Assembly (NCBI GenBank): GCA_007449985.2
Contig: VIIQ02000559.1
Span: forward strand, 712,501-776,500
From: Desmodesmus armatus
Lineage: Eukaryota > Chlorophyta > Chlorophyceae > Sphaeropleales > Scenedesmaceae
Reading direction: 5' to 3'
DNA length: 64,000 nt
How positions within the stretch are numbered: the first letter of the stretch is position 1; each line of letters begins with the position of its first letter. The position numbers and the translations under genes were made by a program. Below, in pieces: positions 1-64,000 of the stretch. The notes below the pieces were generated by a model, which ran no database searches, had not been told where the DNA came from, and saw only the letters and a program-made list of their open reading frames with translations.

Positions 1-436
1 GCAGCACCTTTGCCAGCCTGCTGTCTCCCCTATTAGTAGCCAACAATATCAGCCGAAAACAGTAATTTACAAGCGTGTCCTCGCCGTTGCCTTTACCTGC
101 TGGTGCGGGCTGGTGCTGCATGATGCGGGTCCCCGGGGGTGGCAGCTGGCCCAGTGGCACCCCAGACAGCAGAGCCTCAATGTCACTCTTGCTTTGTTTA
201 TGCAAGATTATGGTTACCGTAAAAGCGTGGGTATGCAGCCCACCCTGAAGTGCAGCACCTTTGCCAGCCTGCTGTCTCCCCTATCAGTAGCCAACAGTAC
301 CAGCCGAAAATAGTAATTTACAAGCGTATCCCCGTCGTTGCCTTTACCTGCTGGTGCAGGCTGGTGCTGCATGATGCGGGTCCCCGGGGGTGGCAGCTGG
401 CCCAGAGGCACCCCAGACAGCAGAGCCTCGATGTCA
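1..436. repeat. Tandem duplication of KHDC4-like exon 3 end (1-186 and 250-436)
   Basis: The two blocks are close copies with an offset of 249 bp. Each contains the 3' part of exon 3 plus its donor (GTAAAG on the minus strand) and following intron. Only the 250-436 copy is joined to the complete exon start and acceptor; the other lies inside the intron. Confidence 0.85.
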
Positions 437-2514
437 CTCGCTGCTGCATGCACAGCATTCCACCTTGCCTCATCAGTCTGCAGGGAGAGCGGCAGGCAGG
501 CGGGCAGGCGGGCAGGCAAGGTTTGAGATACAGTGGCCTGTTGGTGTGATACCCTTCGACCGAGCCCCAGGCATCGACCGCCCCCCTCCACTGGTACACC
601 CTGCCCCTCCACCATGTTCTCGCATAAACCTATCCATATACATCCACAAACGCATTGCACAGGCACAGGGGCAGATGGGTGAGGCTGGCAGGCGGGAGGG
701 GGGGGGGCAGGCCGTCAGGATTTGTAAAAAGATCAAACAAAATCATAAGGGGGGGGGGCATGATGCGTCTGGGGTCCAGCGTTCAGCATTTGCCATTGTG
801 AAGTGGATTCAACGCAAGTTAGATGCTGGCCGGTAACAAAGGTCCGCCCAAGTTGGCAGCAAGGCAGCGAAACACAAATAAGTTACAAAGAAAACCCAGC
901 ACATGACAATGTGCGATCAGTCAATCAATGTCACACCTGTAGCTATGACGCTCAGAACGTTCGAGCTTGAAGCTGATGCCAGTTGGATTCTTGGTGTAGC
1001 CTGTCTGCAGTGCTGCATGTGGACCCTTCCATATGCAGAGCTACAGACAGGCTTGACCGAAAGAATTCACATGGCCATGTGCTGCGGTTTCTCTGTCCCT
1101 GATTGCATGCATGCTCCTGCATTCTCTCTCCCGACCTGACAGCAAACGCCCACATACTACGCCCCCCCCCCCCCACCCCCGCCCCCACCTGACGACACTC
1201 ACTGTCCCAGACGGCTGCTGAGATTCCATGTACTGCCGGTTTCAATCACACTGCTAGGACTCCATACACGGCCTGTTTCAACCACACAGTACCCCCACCT
1301 GTCCTGCAGCAGCGGTGGGTGTCACCCTCAGGTACAGCGGCCGGTCTGTGCCAAAGGCATTGGCAGAACCCCCGGCACGTAGCGCCCCCCCCCCCCCCTA
1401 TCTCTGATCCTCACTCCACAACCCTGGTCCTAAGATCCCCACCCCCTGAAAACACGCACTCACGCGCAATCCATAAAGATCACATTACATGTATCTTGAG
1501 ACAACACAGAAGCTTCCGCTCACCTGTCCTGCAGCAGCGGTGGGGGTCACCCTCAGGTACAGCGGCCGGTCTGTGCCAGAGGCATTGGCAGACCCCCCCG
1601 GCACGTAGCGCCCCCGCACCACCAGCTGGGTGTTAGTCCGCTTGCTGATCTCATCCAGTGTCTGCCTCTTCGTCAGCAGCTGCCGAATGTGGTGTCCTGC
1701 ATCGTTGATCACCACCTCCCGGGCAATGTCCGGACCACTGCCCGGGAGCTTTGGGCCTACTGTTGTGGCTCCTGCGCCGCTGCTGCGGGGGCCGGAGTTG
1801 GTGTGCTGGAGAGCAGACACCACCTGGGCTGCTGCTGCTTGCTGCGCGATCGCTGCTGCCTGAGCTGCAGCAGCAGGGTTGAGGCCTGCAGCCTGCTTGT
1901 GACAGCGGTGGCGTGCAGTAGCAGGGGTGAAGCAGGCAGAGGGTGATGTGGGGTAGTGAGGTGGGCAGATGTGCAGAGATGTTGATGGCACAGTGCATTG
2001 TGTGGTGCATTGACAGTGCTGAGAGCAAGGGTGTTGAGAGAGAACAAGACGGGAACTAGTGCCTTAAGCAGCGGTTCTAAGGGCGGGTTCTAAGGGAGGT
2101 AACAAGCAACATTGTTAAATCACTGTGGACTCTGGACAACCCCAACCTAACCCCCCACCCCCCCCCCACACACACACACGCAATGGGCCATGCAGGTACC
2201 CACACTTGACACAACTACTTTCATTCAAGAGTTTGAAACTGAAAAGCAGTGGTGTCATGCGGAGACACATACACGGAAACAGCAACCACAGCACAGTGCT
2301 GCTGTCCACAGCCCCCCAAAGCAGAAGCTACCTCTATGCCATGCCAAGATGGCATGCACAGGCCACGTACCGCTGTAAGCTGATGTGCTGCCGCAAGGGC
2401 AGCCGCCTGCGCGTGCGCAATCATCTGAGAGGACACCTGCAGGCTGGTTCCACCCGCGGTCTGCGCAGGGACGGGCTGGTCCCACTTCCGCTTGCGTTCT
2501 GGTGGCTGAGCCAT
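1..2514 (-). CDS. KH-domain RNA-binding protein, KHDC4/BLOM7-like (5' part, runs off left edge)
   Basis: Exons read on the minus strand: 2371-2514, 1524-1892 and 348-477; the next exon lies beyond position 1. The start is the ATG at 2514. The first residues, MAQPPERKRKWDQPVP, carry the KWDQP signature that opens KHDC4 proteins. An Ala/Gln-rich stretch leads into a KH-like core: REVVINDAGHHIRQLLTKRQ, then DEISKRTNTQLVVRGRY and GTDRPLYLRV, which match the VEIND..LT..QT.DEIS...V.TRGR..DRPLYL pattern of KHDC4. Exon 3 continues as the helix EARWNAVHAAASDIEALL. All three exons are in phase 0 at their joins except the end of exon 3. KHDC4 relatives bind RNA and take part in splice-site selection. 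Two exons have partial duplicate copies in the neighbouring introns. The gene is head-to-head with the 2604 reading frame, 89 bp away. The family is fairly sure; the exact role in algae is inferred. Confidence 0.75.
1296..1615. repeat. Tandem duplication of KHDC4-like exon 2 end (1296-1390 and 1521-1615)
   Basis: About 95 bp repeated at an offset of 225 bp. It contains the end of exon 2 (coding for RPLYLRVTPTAAAGQ) and the intron donor. The 1521-1615 copy belongs to the full exon; the other is intronic with small changes. Confidence 0.85.
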
Positions 2515-2603
2515 TGCTTTTCGCGGAGATCTAGTAACTGATCAGTCTGGGGCTGAAGACGATGAAGCACGCTGCCTCAATGCAGATCTAGACGCTGTGT
2601 CTG
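2515..2603. promoter_or_regulatory. Short divergent intergenic region
   Basis: Only 89 bp separate the start codon of the KHDC4-like gene (minus) from the start of the acidic-tail reading frame (plus). If both are genes they share this promoter or have overlapping 5' UTRs. No TATA-like motif was recognised; the call rests on geometry alone. Confidence 0.35.
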
Positions 2604-3821
2604 ATGAGGAGGATGCACCTCCTTTCTTGCACTGCTTGCACTGCCTCCTTCACCACATCGACGCGAAGGCAGCTTCTTTCCCGCTGGAATGCCAACGAGG
2701 CACAGAGCAAACCCTGGAGGTGGTTCACCGATCTTGAATGCACCCTTCCAGTGCATCCAAGAAGCTGGAATCGCAATGATAATTCACAACCTTTCCTGAT
2801 ATCACTCCTCAGCAAAACACCAGGCCACACAGCACGGATGCTGGGGCAGACCCACACCCTGCAGGCACTGCTGACACATGCCTTCCGAAATGCACTTCAA
2901 GCCTCTTCATCACAAGCCCCAGGTTACGTGCTCAATGCTGTTAAAATACACATCCATGCAGTACAGCAGGCTAACAGCCTGCTGGTACAGCCAGTGGCAC
3001 AGCTGACATCCCCATCGGCAGAGCTGCCAGCCTGGCTCGCACATATGCTACCCATGCAGAGGAGCAGGGGCCTGCCTGAGCAGCAGCAGTCAGCACAGCG
3101 AGCGGGTCAAGGTGCCACCCTGCTGCTCCATGCCCCAAGGCACCGTGCTGCAGGCACCAGCCACTCTGCCGAGCATGCAGCAGGTGGGGAGCTGAACCCA
3201 GGGGCCCTCAGTGCACAGAGTCCCACTTTCCTGCAGCCATGGCGGGTCCAGCACACAGCACGGGTTCAGGCACACCCACGGGCACCGTCTGCAGTTGCGT
3301 GCTACCACCTTTCCCTGCGCCAACAACAGCTGTCCCTGCGAGGCTGCTGCGTGTACAGCACCTATGCCAGCAACAGCGCCAGCACCAGCACCACAAGCAT
3401 CGACACCAGCACACCTGGGGGCACCAGCACCAGCGCCAGCAGCTGTTACAGCACCAGCACCAGCAGCACCTTACACTCCTCAGATACGCAGAGTACCAGT
3501 CCTGCAGCTGGAGCAGGCAGAACTGCAGTCAGGGCGAATTCAGGCGGGAAGCTGTTTGATGACGATGAGTTAGACGAGGGCGAGGTGCTGCTAGATGAAT
3601 TCGAAGTTGATGCAGCAGATGGTGAAGGTGTGCCGGATTCTGAGTGGGTCAACGATGGTGCTGTCAGCACCAGCAGTCATGTGGAGGACTCTGCTGATGA
3701 GTATGAAGTGGAGTTTGATGTTGAGTTTGATGAGGGGTTTGAGTTTTCTGATGAGGAGGGGCTGCAGGACAACCTGCCGCCTGGTGCTGGGGCTGGCGGT
3801 GGTGCTGGCAAGGGCGTGTGA
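2604..3821 (+). CDS. Hypothetical protein with organelle-type leader and acidic C-terminal tail
   Basis: One uninterrupted frame of 405 codons. The N-terminus (MRRMHLLSCTACTASFTTST, then RRQ) is rich in Arg, Ser and Thr with no early acidic residues, as in plastid or mitochondrial transit peptides. The middle is low-complexity (His, Gln, Ser, Thr). The last 90 residues are strongly acidic (FDDDELDEGEVLLDEFEVD and later EYEVEFDVEFDEGFEFSDEE), ending in a Gly-rich tip and TGA at 3821. I recognise no domain family. The upstream half reads openly in other frames as well because it is made of CAG/CAC/GCA triplet repeats, so the real product could be shorter or spliced. The acidic segment is the part most likely to be translated, since its length and composition bias are hard to get by chance. 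It lies divergently next to the KHDC4-like gene. Confidence 0.4.
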   Translation: MRRMHLLSCTACTASFTTSTRRQLLSRWNANEAQSKPWRWFTDLECTLPVHPRSWNRNDNSQPFLISLLSKTPGHTARMLGQTHTLQALLTHAFRNALQASSSQAPGYVLNAVKIHIHAVQQANSLLVQPVAQLTSPSAELPAWLAHMLPMQRSRGLPEQQQSAQRAGQGATLLLHAPRHRAAGTSHSAEHAAGGELNPGALSAQSPTFLQPWRVQHTARVQAHPRAPSAVACYHLSLRQQQLSLRGCCVYSTYASNSASTSTTSIDTSTPGGTSTSASSCYSTSTSSTLHSSDTQSTSPAAGAGRTAVRANSGGKLFDDDELDEGEVLLDEFEVDAADGEGVPDSEWVNDGAVSTSSHVEDSADEYEVEFDVEFDEGFEFSDEEGLQDNLPPGAGAGGGAGKGV

Positions 3822-4373
3822 GGAGGCTGTTGGCATCGTGTGAGCTGTTGTGAGTTGTACAATATGACCGTGGGCACAGTTGTTCGGCTGCATACCCCAG
3901 CTGTGATGATGTGCGTTGCTTGTAACATGAGTGCTGCCACCGTTATAGTATGCGACGTTGTGTGCCAATGCATGCTGACACCACACGCTGCAGTGATGCT
4001 CTGTTCCCGCCAACTGTTGTACACTGCCAGGCTGGCTTTGAGACAATGTGGCTGGTCTGCAGCTTGAAGCTGATAATGGGTGACAGCAGGTGATGGCTAA
4101 CAAAGGAGCCTTGAATGTGCCTTGTGCTTCAGGGGCCGGGTGCGGCAACTGGCAGGTGTAACTGCAGAAAAGGGTTTGTGTAGGGTTTATTCTTTGTCGA
4201 AGCAGCATGGAGGTCTGAATCATAGATACTTCGACTGATGTGTCAAAGCATTTGTCTGTGGATCATTTCCCACTTGGGTCTCTGTCACTGCAGTTCAGGG
4301 ACAAGATCTGCAGAACTGATCACCCTTCAATTCGCAGTGACTGCGAACTACAACACCCACTTTGAACTCCAAA
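3822..4373. other. Intergenic region before the cation transporter
   Basis: About 550 bp between the 2604-3821 frame and the ATG of the CDF transporter. It should hold the 3' UTR of the first and the promoter/5' UTR of the second. I saw no ORF, RNA gene or repeat that I could support. Confidence 0.4.
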
Positions 4374-7300
4374 ATGTCGCAACAACATTCAGCAAACCAC
4401 AGCCGACGGAACAGCGACAGTGACCACTCACAAGCTGACCAGCTCAGCAGCAGCAGAGTTGAGCGGGTCTTGAGCCATAACAGGCTGGACAGGTCCAGTG
4501 CCAGCCAGGCAGCGTCACACTCGCGAATTTCAAGTGCTGATTACATCATCACGGTCTCCCCTGGTGCAAGGACACCACCCCGGCGCCAGTCAGGTGAATT
4601 TCTTTCAATTCTACAACGGCTCGCACAGCACATGCCAGCGGCAGAGGAAATGGCACCTGAGCAACCAACCAGCTGCTACACTCATGCGGCTATGTTTTAC
4701 ACGTTTACTGTGTATGGGTGTGGGTGTTGGACGACCTCAAAGCCCCTTACCAGCACCATGCATGTTCAGCAGTGTCCTGCCAGTTTGCAGGCATGCAGAT
4801 GGCTCGAGTTGCAAGCCTGGTAGGGCCGCCTGGCACAGAAAAAGAGAGACCTTGCGCCACACAGAACCCTCGGCCCTTTGTACAGTTGCTGTGCTGCATC
4901 CTCTGTTGTGCTACAGGCTTCAACCCCCAGCAGCCAGGCGACACAGACATCGAGACAGGACCCAGCCCACAGCAGTCGCGCAGGAGCAGCAGCACATCTG
5001 TAGGACGCCTGCAAGCACTCCTGCAGTCTCATACCAACACCCAACCAACAGCAGCCGTCTCGGATCTCACACAGCCCTTACTGCAGGCAGAGGAGCCAGA
5101 CCAGCAGGACCCTAAACAGCAGCAGGAGCCCCTACCGTCCACCTCAGCACCCTATGATCCTTTTCCCGCCACTACAGCAGCGCGTGCAGCAGCCGCAGAA
5201 GTGGCCAGGGCGCGCGCGCTCGCAGCACACCGCCCTCACGCTGACCGTGCTGGGGGTGCTGCTGTGCTGGGGCGCTCTGTATCCTCGGCATCTGCAGGAG
5301 CAGTTGCAGGAACAAGTGGGGACAAAGCCACAGAGGCTGCGCGGTTCCAACGGCAGCTGGCGTTTGCTAGTGGGCTCAGCTGGGTGGTCAACATCGTGCT
5401 GCTGGTAGCAAAGCTGTATGCATACTGGCTCAGTCAGAGCAAGGCTGTGCTGGCCTCTGCAGCAGACAGTGCAGTGGACCTGGTGAGCACGGCTGCACTG
5501 CAGCGTTAGGGTTTGGCTCAGGGTTGGGGTTTAGGTAGGGTTGAGGGTTGAGGTTTGTGAACTTCTTAACCTTGGAACAGGAGCTGCTTCTACAGCATAC
5601 AGTGCAGTGGACTGATGAGGCCTGCAGCCTCCGTGTTGGGAAGCACAACTGACCAAGGATATCATTGTGCAATGCTGTTGAGCATTGTGGAGGTCTTGTG
5701 CTGAGCCCCATGTAGCATGACTGTGCAACCAGCCCAATTTGACATGATGATGCGTATATGCCTAGGAACAGGGAGTACGTTTGTTTGGCATAGCCTTCAT
5801 TCATATGTGTCTCACATCAGCTGGCCTCGTGCTTGCTGGAAAGGCGGGAAGTTGTGCTTGCTGGTGTCTTGGTTGGGGTGGGGCAGGGCGGCTCTCTTTC
5901 AGAACGCGAAAATTGCCCTGCTGTTTGTGCTGGACATGCACTGCCAACGCCACAACATGCGCACACGTCCTTGGCTGTGTCGTCATCCTTTTTTGTGTGG
6001 AAAACAGTCACTGTACGGTATGGTACCAAAGTTTCGCCCGTTGTGCTGTTGTGGCTGTTGCTGCAGGTCAGTCAGGTGGTGATATCCTATGCTGACTGGA
6101 GGGTGCGGCGGGAGGACCCGAGGTGCGTGCACTTGTCTGCACATACTAGGTTCCTGGCAGGGCCAGCACCTGCCAATATGCAGGTCTCTGGTGTCTCTGA
6201 CCTTGGGTCTGCGACGCTGCTGAAGCTCTGACCGCTCGTGTGCTGGGCTGTTTGTGACCACCATCGCCACCCAACCACCCTCCCGCCCTGCCTCTCCATC
6301 TCAGGTTTCCAGTGGGGCCGGCCCGCCTGGAAGCTATCGGTGTGCTGGCATGCGCGTGCATCATGTCTGTAGCATCCTTTGAAGTCATCTAGGAGTCCAT
6401 TTCAGCGGTGGTTGCCACCTACACGACCGGGCAGCGGCCACAGCTGGGCCTGGTGTTGTATCTGGTCCTCGGATCTGCGGCGCTGCTGAAGCTTGTGTGC
6501 TGGGCTGTTTGTGACCACAATTCCCACCCACCGACCCACCCACCCTCACGCCCTCCCAGGTTCCCAGTAGGGCAGGCCCGCCTGGAAGCTATCGGTGTGC
6601 TGGCATGCGCATGCATCATGTCTGTAGCATCCTTCGAAGTCATCCAAGAGTCTGTGTCAGCGGTGGTTGCCACCTACACGACTGGGCAGCGGCCACAGCT
6701 GGAGCTGGGCCTGGTGTTGTATCTGGTCCTCGGTTCTGCGACGCTGCTGAAGTTGGTGTGCTGGGCGGTTTGTGCGGCGCTGCAGAATCGGTCAGACAGC
6801 ATGCTGGCTCTCGCTGAGGTGCGCAGGGTCAGTGTTTAGGGTGTTAGGGTTTGAGGTGCGCAGACCATAACGGGTGGTGGTAGGGGCAATTGGGGCGCAT
6901 ACATACACCTAATGTTGTTACGTTGGTGTTCGTTGTTGCCGGGTTTAGGGTTTGGAGTGTAGGGTTTGTGCGGCGCTGCAGATTTGGTCGGACAGCATGC
7001 TGGCTCTCGCTGAGGTGCGCCGGGTGGCGGTATCATCCATCAGGGCGCATACATACACTTGACGTTGTTACGTTCGTCTTCTGTGTTGCCGGGTTAAGGG
7101 TTCAGGGTTTAGAGTGTAGGGTTTGTGCGGCGCGGCAAAATCGATCAGACAGCATGCTGGCTCTTGCTGAGGTGCGCAGACCATATGAGCAACAGCTGTG
7201 CTATCTTCCCCGCAGCGGCAGCAGGCCTGGTGCCCAATGCCCCATGTCCTGCTGTCCTGCTCACCTTCCCATTCACATCAGCACCGTGTGAATGGCCTGC

Positions 7301-10064
7301 GTCCTCATGCCTGCTTCACACACTGTGTGCTCTGCTCTGCTCTGCCCACCCGCCCGTCTGTAACCACACCATTGGCATGCTACAGGACCATCTCAACGAC
7401 ATCATGAGCAACAGCTGTGCTGTCTTCACAGCAGTTGCAGCCGAGCTTGTGCCCAATGCTCTGCTGTCCTGCTCACCCTCCATTCCACAATCTGCATGTC
7501 CATGCCTGCTTCACACACTGTGTGCACTGCTCTGCTCTGCCCACCCTTCTGCTTGCAACCACATCGTTGGCCTGGAACAGGACCATCTCAATGACATTAT
7601 GAGCAACAGCTGTGCTATATTCACAGCAGTGGCAGCGGGGCTGGTGCCCAATGGGTGGTGGATCGATCCTGCAGGAGCTATTGCCATCTCAGTCTACATT
7701 GTGACGCGCTGGCTCGCCATTGCAAAGCAGCAGGTAAGCAGCAGGTGACAGTGGGGGCAGGATGCACAGGCAAAGAGGGGGTGAGGTCACTGGGCCGCCT
7801 GCATTTCAGCCGAGGCAAAGAGTGTGCGCATGTGTGCACACATAGTTTGGGGGCTTGCGGGGTCGCAGCGTTGCTGTATGGCGTGCAAAAGCTTGGTTTC
7901 TTTCGCAGTGACAACTGGCTGTGCTGTGCTGTGATGTGCTGTGATGTGCGACAGGTGGACAAGATCATAGGGCGTGGTGCGCGCCATGTCATGGCCTGTG
8001 AAGCTTGCTTATTTGCGCAGTGACAACTGGCTGTGCTGTGCTTTGCTGTGATATGCGACAGGTGGACAAGATCATAGGGCGTGGTGCGCCAGTTGAGTTC
8101 ATCCTGCAGCTTGAGTCTCTGGCCAACAGCCACCATCAAGACATGGGGCTGGACTGCATGAGGGCCTACCACTTTGGAGCCAGGTGCGGCAAAACAGAAT
8201 TGGATGACATGCTCGTTTTGGATAAGCCGCATGTTGGCATTTTACCACCTCCCTAGACATTCACTGTTCCGCTGCTACTCTGCTACTTTGCAGCCTGAGA
8301 AGCTTCTGAGAAGCTGTAGTTGGCTTAGTGAGGCATGGCTCATGTTGTTGGCTTGGCGGGGTGATTGGTGCTGTTTGCTTGTTTGTGGGAGTGAAAGTTT
8401 GCATCACGCAAGACATGGGGCTGGACTGCATGCGGGCTTACCACTTTGGAGCCAGGTGGGGTGCAAAGTTGACGACGGTCCCTCTGGAATCAGCCGCAGG
8501 TGGATAAGCCGCAGCTGCTAGTCTGCTTCCCTGTTCGTCTGAGACGCTGCCACTGTGCTACTCGCAGAGGATGTGCGCCTTGTGGGGATTTGCTCGTTTT
8601 TGGGGAGTGTGTTGATTGCTGCACCTGGTGACGCAATTGCCAAGGACAGGCAGCTTCCCAGTGTTGCTGGGTATTTGGTGTATGGTGTCCTGTTGGTGTG
8701 TTGTTGTTGACGCCCACACAATACATGTTCCCAAGATTACCTGGTGTGTGCTGTTGCTGATTGTGCAGGTACATTGTGGAGATGGAGGTTGTGCTGCCTG
8801 CAGAGATGACTGGTTTTCTCGCAGCACACCCACCAGCACACTCTCTATCACACCCCCTTTCTATCCCAACCCCCAAACGCCACTTCTGCAGGTTTCCTAT
8901 TGGCCTCACCTCTTCTTGCCCGTATTCAGTAAGGGCTCAGGGTTAGCAATTGGTTTGTTGTTGCTGGTTTTGACACACCAAGAAAAACATATGTTGTGTT
9001 GTTTGCTGGTTGTGCAGGTACATTGTGGAGATGGAGGTTGTGCTGCCAGCAGAGATGACTGTCAAAGAAAGCCACGATATCTCACTGGAGCTGCAACACA
9101 AGGTATGAGAGCAATGACACCGGCACACCACCAGCACAACAGCAGCACCGCACGGCACAGCACGGCATGCCATGCAGCTTTACATGGCATGGCACGCCAT
9201 GCAATGCAGCTTTACACGGCGTTGTATGTGCTGAAACTGGGCCAGGTTAGTGCCACGGTTGGTTATGCTTTTGCTGGTGAACCACACTGCGAGAGTGCTT
9301 TTTGAAGGCAAGTAAAGCAGGCTCCACTTGCATCCACGTGTCTATATACAGCATCATGGTCCTGTGGTGCAGGCTATATAGGTACCTCACACCTGTTAGT
9401 GTGCGCACATGTGTGTTGCGCTTTGTGGATCCCCTGTGGGGTGTTCAGGCATTGCCTGAACCATCTAACAGTCAGTAACAATAACATCTGCCATGTGCCG
9501 TGTGGTGTGGATGCAGGTGGAGCAGCTAGAAGAGGTAGAGCGGGCCTTTGTACACGTCGACTACACCAAGCGGGATGGGCTGGAACACAAGGTGTGCTGA
9601 AGTGATATGTGGCGTACTGTGAACCACTTAGCCCCAGCACCGCTCCTCGACCGGGGAACCAGAACAACCCTAAACCCCGAAAGGCTCAGAACTTCCCTGA
9701 CTGGAACCATCTGTAGAGCTGTTTCCCTTGTTGCCTGCTGCATGCGCTGCCAAATGAAAGCATGAGGCATGCTCAGTGCTCCCAGTCAGGGTCTCCAGAT
9801 CGTTGACAGTTGTGGCAGCATGCCACGTCATGCACGAGTGGCAAAGTGCCATTGCACTGGACTCTGGCAGATTCTTGCCTCGGGTGCCTGTGTTACCACT
9901 CATCAACACATGCTCTGCATACGTCTGCCGCATGTGTCTGCACTGCTCTTCAGGTTGAGCGGGAGCTGGCAATCGCACAGGCGCTGTCCACCAGCAGCAG
10001 TGGGCGTCTCACCCCTGGGCTTGAGGGGGCTGGAGGCTCGGGAGCATTCGCTGCCAAGGCCTAG
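4374..10064 (+). CDS. MTP: Cation diffusion facilitator, Mn-CDF type (MTP8-11-like)
   Basis: Nine exons: 4374-4593, 4917-5482, 6067-6122, 6560-6818, 7581-7733, 8062-8183, 9018-9102, 9517-9591 and 9954-10064, giving 548 residues with all phases consistent. The end of exon 1 is the least certain boundary. The N-terminal ~170 residues are Ser/Gln-rich and cytosolic. The membrane core carries the two metal motifs DSAVD (TM2) and DHLND (TM5); DxxxD in both places marks the manganese group of CDFs, whereas zinc members have HxxxD. Other family blocks are RFPVGQARLEAIGVL, NGWWIDPAGAI and the cytosolic VRAY-like MRAYHFGARYIVEMEVVLPA, followed by ERAFVHVDY. The predicted role is proton-coupled Mn (or Fe) export from the cytosol into a vacuole or Golgi compartment. 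The introns are packed with partial copies of the following or preceding exon and with TTTAGGG-like tracts. Family assignment is firm, substrate inferred. Confidence 0.85.
6193..6823 (+). repeat. Three partial copies of CDF exon 4
   Basis: Copies of the exon 4 region lie at about 6193-6303 (tail part), 6302-6535 (most of the exon with an in-frame TAG after SFEVI) and 6558-6818 (intact, offset about 256 bp). The middle copy keeps its acceptor CAG but is a dead exon. Confidence 0.8.
6770..7185 (+). repeat. Donor side of CDF exon 4 in three copies, with TTTAGGG-like spacers
   Basis: The block coding NRSDSMLALAE followed by the donor GTGCGC occurs at about 6770, 6967 and 7125. Only the first is attached to the intact exon. 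The spacers contain degenerate GGGTTTAG words. Confidence 0.75.
7183..7650 (+). repeat. Start of CDF exon 5 in three copies
   Basis: The acceptor plus DHLNDIMSNSCA coding start occurs at about 7383 and 7579 and, without the first codons, at 7184. Only the last copy continues into the NGWWIDP part of the exon. Confidence 0.8.
7915..8460 (+). repeat. Both ends of CDF exon 6 duplicated
   Basis: The acceptor side (coding VDKIIGRGA) is repeated at about 7950-7990 and 8060-8090. The donor side (coding QDMGLDCMRAYHFGAR) is repeated at about 8138-8185 and 8409-8457. The intact exon is 8062-8183, lying between the two outer partial copies. Confidence 0.8.
8755..9070 (+). repeat. Start of CDF exon 7 in two copies
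   Basis: TGTGCAG followed by the coding block YIVEMEVVLPAEMT occurs at about 8762 and 9011. The first copy runs into unrelated sequence; the second is the intact exon 9018-9102. Confidence 0.85.
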
Positions 10065-13000
10065 GGCTGCAGCCTGGGTTCAAAACCCTGAAACCCTGCC
10101 ACGTTGTGCGGCGCTCAACCTCCTCAAACCCCAATGACTGATTGCCCAGTAGCAGACAGCTTGCCAGCAATGCGCATGCAGCGGTATGATTGGCAGTGAG
10201 GGGGTCGGAGGCTGCGGAGCATTTGCTGCCATGACCTAGGGCTGCACTCCAAGGACCTCAAACGTCTTTGACTGACTACCCAGTAGCAGAATGCATGGCA
10301 GGAATGCGATTGCAGTGGCACTGCATGCCGTATGTTTGGGCGGTACAGAGCCATGCTGAGGGCTGTTTCACAGCATGAGGCAGTGTACACGTATGTCAGG
10401 GCTTATGCGGGAGATGTCTCCTTTGTATGGTTTGGTTGACTCACCGTGACATCAGTCTCTGGCCAATATCAACTTCACCCTTCACAGATTTGACATGTTT
10501 GTGTTGTGATATATCCCAGGCGTAGTGCATGTGTATGCATCACAGAATAGCACTGTCAATGAGCATTGCAACAAAGCCCACTTGCGGTGTGTGTGGTGAG
10601 GAGTAGGGTGTCTGTGTCGGTTCAGTCCAGTCTGCGAAGTGTTTAGGTATTTGAGTGACATCACACTGTTTGCTTGCTTCTGCAAGTACAGGTTGTTGAC
10701 TGGGCTGCATGACTTGTTGGGGCCAACGAGGCACTTAGCAGGCAGAGTTTTGAGTAACTGCATTGGCGTTGCGGTAACCCCTGTACCCTTGATGATGGGT
10801 GCCTGGCCTGACTCTCAAGTGGCATGTGTTCAATGCTGTTACTGAAGTCAACCACAGTCAGGAGGCAATGTTTTTTGGTAACTGGCCTGCTGTGTAACGG
10901 TGTCACTCGGCTGTTTCATTCCCTCTCCCTGTTGGTAGACTCCACTCAAGTCAATGTCAGCATGTCCAGCAACAGGGTTCAAACGTACAAATTCCTCAAG
11001 ATTGACGCAAGGCACGTCATTTCACACACGCAATCCGGATTCCTGGCAAATCAGGCACAGTAGCCATGTGCCATGTGAACTCACAATAAAGGGGAGTGGC
11101 TGGCACTGAACAGTGCCAGCGGCCAACTGGGGTTCTGACAGTGCATATGCCAGTAAACTTTGCTCACACGCACCTCTCCAGCGGGGGTAGCAGGTGGCAC
11201 ACACACCACAGACACAAATGCGAAAGGTAAATGCCATCCTGCGCATAGTGCCCAAGTCACTTGCAAAACAATGTATGACAGCAGCATGCTGCCCAGCAAT
11301 TGCAATACTCAACGAAACAGGGCGGCAGCATTCCAGTAACCAGCCGGAGCTCAGATTACCAAAGGCCACAGAATGAACCCAAACCCGTCCATGGAGGCGT
11401 GTAGATGCTCAGCTCAGCACCTTGCAAGAACAGCAGCTGACTGCACCTCCATCAAACACACTAACCACGGTGTTACCTACGAGGATAGCGCCATGCATGA
11501 AGGGCTGACGGCAGCACAGTTCAATCCTAGGGGGGCCCTGGGACTGTATGCCCACAATAGTTTGGGCCGCCCAAAAGCGCCTTTGCAAGGGCACCGGTGT
11601 ATATGGCAGAAAACCCCACATGGGTGTGCGGCAACTGCACCTGAGTCAGATTAGATGCATGAGGTGACCCGTTACAACAGCAGCACCCTCAAGCCGTGTG
11701 ACACTGCACAAGCATGCCATGCTGTTGCAAACGTGTGCGCACCCGCAACAACCCTTGCTTGATCAACAGCTGGTAAGAGGCACCACGTGCCTGTGACATC
11801 ACAAGCAAAGAGCGACAGACCCCGGTGTCTTATTCGCCCAAATGTTGTGCAGCAGTAAGACAGAGCAAGCTGGCTGGAAGAACGCGGCTGGGAACCTGTG
11901 CACACAGGTGGTGAGCAGTGACAGATGCTCGCATGGACATACTGCAGGCTGTTCCTCACGTCAAAGCTGAAGACCACACATCCGTACAACATTGCACGTG
12001 CAACCAGCACTGCGAGAGCCTCTGAGACGGTCTCCAGGCGCAAAGAGCTCAGTCAATAAACCGCTGCAACCCTCGCCTCCTGACAGCTTCACAGCTGTGG
12101 CAACACCATGCAGTTGCGTTGCACAAAAGTGTTGAGCAACAGGGCTGCCAATGCAGTTGCCAAGCAGGCAACCACATGACACGACATCCGCTCAGCAACA
12201 CAGCTGAGCATTGCTGCAATCAGCTCTGCAAACCACCACAGTGTCACGTTCATGTAAGCCACAGCAGACGGCAACTGCAGAAGGGTGCAGTCCAATGGAA
12301 CCAACAGCTGCTGGCACAGGGGTAGTACGGGACAGATAGCTGGCTGGCATGCTGCCACAACCGGCACAAACACTGCCTGCCGCTAGTGCTGCTGCTGTGT
12401 GCGTGCAGGAGGCTACAGAAGGGAATAGTCAAGTCACGCGGGCGATGCCACACAAGGCATATTACAGCCCATACAAGCACACGCACATACGAGGCTAGCA
12501 GCTGCGGACAAAGCTCAACCAAGGAAGTGGATCCCTCCCAAACAGGCAACTAAATGACGCGATCAGCTAGCAGCTGCTGTTGAGACGGTGCAGCATACCC
12601 CTGTGCTGGAAAGGTGCTGCAAAACAAGGAAGGGAGGCAGCAGCTTCCCTACACTGTGCCCTACAACTGGACAGGCGAGTAGTCAAGAGCACGCATGCAT
12701 GATCATGCAGTGGCAGATAGTCAAGAGCACTACATCATGCCTGACCCACGTCAGTTGAGCCAAAGGCGGCCTCACAGGTGTTTACACGTGCACAAAAGGC
12801 AGTTCCCATATGCGCCTTGCTGGCTTGTACACGTCAGCATCTCAGCCAACACTAGGCCCCTGCCGCCGAGTACATGCTGGTGAGTGCAGCTGCTTTCAAT
12901 GGATGACACAAGGGACCCCAAGAGCTGTTCACGACAAACTACCTAAACCTTCAAGCCATAGCTGCCTGGTGTTGAGAGTCAAACACACATCACACCAGGT

Positions 13001-14309
13001 CACACCCAACAACCTACGCTACGCGCACAGCTTGCAGCTGCCCTACATGCATCAGGAACACTCTCGCCACACAGTGCTGTTCAGCACTTGTACAATATGT
13101 CAACACTCCAACAGTACTGGGCAGTAACACAAACCAGGACAGATCCAAGCCGACGATTGCCGTCAGACTGCAGTCACAAGTGCAGGTCAAGCCAAACAAA
13201 AGCACACGCTGCAGTACCCTTGCTTCCTGCAGTGATTTGTGCTGACAGCCCGGACAAGGGGCTCAGCATGGTGCTGATGATCGAGAAAGGGAGCAGCACA
13301 CCAGCACACAAGGGCAGCATGCTCGCCCTGCTCCCACCACACCACCGTGCGCACAAGCATGCCCAGCGTGGCAAGGTGCCGCTCCCAAACACAGCCCGTC
13401 TGTCAAGGGCGCCAACAATAAACGCATGCGATGGTGCCACATGGCGCTGCTACACCATGCATGGTGAGGGACACAACTGGGCCTGCCGCCAGCTGGCGCT
13501 GCTTGGAGTAGACAAGTGTGTCAGCAGCCGCTGAAGACTCCACACGCCTTTCAAAGTAGGCACACAGCATGGTACACGCAGCACCCTGCTCACCCCTCAC
13601 CGGTGCTGTCAGTCACCCGCAGCGCATACGTGACAAATGACCCACACCCCGACGGGTGAATTAAACTGACAATAAACGCCCACGACAGCCTGCAAAACGG
13701 CACCTCTCCTGCAACAAAAAGCATGCAGCACCTCATCCCAGAGGGCTATCGGTCAAGCCCAGGAGGCACTGCTCCTATCACTGCACACATGCAGCGATGT
13801 GTGCAGCGATGCGTGAGGTTCTGTGTGCTAGGGCCACTGCTTGCGACAGCCAACGGCACAGCAGCTGCAAGCCATCCTGCGTCAGTAAGATGCTGATGCT
13901 CCCAGTCAACGTGTTTGCACAACGGCCTCAGTAGGGCCAGCCACCGCACCGCACATCCCAGCCCACCCTCTGGTCAACAAAATGATCAACCACACAAAGC
14001 ATGTGCTGCTCACACTTGAGTCAAGTGCCAGCAGGCAGGCACGTATTCCATGCCAAGCGCACAGGATGCAGGACAGCGTGATAGGAACTGCAGGATGCTG
14101 CAGGATAGACAGTGTGATGTGCTGAGCGCGAGCGCAACGCGCATGCAGGCACGTGGCGCAACTGCAGGATAGACAGTACCATGGGGTGTTGAGCGTGCGC
14201 GCACCGCGCATGTGCATGCAGGCATGTGCAGGGAAAGGGGCACAAGGGTGTTCACACACACTGAAACACACAACCAGCCAGCCACCTTGCCCGGCTGAGA
14301 GCACAGCTG
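10065..14309. other. Gene-poor convergent interval
   Basis: 4.2 kb between the 3' ends of the CDF gene (plus) and the glycosyltransferase (minus). It should contain both 3' UTRs. A diverged copy of the last CDF exon end lies at about 10199-10260. A short direct repeat of roughly 65 bp lies near 14095-14225 (two copies of a block around GCAGGATAGACAGT). All reading frames here are short, lack family signatures and show no splice-linked continuation, so I annotate no gene. Confidence 0.45.
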
Positions 14310-15596
14310 TTACTGTACTGTATCATCCCCTGCTGCGTCTGCATCCTCACGCCCCTCGTCCTCGCCGTCCGCTGCTGCTGCGTCCTGCTCCACATTGCCC
14401 TCGCTGTTTGCATCAGCAGACGCGAGCTGCCTGTTGCAGTTGCCGTAGGTGAAGGTCCGGGACTGCAGCTGCTTCTCTGGCCGGGTCTTCCACGTGCCGA
14501 AGAACTGATGACAAATCAGCGCCTCTGGCCGAACCTTCTCTTTGACCTCCTGGCAGGTCATGTTGAGATCCAAAGTGTCCCAGCCCGTCCCCAGCAAAAA
14601 CTTTGGCATCGCGCGCACAGAGCCAAACAGCACCCCGCCCTCGAGGTCCGCCTGCGTGGAGTTGACTGGCCATTTCGCACCCACCCTGTGCGCGTAGGCT
14701 TCGATGGCTGAGGTGAAAGCCTTGGGGCCTGTCCGCATGAGGATGCCTTCGTCTACAAGCCGACCCTTGCCTTGGAGGGGTAGTCCTTTGAGGTGGCTAT
14801 ATGCCAGGTTTCCTGCAATGACCATGGGCATGGTGGCCAGCACAGGGTGCCCCGGCATCGCTGCCATGACGAACTGATTGAACTCCTGCGTGTCTCCTGT
14901 GCGCATGTTGCGCTTGGCGATGCCCACCATCAGAGCAGCATCGAATCCGTGCTCCTTGTTCCAATCTGAGATGGGCTGCATGCACTTGACGTCGGCGTCA
15001 GCATACACGCCGCCCAGTTTGTGCAGGACAAGATACCGCCAGGTGTCCGTGCGTTCGATGTTCGAGGGCAGGCCGTTGAAGACAGGCAGCAGCTCGGGGT
15101 AGTGCTCTGTAACAAAGTCGAGCAGGTCCGCATCATCATACAGTATGTGTGTGTACCCTGGATTCAGGTCTATCCAGCTCTGTATGCTCTCCTGGACTTC
15201 GCAAGACATACTGTACTTGTCCTTCACCGTTTGATGGATGAGCTTTGGCAGGACATAAGGAGGTCCCTTGTAACCAGGAACATCGGACACCTGGGCCAGC
15301 GGTTGCTGTGGTTGTTGCTGCTGCTGTGCTCCTGCTGCAGCTCCAAGCTGTCCATCGCCATGCTGTTGTCCTGAGACGATATTGTGCGGATGGTGCCGGT
15401 GCTCCAGCTGCGTGAATCCAGGCAGCAGCAGAAGCTCCTCATAGCTGTGCTCTGCTGTCAGTTTCTGGCTGCTTCTGGTGATGCTGACTGAGCACCAGAG
15501 CAGTAAACCAGACAGGATGAGGAAAATTAATGAAAGCTTGCAGAGTGGGTGCGTCCATTGGCTTCGGCTGGGAGAGTGCTTCAGCGGAACACCCAT
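14310..15596 (-). CDS. Type II membrane glycosyltransferase, GT32 / Gly_transf_sug (OCH1-like) family
   Basis: One intronless frame of 428 codons, start ATG at 15596, stop TAA at 14310. Residues 19-38 form a single hydrophobic segment (LCKLSLIFLILSGLLLWC) after a short basic tail, the type II signal-anchor of Golgi transferases. A Gln-rich stem follows. The catalytic domain begins near residue 116 with LPKLIHQTVK, continues through WIDLNPGYTHILYDD and has the DxD motif within GGVYADADV at about 200-202, which binds the metal and nucleotide-sugar. The family transfers hexoses, often mannose, to glycoproteins or lipids in the Golgi; the exact donor cannot be read from sequence. The C-terminus is acidic (DGEDEGREDADAAGDD). 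It is the only large gene here without introns and the only one without internal partial duplications. Family call firm, substrate unknown. Confidence 0.85.
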   Translation of the reverse strand: MGVPLKHSPSRSQWTHPLCKLSLIFLILSGLLLWCSVSITRSSQKLTAEHSYEELLLLPGFTQLEHRHHPHNIVSGQQHGDGQLGAAAGAQQQQQPQQPLAQVSDVPGYKGPPYVLPKLIHQTVKDKYSMSCEVQESIQSWIDLNPGYTHILYDDADLLDFVTEHYPELLPVFNGLPSNIERTDTWRYLVLHKLGGVYADADVKCMQPISDWNKEHGFDAALMVGIAKRNMRTGDTQEFNQFVMAAMPGHPVLATMPMVIAGNLAYSHLKGLPLQGKGRLVDEGILMRTGPKAFTSAIEAYAHRVGAKWPVNSTQADLEGGVLFGSVRAMPKFLLGTGWDTLDLNMTCQEVKEKVRPEALICHQFFGTWKTRPEKQLQSRTFTYGNCNRQLASADANSEGNVEQDAAAADGEDEGREDADAAGDDTVQ

Positions 15597-17008
15597 GTTT
15601 CCGAGATATGTCCGCGAGCAGCAGGCTTCCTTCTCAAGTCAACAGCAGGAGTTCGTCTTTGATTTCTTCCTGCACACGAACATACGCTTGGTTTCTTACC
15701 TCACATCGGCAGGTAATTACTACCCTCAGTCACCACTCAACACCGTCATTCACCATGTGCCGCATCTCTGCTGTTCTATCATCTTTTCAGAATGAATGGG
15801 TTACTGGCTCTTCCACTGTTTTACCTGGCCGCTGGAAGCGAAGGGAGGCAGGGGTGTTCCCCTGTGAAGGAGGGAAGGGGGCGGCCTGGAGGGGGCGAAT
15901 CAGGGTTGATCCAGTTGCCTGGGCATGGAGGCAGGGACAGTGCAGCATGTATATTCAGGGTGAGTCTAGCTTGAACTCTGACCTGCATGCTTAGTTTCTG
16001 CTGCGTGTTCGTTGTCACTCACTACAGGTCCCGTCCGACTGCTGGCCCAGCTGACTGCTGCCAAGAGCAGTAGCCCACAACATTATCAATCCCTCCACAG
16101 CCTTACATGCAAATTCTTAGTCATACTGCAGTTTTTGTGCTCACCAAGCTGGATGAAAGGCCATTTTGTTAGTGTTGTGGGCCCATGACCTGGCCCCTGC
16201 TGTTGTCAGCAGGTGACAAATGCCAGGCATGGTTAGTGTTGTGCTCAGCTATGGCTGATCAAACACTTGATAGCTGTGAAGTATATTGTAGCATGCCTTG
16301 CAAGTGGAGCTGAGGCCTCAAACTCTCAGTTTTGCAACATGCTACACGCTCAATCAAGTTGCAGCTACGTCAGCTGAACCTTCGGCCAGCAGCAGCTGTC
16401 TGCGACGTGCCAGGTGACTGCGTCACACAGAGCTGGTGGGTGGGCCTACAGCAGCCTCTATACACAGTAGCCTCAGGTTAAACGAACATCGCAGCCAGCA
16501 TGTCACCAGCACTGACAGCTGGGCCAACCATCACGATGCAACCAACTACTGGTCGCTATAGCACCTGGAACTGCATCCAGCATGCTTGATCTGCGTCAAC
16601 GGCAGAACGAACAATGGCGCACAAGCTGCCATGCACAGCATCAGATGCCGGTCCGGCAGTGCCAAAACTGCCAACCGGGGTGGGGTCTACTAGTCCCGGC
16701 CTGGCAACAAAGAACAAGTTCAAAAGACAATTCCATACACGTCATCAGCATTAGCGGCCCTGCCTGCTGCAACATAGCCAAAACACGCACCACACCCCAA
16801 TGCCGGGGCTTGGGGCAACCCTGTGCAGGTGTCCATAATGGACAGCAATAGGGCCAAAGAAGAAGCCAGCCAACAAGCTGTGTATCTTACAAAATATTCA
16901 CAGAAGCCTTACAAACACAGGGTATACAAACAGAGCAAAGTGTTTTGTGTGGCAACCGGAGCCACCAAAAAATCTCAACACTCACACACCATATCACACA
17001 CATGTCTC
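15597..17008. other. Interval between the diaphorase 3' end and the glycosyltransferase start
   Basis: 1.4 kb with both flanking genes on the minus strand. It must hold the 3' UTR of the diaphorase and the promoter of the glycosyltransferase. No supported gene or repeat was seen. Confidence 0.4.
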
Positions 17009-20000
17009 TCAGAACACCACCATTTGCTCTGACTTGAAGCCCAAAGCAGTCAAACTTGGCACCACCACGTTCTCAAGCATGCCCGGGGCCCACACATCAG
17101 CGCCAGAGACTGAGCCTCCGGCCCACCGCCCTCCTGCTGCTGCTGTGCCATATTTGGCAGTATCAACGGCCTGGGCGGCAGCAGGTGCTGCGCCAGCATA
17201 TCCGGCGTCACCCAGCCTTTACTAAACCGCCAGCGAGCAGGGTTGGCAGCAGCAGCGGCGGCTGCCACAGCCCCTGACTGCGCCCCTGCCGCTGCGGCAG
17301 CAGCGGTAGCCTCTCCACTTGCTTCTGGGGACGCAGCGCCAGCGGCAGCAGCTGCTGCATACAACGCACTGCCAATGGCTGCTGCTGACGGCTGCGCACT
17401 GCTGCTTGAACTGCTGCTGCTGCTGGTGGTTGGCTCCTCGACAACGTACCACACGTGGAAGCGGTCTGGGTTGTCGGCTGCCATGGCATCCAACTCCTGC
17501 ACAGCAGCAGGGAGATTACAATGACTATATACTAACAACTAAAAAGTAAATATAAACATTCGTATTCGTATTCGTAATTTATCACAGTACCCCTTGGCTG
17601 CAGCATGCACAAAGGATGGTGGGCGTACCTTTCGCAGCCAGATGTCCTCTTCATGTTTGTTGGCATACACCAGTGACATGCGCGTGTTGTCATTGGGATC
17701 CTGCAGCACAGCACAGCAAAGAAAACAAACCACAATGTTCTGTTCACAACCACCATAACTGCATACCAAGCTCGACCTGTCATCCCAACCTTACCAATTT
17801 TGTAAGGACCCTGTCCAACTCTTTCCTTGTAATGTCGAGTATGAGACTCTCGTGTGACACGCACAAGTCGACTAGGAAGCCTGTAGGATTCATTGGCAGC
17901 CTCCACCATCCACAGCAAATGCATCCCCACCACCCACCCGGGGGCCCCGCATGCGCAGGCAGGCCACATCATGCTCAATTGCAGCAGGACACACATCTAC
18001 ACTCGCCTGCGGGGGCGCCCCCACACGCAGACCCCTCACCCGAAAGCCCACACACTCCCTCACAAGAGGCACCCAACTGCACCCTACCTGCAGGACTTCT
18101 CGTGCAACGTCAAAGCAAGGTGTCACGCCGCTGCCGCCAGCAACCATGGATAGATACTTGGCCTTCCCCTGAACCCTGTGAGTGTCAGTGTAAGATACAG
18201 GGCACGTGCTAGCTTTTGAGTCAGTGTGGGTACGATTTAACAGGTGCATGTGCGTTGCGCGGTTCCTGGCGGAGCATGCTCTACAGACTGACACACCCAC
18301 GCGCTACTGGGGTGCCCTTCCGGCGACCACTCAATGCCACAACCCACAGCAGCAGGATGCGGCAGCACGCTGAGACCCTGCCATTCCAGGCAGCATGGTC
18401 TGCAAGTAAACCAGGGGTCATGTCCAACTGAGTTGCTTGTATAGTATATGTACAACATGCTACCTATGTTAGCTTTTTCTTGTGCTGTTGGCTTTGAGGG
18501 CCGTAACTGGTCCAGGCTATCTAGTGTCCTAGGTCACTGGTCGTCTGGTGGTGTATTGCTTGTCTTGCACCAAGGTCGATTTGCTGCTAGCAGCATGCTG
18601 CATGCGCAATGAACCTGGCCGGAACGCGTGTAATGATGATGATGATGGGTGCGGGGTTCTCAATTGCCGATGGGGGGTTCAACTGCCCATTGCCATCTAC
18701 TGATTGTGCTGATTGTGTCGCCCTCACACCTGACCTGAGAAACTGGGGTACGTTAGTAGACCCTCTGGTCACCCTCATGAGCCAGTGGCTTGCTGGCTAG
18801 TGCAGAGGTTGGGACTCTGTCCCCAATTACTGTGCTGTGCTGTACTGTACTGTACAGGCCCATATCACCCAATCCTGCAGTTCTGCATGAATAAGCCACC
18901 CACCTGTTGAGTGTGTAGTTGCCACAGCCCTCATAGCTGAACTTGCCAAAAGGGCCCTTCACATCGATTGTGTCACCCTCCTGCAGAGCTCAGCGCACAG
19001 CACACAGCTCAGTGCACAAATCATACATACGGCATACCGAGGGCAATATTGGGGGGTACTATGCCAACATACGCAGGATTCAACAACCGGTAGTGTCACC
19101 CTCCTGCAGAGCCCAGCACTAGCACACACCTCTGGCACAAAACATGCAGTCACACATCAGGGGTGACGTACGCGGGGGGGGGGGGGGGGGGGGGGGACGA
19201 CGGCGACGTGGGAGTATACCAACAGTCCACAAGACTAACTCAAAAACGTGTCACTCTCCTGCACAACCCAGCACACGGCACGCACATCAGCACACAGCAC
19301 ATACAGTGGCGTATCAGGGGGTGATATCTGGGAGTTGAGCCTCTGTGGTCTGTTGGCATATTCCACGTCAACATTTGACATGGAGTATGCCAACAGACCA
19401 CAGAGGTTCAACTCCCAATTTTGTCACCCTCCTGCACGATCCAGCACACAGCACACATCGCACCCCTTGTGGGCTGTTAGCATATTCCGCGCCCCAAACA
19501 TCTCCCCTGATATGCCCCTGTAAAAGGTTGTGTGCTGATGTCAGCATGCTGATGTCAGCATGGTGTGCGCACACCGCCCTTTACAGCGGTATATCAGGGC
19601 CCCTGATCCGGGATGTTTGGGGCGAAATATGCCAACAGACCAAAGGATTCAACTCCCAGTTGTGTCACGTTCCTGCACGCTCCCGCACACATCGGACTCC
19701 TTGTGGTCTGTTGGCATTTTCCGCGCCCCAGCATTTTCCGCGCCCCAAACATCTCCGCTGATATGCCCCTGAAAGAGGTTGTGTGCTGATGTCAGCGCAC
19801 CGCCCTTTACAGCGGCATATCAGGGGGGATGTTTGGGGCGGATATGCCAACAGACCACCAGGGGTTCAACTCCTTTTTGTGTCACCCTCCTGCACAGCCC
19901 AGCACTAGCACACACCTCAATGCACAACACATACAGCGACATATCAGGGGTGACGTACGCGCCCGGGGGGGGGGGGGGGTATGCCAACAATCCACAAGGT

Positions 20001-21639
20001 CAAAACGTGTCACCCTCAAGAAGCTCCTGCGCAACCCAGCACACAGCATGCACATCAGCACGCAGCACATACAGCGGCGTATCAGGGGGTGATATCTGGA
20101 AGTTGAACCCCTGTGGTCTGTTGGCATTTCCCACGTCAACATTTGACATGGAATATGCCAACGGACCACAGAGGTTCAACTCCCATTAATGTCACCCTCC
20201 TGCACGTTCCTGCACGATCCAGCACACATCGACCCCTTGTGGACCCCTTGTGGTCTGTTGGCATACCCCGCCTTGAACATCTCCCCTGATATGACGCTGT
20301 GGGTTCTGTGTGCTGATACCAGCATACTAATCAGCACACTGGTGTCAACACACAACACTTATAGCGGCATATCAGGGGAGATGTTTGGGGTATTATATGC
20401 CAAGAGACCATGAGGGCTTCAACTCCTTTGTGTCGCCCTCCTTCACAGGCCTTTACACACAAGTTTTGCCATCCTGGCTGGATCGTTATGGTATGATTTG
20501 CATGCATTCCCTGACTTATGAACACATCGGCACAAACGAGTGACAATGGCATGCCAGGCAGTCACGCGTGGGGCGGGAATCTGCCGATAGCCGCACATGC
20601 GAGCAGCCAGGGAACGGCCACTAGTGCCCGTAGGCAGGAAACCGCTACACATCCAAGCAAAGCCAATGGCCAGGGCTGGAAGTTTGACGCACACACTCAC
20701 ACACCTTCATGGCTGCAAGGTGTTGGGTCATTTTCCCGCCTTCTGGAAACTGCGGGTTTGCTCCTGCCCAGTAGACCTTGATCAAAAAGTCCAGCACGCC
20801 CAGATCTCTGTCCCCACTGACGGGGGTGTAGGCGCGCACAACACCCTCACCATTGATGTCTGCATGAAAGGCACGAAGCAAGCACGGCTCATGGTCAGTG
20901 TCCCTCGGATCACGCATGCAAGGGGACAGATCACGCATGCAAGGGGACACGAGGTGAGAAAAAAGGGGTGATGTGATGTGGTGTGATGTGACGTGATCGG
21001 AGGGGACGGGAGGAAGGAGGTCTGAATCCCCACTGACGGGTGTGTAGGCGCGCACAACACCCTCACCATTGATGTCTGCATGCAAACAGACGAATGCCAC
21101 AGCATGATGAGTGAGAGATGCGCTTTTGCAGTCTGACTGCATTCATCGACATGCCCAGTGGGCAGCAAGAGACTCAAGCCGTCCTGGCAACAAAACTGCA
21201 CTCCGCCCCCAGAAGCTGCTGCCACTAACCACCTGCACAGAGGAACACGTGCTTGCCACACGGCAGCCCCGTCTTGAAATCTGGCCAGTCACAAAATGAC
21301 CACACCAGTATCCTGAACCCTACAGAAAGTGGCCGCATCTCCACCCATCCCTTGTGGACCTTGCAAGTACAGGCACAAAAGTGATGGAGGAGCCGCGCCA
21401 CACATCACAGCAGCAACTCACCCGCCACAAAGGAAGAAGTGCTTCCCAGACGGCAGCCCCATCTTGAAATCAGGCGCTGTCGTCACAAGCCCACACCAGT
21501 ACCTTCAACCCCAAGATCAACACCAACAGCTCTCCATCCATCCCTTGAGGGTCTATCAACCCCTTCGGCAAATGTGAAGTGACGTCAGCAGTCAAAGAAT
21601 TCAACCATAACCCCCCCTTCCACTAACACACACAAGATT

Positions 21640-21677
<38 letters not shown>

Positions 21678-24162
21678 TCACCTGCACAGAGGAACACATG
21701 CTTCCCACACGGCAGCCCCAACTGCAGATCTGGCCTGTCACAACATGCCCACACCTGTACCCTACAGAAAGCGGCCACATCCCCACCCATCCCTTGTGGA
21801 CCTTGCAAGTAAAGGCACAAAAGTGATGGAGGAACCGCTCCACAAATCACAGCAGCAACTCACCTGCACAGAGGAAGACGTGCTTGCCGCAAGGTAGCCC
21901 CAACTTGAAATCAGGCGCTGGCAACACAAGCCCACACCAGTCCCTCAACCCCAAGATCAACACCAACAGCTCCCCATCCATCCCTTGAAGGTCAATCAAC
22001 CCCTTCGGCAAATGCGTAATGACGCCCAGCAGTCAAAGAATCCAACTGCAGACCCCCCCCCTCACTAACACACACAAGATTGCAGCAGCAGCAGCAGCAA
22101 CCAACCTGCACATAGGAACACGTGCTTGCCACACGGCAGCCCCATCTTGAAGTCTGCTGCTGGCAGGGCGAAGCGCATGAAGAAGGTGTCGTGGTTGAGC
22201 TGGTGCTTTTGGGCCAGCGGCAACGCGTACCGCTCTTTGGGGTCCTGCAGCAGCACCTGCAAAGCATCAGCAGCAAGGGAGATCGGTAGAGGTGCGCCGA
22301 GGCAGGTGAGTGAGTGAGTGAGTGAGTGAATGGCGAGATCTGGTGGTTGAGCGCTGCAGTTGTGTGGGCGGCAACACATACCGCTCTTTGGGGTCTTGCA
22401 GCAATACCTGGGAGGCAGCACAGCAGCAACAAACAAGTGCGCTCCATGAGTCAAGCACCCATTCAGGGCCCCATAGCCTGCGCACCTTGGGTTTGGAAGG
22501 GCCTGCCACAGCTGCTGCTGCTAGTGACTATCAATGTGACTAACAATGGCCAACAGCTTCCAAAAGCTAGGCCTGTAAACTTTTGAAGGCCTGCACACAT
22601 TGTGAGAAAGACCTGCCGCAGCTGCTGCTGCTAGACGCGCAAAAAGGCACTGCCTGACACATCTCACAACCTAGGCACGCTATGACTCCCCTCCCCCCTC
22701 CAAAAAAGCCTGCACACCTTGGGTTTGGACGGGTCCGCCGCAGCTGCTGCTGCTAGATTTTACTGCTGCTGGATCCGACTGACAATGGTGCACAGCTCTC
22801 AACACAATAGCCCGCGATCAGCCCTGAAAGCACGCACACCTTGGGTTTGGAAGGGTCTGCCGCAGCAGCTGCTGCTAGGTCTTTGACCGACACTGGCGGG
22901 GCCTGCTTGGTTTTTGCTGCTCCCGCCTTTACCGTGCCGATCACAAACTTCTCCAGCAGCTCCTTTGCTTCCTGCAATCAACAAAAGCAAGGATAGGTTT
23001 GTAAAAGTGTGGAGCGGAACAACGAGCTTCAGATCATTTGTCCTTCTACAGCAGCTCCCTGGCTTCCTGCAGCATGCAGCAACCACAGCAGGTGATTTGA
23101 CCAAACAAATCAACACCAACCAACGAGGTAAATCCAGCAACCTTATCGTCAAGATCACTTCAGCTTTTGCAGCAGCTGTTACGCCCTATGCTGTCCGTCC
23201 TACCACATATGAGGGCTATCCGCCCCCCTTTTACCTGCTCAGGCGTGGGTCGCGTTTCTACCTGTGCGAACAGAGCAAGCCTGCAACAACTTGAAGATAC
23301 CTGGCGCTGTCTTTCTGCCTGCCAGCCCTGCATGTGTTGTGGCTCAAGCCATCAAGTACCTTCACACCCTGTTTGCTTGGTGACTAACCCCCGTTAGTCA
23401 TTACCTGTGAGTGCACGGCCATAAACTCGTCTGTGCAATCGACTCCAGAGTTCTGCAGGATGCTGTCTGCACCACCAGGGTGATCATCGAGGTAGCTGGT
23501 CACGTCATACACCTGCCAGCACAGCACGACACAGCACAGCACAGCACAGCACAGCATGGCACAGCACACAGCAGGTTGTGGCAAGGCTGGCCAGACGCCG
23601 AACGGAAGGCTCCAGCTGCTTGTGCATATAATTGTGCATCGAGATCGTGAGGCGTCCAGAGACAGACTGTTCTGTGCGCAGGGAACCAAAACAGTGTGGC
23701 AACACAACATGCATGTCCTGCTGCAGGTGGTGGTGATGGTAGGTTGGTGGGTGGGGTAGGTGGGGGTGGGGGTTTGTTTTGCTTTGGGGGGAGAGGGGTG
23801 CAGGTGGAACGGCCCAACCTTACCTTGCCGTTGACAACGATCCAGCATGACTCATCATCAGCGTGCTTTGAGACCTGCCGCATGCTGTACTCCTTCATAG
23901 AGGCAGCCCCAGGTCCTGCCAGCACACCCCCTGCTGTCGGGGCATGCTGTGCTGGCTGTGGTGCTGCTGCTGAACCTGCAGGGTTTACAATGAAGCTGCT
24001 GGCCGGCTCTGATGCGCTGCTGCTGCTTGAGAGGGGGTCCTGCTGGTGCTGATCCGGGTCTGCTGCTCGTGCTGACAACCTGGTGGACAGCCAGCGCTGC
24101 TGCCCAGGCAGTGGTGGCTGGCTCCATGCAGCTGCTGTGCAGCCAGACCTGCGAAACATCAT
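17009..24162 (-). CDS. Cytochrome b5 / NADH-FAD reductase fusion, nitrate-reductase C-terminal-half type
   Basis: Nine exons: 23824-24162, 23405-23512, 22840-22971, 22106-22256, 20705-20859, 18904-18980, 18088-18175, 17629-17700 and 17009-17496, about 536 residues. The N-terminus ([14 protein letters not shown], then [11 protein letters not shown]) looks like a mitochondrial presequence. Next is a heme-binding b5 domain ([19 protein letters not shown] with His124, FMAVHSQ with His147). The FAD domain has [12 protein letters not shown] and RAYTPVSG (252-259). The NADH domain has [10 protein letters not shown] (331-340) and CGPP near residue 509. Sequence and linker ([13 protein letters not shown]) resemble nitrate reductase rather than free b5 reductases, yet there is no molybdopterin domain: the ATG is preceded by a divergent gene. 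A ~60-residue Ala/Ser insertion sits between VWYVVEE and RWRFSKGW. One base is missing in the CGPP codons (17076-17084), after which the normal ending SEQMVVF and stop are intact. It probably passes NADH electrons to an unidentified acceptor. Confidence 0.8.
18980..20440. repeat. Array of exon-start copies and long hairpins in diaphorase intron 5
   Basis: The junction TGTCACCCTCCTGCA (minus-strand acceptor plus the first bases of exon 6) is repeated, with small changes, at about 18971, 19092, 19249, 19425, 19664, 19880, 20009, 20190 and 20430. Between the copies lie inverted repeats, for example arms 19330-19365 / 19381-19416 and a near copy at 20100-20185, plus a longer imperfect palindrome at about 19467-19642. 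Two poly-G runs interrupt the array. Confidence 0.8.
20797..21090. repeat. Start of diaphorase exon 5 duplicated
   Basis: The coding start ([16 protein letters not shown], minus strand) with its acceptor occurs at about 20797-20862 (intact exon) and 21029-21090 (intronic copy). Confidence 0.85.
21225..22170. repeat. Five copies of the end of diaphorase exon 4
   Basis: The segment coding [12 protein letters not shown] plus donor (minus strand) occurs at about 22106-22160 (attached to the complete exon), 21863-21915, 21677-21735, 21428-21475 and 21233-21282. A (CTG/CAG)n run of about 13 units (around 21638-21676) directly follows one donor. Copies at 21863 and 21677 have the consensus donor GTGAGT. 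Confidence 0.8.
22366..22415. repeat. Intronic copy of the start of diaphorase exon 4
   Basis: A copy of the acceptor plus the block coding LLQDPKERY; the intact version is at about 22220-22260. Confidence 0.8.
22487..22885. repeat. End of diaphorase exon 3 in three to four copies
   Basis: The segment coding [13 protein letters not shown] plus the donor occurs in the intact exon (22840-22885), at 22718-22757, at 22487-22525 and, more diverged, near 22610-22632. Confidence 0.75.
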
Positions 24163-24739
24163 TAGACGTGTGGGTGTGAGCTGACATGTGTGTTGTCTGA
24201 TTCACGTGCAACTGGGTCAGAGTGGGGTGTCCCTACAGGCTGGCCAAGGCTTGCTTTTCGTGGCATGGCTGGCATGTTGCCGGACCTGATGAGCGAAGCC
24301 AGACATGGCTGTATGTTGAGTGGTATTGCTCCGTAAGCTGCTGCGGTCCCTGCCAGCTGCCAGCTCAAGTATGATGCTGATCTAAGCATGGCTGTGCTGT
24401 TCGCGCTAATCTGACACTGGCTGAGCCGGCCACCTGCACCTAAGTTCTTCCGACACCAGTATTAGTCTTTTGGGATGTTGTGGGCAGCTTGTGGACTCGT
24501 CAATCAGTGTGGCCTCTTCAGATCTGTTAGTCAGCTGATTACACGTAGCGGTCTTTCTAAAGGCCGGGTGCGCCGTACATAGTCCCGAGAACATCCTTGC
24601 TTTACTCCAATTCTACTGGGAGTGTCAACATCCGGCTGTGCTCAGTGCCGTGGTCTCGTAAACTTACGAGCCGGGAGCATCAAAGTGACCGAAGGCAGCA
24701 ACCAACCGTACCGTATCCATATCAATTGTTTTTCCTACC
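24163..24739. promoter_or_regulatory. Bidirectional promoter between the diaphorase and HCP genes
   Basis: 577 bp between the two start codons, which point away from each other. The HCP start has a good context (cctaccATGGCT). No specific binding motif was recognised. The head-to-head arrangement allows co-regulation, which is an inference. Confidence 0.4.
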
Positions 24740-27700
24740 ATGGCTTCAATGCTGTCGTCGATCATGGCTGGCTCCAGCAACGCCACAGCTCAGCTGGCTC
24801 CATCCCTTCTGCTGCTGCTGAAGAACGGACCCATGGCCAGCCTGGCGGCAGCCCAGCAGCCAATCAGGCGGGGTGTGTCCCACCTGTCAAGCACTGGCGC
24901 TAACAGCAGCGGGGATCCTCGCAGCAGCACTGCCAACAGCAAGATGCCTGGTGACTCATCATTTGTGTCGAGCCGCCCCGGCATCCCCAGAGGCACAGCA
25001 GCAACCCACCTGAGGAGCTTTGCTGCCCAGCCAGCTCTGGCAGATGCCGGAGAGATGTTCTGCGTAAGTTGACATTTCACTCACCATCATGCTGAATTGG
25101 TTGCAACGCAGTCAGTTGCAGTACACTTGGTGACTGCTGGTGCACCTACTGCACCTACTACACCAATTGCTTGCGCTCACATCATGTACTCTTGTATTCC
25201 TCCAAGTGGTTGCATGTGCTGCCTGCTTGCCTGACTTGTGCTGCTGCTTCTGCTTCTGCCGCCCACAGTTCCAGTGCGAGCAAACCAACGAGAACAAGGG
25301 CTGCACCACCGTGGGCGTGTGTGGCAAGACCCCTGAGGTGGCCGGCCTGCAGGACCTGCTGATCTACTCCCTCAAGGGCCTCGGCAGCTGGGCACACTTG
25401 GCCAACCAGGTACAGTGGGAATGTTTTGTAGAGATTGATCCTCGGACTTTTGGCCTCTGACTTGTGGAGAGCGGCCTTCTATATCATACATGTGGGAAGC
25501 GACCTTCTAAGTCGAAGCCATCTTGCTCTTTTGGGCGGTGCTGTTACTCGGCAGCTGGCACACCTGGCCAACCAGGTAGGGACATCCACACACTCAAGAG
25601 GGACATGAACATGTGCAGTGCATGCATGCAAACCAACTGTCTTACGAGCTGGCCCCAACACAAGGATTTCATGGCTGGCCCTGTGTTGCGGCTGTCTGTG
25701 GCTTTCTGGAGTTATTTCCAAGTAGATAACGCAAAATCTGTATTGTACTGTACTGTACCACAATGTACTGTTGTCCTGTACTGCACTGTACTGTTGTTCT
25801 GCAGAACAAGGTGGAGGTCCCCCAAGAGATCCAGAGCTTCATCACGGGTGCAACCTTCTCCACCCTGACCAATGTCAACTTCGATGAGGCCCGCTTCGTG
25901 CACATGCTGCAGCAGGCAACAGACTTTACAAACACACTGAAGAGCAAGCTGCAGGCTGCAGGTGGGGATGCCTGCCCTGTTGGATGTCTGTTGGAACACT
26001 ATGCTTGAGGTTGAGACAGAGGAACACTATGCTTGAGGTTGAGACAGAAGTTGCCCCCAGCCTCTGCCACTGCTATGTCTCAATGCTAGGACTACAGATG
26101 ACTGTTGGGGTCAGTGTCTGTGGGTCAGGTGTCTGGTTGGCAGATCATGTTGTGATATTGCCGACAGCTTGCCGCCATCAGCGATTACTTGGCCTGAAGT
26201 GCTGACCTGCCTTTGCTGCTGCAGGTGTGTCAGCCCCTGCTGCTCCCTCCCCCTCTGAGCTGGGCTGGACAGGCAGCCTGCCACACCCCACACAGTACGC
26301 TGCTGCTGCTGATGCCGAGCTGCTCAAGCAACAGGCCAAGGAGGTAGGCACTGTGTTTGAGAAGTTTTTTTGGGGGGGGGCAAGGGGTAAGCATGTCCTG
26401 CTGTCTATTCTGTGGACGCTTGCTTGGAGACTGTGGACGTATGCCAGGCGAGGAAATGAAGTCAGGTCATCTGCTTGATCTGCCTCACTTGGTGATCGTC
26501 ACACTAGTGGCTGCGTTCACACCAATGTCTGCCTGGTTACGCATGGCTGTGTGTCTTGCAGTTTGGTGTTGCATCCCGTCTGGGCAGCCTGGGCGCTGCC
26601 TTGGCTGGTCTGCAGGATAACTGAAATTGGCATGTGTGTGCTGCTGTGCTGTGCCGCGCTGTGCTGTGCTGTGTCACGCTGTGTCTCCAGGTCGGTGTTG
26701 CGGCCCGCCGCGAGAGCCTGGAAGCTACCCTGGCTGTTCTGCAGGAAATGCTTATGTACGGCCTGAAATTGACATTTGTGTTCTGCTGTGCTGTGTCATG
26801 CTGTGCCATGATATGCCCACAGGTCGGTGTTGCTGCCCGCCGCGAGAGCCTGGGAGCTACCCTGGCTGGTTTGCAGGAGATGCTGATGTATGGCTGAAGC
26901 TGACTTTTGCTGCTGTGCTGTGCCGTGCTGTGTCACGCTGTGTCTACAGGTTGGTGTTGCAGCCCGCCGCGAGAGCCTGGGAGCCACCCTGGCTGGCCTG
27001 CAGGAGATGCTCATGTACGGCCTGAAGGGAATGGCAGCCTACACTCACCATGCAGAGGCTCTGGGTGCCACATCAGCTGATGCATATGCCTACATCAACT
27101 CGGCACTGCACTTCCTGGCACAGCCAACTGCCAAGGACCCAGGTAGGCTGGTGGGTGGGTGGGTGGGGGTTTGGTAGGGTGGGAGCCGTCGTATGCATCA
27201 AGCAGCTGCATAAGATTTGGCATGTTCTGTCATTTTATGACGGCTTGGTGCTGTAGTGGGGCATGGGAACTCTTGATCAAAAATACAATGATTTGTTGAG
27301 TTCGGAATGATAATGATTTTTTAATGAGTTTGGAGTGCAATGATTTTCAGTAGTTGCATGCGTCCGTGGGTTTGCATGCGTCCTTGCGTTTGACAACGAA
27401 CTTGGTTTGGGTGGTTGTGCCTGCAGGTGCTGTGCTGAAGATGTGCATGGACTTGGGTACGGCCAACCTGGGAGTGCTGAAGCTGCTGAGTGATGCACAC
27501 GCAAACACGTGAGTGCACACTCCCTAACGGTGGTGGTGTTTGCAAGTTGTTACGAGATTAGTTGATGTCTGCCGCCAGTGTGGCTGCTGTGACAACAGCT
27601 CGAGTTTGCATGCTGCTTGCCGTTGACGGGCTTTTTTCAAGTGCAGCAGAAGAGGTGTACAGCATGTGTGCATGTTTGCTACAGATGCAGCACAGCCACA

Positions 27701-29573
27701 CTTACACAGTCCACGCAAGGAAGCATTTACCAGGCATGTTACTAGGCATGTTATTGAAGGTACTTTATTGTGTAAATTGTGTGCTTGTGCTGTGCTGTGC
27801 AGCTTTGGTGCCCCCACCCCCACCAAGGTGTCGCTGGACCCTGTGGAGGGCAAGTGTATCCTGATCACAGGTCATGACATGCACGACCTGCACGAACTGC
27901 TCAAGCAGACAGAGGGCAAGGTGAGTCTTTACCAGTCGATTGATTAGTAACCAGCATGTTTAGTCAGTGCTTTATGTCATGATATGGCATGTTGCTTCAC
28001 ACAAGCTGCTGCAGCAGACACTAGGCCAGGGGCTTGACATTGCGATCTTCGGCACCATGTGGACTTGTCTTATTGTGAAGCGTGACAAGCCCCCAGGATG
28101 AAGTATTCTTGGTGCGGGCTGGCTAACATTATGCTGTTGCGTGTGTGTGTTTGTGTAGGGCATTGACATCTACACCCACGGTGAGATGCTGCCGGCACAC
28201 GGCTACCCAGGTCTGAAGAAGTATCCCCACCTCAAGGGCCACTATGGAGGAGCCTGGTGAGTCAAATGTGCACTGCGCTGCACAGCATGGCACAGCATAG
28301 AGCATCGAGCTCAGCATGGCATGCATCAGGTGTATCTGCCTCTGAAAAGAGGCATAGCCGTAAAAAAACACTCTTTGAGCCTGTGTCTTCCGCTGTGTGC
28401 ATCAATTGCATCCAGCTCCGTTGTGACTTACTGCTTGATTATGATGCTGTTGGGCTGCCATTACGTATCTTGCAGGTACCGCCAGAAGATTGACTTCAGC
28501 AGCTTCCCTGGCCCCGTGCTGGCCACCACCAACTGTGTGCTGGACCCACCTAAGTCTTACAAGAACAGGCTCTTCACAACCAACGAGGTATGGCCATGCT
28601 TTGATGTGTATGACGCTGGGTTGCAGGGATATTATGCATGCAACATGCACTGCAAGAGGTTGTACATGTTGGCTGCTGCATTCGCCCTGTGCGTGGCGCG
28701 GAGAAGGTCATTTGCACTCAGCAAGCATGCACTTGGCAGACATGCATTCCTCCGTTGGTGCTAATGGTTGGTGCTTGCATTGCACCTGGTACAGCCTGAT
28801 TTGAGACTCGAATGTGTGATTTTGTCCTGCAGACTGGCCTGGCTGGTGTGACCCACATTGGTCATGACAAGGACTACAGTGCCCTGATCAAGGCAGCACT
28901 GGAGGGCGAGGGCTGGACACAGGGTGAGTGCTAGCTGCGGATGCAAAGTTTGGAGAGAATATAATGGATTTGTGCAAGTGGCTTTTAGGCTGGTTTGGTT
29001 GTACAATATTGGCTGGCAGTTCATTATGCCGTGTCTACGCTGCCCTGAGCTTGATGTGGAACAAACAACTTGCCTGAGCCTTCAGCAATGGTTGTGAATT
29101 TTTGTATTGGTTTTTCACCCTGCTCATGCCTAGGCGATCATGTGTGCTGTGCCTGCTGTGTGTGTTTTTGCTGATTCCTGTGTGCTGTGCGCGCTGACCC
29201 TGTGCGTGCTGTGTGTGCTGACCCTGTGTGTGCTATGCATGCGGTGTGTGCTGTGCCACAGACAACCTGCCTGACCCAGCTGAGCTTGCAGAGGAGCGTG
29301 GAGAGACTGGGCGGCTGGGCGAGGTGACTGTTGGCTTTGGCCACGAGGCAGTGTTGGGTGTGGCAGGTGCTGTGGTGGACGCGGTGAAGACTGGCAAGCT
29401 GGAGCATATCTTTGTCATCGGAGGGTGAGTCATCTTTGCAAGATGGTTGTGGTTTACTGGGCTTGTGGCACCTTCTAAAGCATGTTTTGTAGGGGCGGTA
29501 GATGTTGTTGGGTTTGCAACTGTGTGTAAAGTAGCGGGGGGGGGGGGGGGTGCAACAGTGTCAAAGGTTTTTG

Positions 29574-29607
<34 letters not shown>

Positions 29608-31920
29608 CTTTGGCCATGAGGCGGTGTTGCGTGTGGCGGGTGCTGTGGTGGACACGCGGTGAAGACCGGCAAGCTGGAGCACATCTTCGTGACTCGGAGG
29701 GTGAGTTGCTTTGCAAGTTGGTGGTGATTTCCGGGTTGGTGGCATCTGCCAAAGCATTAGTAGGAATTGCAGACGCTGTTTGGTTTGGTTTGTGTGTGTA
29801 ATTTAGGAGGGGTGACAGCGGTGTGTGGGGGGGGGGGGCTGTGGCCACGAGGCTGTGTTGGGCGTGGCGGGAGCTGTGGTGGACGTGGTGAAGACCGGCA
29901 AAGCTGGAGCATATCTTTGTGATTGGAGGGTGAGTTTGCTTAAAATGAAGTAGTTGTACATCTTGCACTTGCGCATTCCTGTGCTTTCCTGTGCAACCAG
30001 CAAGGGTGTCTCCTGGAAGTTGTTTGGACTGGATGCAACAGGGTATGTGCATGTCATCATGCTGAGCCTGTGGTGTGCTGTGGTGTGCTGTGACAGGTGT
30101 GACGGTTCTGAGCCCCAGCGCAAGTACTACGACAAGCTGGCCCGCCTGATGCCCCTGAACACAATGGTAGGCTGCCTGGCTGTGGGACTTGTCCACAATG
30201 CAGGCGACTGTAAAATTTGCAGACTGGAAGGTGGTATGGTGGATGTATTGTCGAGCCTGCATCTATGATTGAGGTGCAGTTTGATCTCTCAGGCAAGGCT
30301 ATGGTGTGACAATATGCTGCACATGCCAAAGTGCGACTTGCGTCAGGGTGTGGGGTGTTGGGTGATTTTCCAGGTCCAAGGTGTTGCTCTGATCGTATAT
30401 CACACCCCTCACTCCTTACACTTCTGTCTGCAACCTGGTAAGACATTACCTTGTGTTTGCTCACTGTGTCTGCAGGTGCTGACCCTGGGTTGTGGCAAGT
30501 TCCGCATCTTTGACCAGGTAAGCCGTGACAGCTATTGTATCCAGATATGGTGCACTTTTCAGGATACTTACACTTTGAATGAAAGTCTGCATGTCACTGC
30601 TTATCAGCATCGTCGCTGACGGAAGATGATTTTATTTTTGCTATTTGTGGAGTAAGCTGTAGCCTGTTGTACCCGGGAGGGGGGGTCTTCAGCAGTATTG
30701 TGGCTTATCAAACATTTGAGCCTCTGGCTTCCTTGTGGGCTGCTTAGTTTTTGCTGAGCCAATTACTGTAACTGTTGACTGTTCCCTTTAAATGTGGTGT
30801 GGCACTATCAAGGCTGCTTGATACTGTTGTGGCTGCCAGTGATGGTTGCAACTGACCTGGCTGGCTGGCATGCAGCAACTGGCTGGCTGGCATGCAGCAA
30901 CAGCTGGGCCGTGCTGACAATTAAGCAACTCTGAATGGGTCAAAATCTTGGACTGCCTGACCAGGCCATCCATGACTTGACCCAAGACATGTGCTTTTTT
31001 GTCAGTGCAGCCTAGCTTGTTAAATGTGGCTGTATCAACAAGTTGGTGGGATATACAGAAACTTAGAGATTTTGACAGCTCAAAACGACTGCGATACATC
31101 TGATCATGGTATTACACTGTCGCAGTGCACACGTGCTGCATTTCATGTTCAGTACTTGATCAACAGGTGCAGTACGTGGGCAAGTTTGGACCCCTTGCGC
31201 CCCCTTGTACCCCTCAACATGCATGCACCGAATCAGTCTTGTTATGTTGCGATCATCATGGCTGTTCTTGTATGTTGTTGTGCAGGACTTTGGTGCCCTG
31301 CCCGGCACCCAGCTGCCCCGTCTGTTGGACATGGGTCAGTGCAATGACGCCTACTCAGCTCTGGTTGTGGCTATGAAGCTGGCAGAGGTCTTCAACACAG
31401 ATGTCAACGGCCTGCCACTCTCCCTGGACATCTCCTGGTGAGTATGAGTGTTTAGCAACGTTCAGTGCAGCAGTGGCAGATGTGATGCGTGACCAACTTG
31501 GCAAAGTTCCAAGCAGCGACTGTGTGAGGATGGAGAGTCGCAGGCCGTTGTTGAGCAGATTGGTGTATGACGCAGGAAGCTTCACATTCAGATGCAGCTG
31601 CAGTGTGCAGTGTCAGCTGTGGATGTCAAGGTGACACGTATGTAATTATGTCACTTGGGATGTTTGAGATGTTTGTGCAAACAGTAGGTGTTGCTGACAA
31701 TGTTCTTGCTCTGTTGTATGTGTGCAGGTTTGAGCAGAAGGCTGTTGCAGTGCTGCTGACGCTGCTGAGCCTGGGTGTGAAGAACGTGCGGCTGGGCCCC
31801 CGCCTGCCTGCCTTCCTGACCCCTGAGGCTGTCAAGCAGCTGGTGGACACGTTCCAGATCAAGCCTGCTGACACAGAGAATGCAGCAGCAGACCTCAAGC
31901 TCATGATGGCCAACAACTGA
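24740..31920 (+). CDS. HCP: Hybrid-cluster protein (hydroxylamine/NO reductase, prismane family)
   Basis: Fifteen exons: 24740-25063, 25269-25409, 25805-25961, 26225-26343, 26950-27142, 27427-27508, 27803-27920, 28159-28256, 28476-28587, 28833-28923, 29262-29424, 30097-30166, 30476-30517, 31286-31437 and 31728-31920; 684 residues, all phases agree. A ~105-residue N-terminal extension is probably an organelle transit region. The proximal cluster motif is Cys108-x2-Cys111-x8-Cys120-x5-Cys126, the class-1 ([4Fe-4S]) spacing. Hybrid-cluster ligands are all present: THGEML (His, Glu), TNCVLDP (Cys), IGGCDGSEP (persulfide Cys), LTLGCGKF (Cys), MGQCNDAYS (Cys) and SWFEQKAV (Glu, Lys). HCPs reduce nitric oxide and hydroxylamine and are induced by hypoxia or nitrate in green algae. 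Introns hold four copies of the exon 5 start, three of the exon 11 end and a second exon 2 end. It is head-to-head with an NADH diaphorase. Confidence 0.93.
25389..25580 (+). repeat. End of HCP exon 2 duplicated
   Basis: The sequence coding [10 protein letters not shown] plus donor occurs in exon 2 (ending 25409) and again at about 25548-25580, where one base is lost. Confidence 0.8.
26562..27020 (+). repeat. Start of HCP exon 5 in four copies (unit about 130 bp)
   Basis: Copies begin at 26562, 26691, 26823 and 26950. Each has the CAG acceptor and codes a version of [19 protein letters not shown]. The first three end in stops or unrelated sequence; the last is the working exon. Each is preceded by a CTGTG-rich tract. 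Confidence 0.88.
29330..29940 (+). repeat. End of HCP exon 11 in three copies
   Basis: The intact copy ends at 29424. Further copies at about 29606-29702 and 29838-29932 code frameshifted versions of [28 protein letters not shown] and keep GTGAGT donors. A run of 33 G (29575-29607) precedes the second copy. Confidence 0.85.
30718..30780 (+). repeat. Dispersed repeat family R2, copy 1
   Basis: A block of about 60 bp containing TTTTTGCTGAGCCAATTACT, recurring at about 35277-35347 (plus) and 37190-37245 (minus). This copy lies in HCP intron 13. Confidence 0.55.
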
Positions 31921-33158
31921 GCGTGCCATTCATGCTGCTGTGTGCTAATGGCTACAGGCCCTGGCCAATAGCTGAGCGTGCTGTGTATGGCATGTGGTTT
32001 GGTTGTTGGTGATGTTGCAGAGCGCGGTGTGTGGTGTGTGGATCGAGGGTGGTGTCCCAGGTTGTGGTTGTCTTGAAATCACAGAGGGTGTGTGAACGAT
32101 ATCAGCCAACGGTTGCTGACTGCATGCGCATGCCCATTGTTTGGTAGGGTGTTGTTTGCGCTGTGGTGTGTGTTGAGTGCATGAGGATGGTGTTCTTCTG
32201 ACAGGAGTCTGCTGCTGTCTTATCAGTACACTCCAGGTGTGCTGTAGGAGTGATCAAGCCTTGCCAGGCCTAGCAGCCAGGTCGCCCTAAGCTTGTTTCT
32301 CTCTGGCCATTGTTGTGTTGGGATGGTCTGGTACTGACAGTGGTGCAATCCAATTCTGTGTGGATGTAATGCGGGCAAAGAAAGGTGCCTGTTTTGTTTG
32401 TTGCAGGCACTGATCGAGCCAGCAAATCTGTGCTCTGCAGTGGCGTTTTATGCCCTGCAGGTGTGGTTTGTTTTGTCCTTAACTTCGGGTTTGGTTTCAG
32501 TAACATCCTTTCTCCTGTCGTCTCTCAGATACTTCTGGTGGTGTTACCCTGGTGTCAGATTGTGGCACTCTGCCCTTTAAAAAGCTGAAATGGATGGTCG
32601 GTGGCAGTACACATGCTGATGTGGTCGGCACTTGTATAGATTTGCCTTATGAAGTTTTGTTCACAAGATACCTTGTATGTTTGTATGCTGTTGCATTCAG
32701 CCCCTGCACCCTCAGATGGGTGAGGTGGGCCCTAGCACTTGTTTCCTGTAGTCACGCTGGTTGCGCATACATCATGTATGCCTGTTTCTGGCTTGTTTTG
32801 ACATTGTATGTGTGTTGACTGCTGTTCATTTGATGCGGTGATAGTGCCGACAGGTACGATGTATCTCCTCTGGTCCTTTGTCACCCCTGTGTCAGCCTTG
32901 CTGTGTTGTAACAAGCTATGGCGGTGGTTGATACAACACGACTATGCCCGGCCTTGAAGGCATTGTTTGAGAGAAAGAAGAGCACGATTGGCTGTCGCTG
33001 GCTCAGCAGATCCCCTAATTTTCAAATTGGTGTGTTCCAAAAGGACTGATTTACATGGGCTACGCGTTTCGATGCTCTTCGCATCATCATCAGGCCACTG
33101 AATCAAGTCCGAAACACACACAATATAGCCAGCAACAAGCCAAGCTCAGGGTACAAGG

Positions 33159-33317
33159 TTTTAGGGTGAGACCACTAGCAAATTCTGCTCAGTGGCCGAA
33201 CCCTAGCAACACTACATACAACTGCCTTCTACAAAACTAATTGGCAGCTACCTGGGTTAATTAGACACCTAGGGTGAGAGCCACTGAGCAGAATTTGCTA
33301 GTGGTCTCACCCTAAAA
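33159..33317. mobile_element. MITE-like foldback element
   Basis: Perfect 38-bp inverted arms at 33159-33196 and 33280-33317 flank about 83 bp. The outer end begins TTTTAGGGTGAGACC. No internal coding is present and no clear target-site duplication was found. Confidence 0.6.
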
Positions 33318-33329
33318 CGGCCAAAGCAG

Positions 33330-33560
33330 TCAGTGACTAGCTTTGACCAGCAGTGAACCCAGGTTCCTGTTCTTGCTAAATGCAACTATCGGCCTCTGCG
33401 GTAAGAGGGCATGCAGAGCCTCACCAGCCAGCATATACTCCTCCCTCAGGAGCTGTGGCAAGCGCAGCTCACGAACGAGGCCAGCATATGGCAAGGACAA
33501 CACAGACTTGCTGCCACTAGCAGCCTTACGGCTATTGCAGCCTGACAAATACTGCTGCAA
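33330..33560 (-). pseudogene. Possible retroelement remnant
   Basis: A 76-codon frame contains ALLPQRPIVAFSKNRNLGSL, similar in pattern to the PxVxFxRxxNLxxLLV block found near the end of reverse transcriptases of some non-LTR and Penelope-like elements. It lies beside the foldback element. No catalytic RT motif is visible, so this is tentative. Confidence 0.3.
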
Positions 33561-34766
33561 TGGTTGCAGTAAGCTGTACCCAGATCAAGTACAACAGTAT
33601 CCAGTTTATTGTCGTAGACTGCTGTGTAGGTGACCCAAGTAATCCAGAAAGGTTGTGGCGGAGGTAATGTGCATGTGCAACACTGAAAAGCAGTGTCTTT
33701 CTTGCCAGAAGTGCACCACGTCTTGCACACGAACTTCTTCTTCTTCTTCAACTATTGAATAGCGCTAAGGCACTCGTAACCATGTGACGCAGGGGTGCAT
33801 GCTATGCATCACAGGGTGCCACTGGCACCTCGGAGGTGCCTGGCAATACGACAGCTGTGCTGAATCCTTTTACACCCTGGATATACGTCTCTGCATATTC
33901 CCTCACCAGTACTCTGGCGATGTAGCTGTCACATGCAGAAATGTTTCATTGAGGCTTTGCATTTTGTGGAGGGGGGTGCGCACTCGCACTGGCTGGCACA
34001 CACAGCTGGGCGAACCCGACAGCTTGAGATGTAACCACCTCTGCTCCAACAGTACTCAGCACTAAAACGAAACCAAATCAAATCAGATCAAATCAAAGGG
34101 AGTTTTGAGTCCATGCACCTCCTGGAGAGGCTTGTGTGACACAGAACAGAGCTGCACCCACCCAACTGACAAGCTTCAGCCACCTAGCCACCCCTGGAAC
34201 TGGCCGCCAGCGGCCAGACAGCGGCTGTCCAGAGCCTCACTCTCAGAGCCAGTGATATTCACTTCCTGAGCGTCCGCATGCTTCCTGCCGCAGGACCTGC
34301 CAAGTCCTGCCAAGACCTCCGGGAGCTCCGGGAGCTGTGCCAAAGATCGCTTGTGCTCACCCCCGTTTCAGCAGCGAGCACCCAAACCAGCGCAGCCTCC
34401 CAGCTTAACCGTTAAGCTGCGGGCTGCAAAGCCAAGGCCTCAAACCAAGGCCCACCAAGGGCCTTGGGGAGGAAAAAAGGTGTGACATGGCGATGAGGTC
34501 AGCTCATTATGTGTTTGGGCACAACTGGTGCACAGGGTGTCATCTGATGCTCCCGTCCGACGGGTGGCTGCCATCAGACGATGTTGTGGACTACTGACTA
34601 CTGGTACCAGTTTCATCCTGCAAAGTGCTTGAAGGCCAGTGTTGAACCACTGAAGTGCTGAGCACCTTTGGAGCTGCATGCAGCATACACTCACTGCGCA
34701 CTGTCTATAACCAGACTTTGAGCTGCTGAGCTGTGCTAGTGAACACTTGGTCCCAGTTTGCTTGTA

Positions 34767-34925
34767 CTCCCATGCGAGTTTGGTCCGGGCGCTGGGCACC
34801 TCCTGAGTACAAAGGGTGTTTAGGCGTGCGTCATCGGTGCGAGGCTAGACCTCGGGCTCCCGGCAGCTTCGGCTGGTGTGTGTGTGGCCAGCCGGTGGTG
34901 TCCGCCCCCCTTATACCTACCAAAA
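34767..34925 (+). repeat. Dispersed repeat family R1, copy 1
   Basis: A block of about 160 bp, from CTCCCATGCGAGTTTGGTCC to about CGCCCCCCTTATACCTACC. It recurs inverted at 36748-36910 and, diverged, at 42343-42495. No ORF is shared; it could be a SINE or MITE. Confidence 0.6.
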
Positions 34926-35276
34926 AAAGTTTGCTTGTACTTCAAGGCCCAACGGCATGCGGCATTGTGGCACGAGGACTTGCCGGCCGCCCAAGGGCCT
35001 TCAGATGGCTTGACCCAGTTTATGCAGGCCAGTGTTGCACAACAGTCTTCCAAAGTGGCACTGAACAACGGCTGCAGCTGTCATCAAACTCTGCTGGTGC
35101 CAGCAAATGCACGATGCTAGTAATCCTCGCCGGTCTCAGCTGGCTGTCAATTCACAATGCTAGGATCACTGGCCCCAGCACGGGAGGTCCTTGTTGCACA
35201 GCACGCCTCAATTTTTTTTGGTTTTAACGCCTCAAGTTTCACTCTGCTAGACCCAGATCAGAAAGGCGGTAGCCAT

Positions 35277-35347
35277 GAGCCTCTGGCTCCCTTGTGGGTT
35301 GCTCAGCTTTTGCTGAGCCAATTACTGTGACTGTAACTGTATATGAC
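35277..35347 (+). repeat. Dispersed repeat family R2, copy 2
   Basis: Contains CTTTTGCTGAGCCAATTACT and flanking matches to the copies at 30718 and 37190. Confidence 0.55.
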
Positions 35348-36032
35348 TGAGACTTGATTCCTTTCTTCCGGTCATTCACATTGCTCAGCAGAACAGTCAC
35401 GCAACTGCTGCACGGGCTCAGGCGTCCTTGCATCGTCAGCCTGGCTGGAGCTCGGCTCTTAGGTGGCTGTCATCAGCCAATGCTGTAATCCGCTGGTCTC
35501 TGCACTCGCAGCGCAGTGTTCAATAGCACTACGGTACTCATCATGATGTTGGCAGCCTCCCAGGGCCGATATTGTTCAAAAAGGCGGTCGTCTGCACATG
35601 ACATCAATTTCATCCCATTCTAACCGTCACTGACGTGTTTTGTCAGATTAACATCTCCACTGCTGTGCCGACCCAGATTGTCCTGGAATGCACTGTCATC
35701 CTCTGATTTTCGCAGTCTCCGGTCCAAGTTACACTCAGGCCCCTCACAACCCACCAAAAGTAAGGCCATGGGCCGACTGACTGTGCTACCAGCTGTGTAA
35801 CAGCGGGCGACCACAGCCACCTATTCAAAGCTCCCAGCAGCCACAGTGCATACTACACCCTGAAGATGCAGACAGCTGCCCTCCAAGTCGTAGATGGTAT
35901 ACCTGTCCTGAAATACGCCACCATCCCCTTCCCCCCATGCCTTCAAATGTACATACTGCTCGGCAGCAGGTCGCCCCTACCCCCATACACAGCCCCTACA
36001 CTCTGCACACCACCACCAAGGTCACCGCTTGT

Positions 36033-38253
36033 TTACTGGCCACCACGCAGGGCAAGCACCTGCAATCAGGGAAGGGCAGGTAAGGCAGCACATGCAGCAG
36101 AAGTTTGATGTTCAGTATTTGTGAAATAAGGCCAGTATGGCTGATGCTGGTGCACATGGTATCCATGGTGATAGTGTGAATGGTAGCGCCAGCAGTCAGA
36201 GCAACAGACCCCCCAACCAGAAGTACCTTCTGCTGCCGAATTGTACTGCTGCAACTATCCCACACAGAAGTGACGATGCAACAACACAGCACAGCATGTG
36301 ACAAAGGGTAGAATTGGTGAAAGAGGACATGTCCTCTGCTATGAACTCTGCTGTGAACTCTGCTGTGAACTTTTGTGAACTTTGCACAACAAAGGCACTC
36401 ACCAGGTGCAGGACGCTGCCACCCTCGATGTTGTAATCCTTTGCCACCTTGTCATCATTCATCTGCTTACCCGCGAAAATCAGCCTGCACACCCATACCG
36501 AATAGACAGCAATTTAAAAGGGGTCAAACAGCGCAGCATAGCATCACAACAAACACGAGCCAACCTCTACAGGTGTGGATGTGGCTTGCCCTGCTGACCC
36601 CCCAAGGTTTTCTTTGGAGAAAAGCACATACACAGCACAAGCGACGCACATACATCGGGCAGGTTCGACCTAGTAAGCCAATTGCCCATGGATCCCCTTA
36701 AAAATACCTGCAGCAGAGCTCTTCTTGGAGCAGCGCCCCCCTTTGTTTGTTAGGTACAGGGGGGGGCGGACCCCCACCGGCTGGCCACACACGCAACAGC
36801 CGAGTAAACCCAGCTGCCGGGAGCCCGAGGCAAAGCCTCACACCGATAGGAGACGCCTAACACCCCTAAGCCAGGAGGTGCCCAGCGCCCGGACCAAAAA
36901 AGCATGGGAGCCCCCTTTATGTCACAGGCACACCCGCTCACCTCTGCTGCACTGGTGGGATGCCTTCCTTCTCCTCGATACGCTCCTTGATGCGCTCGAT
37001 GCTGTCAGTGGGCTCAATGTCAATCTCAATCTCCTTGCCTGCACACGCGTGAGCACACAGGTGACAAATGACAGATGTCACTTGGTGGGTCAGGTCTACT
37101 AGTCAGTCTGCTGGAGCGCGCCCTCAGACGGAAGACCTCAATGAGCATGATACTGATTCGACCCCCCTTGCCTGCCTGATGGAGCAGGATACAGTCACAT
37201 TTACAGTAATTGGCTCCGCAAAAGCTGAGCAACCCACAAGGGAGAAATACAGTGGAAGAAAATACAGTGGAATAAAAGTGGAAGAAAGGCCTGCTGCACT
37301 ACAGGTGGCCTGCATGTTGTTGCCCACGTCGCAATACGGCCCATGAGCGGCCTGCATGCTGCCCTCTTGGCTGTGTTGCTGTTGAGCTGCGGCTGTCAGG
37401 CACTCAGCCGCACATATCAACTGACCTGTGAGAGTCTTCACTTTGATCATCATGCCTCCCCTGCAACATACCAAAATCATGTCAGCACATACATGTTCCG
37501 GCATGCATCAGCACTTGCTAGCCAAAACAGTATCAGCTCTGGTGGGGGCCTAGTGCTGCTGGCAGCATGATGCAGCAGCCCAAGCATGTCCTGCACAATT
37601 TGAACTACGCCAGCCTGGCAAGTGCACGCAGCTGCAGGTAAGCCTAGTGCTGGTGCTGGCTGTGATGATACGAAAGCACCAGCTGCTGGCGGCCCCAAAA
37701 AGCTTGGCCACAGATCCCTGGGGCCAGGTTTCACACAGCAAGCAACATACGGATCGTGGCAGCAACTGGACACAGCGCCTTTCAGCGTTAGAGGGCTGGC
37801 CTGTGATTGATGGCCGCACCTGATGCGAAGCTGCAGCTCCAAAGTGTCATGGTGCTGGATGCTGTACTCTGCTAGCGTCCTGCAAACGTCCAGCTGCTGG
37901 CCTGCATGCAGCAGGTAGGACTGCTGTGGTGCGGCTCCCTGCAGCAGACAGAACAGCAGGAAAAGATGATCAGGCAGCAAAGTCTACATGATCTGTCTAT
38001 GTGTAACACTTAAAGGTCATAACGACTGCTTGATGTATGCGTGCAAGCCTGTGGAACGATCCAAGGCCAAGATGGACCTTGGATCATGATGTGGTGCCAG
38101 CAAACAACGCGCCAAGCATAAACCTCTGGTGACCAATGTAATATTGTTACTTGGATAAGTGCATACCTCCAGCTGCTGCAGTACGCTGCCCACTGTGTCG
38201 CAAGCCTGCACATCAAGCGCGGTGATCCTGCTACCCCTGACGAACAGCTGCAT
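36033..38253 (-). CDS. RUB1: Divergent ubiquitin-like domain fused to NEDD8/RUB1
   Basis: Six exons on the minus strand: 38167-38253, 37820-37938, 37426-37460, 36942-37038, 36403-36484 and 36033-36059; 447 nt, 148 residues. Residues 1-71 are ubiquitin-like: [15 protein letters not shown] at the start, [20 protein letters not shown] near the end, closing in LQLRIRGG. Residues 72-148 are a near-canonical NEDD8: [54 protein letters not shown]. Ala at the position four before the final Gly pair marks NEDD8 rather than ubiquitin. The GG at 70-71 allows cleavage between the two parts by a deubiquitinase, and the extra C-terminal Gln must be trimmed to expose GG. Ubiquitin-RUB fusions are known in plants and algae. 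Here the leader is 5 residues short, contains no lysine, and replaces the Ile44-patch residues His68 and Val70 by Glu and Gln. NEDD8 modifies cullins in the nucleus and cytosol. Confidence 0.9.
36748..36910 (-). repeat. Dispersed repeat family R1, copy 2 (inverted)
   Basis: The reverse complement of the 34767-34925 block, sharing GGTCCGGGCGCTGGGCACCT, a GCCTCGGGCTCCCGGCAGC core and the GC-rich end. It lies in intron 4 of the NEDD8 fusion gene. Confidence 0.6.
37190..37245 (-). repeat. Dispersed repeat family R2, copy 3 (inverted)
   Basis: The reverse complement carries AGCTTTTGCGGAGCCAATTA; it lies in intron 3 of the NEDD8 fusion gene. Confidence 0.5.
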
Positions 38254-39665
38254 GTTTGGCTATGCTGGGCTGCTGATATGTGCAAAACAAATGCAGTGGC
38301 GCTTGTAACAAGCTGTCTGCGTCGAAGCAGTCCTGCTCTCCCACAAAGAAGTTTGCTTGCAGCTGCTGTGGTGCCTTAGGGCGTTGTGTACGGCAGGTTG
38401 AGAACAATTGATAGATCTGGCTATGATGGACCCAGTAATGTCAACCCACATCTCCACCAGAGGCTCAACACCAGCTGCAGGGTTCAGCTGATATTTGCTG
38501 CAGCAAATGACAGGCTGTTTGAACACAGGTCCCGAGCACACTGATTTGCGATGATATAACCAAAGCCAACAACAACTGCTGCAACCACTTTGCAGCAACC
38601 CAGCACAACGGGCACTGCCGACACGATGCAATTCACCAAAGTGCTGACAATCAGCAACCAGTGCCTACACACTGACTGGCTCAGTGGCGTTGGCTCAGTG
38701 ACTCTGCTGGTGCGTCTTGCAGCACCCAGTCAATGTACCCACAACCAGATGACTGGGCTGGCTGCCACCCACTACTTGATCCGTGTGCGCCCATGGCACA
38801 CACGCCATCATGGCATGCATGGCATACAAGCACATGCCTGCAGGCACAGCAGATGCAGGGCAGGCACAGCGCATGGCTGCCCTGTGTGCAGTCCAGGATA
38901 CCATGCAAAGCACATGTGTGCACGCACATCGCAAGAATGCCGTGTGTGCAGTCCTGGATACCGCGCAAGCAGGCACAGCACATGATAGCAATCGGGTGAG
39001 ACAGTGACAACATGTGCTGACCGATCCATGCAATGGCATGGTCACTGCACCATCGGCAGTGTCACAATGGCAGGGCGTTGCACCGTTGTCCAATGCAGCC
39101 AGCAGTTGTAGCCAGCCTGCTGAAGTGCTGCTGGTTACATCTGATGACATACGACAGTGGGGCATGCTAGCAGCAGAATATGCAGCAGGATCCAGCAGCA
39201 TGCGCCCCTGACAAATACAAGCAGGTACAATCACCTGCCGGCAGAATCTCCCCCATTCGTGCTCAGCACAGTAGCTGTCTGCAGGACAAGGCCTGCGGGG
39301 CGATTGCTGGTGCTGGTGGCGGGAGGAGTTGGCTGATGCCCTTCATCATGCCAGCCAAAGTACTGGGGCACCTGGCATCTGCACCTGCTGCTTGGACACC
39401 TGCATGGCGCCCCGCTCAGCACTGTGAGCTGCATCCGTATCCCGTATCAATCCACGCTCACACCATTGGTCTAACACATGCGAGCCTGAGAGCCTGAGAG
39501 GCTGGGCACCAGGGCGCCTGATAGCAGCAGGGTGCTTTGGGTGTTGCTGCAGTGACCTCTGTGTGACGAAGCGGTGTCCAACAGGAGGGCGCTGTTGTGA
39601 TCCAGAACCAGACTGCTGATTGCACTGCGGGAGCGGCTCCTCTCCTGCTCCCGCTGCTGCTGCTG
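38254..39665. other. Interval between PET191-like and NEDD8-fusion genes
   Basis: 1.4 kb between two genes on the same strand; it should hold the promoter of the ubiquitin-like/NEDD8 gene and the 3' UTR of the PET191-like gene. A short direct repeat (two copies of a ~60-bp block containing GTGTGCAGTC.TGGATACC) lies at about 38880-38985. No gene seen. Confidence 0.4.
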
Positions 39666-39977
39666 TCAGTACCCTTTGTTGCCCTGTATCCTGCTGCGTG
39701 CATCCATCTGACCCCGCTTGCAGGCAAACAGGGCGTATCTGAGGGCGTTACACTCTTCCGGTAGCTCCTCAGCACACTGCGTAACCGTCTTCTTGCGTGC
39801 CTGGCGGCAGCAAGGCGGGGCATGGGCAGTTCAGTTGACGCAGCAGTAGCAGTGCAGCAGCAGCAGAACAAAACAAATCAGAAGAACGCTGTCGCGGCCA
39901 CCAACCCACCTTGTGACATTCAGTTTGCCGTAAACAGTCTACATAAGCTGTAATGATCCGTGGCAGGACGTAGACAT
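39666..39977 (-). CDS. PET191: Cytochrome c oxidase assembly factor PET191/COA5-like, with one frame break
   Basis: Two exons: 39910-39977 and 39666-39800. Exon 2 encodes ARKKTVTQC, then EECNALRYALFACKRGQ and RIQGNKGY followed by TGA, which is the characteristic PET191/COA5 ending (..CKRGQ.D.R.R..GNKGY). Exon 1 starts MSTSCHG and ends YVDCLRQTECHK. Between these blocks one base is missing at about 39945-39949. With a single base restored the product is 67 residues with the twin Cx9C pattern (Cys5/Cys15 and Cys40/Cys50) at the spacing seen in plant homologues. The protein acts in the mitochondrial intermembrane space in early complex IV assembly and is imported by the MIA40 route. The break may be an assembly error; an alternative is an upstream exon joined at the TTACAG acceptor-like word just before CTTATG. 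Confidence 0.7.
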
Positions 39978-40831
39978 GGTTGTTGTCTGGCGAGATCGAT
40001 CTCAAGGGTGAACGAGGCGCGTGGCCCCAAACTCAAGTCCAGAGTGCCATCATGTATGATACCAGTGTGTTCAGCACTTAGATGGCCTGCGGCATCTCAG
40101 GCTCCCTTCATCAGTATGCTCTGAGGACTGCGAGTACAGTGTACTGCACTTGTAACACTCACACATCAACGTCAGTGCAGTGCGAAGTGCTTGCCTGCCT
40201 TGCATGGCCATGCAACTCAGAATTACATGACCCCAGCGAGCCCCTGAGTACTCGTGTCATTGCATCACCACATTGCAGAAACTCTGGGCCACTCAGCCTC
40301 AAAGCCCGTCAGTGCCAGGAGACGTGTTTTCTTGCATGGACCATGAACGGGCACAGGCTCATTGCAAAGCAACTGCACACCTGGAGCACCACACACAGCA
40401 TATCAGGTGGCCCCAGCAAGATTGCCTGGGATCCAAGTCGCTCCCTAGCTGCAGCCGAACTGTCCTACATGTTTGCATTGCAACAGGGAGGAGCCTCAAA
40501 CTGCAAAAACAGCCTGTGCATGAAAAAAGCCTGTGCAAGATTTCCGTAAGTGAAAGCAGCTGTGGCCTTGCCACTTTGCCACAAGGCACTGGGCAGAGGC
40601 TTTGGGCAGCTGCACACAGGTCTCAGATGGTCTGCACCAAGGCGCTTGCTGGCAGGGGCCGGCAGTTGTGATGTTGCTCAAGCTAGGCAATGGCAATAGT
40701 CTGGAGGAGGATCCTGACAACGACTCAACCTGGTAGTAAGGGTGCATTTCATTCACCCACCCGGCCCGTTACAAAATAGCTTCAAACATGCCCATGCCCG
40801 AGTCAAAACAAACAATCCCTGCCATGTTAGG
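39978..40831. other. Interval between MOT2 3' end and PET191-like start
   Basis: About 850 bp. A diverged copy of the end of the last MOT2 exon lies at 40680-40757. A TGTAA word on the minus strand (40769-40773), about 60 bp after the MOT2 stop, is a plausible polyadenylation signal. Nothing else supported. Confidence 0.4.
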
Positions 40832-40910
40832 CTAGCAGGACCCTGAAGAGGTGCTGTTGCTGAGCCTAGATGACGACCCCGACAACGACACAACCCGATA
40901 GTGCGGATGG
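40680..40910 (-). repeat. Last MOT2 exon end duplicated downstream
   Basis: The coding end SHPHYRVVSLSGSSSRL at about 40853-40910 has a diverged copy (HPYYQVESLSGSSSRL) at about 40680-40757, beyond the stop codon. Confidence 0.75.
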
Positions 40911-43900
40911 CTGCCAATCTGGTCCGAGTCCCGCTTGCCCAAGTGCACGCGGTGCTGCTTCGACCCCGCAACAAATGGGGGCGTGTAGCCGCTGGTGTTA
41001 AGCTGCCGTAGGCGCCACTGGCACCCTGCACACAGCAGCAGCAGCGGTAGGAAAACGTCAGCCGCGTCAGCAGCAGTGGCGACAGCAGCAGTAACAGCAG
41101 CAGTAGCGATGGCAATAGCACTAGCGGAGGTAGGGAGAGCAGTCGTAGCAAGGACAGGTGCAATAACACGAATGCCCTAGGTGAGAGCCGGTGATGGTGG
41201 CTTACCTGCCGCTGTAGCAAGGAATACACTGCAAACGCCAAAGATGACGCCCAGAGGGAATTCACTGACCTGCAGCAGCAGCAGCAGCAGCAGCAAATCA
41301 GCAACACAACAAGACAGCCGCCGCTGCAACAGGGCGCATCACCAAGGTCTAGATCATCCCACGCTCTTCCTGCCGGACTGTGCAATGTAGCAACAAGTCT
41401 GCCCAGGATTTGCGATAAGTCTGCAGGATGTGTAGTCTAGCGAAGAATGACACAAACCAGACCAAGTTAGTGCTCCACAACGGTAGCTTACTGAAAAGCC
41501 TGGGCTGAATGGGACACATCAATTGCCATACACCCATGTTCCCGCCCCAGAGCTCCCCCCCCTCAACACACTTACCTTCCACAGGATCAAACACACAAAG
41601 AGGTTCAAAGGTATCCGGAACACGTTGATGATAGTGCTGCGCTGCTGCTCTGGTACATACTTCGCCCGAAGCGTCATCATACTAGGCCAAAACATGCCGA
41701 TCAAGACCTCAAAAATGCAAAACGCCACAAGCTGCACCACCCCTGCCATCTGCAGCTGCCTGGTATCACCCGCATCTGCTGCTGCTGCTGCTGCTGCTGG
41801 TGCGCTGACAGCAGCAGGGGCGCTGCTGCTGCTGCTGCCGCTGTTGGTGGTGTTTGCTGCTGCGGATAGCTGCAGCAGCAGCCGCAACCCGTGCTGGGTG
41901 TCTTGTGAGTGAGGTATGCTGTTGCCCATGCTGCTGCTGCTGCTGTTGTAGCTGCTGAGGCCGCCTGACACTGCGTTTGCTTCTTGCATGAACCGATCAG
42001 ACAGTGTCAGCACAGCTGCAGGCAGGAGCAGGCAGGCGGGGCAAGCAGGCAGGCAAGCAGGCAAGAACGCAGGCAGGCAGGACGGCAGGCAGGCAGGAGA
42101 GCAGGCAGGCGCGGCAAGCAGGCAGGCAAGCAGGCTTCAGGGACAGCGAACCACAGCAGTCCTGACTTGGTAGCTACACCACAGTGCAGACAGTACGTGA
42201 CAGAGACCGCGGATACACATTGATTGCGTGCTGTTGTGCTGCTGATTTTGCTGGCAAGTGATACGACTGAGGGACAGGGCGGGCTCAGTATCAGACTTCT
42301 CCCATCCACCATTGAGTCACCAGCCACGCAGTGTAGAGCCGCTTTGGTCCGGGTGCTGGGCACCACCTGGGATTAGGGGTGTAAGTAAGTATTGGTTCAT
42401 TGGTGAGCATGTCATGCCCTAGTTGGTCAGGCTTGCGCAGCACCTTGTATCTGTACGTGCGGCCAGCCATGAATTTCCGCCCCTCTTGTAACATGAGCAT
42501 CCAAAAAATATACACTGCGATGCTTAGGCATCGATTCAGGCAGCCATATGCAGCATTGCCGCTACACCGCTTGAATTGAGGACAAAGAGTACAGCCACCT
42601 GCAGCCTGCCCTCACCTTCCTCAGGACCCTTAGGGGGCTGATGCATGTGGAACACCACCGGCACAAACAAGGCTACCGCTGAACACCAGAACACAGCCTG
42701 TACGCAGCCACCACGCAGGCAGAGACACAACAAACGCAGGTTGGGAAGTTGTCAGTAACAGCGGCAGCTGCCAGGTGGACAGCGTATAGAACTTCTGTAC
42801 ACATAGCTCAACCGCTCCTCGAGCTCAACAGCCAGACGGTACAAGGCACCAGCTGCAGACTGTCTTGTGACACCGCAGCAACCCTTGCGCACTCCCAGCC
42901 GGCCTGACGCACACAAGAAGGCACAGTGTGTGTGCATACCTCCTGAGTTCACAATGCACTCCCTGGATCCGATACCACTAGCCAAAGGCTAGGATAGGCA
43001 CAGAGCTAAAGCACATTAGTTGTACAGACAATGTGGAAAGTACCAGCCACCCAGGCAGACATGCTATAAAACCACAACGCCTATTCTCACCTGCATCAGC
43101 AGCTCCAAAGGCATGGTGCGCACCAGTCGGCCTGCCAACGCTGTCCCCACCATCGACGCCGTCATGAAAATCGCAAAAATGAAGCCATGAGGCAACTTCT
43201 CCCCGGCAGGACTGAGCGCCGGCGTCCACAGAAACACAAAGGTGTACATCGACGCTTCAAAGAGGGCTTGGCTGGCGCCCAGCAATGCAACCCTGGCGTC
43301 TGCAAGGCACCACAGCACAGCACAGCACACCACCAGCATGACCCTGCTACTCATGCAGTGATGGAAACAAAGACAGCATTCATTGCCATTCACAAGCAAA
43401 GTGTCGTGCGCCCAGAGTGGGCTGTGCTGTCCAGCTGCTTTTGGGGCGATGAACAGCACATCACAGCACACCACAGAGCTCAGGCCAATTTAGTAACCCG
43501 AGAAATGACGCGCACCTGACCGTATCGTCTCCAGCGCCTGACTGAACTGCGCCCCCAGCATTTTCACCATGTCCGTTCCTTTGTTCCCGTAGTTTTCAGT
43601 CCACGTGAGCTGTATGGCGACGCCTCCCGCCAGCAGCACCACGATCGCGGCATCGAACGGCGCGACAGGCCCCAGTTTGAAGTCTTCAACGAGGACATTG
43701 CCTATTAGGCCACTGGCGATGGCCATGAGTCCGTTTCCGAGAAACACTGCTTTCGTAAAAAGATCCGACAAAAGTGACTCCTCGAAACCGGCTGCGTTGT
43801 GTGCTGCGACCGCCCAGCTCTCGAAGGCCGAGAAGAGCAGCGACGTTGCGATGCCGCCCAAAAGACGACCAATCATCAGCACCCAATAGTCTGGGCTGTG

Positions 43901-45962
43901 CTTCGTCAAGCAGGAGAGGCTGTAGGTGGCTACGTACAGGAGTGCTGCCTGCTTGCGGCCCCTGCAGCACATGAACATGACAAGCGGCAACAGCAGCACA
44001 TGGCAGCAGATGCCAACAGGTGACGACCTTGTTGTGAGGTGTTGGCTGCTTGTCACACACGCAAATGACCTCGACATGCCACCTCGACCATATACACATG
44101 ACCTGCCGCCTCGAAGAGAACCGCACGAGTCTCCTGTGGCCAGCTGCCACCACGTGACAGCTTCACCTTACTGCACACCACAACAGGTCTTTGCACTTAC
44201 TGCACAGCTCGACGCCTCAAGTTACTAAGGTGCCAGCTTACACTCTTGCTGACAATCAGCTGCTGCCCCAGTAAGGCTTTAGTGCATCACTGCAGGCCGT
44301 CGACCTCCGCTGTCATATGCACTGCTGAAGCTGTAGCAAAAGCCAGCCCCCCCCCCCCTGTCATCCGTACTTCTGTGGCAACAGCAAGAGCCAGCCCCCC
44401 CCCCCCCCCCCCCCGCCCGCTGTCGTCCGTACTTCTGTGGCTACACCAAGAGCCAGCAGCACCCCCCCCCCTGGGCAGAGCCAGCAACTGCTGCACGCCC
44501 GCCAACAAGTGCCTCTGTGACATGCCAAGCAAGCCTGTGTGCTGGTGCTGCGCCCCTGGCATCAGCACATGCTTGGCGGTGAAGAAACCGGTTCTCAGAA
44601 CCCGTTTCCGAAACCACCGCTGAGCATGTGCTGATGCCAGAGACACTGAACGGCTTCAATGCACAGGCCTGCAGGCATGCTTGGCATGTCATAGCAGCAG
44701 TGATTGGCAGTGTGAGTGACACCCCGCCGTCCCCCACATCATCCAGACTTCTGTGGCAAAACCAAGAGCCAGCAGCACCCCTCCCACCGGGAACCAGTGC
44801 TGCTGCAAGCCCACCAACCATTGCCGATGTGCCATGCTGGAGATGCCTGCCAGCCTGTGCTCTATAGCTGCGTCCTCAGCAGAAACATACAGCTTGCCAA
44901 GTGTGTGGTGACTATCATCAGCTGCTGCTCCAACCCACCCCAGCCCCAGCACACATAAGCCCCAGCCCGCTGCTGTTTTGCTGCATGTGTGCCCTGACTG
45001 TCTGTCAGCTGCCGCCCCATCCCACTGGAGCCCCAACTTGCTACTGTCTTGCTGCATGTGTGCGCTGACTAGCATAAGCTGATGCTCCAGCAATTATGGC
45101 CGCCAAGAGATGCCCAACATTCCCGCCCGCCTCGTGCTCTATTGCTGTGTTACTAGCAGAAGCACACACAGCTAGCAGCATCTGCGTTGCACACAAGCTG
45201 CAGCAAGCTATGTACGCCTGACAGCTGCTGCCCAGACACACCTGTAATCCGCCATTGCTCCTGCCAGGGTGCCAAAGACAGCTGATGAGCCAAAGCCCAT
45301 GATGAATAGCCGCCCGATGTCCCGCACACTGAACCCATAGTGCTCGTATAGGTGGTACACATACGGTCCCTGCAGCCAGTCCCCAGCTGGCACACAAAAC
45401 ACACAGGGCACCTCACTGTCAGATGATGGACCTGTACCTGATAAGTGCAAGTCATGTGTGGAAACATTGCACATGTGACACACTGCGGGCATTGTGCAGT
45501 ACATACCACATTTGCTGCTGGTGGTACGGCGGTGGCGTGCAACTGCATAGGCTCGAGGAGGGCCTTGGCTTAGACCTTAGACCCAGACTGGCATGCACCG
45601 TGGTGTGACGATGATGAGGATGCAGTTTTGTGCTGTTTAAGTATCAGCCGTGTTTGGGTGTGCAGTTGCATCTGCTGTGCTGATGTAGGAGTGATGAAGG
45701 AGGGTGTCATGGCAGCATACTGTTCAACAAACCCAGGCGGCCGCTAGTTTCAGGTCCCAAGCATATACATGTCGTGTTGTGGAGCCTGGCACATACCCAT
45801 CATAAGGCTGAAGATGACCACATAGTTGTTACGGAAGCGCAGATACTCCGGCTGGTGCTGCTGACCCCTGGCCAGCAGGCCAAAGCAGGCATTGTCGCTC
45901 CACTCAAGGAAGGCAGCTGGTATAGCAAATAGAATAAATAATAATATGTATATGGCTTCCAT
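40832..45962 (-). CDS. MOT2: Molybdate transporter, MOT2 / MFSD5 family (major facilitator)
   Basis: Eight exons: 45797-45962, 45242-45386, 43516-43961, 43091-43299, 42616-42697, 41576-42015, 41206-41269 and 40832-41025; 581 residues, all phases agree. The start MEAIYILLFILFAIPAAF opens the first membrane helix. Family blocks follow: DWLQGPYVYHLYEHYGFSV, the MFS loop motif around GTLAGAMADYRGRKQAALLY, then SCLTKHSPDYWVLMIGRLLG, GIATSLLFSAFESWAVAAH, GPVAPFDAAI and ENYGNKGTD. The second half has VFLWTPALSP, EVLIGMFWPSMMTLRAKYVP and EQQRSTIINVFRIPLNLFVC. This is the eukaryotic molybdate-anion transporter family first defined in Chlamydomonas. A Ser/Ala-rich insertion (~80 residues) lies in exon 6 between helices. 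The tail is hydrophilic (YRVVSLSGSSSRLSNSTSSG) and its coding end is duplicated just downstream. It is divergent from the golgin gene. Family call firm. Confidence 0.92.
42000..42135. repeat. (CAGG)n-type microsatellite next to a MOT2 acceptor
   Basis: Irregular GCAGGCAGG tetranucleotide repeats. On the gene strand this reads CCTGCCTG and provides a pyrimidine-rich tract just before exon 6. Confidence 0.7.
42343..42495 (+). repeat. Dispersed repeat family R1, diverged copy 3
   Basis: It shares both ends (TTTGGTCCGGGTGCTGGGCA and GCGGCCAGCC..CCGCCCCTCTT) with the other copies, but the centre differs. It lies in intron 5 of MOT2. Confidence 0.5.
44310..44790. repeat. Short tandem repeats with poly-C runs in MOT2 intron 2
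   Basis: A unit containing CTTCTGTGGC(A/T)AC..CAAGAGCCAGC followed by poly-C occurs at about 44310-44480 (three copies) and near 44745-44785. Poly-C runs of 12 and 20 lie at 44347-44358 and 44395-44414. Confidence 0.7.
44558..44638. repeat. Strong hairpin in MOT2 intron 2
   Basis: Perfect 15-bp arms GGCATCAGCACATGC and GCATGTGCTGATGCC. Inner complementary steps GCGGTG/CACCGC and a near-palindromic AAACCGGTT..AACCCGTTT core extend the stem to about 80 bp in total. Confidence 0.6.
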
Positions 45963-46377
45963 GATACTGCTGTCACGTGCCACTACATGACACAACCATG
46001 GTGCCGACTGCTGTTGAGGAGTGCTGGACTGTAGGTATTCCTGAAGGGCACAGGTAGGTGAGTAGGCAGGCAGGTATAGACAAGGCCATAAACATGTCCA
46101 CAAAATGCACAGTAACCCTGCAGCCCACCATCATACATCACACAGGCTGTTTATTAGTCAGGCGGTTACGGGTGGGTCCAAGGCTGTTCCCAAAACAGGC
46201 AGTGGGCACTGATCGGTGTACCTAATCATTCTAGTCGGTGTTTCCGCGCTCAATCACAGGGAAAACGCGGTTGCCTATAAAATGCTTGCCTGGATGGGCA
46301 ACAGCTTGTCAGGCATCGCTACAGCACCTCACAACCCCGTTTGATTGCCTAGTAGCAACCATCTGGTGTGCATCAAG
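45963..46377. promoter_or_regulatory. Bidirectional promoter between MOT2 and the golgin gene
   Basis: 415 bp between divergent start codons. No specific motif was recognised; the call rests on gene orientation. Confidence 0.4.
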
Positions 46378-49300
46378 ATGGCCGAGGTAGGTCACGTCAG
46401 GCGAGGACACCACCACTCCCCCCTGTGATATCAGCTGATCAGCTGTGAAGCTTCAGCTGCTGGTAGTGGGAGCTGCTCTGAGTCCCAATCTGTGAACTCC
46501 GCCAAAACACCAGATCTAGTTGCACTCAGCACAGCCACGTGGCCTGAGCATTATCCACACTTGCTCCTGCCTGTGTCTGCAGCGCTCGTCTGTTGTCAGC
46601 CAGCTGGCGAACAAATCCAGGGAGGAGCTGGAGCAGCTTGTTGTCAAACTGCTCAAGGACCTCAAGCAGCAAAGCAAGAAAGTCGCTGGTGCGTACATCG
46701 GTCTGTCCACAGCTGCTGCGGGTGCAATCCACATGCATCGGTCTCTCAGCACAGCACCTGGCCCGCGGGTGCAGCAACTGGTTGCCCGTCAAACAGCAGC
46801 TGTGCATGCTGTCGTTCACGTCCACGGCCTGTCGTAATGCAACTGCCACACTACTTTTCCCACCCTTGCAGAGCTGTCTGGTGCTGCCAGTCCAGAAAAG
46901 GATGTGTGTGCTGGGGAGGTGAGTGATCCACACCGTCGGCAGGCCTCAGCACAGGCGCCATGTATGTTTTGCATGACATGTATATCACGCCCCAGCAGCT
47001 GTTTCCGCACTCCAACTGCTGCGACCCTGTGGGATGCCGCCAGAGGTGTCCATCTGTGCAGCAAAGTACCAGTTCAAGTTCTTTAGCCCCATCTCCTGCA
47101 CAATCTTCTGCACCAGCCCAACTGGCTGTCATGCCGGCCAAGTACAGGAAAGTTTGGCACTATGTTCGTGTGCGCTCTGGGCTGCAGCCCCCGTGACTTT
47201 TGCAGCTCTGTGTGTATGACACCCTCAGCCACCATGTTGAACCTGTGCATTCCTTCCCTTGTGTCCAGTGCCAAGTCCCCTAATGCTCCTGTGCCAGCCC
47301 TACTGACGTCAGCACACCTCATTTCCTGCACCCACCCCAGGTCCAGCAGCTGCAGGAACAGCTGCAGCAAGCCCAGACAGAGCGGGACTCTGCCATTGCC
47401 CAAGCAGCAGCAGCTCAATCAGATGCTGCGGCCTTCCAGCAGCAGCTGCAGGAAGCAGCCCAGCAGCTGGCAGACGCACGGCAGCAGCTGGCAGATGCTG
47501 CAGAAAGCAGCGATGCCATGAGGAGCCAGCTCCACTCCCTGCAAGCCGCCATGCAGGAGATGGCAGATGAAAAAGACGCTGCATTTACTCGCCTAGGTGT
47601 GTTGGCGGGACAGAGCCGTGCACATCTTAGGCTCACTGTCGGGCTCACTGCACCTCCTTACTGGGTTTGTTCCATCGTCCAATCCACAGCATACAGAGGG
47701 CACAGCCATTCCTGCCGATTGCCTAGCCCGTGCATGTGCGCAGGCTCCATCTGCCTCCTGATGTCCAACTGAACCATTCAAAAACCTGGATAGCCAACCT
47801 GGCATACTCGCGAGGGGCATGCTGGTGGGGTCTCCACAGGCTGCTGTTTCCCTCTTGAATTGTGGAGGAAATGGGCAAGTCATGCTGACCAATGATGTGT
47901 CATGTGATGTCGTGATGCGCTGCACGACACGCTCGCAGGTGAGGAGTGTGAGAGGGCTGCTGATCTGGAAGATGCCCTGACAGAGGCCAATGCCCAGCTC
48001 AGCCACCTGCGTGCTGACCAAGCCGCTGCAGCAGCAGCCAGCCAGGAATCCACACAGCAGCTGCAGCAGGAGCTGGATGCAGCCAAGGCAGCTTTGGCTG
48101 AGGCTGCAGCAGCTGCAGATGCGCTGCAGGCAGCGCAAGCAGATGCAAAGCAGCAACAGCAAGCCATGCAGCAGCTACAGCAGGAGGCAGAACAGCTGCA
48201 GCAGGACAAGCAAGAGCTTCAGGAGCAGCTCCAGCAGCTGCAGCAGGGCAACACAGCCTCTGCTGACCTTGCCAGTGAGCTTGAGGCTGCAAAGGCAGCA
48301 GCAGTAGCTTCTCATGAGCAGCTGCAGCAGCTGCAGCAGGACCTTGCCAGTCTGCAGGCAGCATATGACAGCTTGAAGCAGGCCAGTGAGGAGCAGCAGC
48401 AGCAGCTGCAGGCAGATCTTGAGCAGGCCCTGCAAGACTCAGCTGCACAGCTGCAACAGGTGCAGCAGGAGCTAGCGGCAGCCGAAGCAGCTGCAGGAGA
48501 GCTGGCAGCAGTCAGGGATGAGCTGCAGGCCGCACATGCAGGGGCAGCTGCTGCTGCAGAGCAGCAGCAGCAAGCACTGCAGCAGCTGCAGGGGGAGCTA
48601 GATGCGGTCAAGGCAGCTTCGGCTGAGGCTGCGGCAGCAGTGGAAGCTCAGGAGGCAGCAAAAGCAGATGCAGAGCAGCACCGGCAGGCAATGCAGCAGC
48701 TGCAGCAGGAGCTAGATGCGGTCAAGGCAGCTTCAGCTGAGGCTGCGGCAGCTGCAGAAGCTCTGCAAGCAGCGAAGGCAGATGCAGAGCAGCACCAGCA
48801 AGCACTGCAGCAGGCTCAGCAGGAGGTAGAACAGCTGCAGCTGGACAAGCAGCAGCTGCAAGAGCAGCTTGAGCAGCTGCAGCAGGGCAGTACAGCCTCA
48901 GCTGACCTTGCCAGCGAGCTTGAGGCTGCAAAAGCAGCTGCTGCCGCTGCAGAGGAGCAGTTGCAGCAGCTGCAGCAGGACAAGCAAGACCTACAGCAGC
49001 AGCTCCAGCAGCTGCAGCAGGGCAGCACAGCCTCTGCTGACCTTGCCAGCGAGCTTGAGGCTGCAAAGGCGGCAGCAGCAGCTGCAGAGGAGCAGTTGCA
49101 GCAGCTGCAGCAGGACAGGCAGGAGCTACAGCAGCAGCTCGAACAGTTGCAGCAGGGCAGTGCAGTTGCTGCAGAGCTTGCCAGCGAGCTTGAGGCTGCA
49201 AAAGCAGCTGCTGCCGCTGCAGAGGAGCAGTTGCAGCAGCTGCAGCAGGAAAAGCAGCAGCTGCAGGATCAGCTCCAGCAGCTGCAGCAAGCCTCTACAA

Positions 49301-52300
49301 TTGCTGCTGCAGCTGCTGCCGAGCTGGAATTCGCCAAGGCAGCAACAGCAGCTGCAGAGCAGGAGCTGCAGCAGCTGCGCAGTCAGCAGGGTGATACCCA
49401 GCAGGCGGGTCCTTTAGGAGGAACAGATGGTCTTGTTGCACAGGTTGAGTCTCTGCAGGCCGAGAACAGCTCCCTATCAGCTGTTGTCGAACGGCAGCAG
49501 CAGCAGCTGCAGCAGGTGCGTGTTTTGCTTGGCATTGGGTAGGGTTCTCCTCTGCAGTGTTACACATTCCCTGACCATGTTCCTTTTGCTGGGCTGGGCT
49601 GAGGCTGGGCTGGCTGGTTCATCTCTCTCACAAGTGCGGGTCTGTCAAAACAACGCAAGTAATAGTTTGGATAGCTGGCATGAGCTGATTGAGATTCGTT
49701 CAGGCCTTGACCTGATTGGTGTGTGGGTTGCTGTAGGCTTGTTTGTGTATGTATGTTGGAGAACTGGGGTACATGCAAGTTGCATGCAAGGAGTTGTTGT
49801 GTGCTTGAGGCTCGCTGGCTAGTGCCAACACAACAATGCGATTATGTAGTTCATCACTATATGTTATGTACTATATTGTACTGTACTGTACTGTACTCTA
49901 CTGTACTGCACTGTACTGTACTGTACTGTTCTGTCGTCAATGTTCTGTGACTGTGCGCATCCAGGTGCAGCAGCTTGAGACACACTTTGAGGAGGAGAGG
50001 GAGCAGCTGCAGGAGGCACAGCAGCTCCTGCAGCAGCAGCACGAGACGGCACAGCAGCAGCTTGCAGACATCATGCAGCAAGTGCAGCAGCTGCAGACAG
50101 ACCTCCAAGCAGCACAGCAAGAGAAGCTGGCCCTGGAGCAGCAACTGTCCCAACAGCAGCAGCAGCAATTGTCCCCGCAGCAGCAGGAGCAGCAGGAGGG
50201 AGAGGACAGCAACAGGCTCAATCCAACAGCAGCCAGCAATGCAGAGCATCATGCCAACGATGCAAACGGTGCCCCGCCAGCAGCGTCAGTAACAGCAGAT
50301 GAAGCGGCCTGGGAGCAGGAAAGGCATGAGCTGCTGCAGGCGCTAGAGAGTGCCAAGCATCAGGCGACAGCAGCAGTACGGGAGGTTGGGGAGCTCAGGG
50401 GCCAGCTGGAAGCAGCAGAGGAACAGCTCAGCACGCTGCAAGCAAACTCCCAGCAACAGCAGCAGCAGGAGGAGGAGGAGGAGAAGGAGGGGGAGAACAG
50501 CCAGCAGGAGGATGTGTCAAAGCAGCTGGAGGCATTGCAGCATCAGGCTGAGTGCAGCAGTGCTGCCGCAGCGGAAGCTGCTGCTGAGCGTGCTGGCCTG
50601 CAGGCACGCCTTGCCGAGGCACAGCAGCAGCTGCAGCAGCTGCAACAGGAGCTGCAAGCATCACAGCAGCAGCTGCAAGAGGCAGAGTCAGCACGTGAGC
50701 AGCTGCAGCAGGCACAGCAGCAGCTGGCAGACGCACAGCAGCAGCTGCAAGAGGCAGAGTCAGCACGGGAGCAGCTGCAGCAGGCACAGCAGCAGCTGGC
50801 AGACGCACAGCAGCAGCTGCAAGAGGCAGAGTCAGCACGGGAGCAGCTGCAGGACTATCAGCAGCAACTGCAGGACGCGCAGCAGCAGCTACAGGCAGCC
50901 CAAACTGAGGTGCAGCATGATTCAGAAGCAGCGCACGGCCTGACAGCCCAACTGGCAGCAGCACAAGCACAGGTCGAGGCCCTGCAATCCTCAACAGCAG
51001 AGCAGCAGCAGCAGCTTGAGCAGGAGCACGCTGCTGCTGTGGATGCGTTGCTCACCCGCTGCGAATCAGCAGAGGCTGCCAGCGCTGCCGCAGCAGCTGC
51101 CATGCAGGGTCTCCAACAGCAGCTGCAGGAGCTGCAAGCTCAGCACCACCAGCTGCTGCAGGAGCGTGACAGTCTGCAGGAGAAGCTTGCGGATCAGCAA
51201 CAGCAGCAGGCGCAGCCGCTGGAGACAGACAGGCAGGGATCAGCACCAGGTGCTGAGTCAGTAGATTCAACTGCCGCGCTGGATACAGCACGGCAGGAGC
51301 TGATAGCGGCAGCAGCAGAGCAGCAGCGGCTGCAGGAGCAGCTGCAGCAGCTGCAGAATGCAGAGGCCGAGCGGCTGGAAGCAGCAGAGCAACTTGCGCA
51401 TGCTACTGCTCGCATCGCTGCGTTGACTGCAGAGCTGCAGCAGGCACTACAGCAACAGCAGCAGCAGCAGCAGCAGGAGGGTGATGCAGTACACCCTGAG
51501 CCATCGGCTGCATCTGAGCAGCAGCGGCAGCAGTCGACGGCTGGGGCAGACGCAGAAGCAGCGGGCACAGCTGCTGCTGCTCAGGAAGATGTGCAGGTGA
51601 TTGCGGCCCAGCTGTCGGCAGCAAATGAGGCCGCTGCTGCTGCCAAAGCAGAGCTAGCGGACACCAAGAAGCGCTTCCTCATGATAGCAAAGAAGAAACA
51701 AGCCGAGTACACCGCCCACCTGCAGAAGCTCGAGGTAGAACTCGCAGCCGCCAAAGCTGCTACAGCCACCACAGACGATGCCGCTACAGCCATGGCTGTA
51801 GCAGCGGCGGCGGGTGGGGACGCGGCTGTAGCAAAGCAGCTAGCGACCCTGAAGATGAAGCTTGCCGAGGCAGCAGCAGACAAGGCGGAGGCGGGGATGC
51901 AGCTGCAGGCGCTGCAGCAGCAGCTGCAGGAGCAGCAAGGGCAGCTGGGGGGATTGCGGCAGCAGATGGCGCATGCGGATGCGGCTGCGCTTGCGGATAA
52001 GGAAGCTGCACAGCAGCACCTTGCACTCATCAACGTAAGGACACATGATGGGGGGGGGTGGGGGGCACGGTATTGTTGCGGCAGCTGGTGGTGTGTGTTG
52101 GCAGATGGCGTACATGTATAGCATGCAGGCAAGGCGCATGTACTATCTCACTGTTGTGTGTCTGTGTGTGTAGGGGGGGGGGGGTGCGGCTTGTCACTGC
52201 GTTTCAGATACAGGGGTGATTCAGTAATGCGCTGGGGGTGGGGGCGCTGTTGTTGCGGCAGCTGCTGGTGTGCGTGCGTGTGTGGGTGTGTGTGTGTGTG

Positions 52301-55300
52301 GGGGGGGTGCAGTTTGTCGCCGCTGATTCATTGCAGAATAAGTTGCAATGAATCACTGAAGTTTGTTTGCACATACCATGTTGCACTCTCTTGCTGCAGG
52401 TGTGCGCATTGTTGCTGACTGTGTGTCCCCCTTGACTGTCATGTGCTACCCTTTTCTGCTTGCCACTTCACCCTAATGCAGTCCCAGCACGAGCAGCAGG
52501 TGTCCCACCTCAGCAGGCGCCTGCAGGAGGCCGAGGCTCATGCAGAGTCCTTGCAGCAGCAGCTGTCAGCAGCGGAAGTGGCGGCTGCCAGCGCCAGCAG
52601 TGCTGCCACCAATGCTGCCAGCAGCGCCAGCAGTGAGGTGGCTTCAGCTAGGGCTGATGCAGAGGCTGCGAGGAAGGAGCTGGGGACTGTCAGGGCGGAG
52701 GCGGAAGCTGACAAGAACAAGTGAGTAGGGTGGCTGGGGCTGTTGCACTCTGAGCTGATTTGTGGCGTCTGCTCCAAGAAAATGGTATGGTGGTGGTGGT
52801 GGTGGTGACGGTTGCGGTTGTTTGAAGGGGGGGGGAGAGGTGGCGGCGGCTGCCAGCGCCAGCAGTGCTGCCAGCAGTGCAAGCAGTGAGGTGGCTGCAG
52901 CTAGGGCTGATGCAGAGGCTGCGAGGAAGGAGCTGGGGACTGTCAGGGCGGAGGCGGAGGCTGACAAGATTAAGTGAGTGGGGTGACTTTGGCTGTTGCA
53001 TTCTAGCCAGAGTTTTGGCGTCTGCTCCAAGTGAATGGTATGGTGGTGGTGATGGTGTTCGTGGTGGTTTTGGGGGTGGGGTGGGGTGGGGTGGGGGGGG
53101 GGGGGGTGAGCATGTGGCTGCTGCCAGCGCCAGCAGAGCTGCCAGCAGTGCTGCCAGCAGTGCTGCCAGCAGTGCAAGCAGTGAGGTGGCTGCGGCGAGG
53201 GCTGATGCAGAGGCTGCGAGGAAGGAGGTGGGGACAGTCAGGGCACAGGCGGAAGCTGACAAAAACAAGTGAGTCATTGCGAGTTGTGTTAGCCTGGTGG
53301 TGTGTGCTGCAGAGTGTTGCACTCTTGGCAGGCTTGTGGCGTCTGCTGTAAGCGTCGTGGCGGTGGTGTTGAGCCTTTGGCAGAGGCACTGACATCCCTG
53401 CTTGCACACAACCATTTGTCCATGGCCACCCCTTATCCATGCTCTTTGTGCTGTCCTCCCCTGCATTCGAGCTGCTGTGATGTACTATGAAAGGCGGTCC
53501 TGCACTGTACTGCGCTGTACTGCAGTGGACTGCACCGTACTGCACAGCATTCAGGCTGCTGCAGGCCCTGCAAGACTCCAAGAGGGCTGTGGCCAAGCTC
53601 ACCAAGGGGAAGCACAGTGCTGACCTGGCCCCTCACGCACTGATGACCCCTATCACCACAAACTGACTTGCATTCCTGCTTGCACACATACCTCTGATCC
53701 CATCACAAGCTCTGCTGCATGCTCTTTGTGCTGTCCTCGGCTATGCATTCAAGCGTTAATGTGTTCTGATGTACTGTACTGCACTGTACTGTACTGCACC
53801 TTATTGCACTGCATTCAGGCTGCTGCGGGCCCTGCAAGATTCCAAGAGGGCTGTAGCCAAGCTCACCAAGGAGAAGCACAGTGCTGACCTCACAGCAGCA
53901 GAGCTGAGGGGCAAGGCAGAGGCGGAGCGGGACAGTCAGCGCATGGAGGTGCAGATGGCGCAGCAGCAGCTGGATGCTGCTCGGGCTCAGGTGGTGCGGC
54001 TTGAGGGCGACATCAAAGACTACAAGGCCAGGGCGCAGGTGAGCTGGTGGGGTGGTGGTTTAGCGGAAAATGGACTGGTGTACGGCACGCGTTGCGGGGC
54101 ACTATCATGAGCCCTTGGCTCGCTGGCTTGTGCTGAGGTTTGCTATTCCCTCCCACAATAGCTGTACTGTACTGTACTGCACTGTACTGTACTGTCATTG
54201 TCACTATTGCAGACGCTCCTGCGTGCCAAGGATGCGGAGATCGCCGCTGCGAGAGATGCCGCAGCCGCGGCTGCCAACAGCAGCACCACCCCTGCCAACC
54301 TTGCGCGCTCACCCCCTGTGCCACACTGCTGTAATTGTCCCTATCGCAGACGCTCCTGCGTGCTAAAGACGCGGAGATCGCTGCCGTGAGAGATGCCGCA
54401 TCCGCGGCCGCCAACAGCAGCACCACCACGCAGGCCTTGCAGGCAGAGGTGGCTCAGCTGAAGCAGCTACTGGAGAGTGCGGGGGAGGCTGCGCAGCAGC
54501 AGCTGCACACGCAGCATGCGCAGCACCAGCAGGCACTGCAGTCTTTGGAGGCGGAGGTCTCTCAGGTATGTAGCCCTGCAGGGTGTCGAGCCCGTCCAGG
54601 GGATGGATGATCCTCGTTGCGTTGGTCTTCTCATCGCACTTTGGTAACACCAGAGCACCGCAAAGCACCATGGTTGCATATAAGTGTACTCAGACCTAAA
54701 TTTGTCAAGCACCAGTCTTTGGAGGCGGAGGTCTCTCAGGTTAGCAGCCCTGGCTGTTGCTTTGTGTGAAGTCCTCCGTCCTCCGTAATGGGACTCTGAT
54801 CCCTTTTTGGCGTCTTCTCTGCTCCGTTGGCATGGCCCGTATCTTGTTACATTGATCCTCCTGCCAAAGTCAGGACACACCTGACCACACCCTATCATGC
54901 ACAGTCAAACCCGCGCGCCTGACAGCTCCTTCCGCATAAGGTGATGTTCTGACTCAGCAACGCCTCCCTGTAGCAATCCGCGCGCGTTGTTACAGCGTGT
55001 TTTGCACCCCCTCCATTGACAACACAAACAGCATCGTATGTTTGTTACTACGCCACGAACAACGTCACTGTTTGTGACCGTATCGCAGGCCAAGAGCTCT
55101 GCTGGGTACTACCAGCAGCTCGCGCAGGAGACGGCAACAGCCCCTTCCGCCTAGATTGGCGCTCTTTTTCGACCGCTTGTCAACCGCTCCTCAACTGCTT
55201 CTCCCACTCAATTCTGTGATCGCAGGCCAAGAGCTCTGCAGGGTACTACCAGCAGCTGGCACAGGAGACTGCAACAAGCCTCGACGAGGTGAAGCAGTCT

Positions 55301-58300
55301 CTCGCTGCTGCAGAAGACGCGCTGCATCAAGCTCGCGAGGAGCTGAAATCCGCGACAGCGGCCCAGCGAGCGCGCCAGCGGGGGCAGCTGTCAGTCCTAC
55401 GAGAGGATGAGGTTGCAGCTGGGGGCGGGGCGGCGGGAGTGGGATCTGCTGCTGCTGCGGAGACAGCGGCGCTGCAGCAACAGAAGCAGCAGCTGGCGCA
55501 GCAAGTGGAACAGCTGCAGCTCAAGCTGGCACAAGTTCAGGTGGGAGGGCCCGGGGAGTATACCCCCAAAAGGCAGCGATGTAAACAGAATTACGCAATT
55601 AGTTTCATTCATGGTAACTACTCAGAGTAGAGAGAGTGATAGCACAGAAGCAGCATTATGCAGCGGCAGTTTCAACTTCCCTTCCAACCTGGCTGGCCGA
55701 GGGCTGTGCCGACCGATGCCAAGTGCATGGCTGCAGGAGGGCCGTCGATCACTCAAGGCAATCCCCAGCCGCTATGTTGGATGCTGTTCCAGGCCTTGGT
55801 TGGTCTGTCAGCATTAGCTGACCGAGGGCTGTGCTGACCGATTCATATATGCATAGCCGCTGGTCACGCAATCGACCACTGAGGCTATGTTCCATGCTGT
55901 TTGAGGCATGCTTTGTGGCAATTCCGGACATTTTGCCCTGTGCTTTGCTATGCTATGCTGTGCTGAGCAATGCTGTGCTGTCCGAATCTGCAGGAGGAAC
56001 ACCGTTCTCTCAAGGCCACTTCTGAAGCCATGCTAGAAGCCAAAGACAGCGAGCTTCTTGCGGCACTGCGCAAGACAGCCCTGCTCACAGAAGAGCTCGG
56101 CCAGCTACGCCAGCAGCAGCAGCAGCACGCGCGGCAGCCGTCGCTGTCGGCGGCAGCCGCCGCCCATCAGCAGCAGCAGCAAGCGCAGGGGCGTATCAGC
56201 AGCAGCAGCGCGGTTGATGCGGGTGGCAGCCTGGGGGGCGAGGTGTTTGGGGTGGTGGCGGGAGGGGATGATGGCAGCAGCTTGCCTAGCAGACATGACG
56301 GGAGTGGGCCAATGACAGCTGCTGCCTACTGCAGCCAGCAACTGCTGACAGGCTACACTGCTTCTGAACCAGGTGAGAGAGGTGCAAGCGTTTCGTGATG
56401 CATATGGGATGGGGATTGGGGAGGGGGTGTTTGGAATGGAGGGGATTGGACTTCGGGGGGGGGGGGGGGGGGGGGGTGCTGTTGCTCTCGCTCGCTGCGA
56501 TAAGGGACATCAGCATGGCAATCTTTGTACGAGGGCGGTGCAGGGCAAGCATGTAGAGATGGACAGCAGGGCCCTAGCCAGCGCAGGACACGCCCCGCGA
56601 GAGCCTCTGGCAAGGGCATCAGCTGAGCTGGAACGTGTAAATTTTAGTGGTTTCCTCTTGCGTTGCGGTCATTGTCAGCATCCCTCACCTAGTTGAGTTG
56701 CTGCATGGAGTAACTCCATATTGCAAGGTGAGCACAAGGGCCTTTTAGAACAAAACTTGACCTTGTGCCAGGTTCTGCTTGTGCGGAAATTCGTCCGTCT
56801 TGGCGTTCAGCCCTGTTGCCAATATCCTGCTCTGTTTCACAACTTTTGCCAACCCTTTCCTGCTGCTTACAGATATCTTGGAAAGCATCTTCGCAACCCC
56901 ATCCACCGAGCCTCCCGCCACAGCCTACAGCCAGCCCGCCATGCACGACAGCAGCAGCCACAGCGGCCAGGCATTCACCCACAGCGCCTCTCTGCCGGCC
57001 CTGGGCAGTGGCTTCAGCAGCAGCCAGCAGCAGGAGCTGCTCGAACGGCTGAGGAGTGCGGGGGGTCTGCTGCCGGATGGGGTGGAGTCGCTGGTCAGTT
57101 TGGCGGCTAAGCAGGCAGCAAAGGAGGAAGAGCTTGCTAGCCTGCGCACACAGGTAAGAGGGGCACGGCGTGTGCATGCTGGTGAAGTTTGACTGCTGTC
57201 GGGTTACGTAAGGACGATTTCAGCGGAAGAGCAGCGGGGGCCCGGGGGGGGGGGGGGGGATGTATGGCGTTGCTGAGGCATGCACCCGCCCACCTGCACA
57301 CTGTGCACACACTGACATACAGCCACACCCAAGCCCACCTCTGCACCCTCCTGCCCAGACTCCAAATCACTCAGTGTAGTGTTGCTGCCAGGGGGCTCAG
57401 ACCTGCCAGGTTTTAGGGTTTAGTGAAGTGGGAGCTGGCGCTGCAGGGTCATAGTGGACAGACCCTGAGAAAGGAAACCTACACAATCACACTCTCTCAC
57501 ACATGTCATCTTTTTGCACTACCCTTGTCCTTCCCCACTCCATCCTCACTTCAGATCACTGTGCTGAAGGCTGAGGGTCTCAGACCTTCAGACAGAGAAG
57601 GAGCTGACAGTGCGTGATGAGATGCAGCAAGTGACATGAGACACCCAAACCACACACAAACCAACTCACCACACAAACCAACTCAAAACACAACTCGGAT
57701 TTTACACACTTCTTTCCTTGCCCTGTTTTCCTCACTCTTTCCGCTCACTCCAGATCACTGTGCTGGAGGCTGAGGTGTCAGACCTTGAGAAGGAGTTGAC
57801 ACTGCGTGATGAGATGCAGCAGTGACATGAGACACCCAACCACACACAAACCAACTCACCACACAAACAAACTAAAGCACAACACTGCTTTCCTTGCACC
57901 GCTGCTCTCTCTCTTCCCGCTCACTCCAGATCACTGTGCTGGAGGCTGAGGTCTCAGACCTTGAGAAGGAGTTGACACTGCGTGATGAGATGGAGGCAGC
58001 ACTCAAGGAGACACTCAATTCGACACTAAAACACTCATACACCTGAGAAACCCATGCATCACTTTCCGCTCCCACTGACACTGCGTGATGAGATGGAGGC
58101 AGCGCAGAAGGAGACACCCCCAACCCGACAATAAATCACTCATACATCTGATTACAAACATGCATCACCTCCCTCTCCCAACCTGTGCCCCCTCCAGATC
58201 ACTTTGCTGGAGGCAGAGGTTTCAAACCTCAAAAAGGAGCTGACCCTTTGATAGCGCTCACGGGAGACACCCAACCATACACAACTCAAACCACACACAA

Positions 58301-60137
58301 CCAAAACATCACACACGTCTTCCCTTGCACTGCTTTCCTCACTCTTCCCGCTCACTCCAGATCACTGTGCTGGAGGCTGAGGTTTCTGACCTTGAGAAGG
58401 AGCTCACACTGCGTGATGAGATGGAGGCAGCACTCAAGGAGACACTGCGTGAGCTGGAGAGGGCAGCAGCACGGCAGCAGACAGCAGGCCACCAGGTGAG
58501 ACCTAGCTGGGTATCATGCAGAGATTGGGGGTTTTGAAACCACACCCCTAGCTCCTGCTACCGAGCAAGATATCCCTGCTATGAAAGAGAAGAGGACGGG
58601 GGCTTAGTCTCATGGGCTTGAGAGGTCAACAGCCCGCACCAAACAGCGGGTCACCAGGTGAAACCCAGCTTGCCACAATGCCAAGGTGTTGGTCTGACGC
58701 CACAATTGTAGCTCCCGCCACCAAGCAATGTGACCCTGCTATGGAAGAGAAGGAAGGCTTAGTCTCATGGGCTGCAGAGGGCAGCAGCCCGGCAGCAGAC
58801 ATCAGGTCACCGCGTGCGATCTTGTAAGCTTGGGTAGGCAAGCTCCACGCATCATGCCGCTGCTGCTGCATGGACATCGCTCTGTGAACCTGAACCCGAA
58901 ACCATGTGCCATGCCGTGTGGTGTGCTGCTTGCTGGCATCTGATGACGCTGCATGTTGTGCTATGCTGTGCTGTGCTGTTTGGCACGTTGCTGTGCTGTG
59001 CTGTTTGGCACGTTGCTGTGCTGTGCTGTGCTGTGCTGTGCAGACATACATGGAGTACCTCAAGAACCTTATCATGCAGTTGTACACCACTGCCGTTTAG
59101 CCTGATTAGTGCATTGCTGGCATCTGTTGACACCGCATGCTGTTCTGTGCTGTGCTGTGCAGACGGACATGGAGTACCTCAAGAACCTTATCATGCAGCT
59201 GTACACCACTGCCGTTTAGCCTGATTAGTGCATTGCTGGCATCTGTTGACACCGCATGCTGTTCTGTGCTGTGCTGTGCAGACGGACATGGAGTACCTCA
59301 AGAACCTTATCATGCAGCTGTACACCACTGGGGAGGCAGAGGCCCTGCTGCCTGTCTTCACCCGCCTGCTGTCACTCGGACCCGAGGACGTCAAACGTTG
59401 CAGACAGGTGTGTGGGCAGAGTGGATGTGTGTTGACTTATGGCTCGCATTTGTGTTTGACACATTACTTGCAACCAGCCATCGCATCTTGCGTCAGCATA
59501 GTGAGTGCATGCAGATACACATTACAACATGTCTGCAAGGATAGGCAGACAAGGATGCTGGTACAGCAAGTTAGGGCGGAGTGTGTGTGGAGCGGAGTGT
59601 GGCATAGAGTTGCGTGTGTCAATAAAGGGAGTGTATGAGCGGGTCACCTTGTGTGTGCGGGGTGGTTCTGGTGGGAAGGGGGGGCCTCTGTTGAGCACAT
59701 CGCCTCTGTCTGTGCTCCAGTGCCCAAGTCAATGACATGCTGTCTTGTGCTATTTTGTGCTGCTGTCTTGCGCTGTGTTGACAGCACCAAACAAGGGGCA
59801 GGGGGTCAGCATGGGCTGTGCTGTTCCTCGGCCACCATCCGTTCTGTCGCAAGCCTCATAGTTTATCGACTCGTGCTGCACTGTGCTGTGATGTGCTGTG
59901 CCGTGCTGCCTCTCTCAGGGTCTCGAGCAGCTGGCGTCAGGCACTGTGCCGCTACCGGGAGCTGCAGCAGCAGTCGACTCTGCCAGCAGCATGTTCAGTG
60001 GGTGGGGCTCCTGGCTAGGCATGTCAGCCGGGGGCCCTGCAGCACCAGCAGCAGCCGACGCTGCAAGCGGCAGCCCGCTTGCTCGCAAGGGCAGCAGCAT
60101 GAGCAACGTCAGCAGTCACAGCAAGCTGGGGGTGTAG
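46378..60137 (+). CDS. Large coiled-coil golgin with C-terminal GRIP domain
   Basis: Fifteen exons: 46378-46386, 46583-46688, 46872-46918, 47341-47596, 47939-49515, 49965-52034, 52482-52720, 53819-54038, 54350-54565, 55226-55540, 55994-56372, 56873-57153, 58361-58495, 59282-59407 and 59919-60137; 2064 residues, all phases agree. The N-terminus (MAERSSVVSQLANKSREELE, then QLVVKLLKDLKQQSKK) resembles GRIP golgins. Residues ~140-1430 are continuous Gln/Ala/Leu heptad coiled coil with tandem repeats. Exon 14 (residues 1951-1992) is the GRIP domain: DMEYLKNLIMQLYTTGE, ALLPVFTRLLSLGPEDVKRC, including the conserved Tyr needed for binding the Arl1 GTPase at the trans-Golgi. A Ser/Gly/Ala tail follows. 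The predicted role is vesicle tethering at the trans-Golgi. Introns hold partial copies of exons 7, 8, 9, 10, 13, 14 and 15. Optional in-frame exons may exist at 52857-52973 and 53128-53268. Confidence 0.88.
48180..49300 (+). repeat. In-frame coding repeats of the golgin coiled coil
   Basis: Near-identical coding units carry ADLASELEAAKAAAAAAEEQ followed by LQQLQQD and LQQLQQGS. They repeat at least five times within exon 5, with the reading frame kept. Confidence 0.85.
50660..50860 (+). repeat. 24-residue coding repeat in golgin exon 6
   Basis: Three consecutive copies of a unit carrying QQQLQEAESAREQLQ followed by QAQQQLADA, almost identical at the DNA level. Confidence 0.85.
52600..53270 (+). 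repeat. Golgin exon 7 end in three copies, each with a GTGAGT donor
   Basis: The segment coding ASSEVA.ARADAEAARKE and what follows occurs in exon 7 (to 52720), at 52857-52973 and at 53128-53268. The two extra copies start after CTGCCAG, are 117 and 141 nt long (whole codons) and would splice in the same phase. Confidence 0.8.
53541..53925 (+). repeat. Start of golgin exon 8 in two copies
   Basis: CATTCAG followed by coding LLQALQDSKRAVAKLTK occurs at about 53541 and, intact, at 53819. The first copy has no donor. Confidence 0.85.
54205..54435 (+). repeat. Start of golgin exon 9 in two copies
   Basis: GCAG followed by coding TLLRAKDAEIAA occurs at about 54213 and, intact, at 54350. A copy of the exon 9 end is also found at about 54711-54740. 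Confidence 0.85.
55085..55290 (+). repeat. Start of golgin exon 10 in two copies
   Basis: TCGCAG plus coding AKSSAGYYQQLAQETAT occurs at about 55090 and, intact, at 55226. The first copy has a Gly to Trp change and no donor. Confidence 0.85.
57553..58495 (+). repeat. Start of golgin exon 13 in five copies
   Basis: CAG plus coding ITVLEAEVSDLEKELTLRDE (with variants) occurs at about 57555, 57754, 57930, 58197 and, intact, 58361. A further fragment is at about 58075. The early copies run into stops or lack donors. Confidence 0.85.
59041..59340 (+). repeat. Start of golgin GRIP exon 14 in three copies, 119-bp unit
   Basis: Copies begin at about 59043, 59163 and 59282. The first two code MEYLKNLIMQLYTTAV then TAG; the third continues as the true GRIP exon. 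Copies 2 and 3 are virtually identical over the whole unit, so this duplication is recent. Confidence 0.9.
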
Positions 60138-60373
60138 GTGTCTTGTGAGATAGGCACATACCTTGTGTATGTTTGGCATTTGTCGGGCATACAGCTGCTT
60201 TCTGGAGCCGAAGCAGCAAAATTTTCAGTGGGTGGGGCTCCTGGCTAGGCATGTCAGCCGGGACCCCTACAGCAGCTGCCGAAGATGCACCCGGTAGCCT
60301 GCTTGCGCGTAAAGGCAGCAGCATGAGCAACGTCAGCAGTCACAGCAAGCTGGGGGTGCAGGTGTCAGTGTGA
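59990..60373 (+). repeat. Golgin last exon duplicated downstream
   Basis: The end of exon 15 (coding FSGWGSWLGMSAG and SSMSNVSSHSKLGV) is repeated at about 60228-60373. There the stop codon is replaced and the frame runs on to TGA. Confidence 0.85.
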
Positions 60374-62474
60374 CAGGTATCATAGTGCATGTTTGCCGTC
60401 GGCTTGGTGGTGTGGGTGTGAGATTAGGTAGTGATGGGCTTGGCGCAGGTGTCTGGCAGGTGCGAAGAGTGGCTAATGCCACAGCCTCAGCAAGTATGGA
60501 GTGATCCCCATGTTGCCCTTCTGCCTCAATGTTGAGGTTATGATCAGCCTTGCAGTTGTGGACCATGTTGTGCTCTATGGCGGGGTGCGGCTGGTTCACT
60601 GAGTAGTACAACCTACCAGGCTCTACAGTGCAGTACAGGAACTTGGGGACAGACTCCTCTGCACTAGCCAGTGAGCCAAGGGCTGACAAGGCTCTTTCAC
60701 TTGTCATACAGGCAGGGCCGGCAGCAAGTGATCCTTACGGTCTATCTGGGTGTGTGATTTGTGACTGCGCTGTTGGCCTGGTCGGTGTGTGGTGATGCGC
60801 ACGGTCATGTGTGTGCTGTACTGGCAATGTAAGCATGTGGTGCTGAGTTGTAGTAAGGTTGCAGAGGCTGAAGCTGCCGTGTCTGTCAACGAAAAGACGT
60901 GGTTAGTGATGCATGTGCATGTGCAGCTGAAGCTAGACGAGCTTTGGGGCCCACAAAACCCTTGGCTCGCTGTGACATGAAGGTGTCTGGCCAGTTGCTG
61001 CCCTTCTGCTGATGTGGTGCTCAGTGTTTGCTGAGCACCACTGTAACTGGCAGCCTTCAAAGGACAAACACAAGACTGACATGGTGTGAGAGCACTGTGT
61101 TACATTCATGTCGCACCTCAAGCTACGAACCTCAGAGACCCGATGTCGGCCATTCGTTGACCTTTCACTGCTAAACAAACATTAGACCAACAACACACGA
61201 CAGTTTCAACAAACATGACATACAGCAGTCAGGTAGTACAGGTGGTACATGTTGTACACTAGTCAACCAAGTGCCTGAAACCATGCCTTCTGGCTTGACA
61301 CTGCATGTGTGCATGCCTGACTGACTGACACACCCAATCTGCTTGCACATTGGCATCACAATGGACAGCAGCCAACACCACAGCCAACAGCCAGGCCACT
61401 CAGAAGGGACCAGCTCCACTTGCAGGTCGCCTATCAACAGCAATGCATGCAAAGCATGACCAAATGAGCCCACACGGCCCCCGCACCACCACTGCTGTGA
61501 TGCTGTCTGTATGCAGACATCACCCGGGGCGGGGCAGCAAGTCTCTTGAGCAGCATGAACACCCTACCCTCGTGCATATATGCTCTGCCGGTGCACTGCG
61601 ATGGCAGTACACCTGGATGGTATGGCAACAGCCATTGGCAGCCCTCAATGGCAGATGCCCTCACGGCAGCAGAACCTACTCTTTGCCCTCATGCCTTGCA
61701 TAAACTCTGCTACTGCATGTAGCAGCCAACGGCTACACGATTGCCGGGCATTGCATTTGCCAACCCCTAATACAAATGCCAGCCGACTGCAGCACGGCCG
61801 CTGGCTGCATTGCAGCTGCCATGACAGCTGCTGCAAGTACAGCGCCTGTCGCGCTGTTGCTGCTTCAGAGGTCACCAAGGGCGGCACTGCCAACTGCTGC
61901 AGGTGCAGGTTTGCGAAGGAAATCACCACCGAGCTGCTGGTCACAATGGACAGCAGACACCCTAACATCACCTGCACCTGCACCCTGACACCTTGCGAAG
62001 CCAACACTGCGCACCTGCGTGCATGTGCTGGCCCCTCCGCCTGGGCAGCTGCCGGGCATCGCAGCTGCAACCACGGCTGCCGCGCTGTTGCTACTACGAA
62101 TGGCTGCTGCTTGCGCAGCTGCAACCGCTACACGTGCAGGTCTGTCAAGAAACACCACCGGCCTGCTGGTCACGGTGGACAGCAGGCACCCTGACGGCAG
62201 CAGCGCCTGCATCTGCACCCTTACACCAATACTGCGTGCCTGCATAAGCATGTGCTAGCCAACAGGCATCGCACCTGCAACCATTGCCGTTGCGGCGCCT
62301 GCCGCTCTGTTGCTACTACTGCTTCACCGCCACAAGGTGCAGGTGCACGTTCGCAGAGCACCATCAAATTAGTGGTTGTGAGGTCAAGCCGCCCATGGCT
62401 GCGTTTGCAGCAGCACCCAGACTGTCGTACTGCTCAAGGGTCCCTTGAGAACTGCAGTCACACACAGCAGCTAG
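60138..62474. other. Convergent interval between golgin and AMMECR1 genes
   Basis: 2.3 kb between two gene 3' ends. It contains a copy of the golgin last exon (about 60228-60373) and a tandem repeat with a unit of roughly 230 bp (61800-62370). A TGTAA word at about 61041 could serve the golgin 3' UTR. No gene was seen. Confidence 0.4.
61800..62370. repeat. Tandem repeat of about 230 bp, 2-3 copies
   Basis: Blocks around GCGCTGTTGCT and CTGCTGGTCAC.(A/G)TGGACAGC recur at offsets of roughly 233 and 225 bp. The block lies in the presumed 3' UTR or flank of the AMMECR1 gene. No conserved reading frame. Confidence 0.65.
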
Positions 62475-64000
62475 CTAGTTTGGAGCGAACGCAAGCCGCA
62501 ACCTGCCGCTCTTGCTGCTGCTGCCGCTCTTGCTGGTGCTGCTCTGTAGCAGCTGCTGCACGTCTGCGACTCCCAGCCTGTTGCTGCAGCTGCTGCTGTA
62601 CTCTGAGAATGACAGCGCTGCTTTGCTGCTTTGGTAGCGAGTCACCTTCAAGCTGTCTAACAGCTCGTCGGTCGGATGCCCAGCATAACCTGCGACAAGA
62701 GTACAGGACAGTACAGGCACTCACACATGCTAGCTACACATGCATCCTCAATGCCTAACACACTGCAATACAGGCAGTCAGGTCAGGGCCCAGCATAACC
62801 TGCGACATGCAGTACAGGACAGTACAGGCCCTCAGAGAGCGAAAGAGAGAGATGATGCGGAGTGCTAGGCACGCCGCGTTGGTTAAGGAGAAAACGTGTC
62901 CACCGTTCCCCCAGTACAGGCCCTCACACACTGCAATACAGGCAGTAAGGTCATACGGCATCTTATTCACCTGCTTTGCACTGACCCTGCCCCCCCCCCC
63001 CCCCCCCAAAGAGGCACACATCCAGGTGAATCATGTCTTCATCATTCGGGTTTCAAGGCCCTATTCAGGCTTTCAAGGCCCTATTCCCTGCCCTATTCAA
63101 TGAATACTGTGCCATCCGGCACTGTTACGGTACATCCCAATTGTCCTGCTGGGTGACAGGTCTGGTTGCAAATCACTGGGCCCTCTTCATCAACAGGCAC
63201 ACATACATCACTACTTTGACTGTCCAAGTTGAGCAGAACGTGCTCTATACACCCTGCAACATGTGTGTCAACAACACCTTGATATCACGAAGACACTCCC
63301 CACTAGTAGAGACACCAGAAGATATCAAGAAACCCACCTGCTTTCCGCACCAGCGACTCTATGCACTGCCGCTGCGACCAACCCTGATCCCCTGCCACCT
63401 CTGGCAGGAAAGTGGCAGTGCGCTTGCACTGCAGCGACGGATCTGTGAACTCTATGATGAGCCCGTGAGAGCCTATCTGCCAGTCCTGCCAGCTGTCAGC
63501 ACGTTCAAAACTGCACAGCAGCGAGACTGAGCAGCTGAGGTGTGCAACCTCTTTCAGCTGCACTGGGGAGAAGCGGGAGTCACGAAGGGCACTGCAGGAA
63601 GGACAACGAAGGGTTAGTGGCGGAGCAGGGAAGACATAGCAGCAGCAGGGTTCGGGCAGTGGCAGAGTGGCAGCTTCTGCTGCAACCCGTGCTGGTGGTG
63701 CTGGAGTTCATATGCATCAGCTGACAAGTACTCGTGAACGTCTTTGGCACTGCTGCAATACTGTTGGTGACGGATGACGGTGTTGAAGCAGCAACAGCAC
63801 CACCCAGTGCAGACTCAGCACATGCTTACCTTGTCAGCGCATAGTCTTTCAGCGCTGTGTGCAGCTGGCGCGGCTCCAGTGTGCCTATGCAGCCACGTAA
63901 CTGACCAGGCTTGCCCCACGAGCCTGCTTTGGTCCAAGTAACGAAGAGTGGGCTGCACATGTTGCAAGTGATGCTGCTGTCAGCAGCTGAATGGGCCAGG
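62475..64000 (-). CDS. AMMECR1: AMMECR1 family protein (3' part; runs off right edge)
   Basis: Three exons seen on the minus strand: 63830 to beyond 64000, 63338-63591 and 62475-62689. The first visible exon gives MCSPLFVTWTKAG and the family hallmark QLRGCIGTLEPRQLHTALKD. The second continues YALTSALRDSRFSPV across the join, then SVSLLCSFERADSWQDWQIG, HGLIIEFTD, KRTATFLPEVAGDQGWSQRQ and SLVRKAG. The last exon has LLDSLKVTRYQSSKAALSF and a family-atypical Ser/Lys-rich tail ending FAPN. Phases agree at both joins. AMMECR1 domains are conserved from archaea to humans and plants; the biochemical function is not settled, and the LRGCIG motif is thought to be the functional core. The start lies outside the window. 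The acceptor of the last exon has a duplicate at about 62789-62808. Family call is firm. Confidence 0.9.
62679..62808. repeat. AMMECR1 last-exon acceptor duplicated
   Basis: GCCCAGCATAACCTGCGAC, the acceptor and first bases of the last exon (minus strand), occurs at 62679-62697 and again at about 62790-62808, followed in both cases by a TACAGGACAGTACAGGC-like stretch. Confidence 0.8.

Follow-up and report, generated by a model that had tools for sequence, protein, structure and literature searches.

Why introns lengthen is an open question, to which transposons are the usual answer. Intron gain by tandem duplication was reportedly treated by Rogers in 1989, and Gao and Lynch in 2009 and Hellsten in 2011 are said to be cited for it.

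The type of event described here is already known, and a case in potato has been described in detail. In the potato RdRp gene, the 3′ part of an intron was duplicated in tandem together with the 5′ part of the exon that follows, so that the duplicated piece straddles an intron–exon boundary, as it does here (Ma, Lan and Niu 2016, PMC4974935). The potato event is a single case, in which an intron was gained and exon sequence was added, whereas the extra copies in the alga are decaying intron filler, present in large numbers and with several to a junction. Tandem genomic duplication has been reviewed as a route of intron gain, and there too small intragenic duplications alter exon–intron structure; that model duplicates an exonic AGGT to create a new intron, whereas in the alga existing introns lengthen (PMC3443670). 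For the near intron pairs of Drosophila, regional tandem duplication in or around coding sequence likewise changes introns, but the outcome is novel intron positions and not a series of decayed exon edges (Lehmann et al. 2010, PMC2891723). Introners also alter intron content in a lineage-specific manner, but they are dispersed elements (PMC9860276), whereas the algal copies derive from the neighbouring junction, with 246 of 294 direct pairs in 264 kb lying at most 1 kb apart. Within these 264 kb the pairs are mainly local and direct, unlike the dispersed related copies that mark an introner or other transposable element. No literature match was found for the junction-duplication pattern in green algae. 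As far as was found, its density, its serial decay and a junction bias for which survival alone seems insufficient are new.

The DNA belongs to Desmodesmus armatus (GCA_007449985.2, contig VIIQ02000559.1, positions 712,501 to 776,500 of the forward strand), and this 64,000-nt stretch is referred to as the window. The survey of duplications covered 264 kb of this contig, including the window. All exons are predictions of a gene finder that was itself trained on these 264 kb, and gene names in the window were taken from an earlier sequence-only reading or recognised by eye.

Table 1. Local duplications at predicted exon edges in the window.
Positions	Strand	Feature	Details
1..439	-	Tandem copies (1-188, 252-439)	Unit about 251 bp; 94.7% identity; predicted exons and introns of a minus-strand gene inside the unit; array continues upstream of the window (about 98% over 598 bp across the edge)
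1296..1623	-	Donor-side copy	Donor 1524, copy 1299; 99 nt exon, 94%; intron homology unclear (z 1.3)
6189..6774	+	Acceptor-side tandem duplication, cation-efflux gene	Unit about 255 bp; acceptor 6576, copy 6321; 193 nt of exon at 93%
6767..7179	+	Exon end and donor, three copies	Donor 6818, copy 7171; further copy 6963-7023
7184..7653	+	Exon edge, three copies	Spacing about 200-220 bp; exon weakly called
7889..8089	+	Acceptor-side tandem duplication	Acceptor 8062, copy 7955; 94 bp at 87%; unit about 112 bp
8137..8461	+	Donor-side copy	Donor 8183, copy 8455; 47 nt exon at 96%
8747..9061	+	Acceptor-side copy	Acceptor 9018, copy 8769; 44 nt exon at 98%
20811..21085	-	Acceptor-side copy, nitrate-reductase-like gene	Real 20859, copy 21075; 49 nt exon, 98%
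21210..22165	-	Exon end and donor array	Donor 22106; copies 21864, 21682, 21423, 21233; 81-94%
22191..22429	-	Acceptor-side copy	Real 22256, copy 22407; 65 nt at 82%
22475..22878	-	Exon end and donor, four copies	Donor 22840; copies 22718, 22599, 22486; 86-92%
26550..27027	+	Intron end and exon start, four copies, hybrid-cluster-protein gene	Copies 77-92%; last copy is the working exon (26950-27142)
29333..29941	+	Exon end and donor, three copies, hybrid-cluster-protein gene	92 nt at 90-91%; first copy works (exon 29262-29424)
52580..53274	+	Exon end and donor, three copies, long coiled-coil-like gene	78-91%; all three called as exons by the gene finder
53393..53890	+	Acceptor-side duplication	Real 53819, copy 53555; 72 nt exon at 94%
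54192..54427	+	Acceptor-side duplication	Real 54350, copy 54213; 78 nt at 90%
54539..54752	+	Donor-side copy	Real 54565, copy 54739; 27 nt exon identical
55082..55276	+	Acceptor-side copy	Real 55226, copy 55089; 51 nt at 92%; intron homology past the splice site not found
57531..58446	+	Intron end and exon start, five copies	Last works, acceptor 58361; 82-95%
58450..58822	+	Exon end and donor, three copies	Donor 58495; 80-85%
59019..59330	+	Near-identical acceptor-side copies, three	Unit 119 bp; acceptor 59282; 97.9%, 193 bp
59984..60395	+	Late exon region duplicated	82% over 193 bp; pair 60361/60137 outside the expected geometry
61891..62319	-	Old duplication, exon and edges, right-end gene	209 bp at 72%; poor gene model

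Self-comparison of the 264 kb gave 94 clusters of local direct duplications, the pairs being 274 local direct, 22 local inverted and 42 other, and the identity of copies in these clusters spans about 70% to 100%. Within the window, self-BLAST found 64 local direct pairs (offset below 2 kb) and 15 other pairs. The junction set comprises 683 well-scored predicted splice junctions, and 73 of them (45 of 346 acceptors and 28 of 337 donors) have at least one copy in the expected geometry. The window accounts for 42 junction/copy pairs, of which 34, belonging to 21 distinct junctions, have the expected geometry; this bears out the sequence-only reading in its count of at least 20. Its account of copies ranging from near-identical to heavily decayed also stands (98% at 59019-59330, down to about 70%), as does that of duplications that recur across junctions, differ in age and accompany longer introns: the 39 introns with a copy have a median of 429 nt, against 288 nt for the 233 without. 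The NEDD8-like gene (36-39 kb) and the glycosyltransferase (14.3-15.6 kb) are clean, as had been reported, with zero local direct pairs between 30 and 44 kb and zero inside the latter. The claim that every large multi-exon gene except NEDD8 is affected proved too wide, because the transporter (about 43-46 kb) shows a single pair (44802/44490), and that in the wrong geometry. "Throughout" was likewise too strong a word, as density is uneven among genes (chi-square p about 0.001 over the 17 genes that have 10 or more junctions) and differs between genomic places.

Some of the affected genes are recognisable by their products. Pfam places Cation_efflux on part of the cation-efflux product, and Cyt-b5 and FAD_binding_6 on that of the nitrate-reductase-like gene; no Pfam match was found for the first exon of the hybrid-cluster-protein gene. 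The exon model of the last gene was built by hand and is backed by homologues at 71-88% identity, and its duplicated exons are single in five aligned homologues.

The reading preferred here, with a probability of roughly 0.72, is that at a duplicated junction the working exon keeps one copy while the others decay in the intron, and the intron grows. The gene-bearing DNA of the contig would repeatedly undergo small local duplications, most of them head to tail. If one of these covers a junction, the copy joined to the exon, which is the last on the acceptor side and the first on the donor side, would stay in use. The other copy would land in the intron, where nothing preserves it, and would become a freely mutating pseudo-exon; changes in the real exon would be mostly silent. 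One junction may shed copies repeatedly, lengthening its intron stepwise. The intron copies are presumably spliced out and ignored.

Partial-exon pairs make up 104 of the 156 pairs in the 264 kb, and whole-exon pairs the remaining 52. The expected geometry is seen in 89 of the 104 partial copies (15 are wrong), and whole-exon copies have no preference (25 of 52 pairs). The rule that the last copy is intact at acceptors and the first at donors fails as a signature: the order is geometrically necessary, because only that copy remains joined to the rest of the exon.

The duplicated piece holds intron and exon of one junction in 70 of 85 junction-or-intron clusters, and clear intron homology beside the junction (z above 5) is present in 33 of 73 events. 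Because these copies include intron sequence next to the junction, the intron is older than the duplication. It is therefore scarcely credible that the introns were born from duplicated exon pieces, as in the Rogers model; the mutation is of the same kind, but that model takes a purely exonic piece. The other 40 events are weak (z below 5). Complete tandem events number 12, and in 17 of the 40 weak events homology between spacer and flank was undetected at p 0.01, so these 17 do not look like plain tandem duplications. They count against the preferred reading, as do the 15 partial copies in the wrong geometry.

The fate of the copies was followed in 26 families with at least two copies, with changes counted at codon positions 1/2/3. 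Changes private to the real exon number 2/5/38, those private to the copy less similar to the exon 23/16/55, and those private to the copy nearer the exon 14/10/19 (p for a position-3 excess 0.088). This is as expected of a constrained exon that sheds free copies at different times. In the 33 events with z above 5, the difference between exon and copy is 0.062 at exon positions 1 and 2, 0.168 at position 3 and 0.152 in the intron, where gaps occupy 0.118 of columns. One side is free to change within the exon, and both sides are free in introns and at silent sites. Base composition does not explain the position-3 excess, as it predicts 0.070 where 0.193 is observed. The copies look like near-neutral pseudo-exons shed serially by a constrained exon, and the earlier suggestion of "exon experimentation" is not upheld, since changes private to the most exon-like copy are roughly neutral over codon positions.

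It is very improbable that the copies are functional, as alternative or mutually exclusive exon parts or as regulatory decoys. Splice-site letters are retained in many copies (among 18 events listed), and the position-3 excess between real exon and copy is 2.73 (bootstrap 2.37-3.25) where a freely decaying copy allows 2, a value that also speaks against the preferred reading. However, a partial copy has by construction one splice site only, both extra donor-side copies of the hybrid-cluster-protein gene carry length-changing insertions (judged by eye), and copy-specific changes are near-neutral; the 104 partial pairs of the 156 do not fit mutually exclusive exons, each of which would be complete, with both splice sites and coding constraint. 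An assembly artefact, in which two diverged haplotypes were joined in tandem, is improbable. A minority of events do pair similar exon parts with dissimilar intron parts, and the differences are silent-biased. Yet identity runs from about 70% to 100% rather than sitting at a single haplotype distance, the serial pattern is seen in families of three to five copies, and the silent bias is about equal in events with and without intron homology, which argues against haplotypes as the origin of the latter.

The placement of the duplications was compared with simulated random tandem duplications, decayed by substitutions and short indels and searched with the same BLAST. In the 264 kb, 70 clusters lie across a junction (64 plain, 5 exon-versus-intron and 1 exon-versus-intergenic) and 15 are intron-only. 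This is 82% of 85, against 46-48% in the simulated nulls (0.461 with decay and the same BLAST). TRF, a second method, agrees: 16 of 18 arrays with a period of 121-300 lie across a junction (null 6.6). Arrays with a period of 12-30 show no comparable excess (3 of 90 at junctions, null 1.2), and 0 of 20 local inverted pairs are at junctions. On the window's contig, what had been a visual impression of enrichment is thus an excess over random placement.

Survival and detection bias alone could possibly have produced this excess, although it is unlikely. Placement would then be random, and exon-touching copies would stay recognisable, one of them frozen by selection and undeletable. Random pieces of similar size that are not wholly exonic do meet a junction nearly half the time, and exon-edge copies are often still 90% identical where the intron parts have faded. 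However, the simulation reaches 46% only, and doubling the odds to allow for survival gives 63%, against the 82% observed (p about 9e-5; all p values assume independent clusters). Young events are biased too: a junction is spanned by 10 of the 11 events with an identity of 95% or more (5.8 expected) and by all 12 complete tandem duplications with 85% or more (null 114 of 296, 39%). It seems that survival by itself is too weak to account for the junction bias.

The bias in the youngest events would also fit a mutational process that favours exon-containing stretches, for example via transcription or exon chromatin, and this is a tentative and likewise unlikely account. The lack of bias among short tandem and inverted repeats and the variation in density among genes are consistent with it. 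Against it, young events are few, and no signature was seen at the breakpoints: G/C runs, considered as a trigger, occur (at least 6 long, within 30 nt) at 5 of 106 copy edges, near background (null 2.9). The bias was also not seen in 61 kb elsewhere. It is more doubtful still that an active process, switched regionally and possibly directed by transcription or splicing chromatin, favours exon edges when it duplicates pieces of 100-300 bp and so ratchets intron growth.

Duplication is patchy between genes and genomic places. Seven stretches of other contigs (61 kb, matched E-value threshold) held 11 clusters, of which 6 were intergenic, 4 in introns and 1 at a junction, and no junction bias was found there. 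Junction clusters numbered 1 per 122 junctions on these contigs, against 66 per 642, a difference that weighs against the preferred reading. Gene families were also scanned for exon overlaps, counted by eye with uncalibrated sensitivity. In the hybrid-cluster-protein gene on C530, a stretch of the query is repeated next to the true exon in three matches, whereas nothing of the kind is found in its paralogue on C783 except one 18-residue overlap of adjacent matches, which may be an alignment running into the intron. Glutamate-dehydrogenase-type genes gave overlapping matches not on C530 alone but on C87, C356 and C172 as well. Kinesins gave about two candidates among the matches listed (153 in total), and TCP1 one or two among 72 matches. 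The idea of a mating-type or otherwise special contig was set aside, as those of its predicted products that were inspected by eye resemble ordinary housekeeping genes.

The copies will probably mislead automatic annotation; the gene finder used here itself called several of them as exons. On this contig, roughly one in nine of the well-scored junctions holds a duplication fossil that left the gene working, and therefore intron growth becomes countable, datable and comparable across genes. Each copy is a datable pseudo-exon beside the real exon, and serves as a natural experiment on how splicing discriminates against wrong sites.

Local duplications that copy an exon edge together with the adjoining intron end are genuine and statistically supported in the sampled region of contig VIIQ02000559.1 (C530; 789,314 bp of a 115.8 Mb assembly in 831 contigs). 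The main sample comprises the window (bases 712501-776500) and the 200 kb to its left, giving 264 kb of continuous sequence; seven stretches on other contigs (61.3 kb in total) serve for comparison. Genes were predicted with a home-made finder that combines a periodic coding model, splice-site matrices and dynamic programming. Its starting point was a manual exon model for the hybrid-cluster-protein gene (the encoded protein aligns with five homologues), after which it was retrained on the 264 kb. This yields 27 genes and 458 exons; the 354 exons scoring at least 15 are treated as reliable and contribute 346 acceptors and 337 donors. In the window the predicted cation-efflux and nitrate-reductase-like proteins have Pfam support, as does a glutamate dehydrogenase to its left. 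The finder occasionally takes extra copies for exons and fuses certain adjacent genes, and all junction counts rest on predicted models in a single assembly.

The 264 kb contain 274 local direct repeat pairs (offset below 2 kb), 22 local inverted pairs and 42 others. The direct pairs group into 94 clusters, classed by best pair as 64 junction, 15 intron, 6 exon, 5 exon-versus-intron, 1 exon-versus-intergenic and 3 intergenic. With the two mixed exon classes scored as junction, 70 of the 85 junction-or-intron clusters (82%) span a junction. In the null simulation, random tandem duplications were placed on collapsed sequence, given substitutions and short indels to mimic ageing, then detected with identical BLAST settings; 46% fell on junctions (12 replicates, 603 detected events), and 48% in a simpler simulation. 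The enrichment that the sequence-only reading had drawn from visual impression is thus borne out within this part of C530, in tests that assume independent clusters.

Younger events show the same bias. Complete tandem events with an identity of 85% or more lie on junctions in all 12 cases, against 114 junction, 146 intron and 36 intergenic among simulated ones. At 95% identity or more, 10 junction events and 1 intron event compare with 5.8 junction events expected, a count attained in 4 of 1000 shuffles; with the exon cut-off at 10 or 20, the figures are 10/11 against 6.4 (11/1000) and 9/11 against 4.8 (10/1000). Among TRF arrays, junctions hold 16 of 18 at periods of 121-300 (null 6.6), 4 of 7 at 61-120 (1.5), 1 of 9 at 31-60 (0.6) and 3 of 90 at 12-30 (1.2), the last class having 50 arrays in introns (null 57). 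The 20 local inverted pairs (within 1 kb) are all away from junctions.

A copy is present at 73 of 683 reliable junctions (45 acceptor, 28 donor). The expected order, with the last acceptor copy or the first donor copy intact, holds in 114 of 156 junction/copy pairs, and in the window in 34 of 42, spread over 21 junctions. It is found in 89 of 104 partial-exon pairs and 25 of 52 whole-exon pairs. This order is uninformative about the process, because only that copy stays attached to the remainder of the exon.

With each junction represented by a single pair, real exon and copy differ by 0.075, 0.067 and 0.193 at the first, second and third codon positions. Within 26 two-copy families, private changes at these positions number 2/5/38 in the real exon, 14/10/19 in the more exon-like copy (position-3 excess, p 0.088) and 23/16/55 in the less exon-like copy. 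This is the pattern that a constrained exon would leave if it had shed free copies at separate times. For the 33 events with clear intron homology, differences of 0.062 (positions 1+2), 0.168 (position 3) and 0.152 (intron) come near the 1:2:2 predicted for a free copy, with silent sites and introns free on both sides. Two results fit less well. At position 3 the excess is 2.73 (2.37-3.25), above 2, and composition does not account for it, which sits awkwardly with free decay. Spacer-flank homology is absent in 17 of 40 events with an intron-homology score (z) below 5, awkward for plain tandem duplication; the exon copies in these events show no clear sign of greater age. Such events may be tandem duplications trimmed afterwards, or copies made locally and inserted some way off.

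Under a 10-kb scheme, the other contigs have 1 junction cluster per 122 reliable junctions versus 66 per 642 on C530 (Fisher p 0.00015). Of the seven stretches, three gene-rich ones (L024, L026, L028) have no clusters, gene-rich L029 has one junction and one intron cluster, and gene-poor L025, L027 and L030 have intergenic or intronic clusters. The junction bias is not seen in these 61.3 kb (1/5 junction-or-intron clusters, null 0.37). In an exon-by-exon search read by eye, glutamate-dehydrogenase-type genes give overlapping matches on C530, C87, C356 and C172; kinesins give few among the matches listed, and TCP1 few. Duplication density also varies among the 17 C530 genes that have 10 or more junctions (chi-square p 0.001). 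The overlapping matches on three further contigs and the mixed counts elsewhere therefore suggest a process that is not limited to C530 but is patchy.

The same search finds three repeated matches in the C530 hybrid-cluster-protein gene and none in its C783 paralogue, bar one doubtful 18-residue overlap. The C530 protein is 87-88% identical to its nearest homologue, 74-75% to that of Tetradesmus obliquus and 63-72% to those of two Scenedesmus strains, which places the source among green algae, in Scenedesmaceae or close to it. With the nitrate-reductase-like gene and a gene lying some 173 kb to the left of the window, whose product, recognised by eye, we take to be uroporphyrin-methyltransferase-like, the C530 hybrid-cluster-protein gene perhaps forms a loose nitrogen-assimilation neighbourhood. 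Copies in another gene are, like one in the table, preceded by G-rich stretches; runs of G or C at copy edges show no enrichment.

Coordinates of genes and repeats (window positions unless a contig is named)
Position	Feature	Remarks
24.7-31.9 kb	hybrid-cluster-protein gene	
20000-31920	nitrate-reductase-like and hybrid-cluster-protein genes	adjoining, opposite strands
C783:29973-34132	second hybrid-cluster-protein gene	no clear exon copies; offers a natural comparison with the window gene
29575-29607	33-G run	directly before a decayed exon copy
18968-20451	tandem and inverted repeat family with palindromes, nitrate-reductase-like gene intron region	offsets near 240 and 780 bp; resembles nested small mobile elements more than exon copies
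30717-30782, 35276-35342, 37189-37244	sequence of about 55-59 bp, present three times at well-separated sites	both orientations, 87-93% identity; perhaps a short dispersed repeat
33158-33318; 44501-44708; 34767-34929 paired with 36741-36910	long imperfect palindromes or inverted pairs	mobile-element-like

The type of mutation is already known. A potato RdRp gene harbours a tandem duplication, verified by its authors with reads and RNA, that spans an intron end and the beginning of the following exon (PMC4974935); in what it covers, it is exactly the same kind of event as those on C530. Tandem duplication as an origin of new introns has been reviewed (PMC3443670) and proposed for Drosophila (PMC2891723). 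In the open-access literature searched, no account was found of decayed exon edges in dense arrays or of this pattern in green algae, nor of the density and junction bias seen here.

The favoured reading is a process of recurrent local duplication in gene DNA, in which a duplication would be tolerated wherever one intact junction survives and wholly exonic ones would mostly be purged by selection. Such survival explains a part of the surplus of exon edges over intron-only pieces: if it doubled the odds of junctions, 63% would be expected, below the 82% observed (p about 9e-5). The excess among young events suggests a bias toward exon edges, either mutational or from early selection. Introns with a copy have a median length of 429 nt versus 288 nt without. 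The surplus copies would decay neutrally and, left in the introns, would make them grow.
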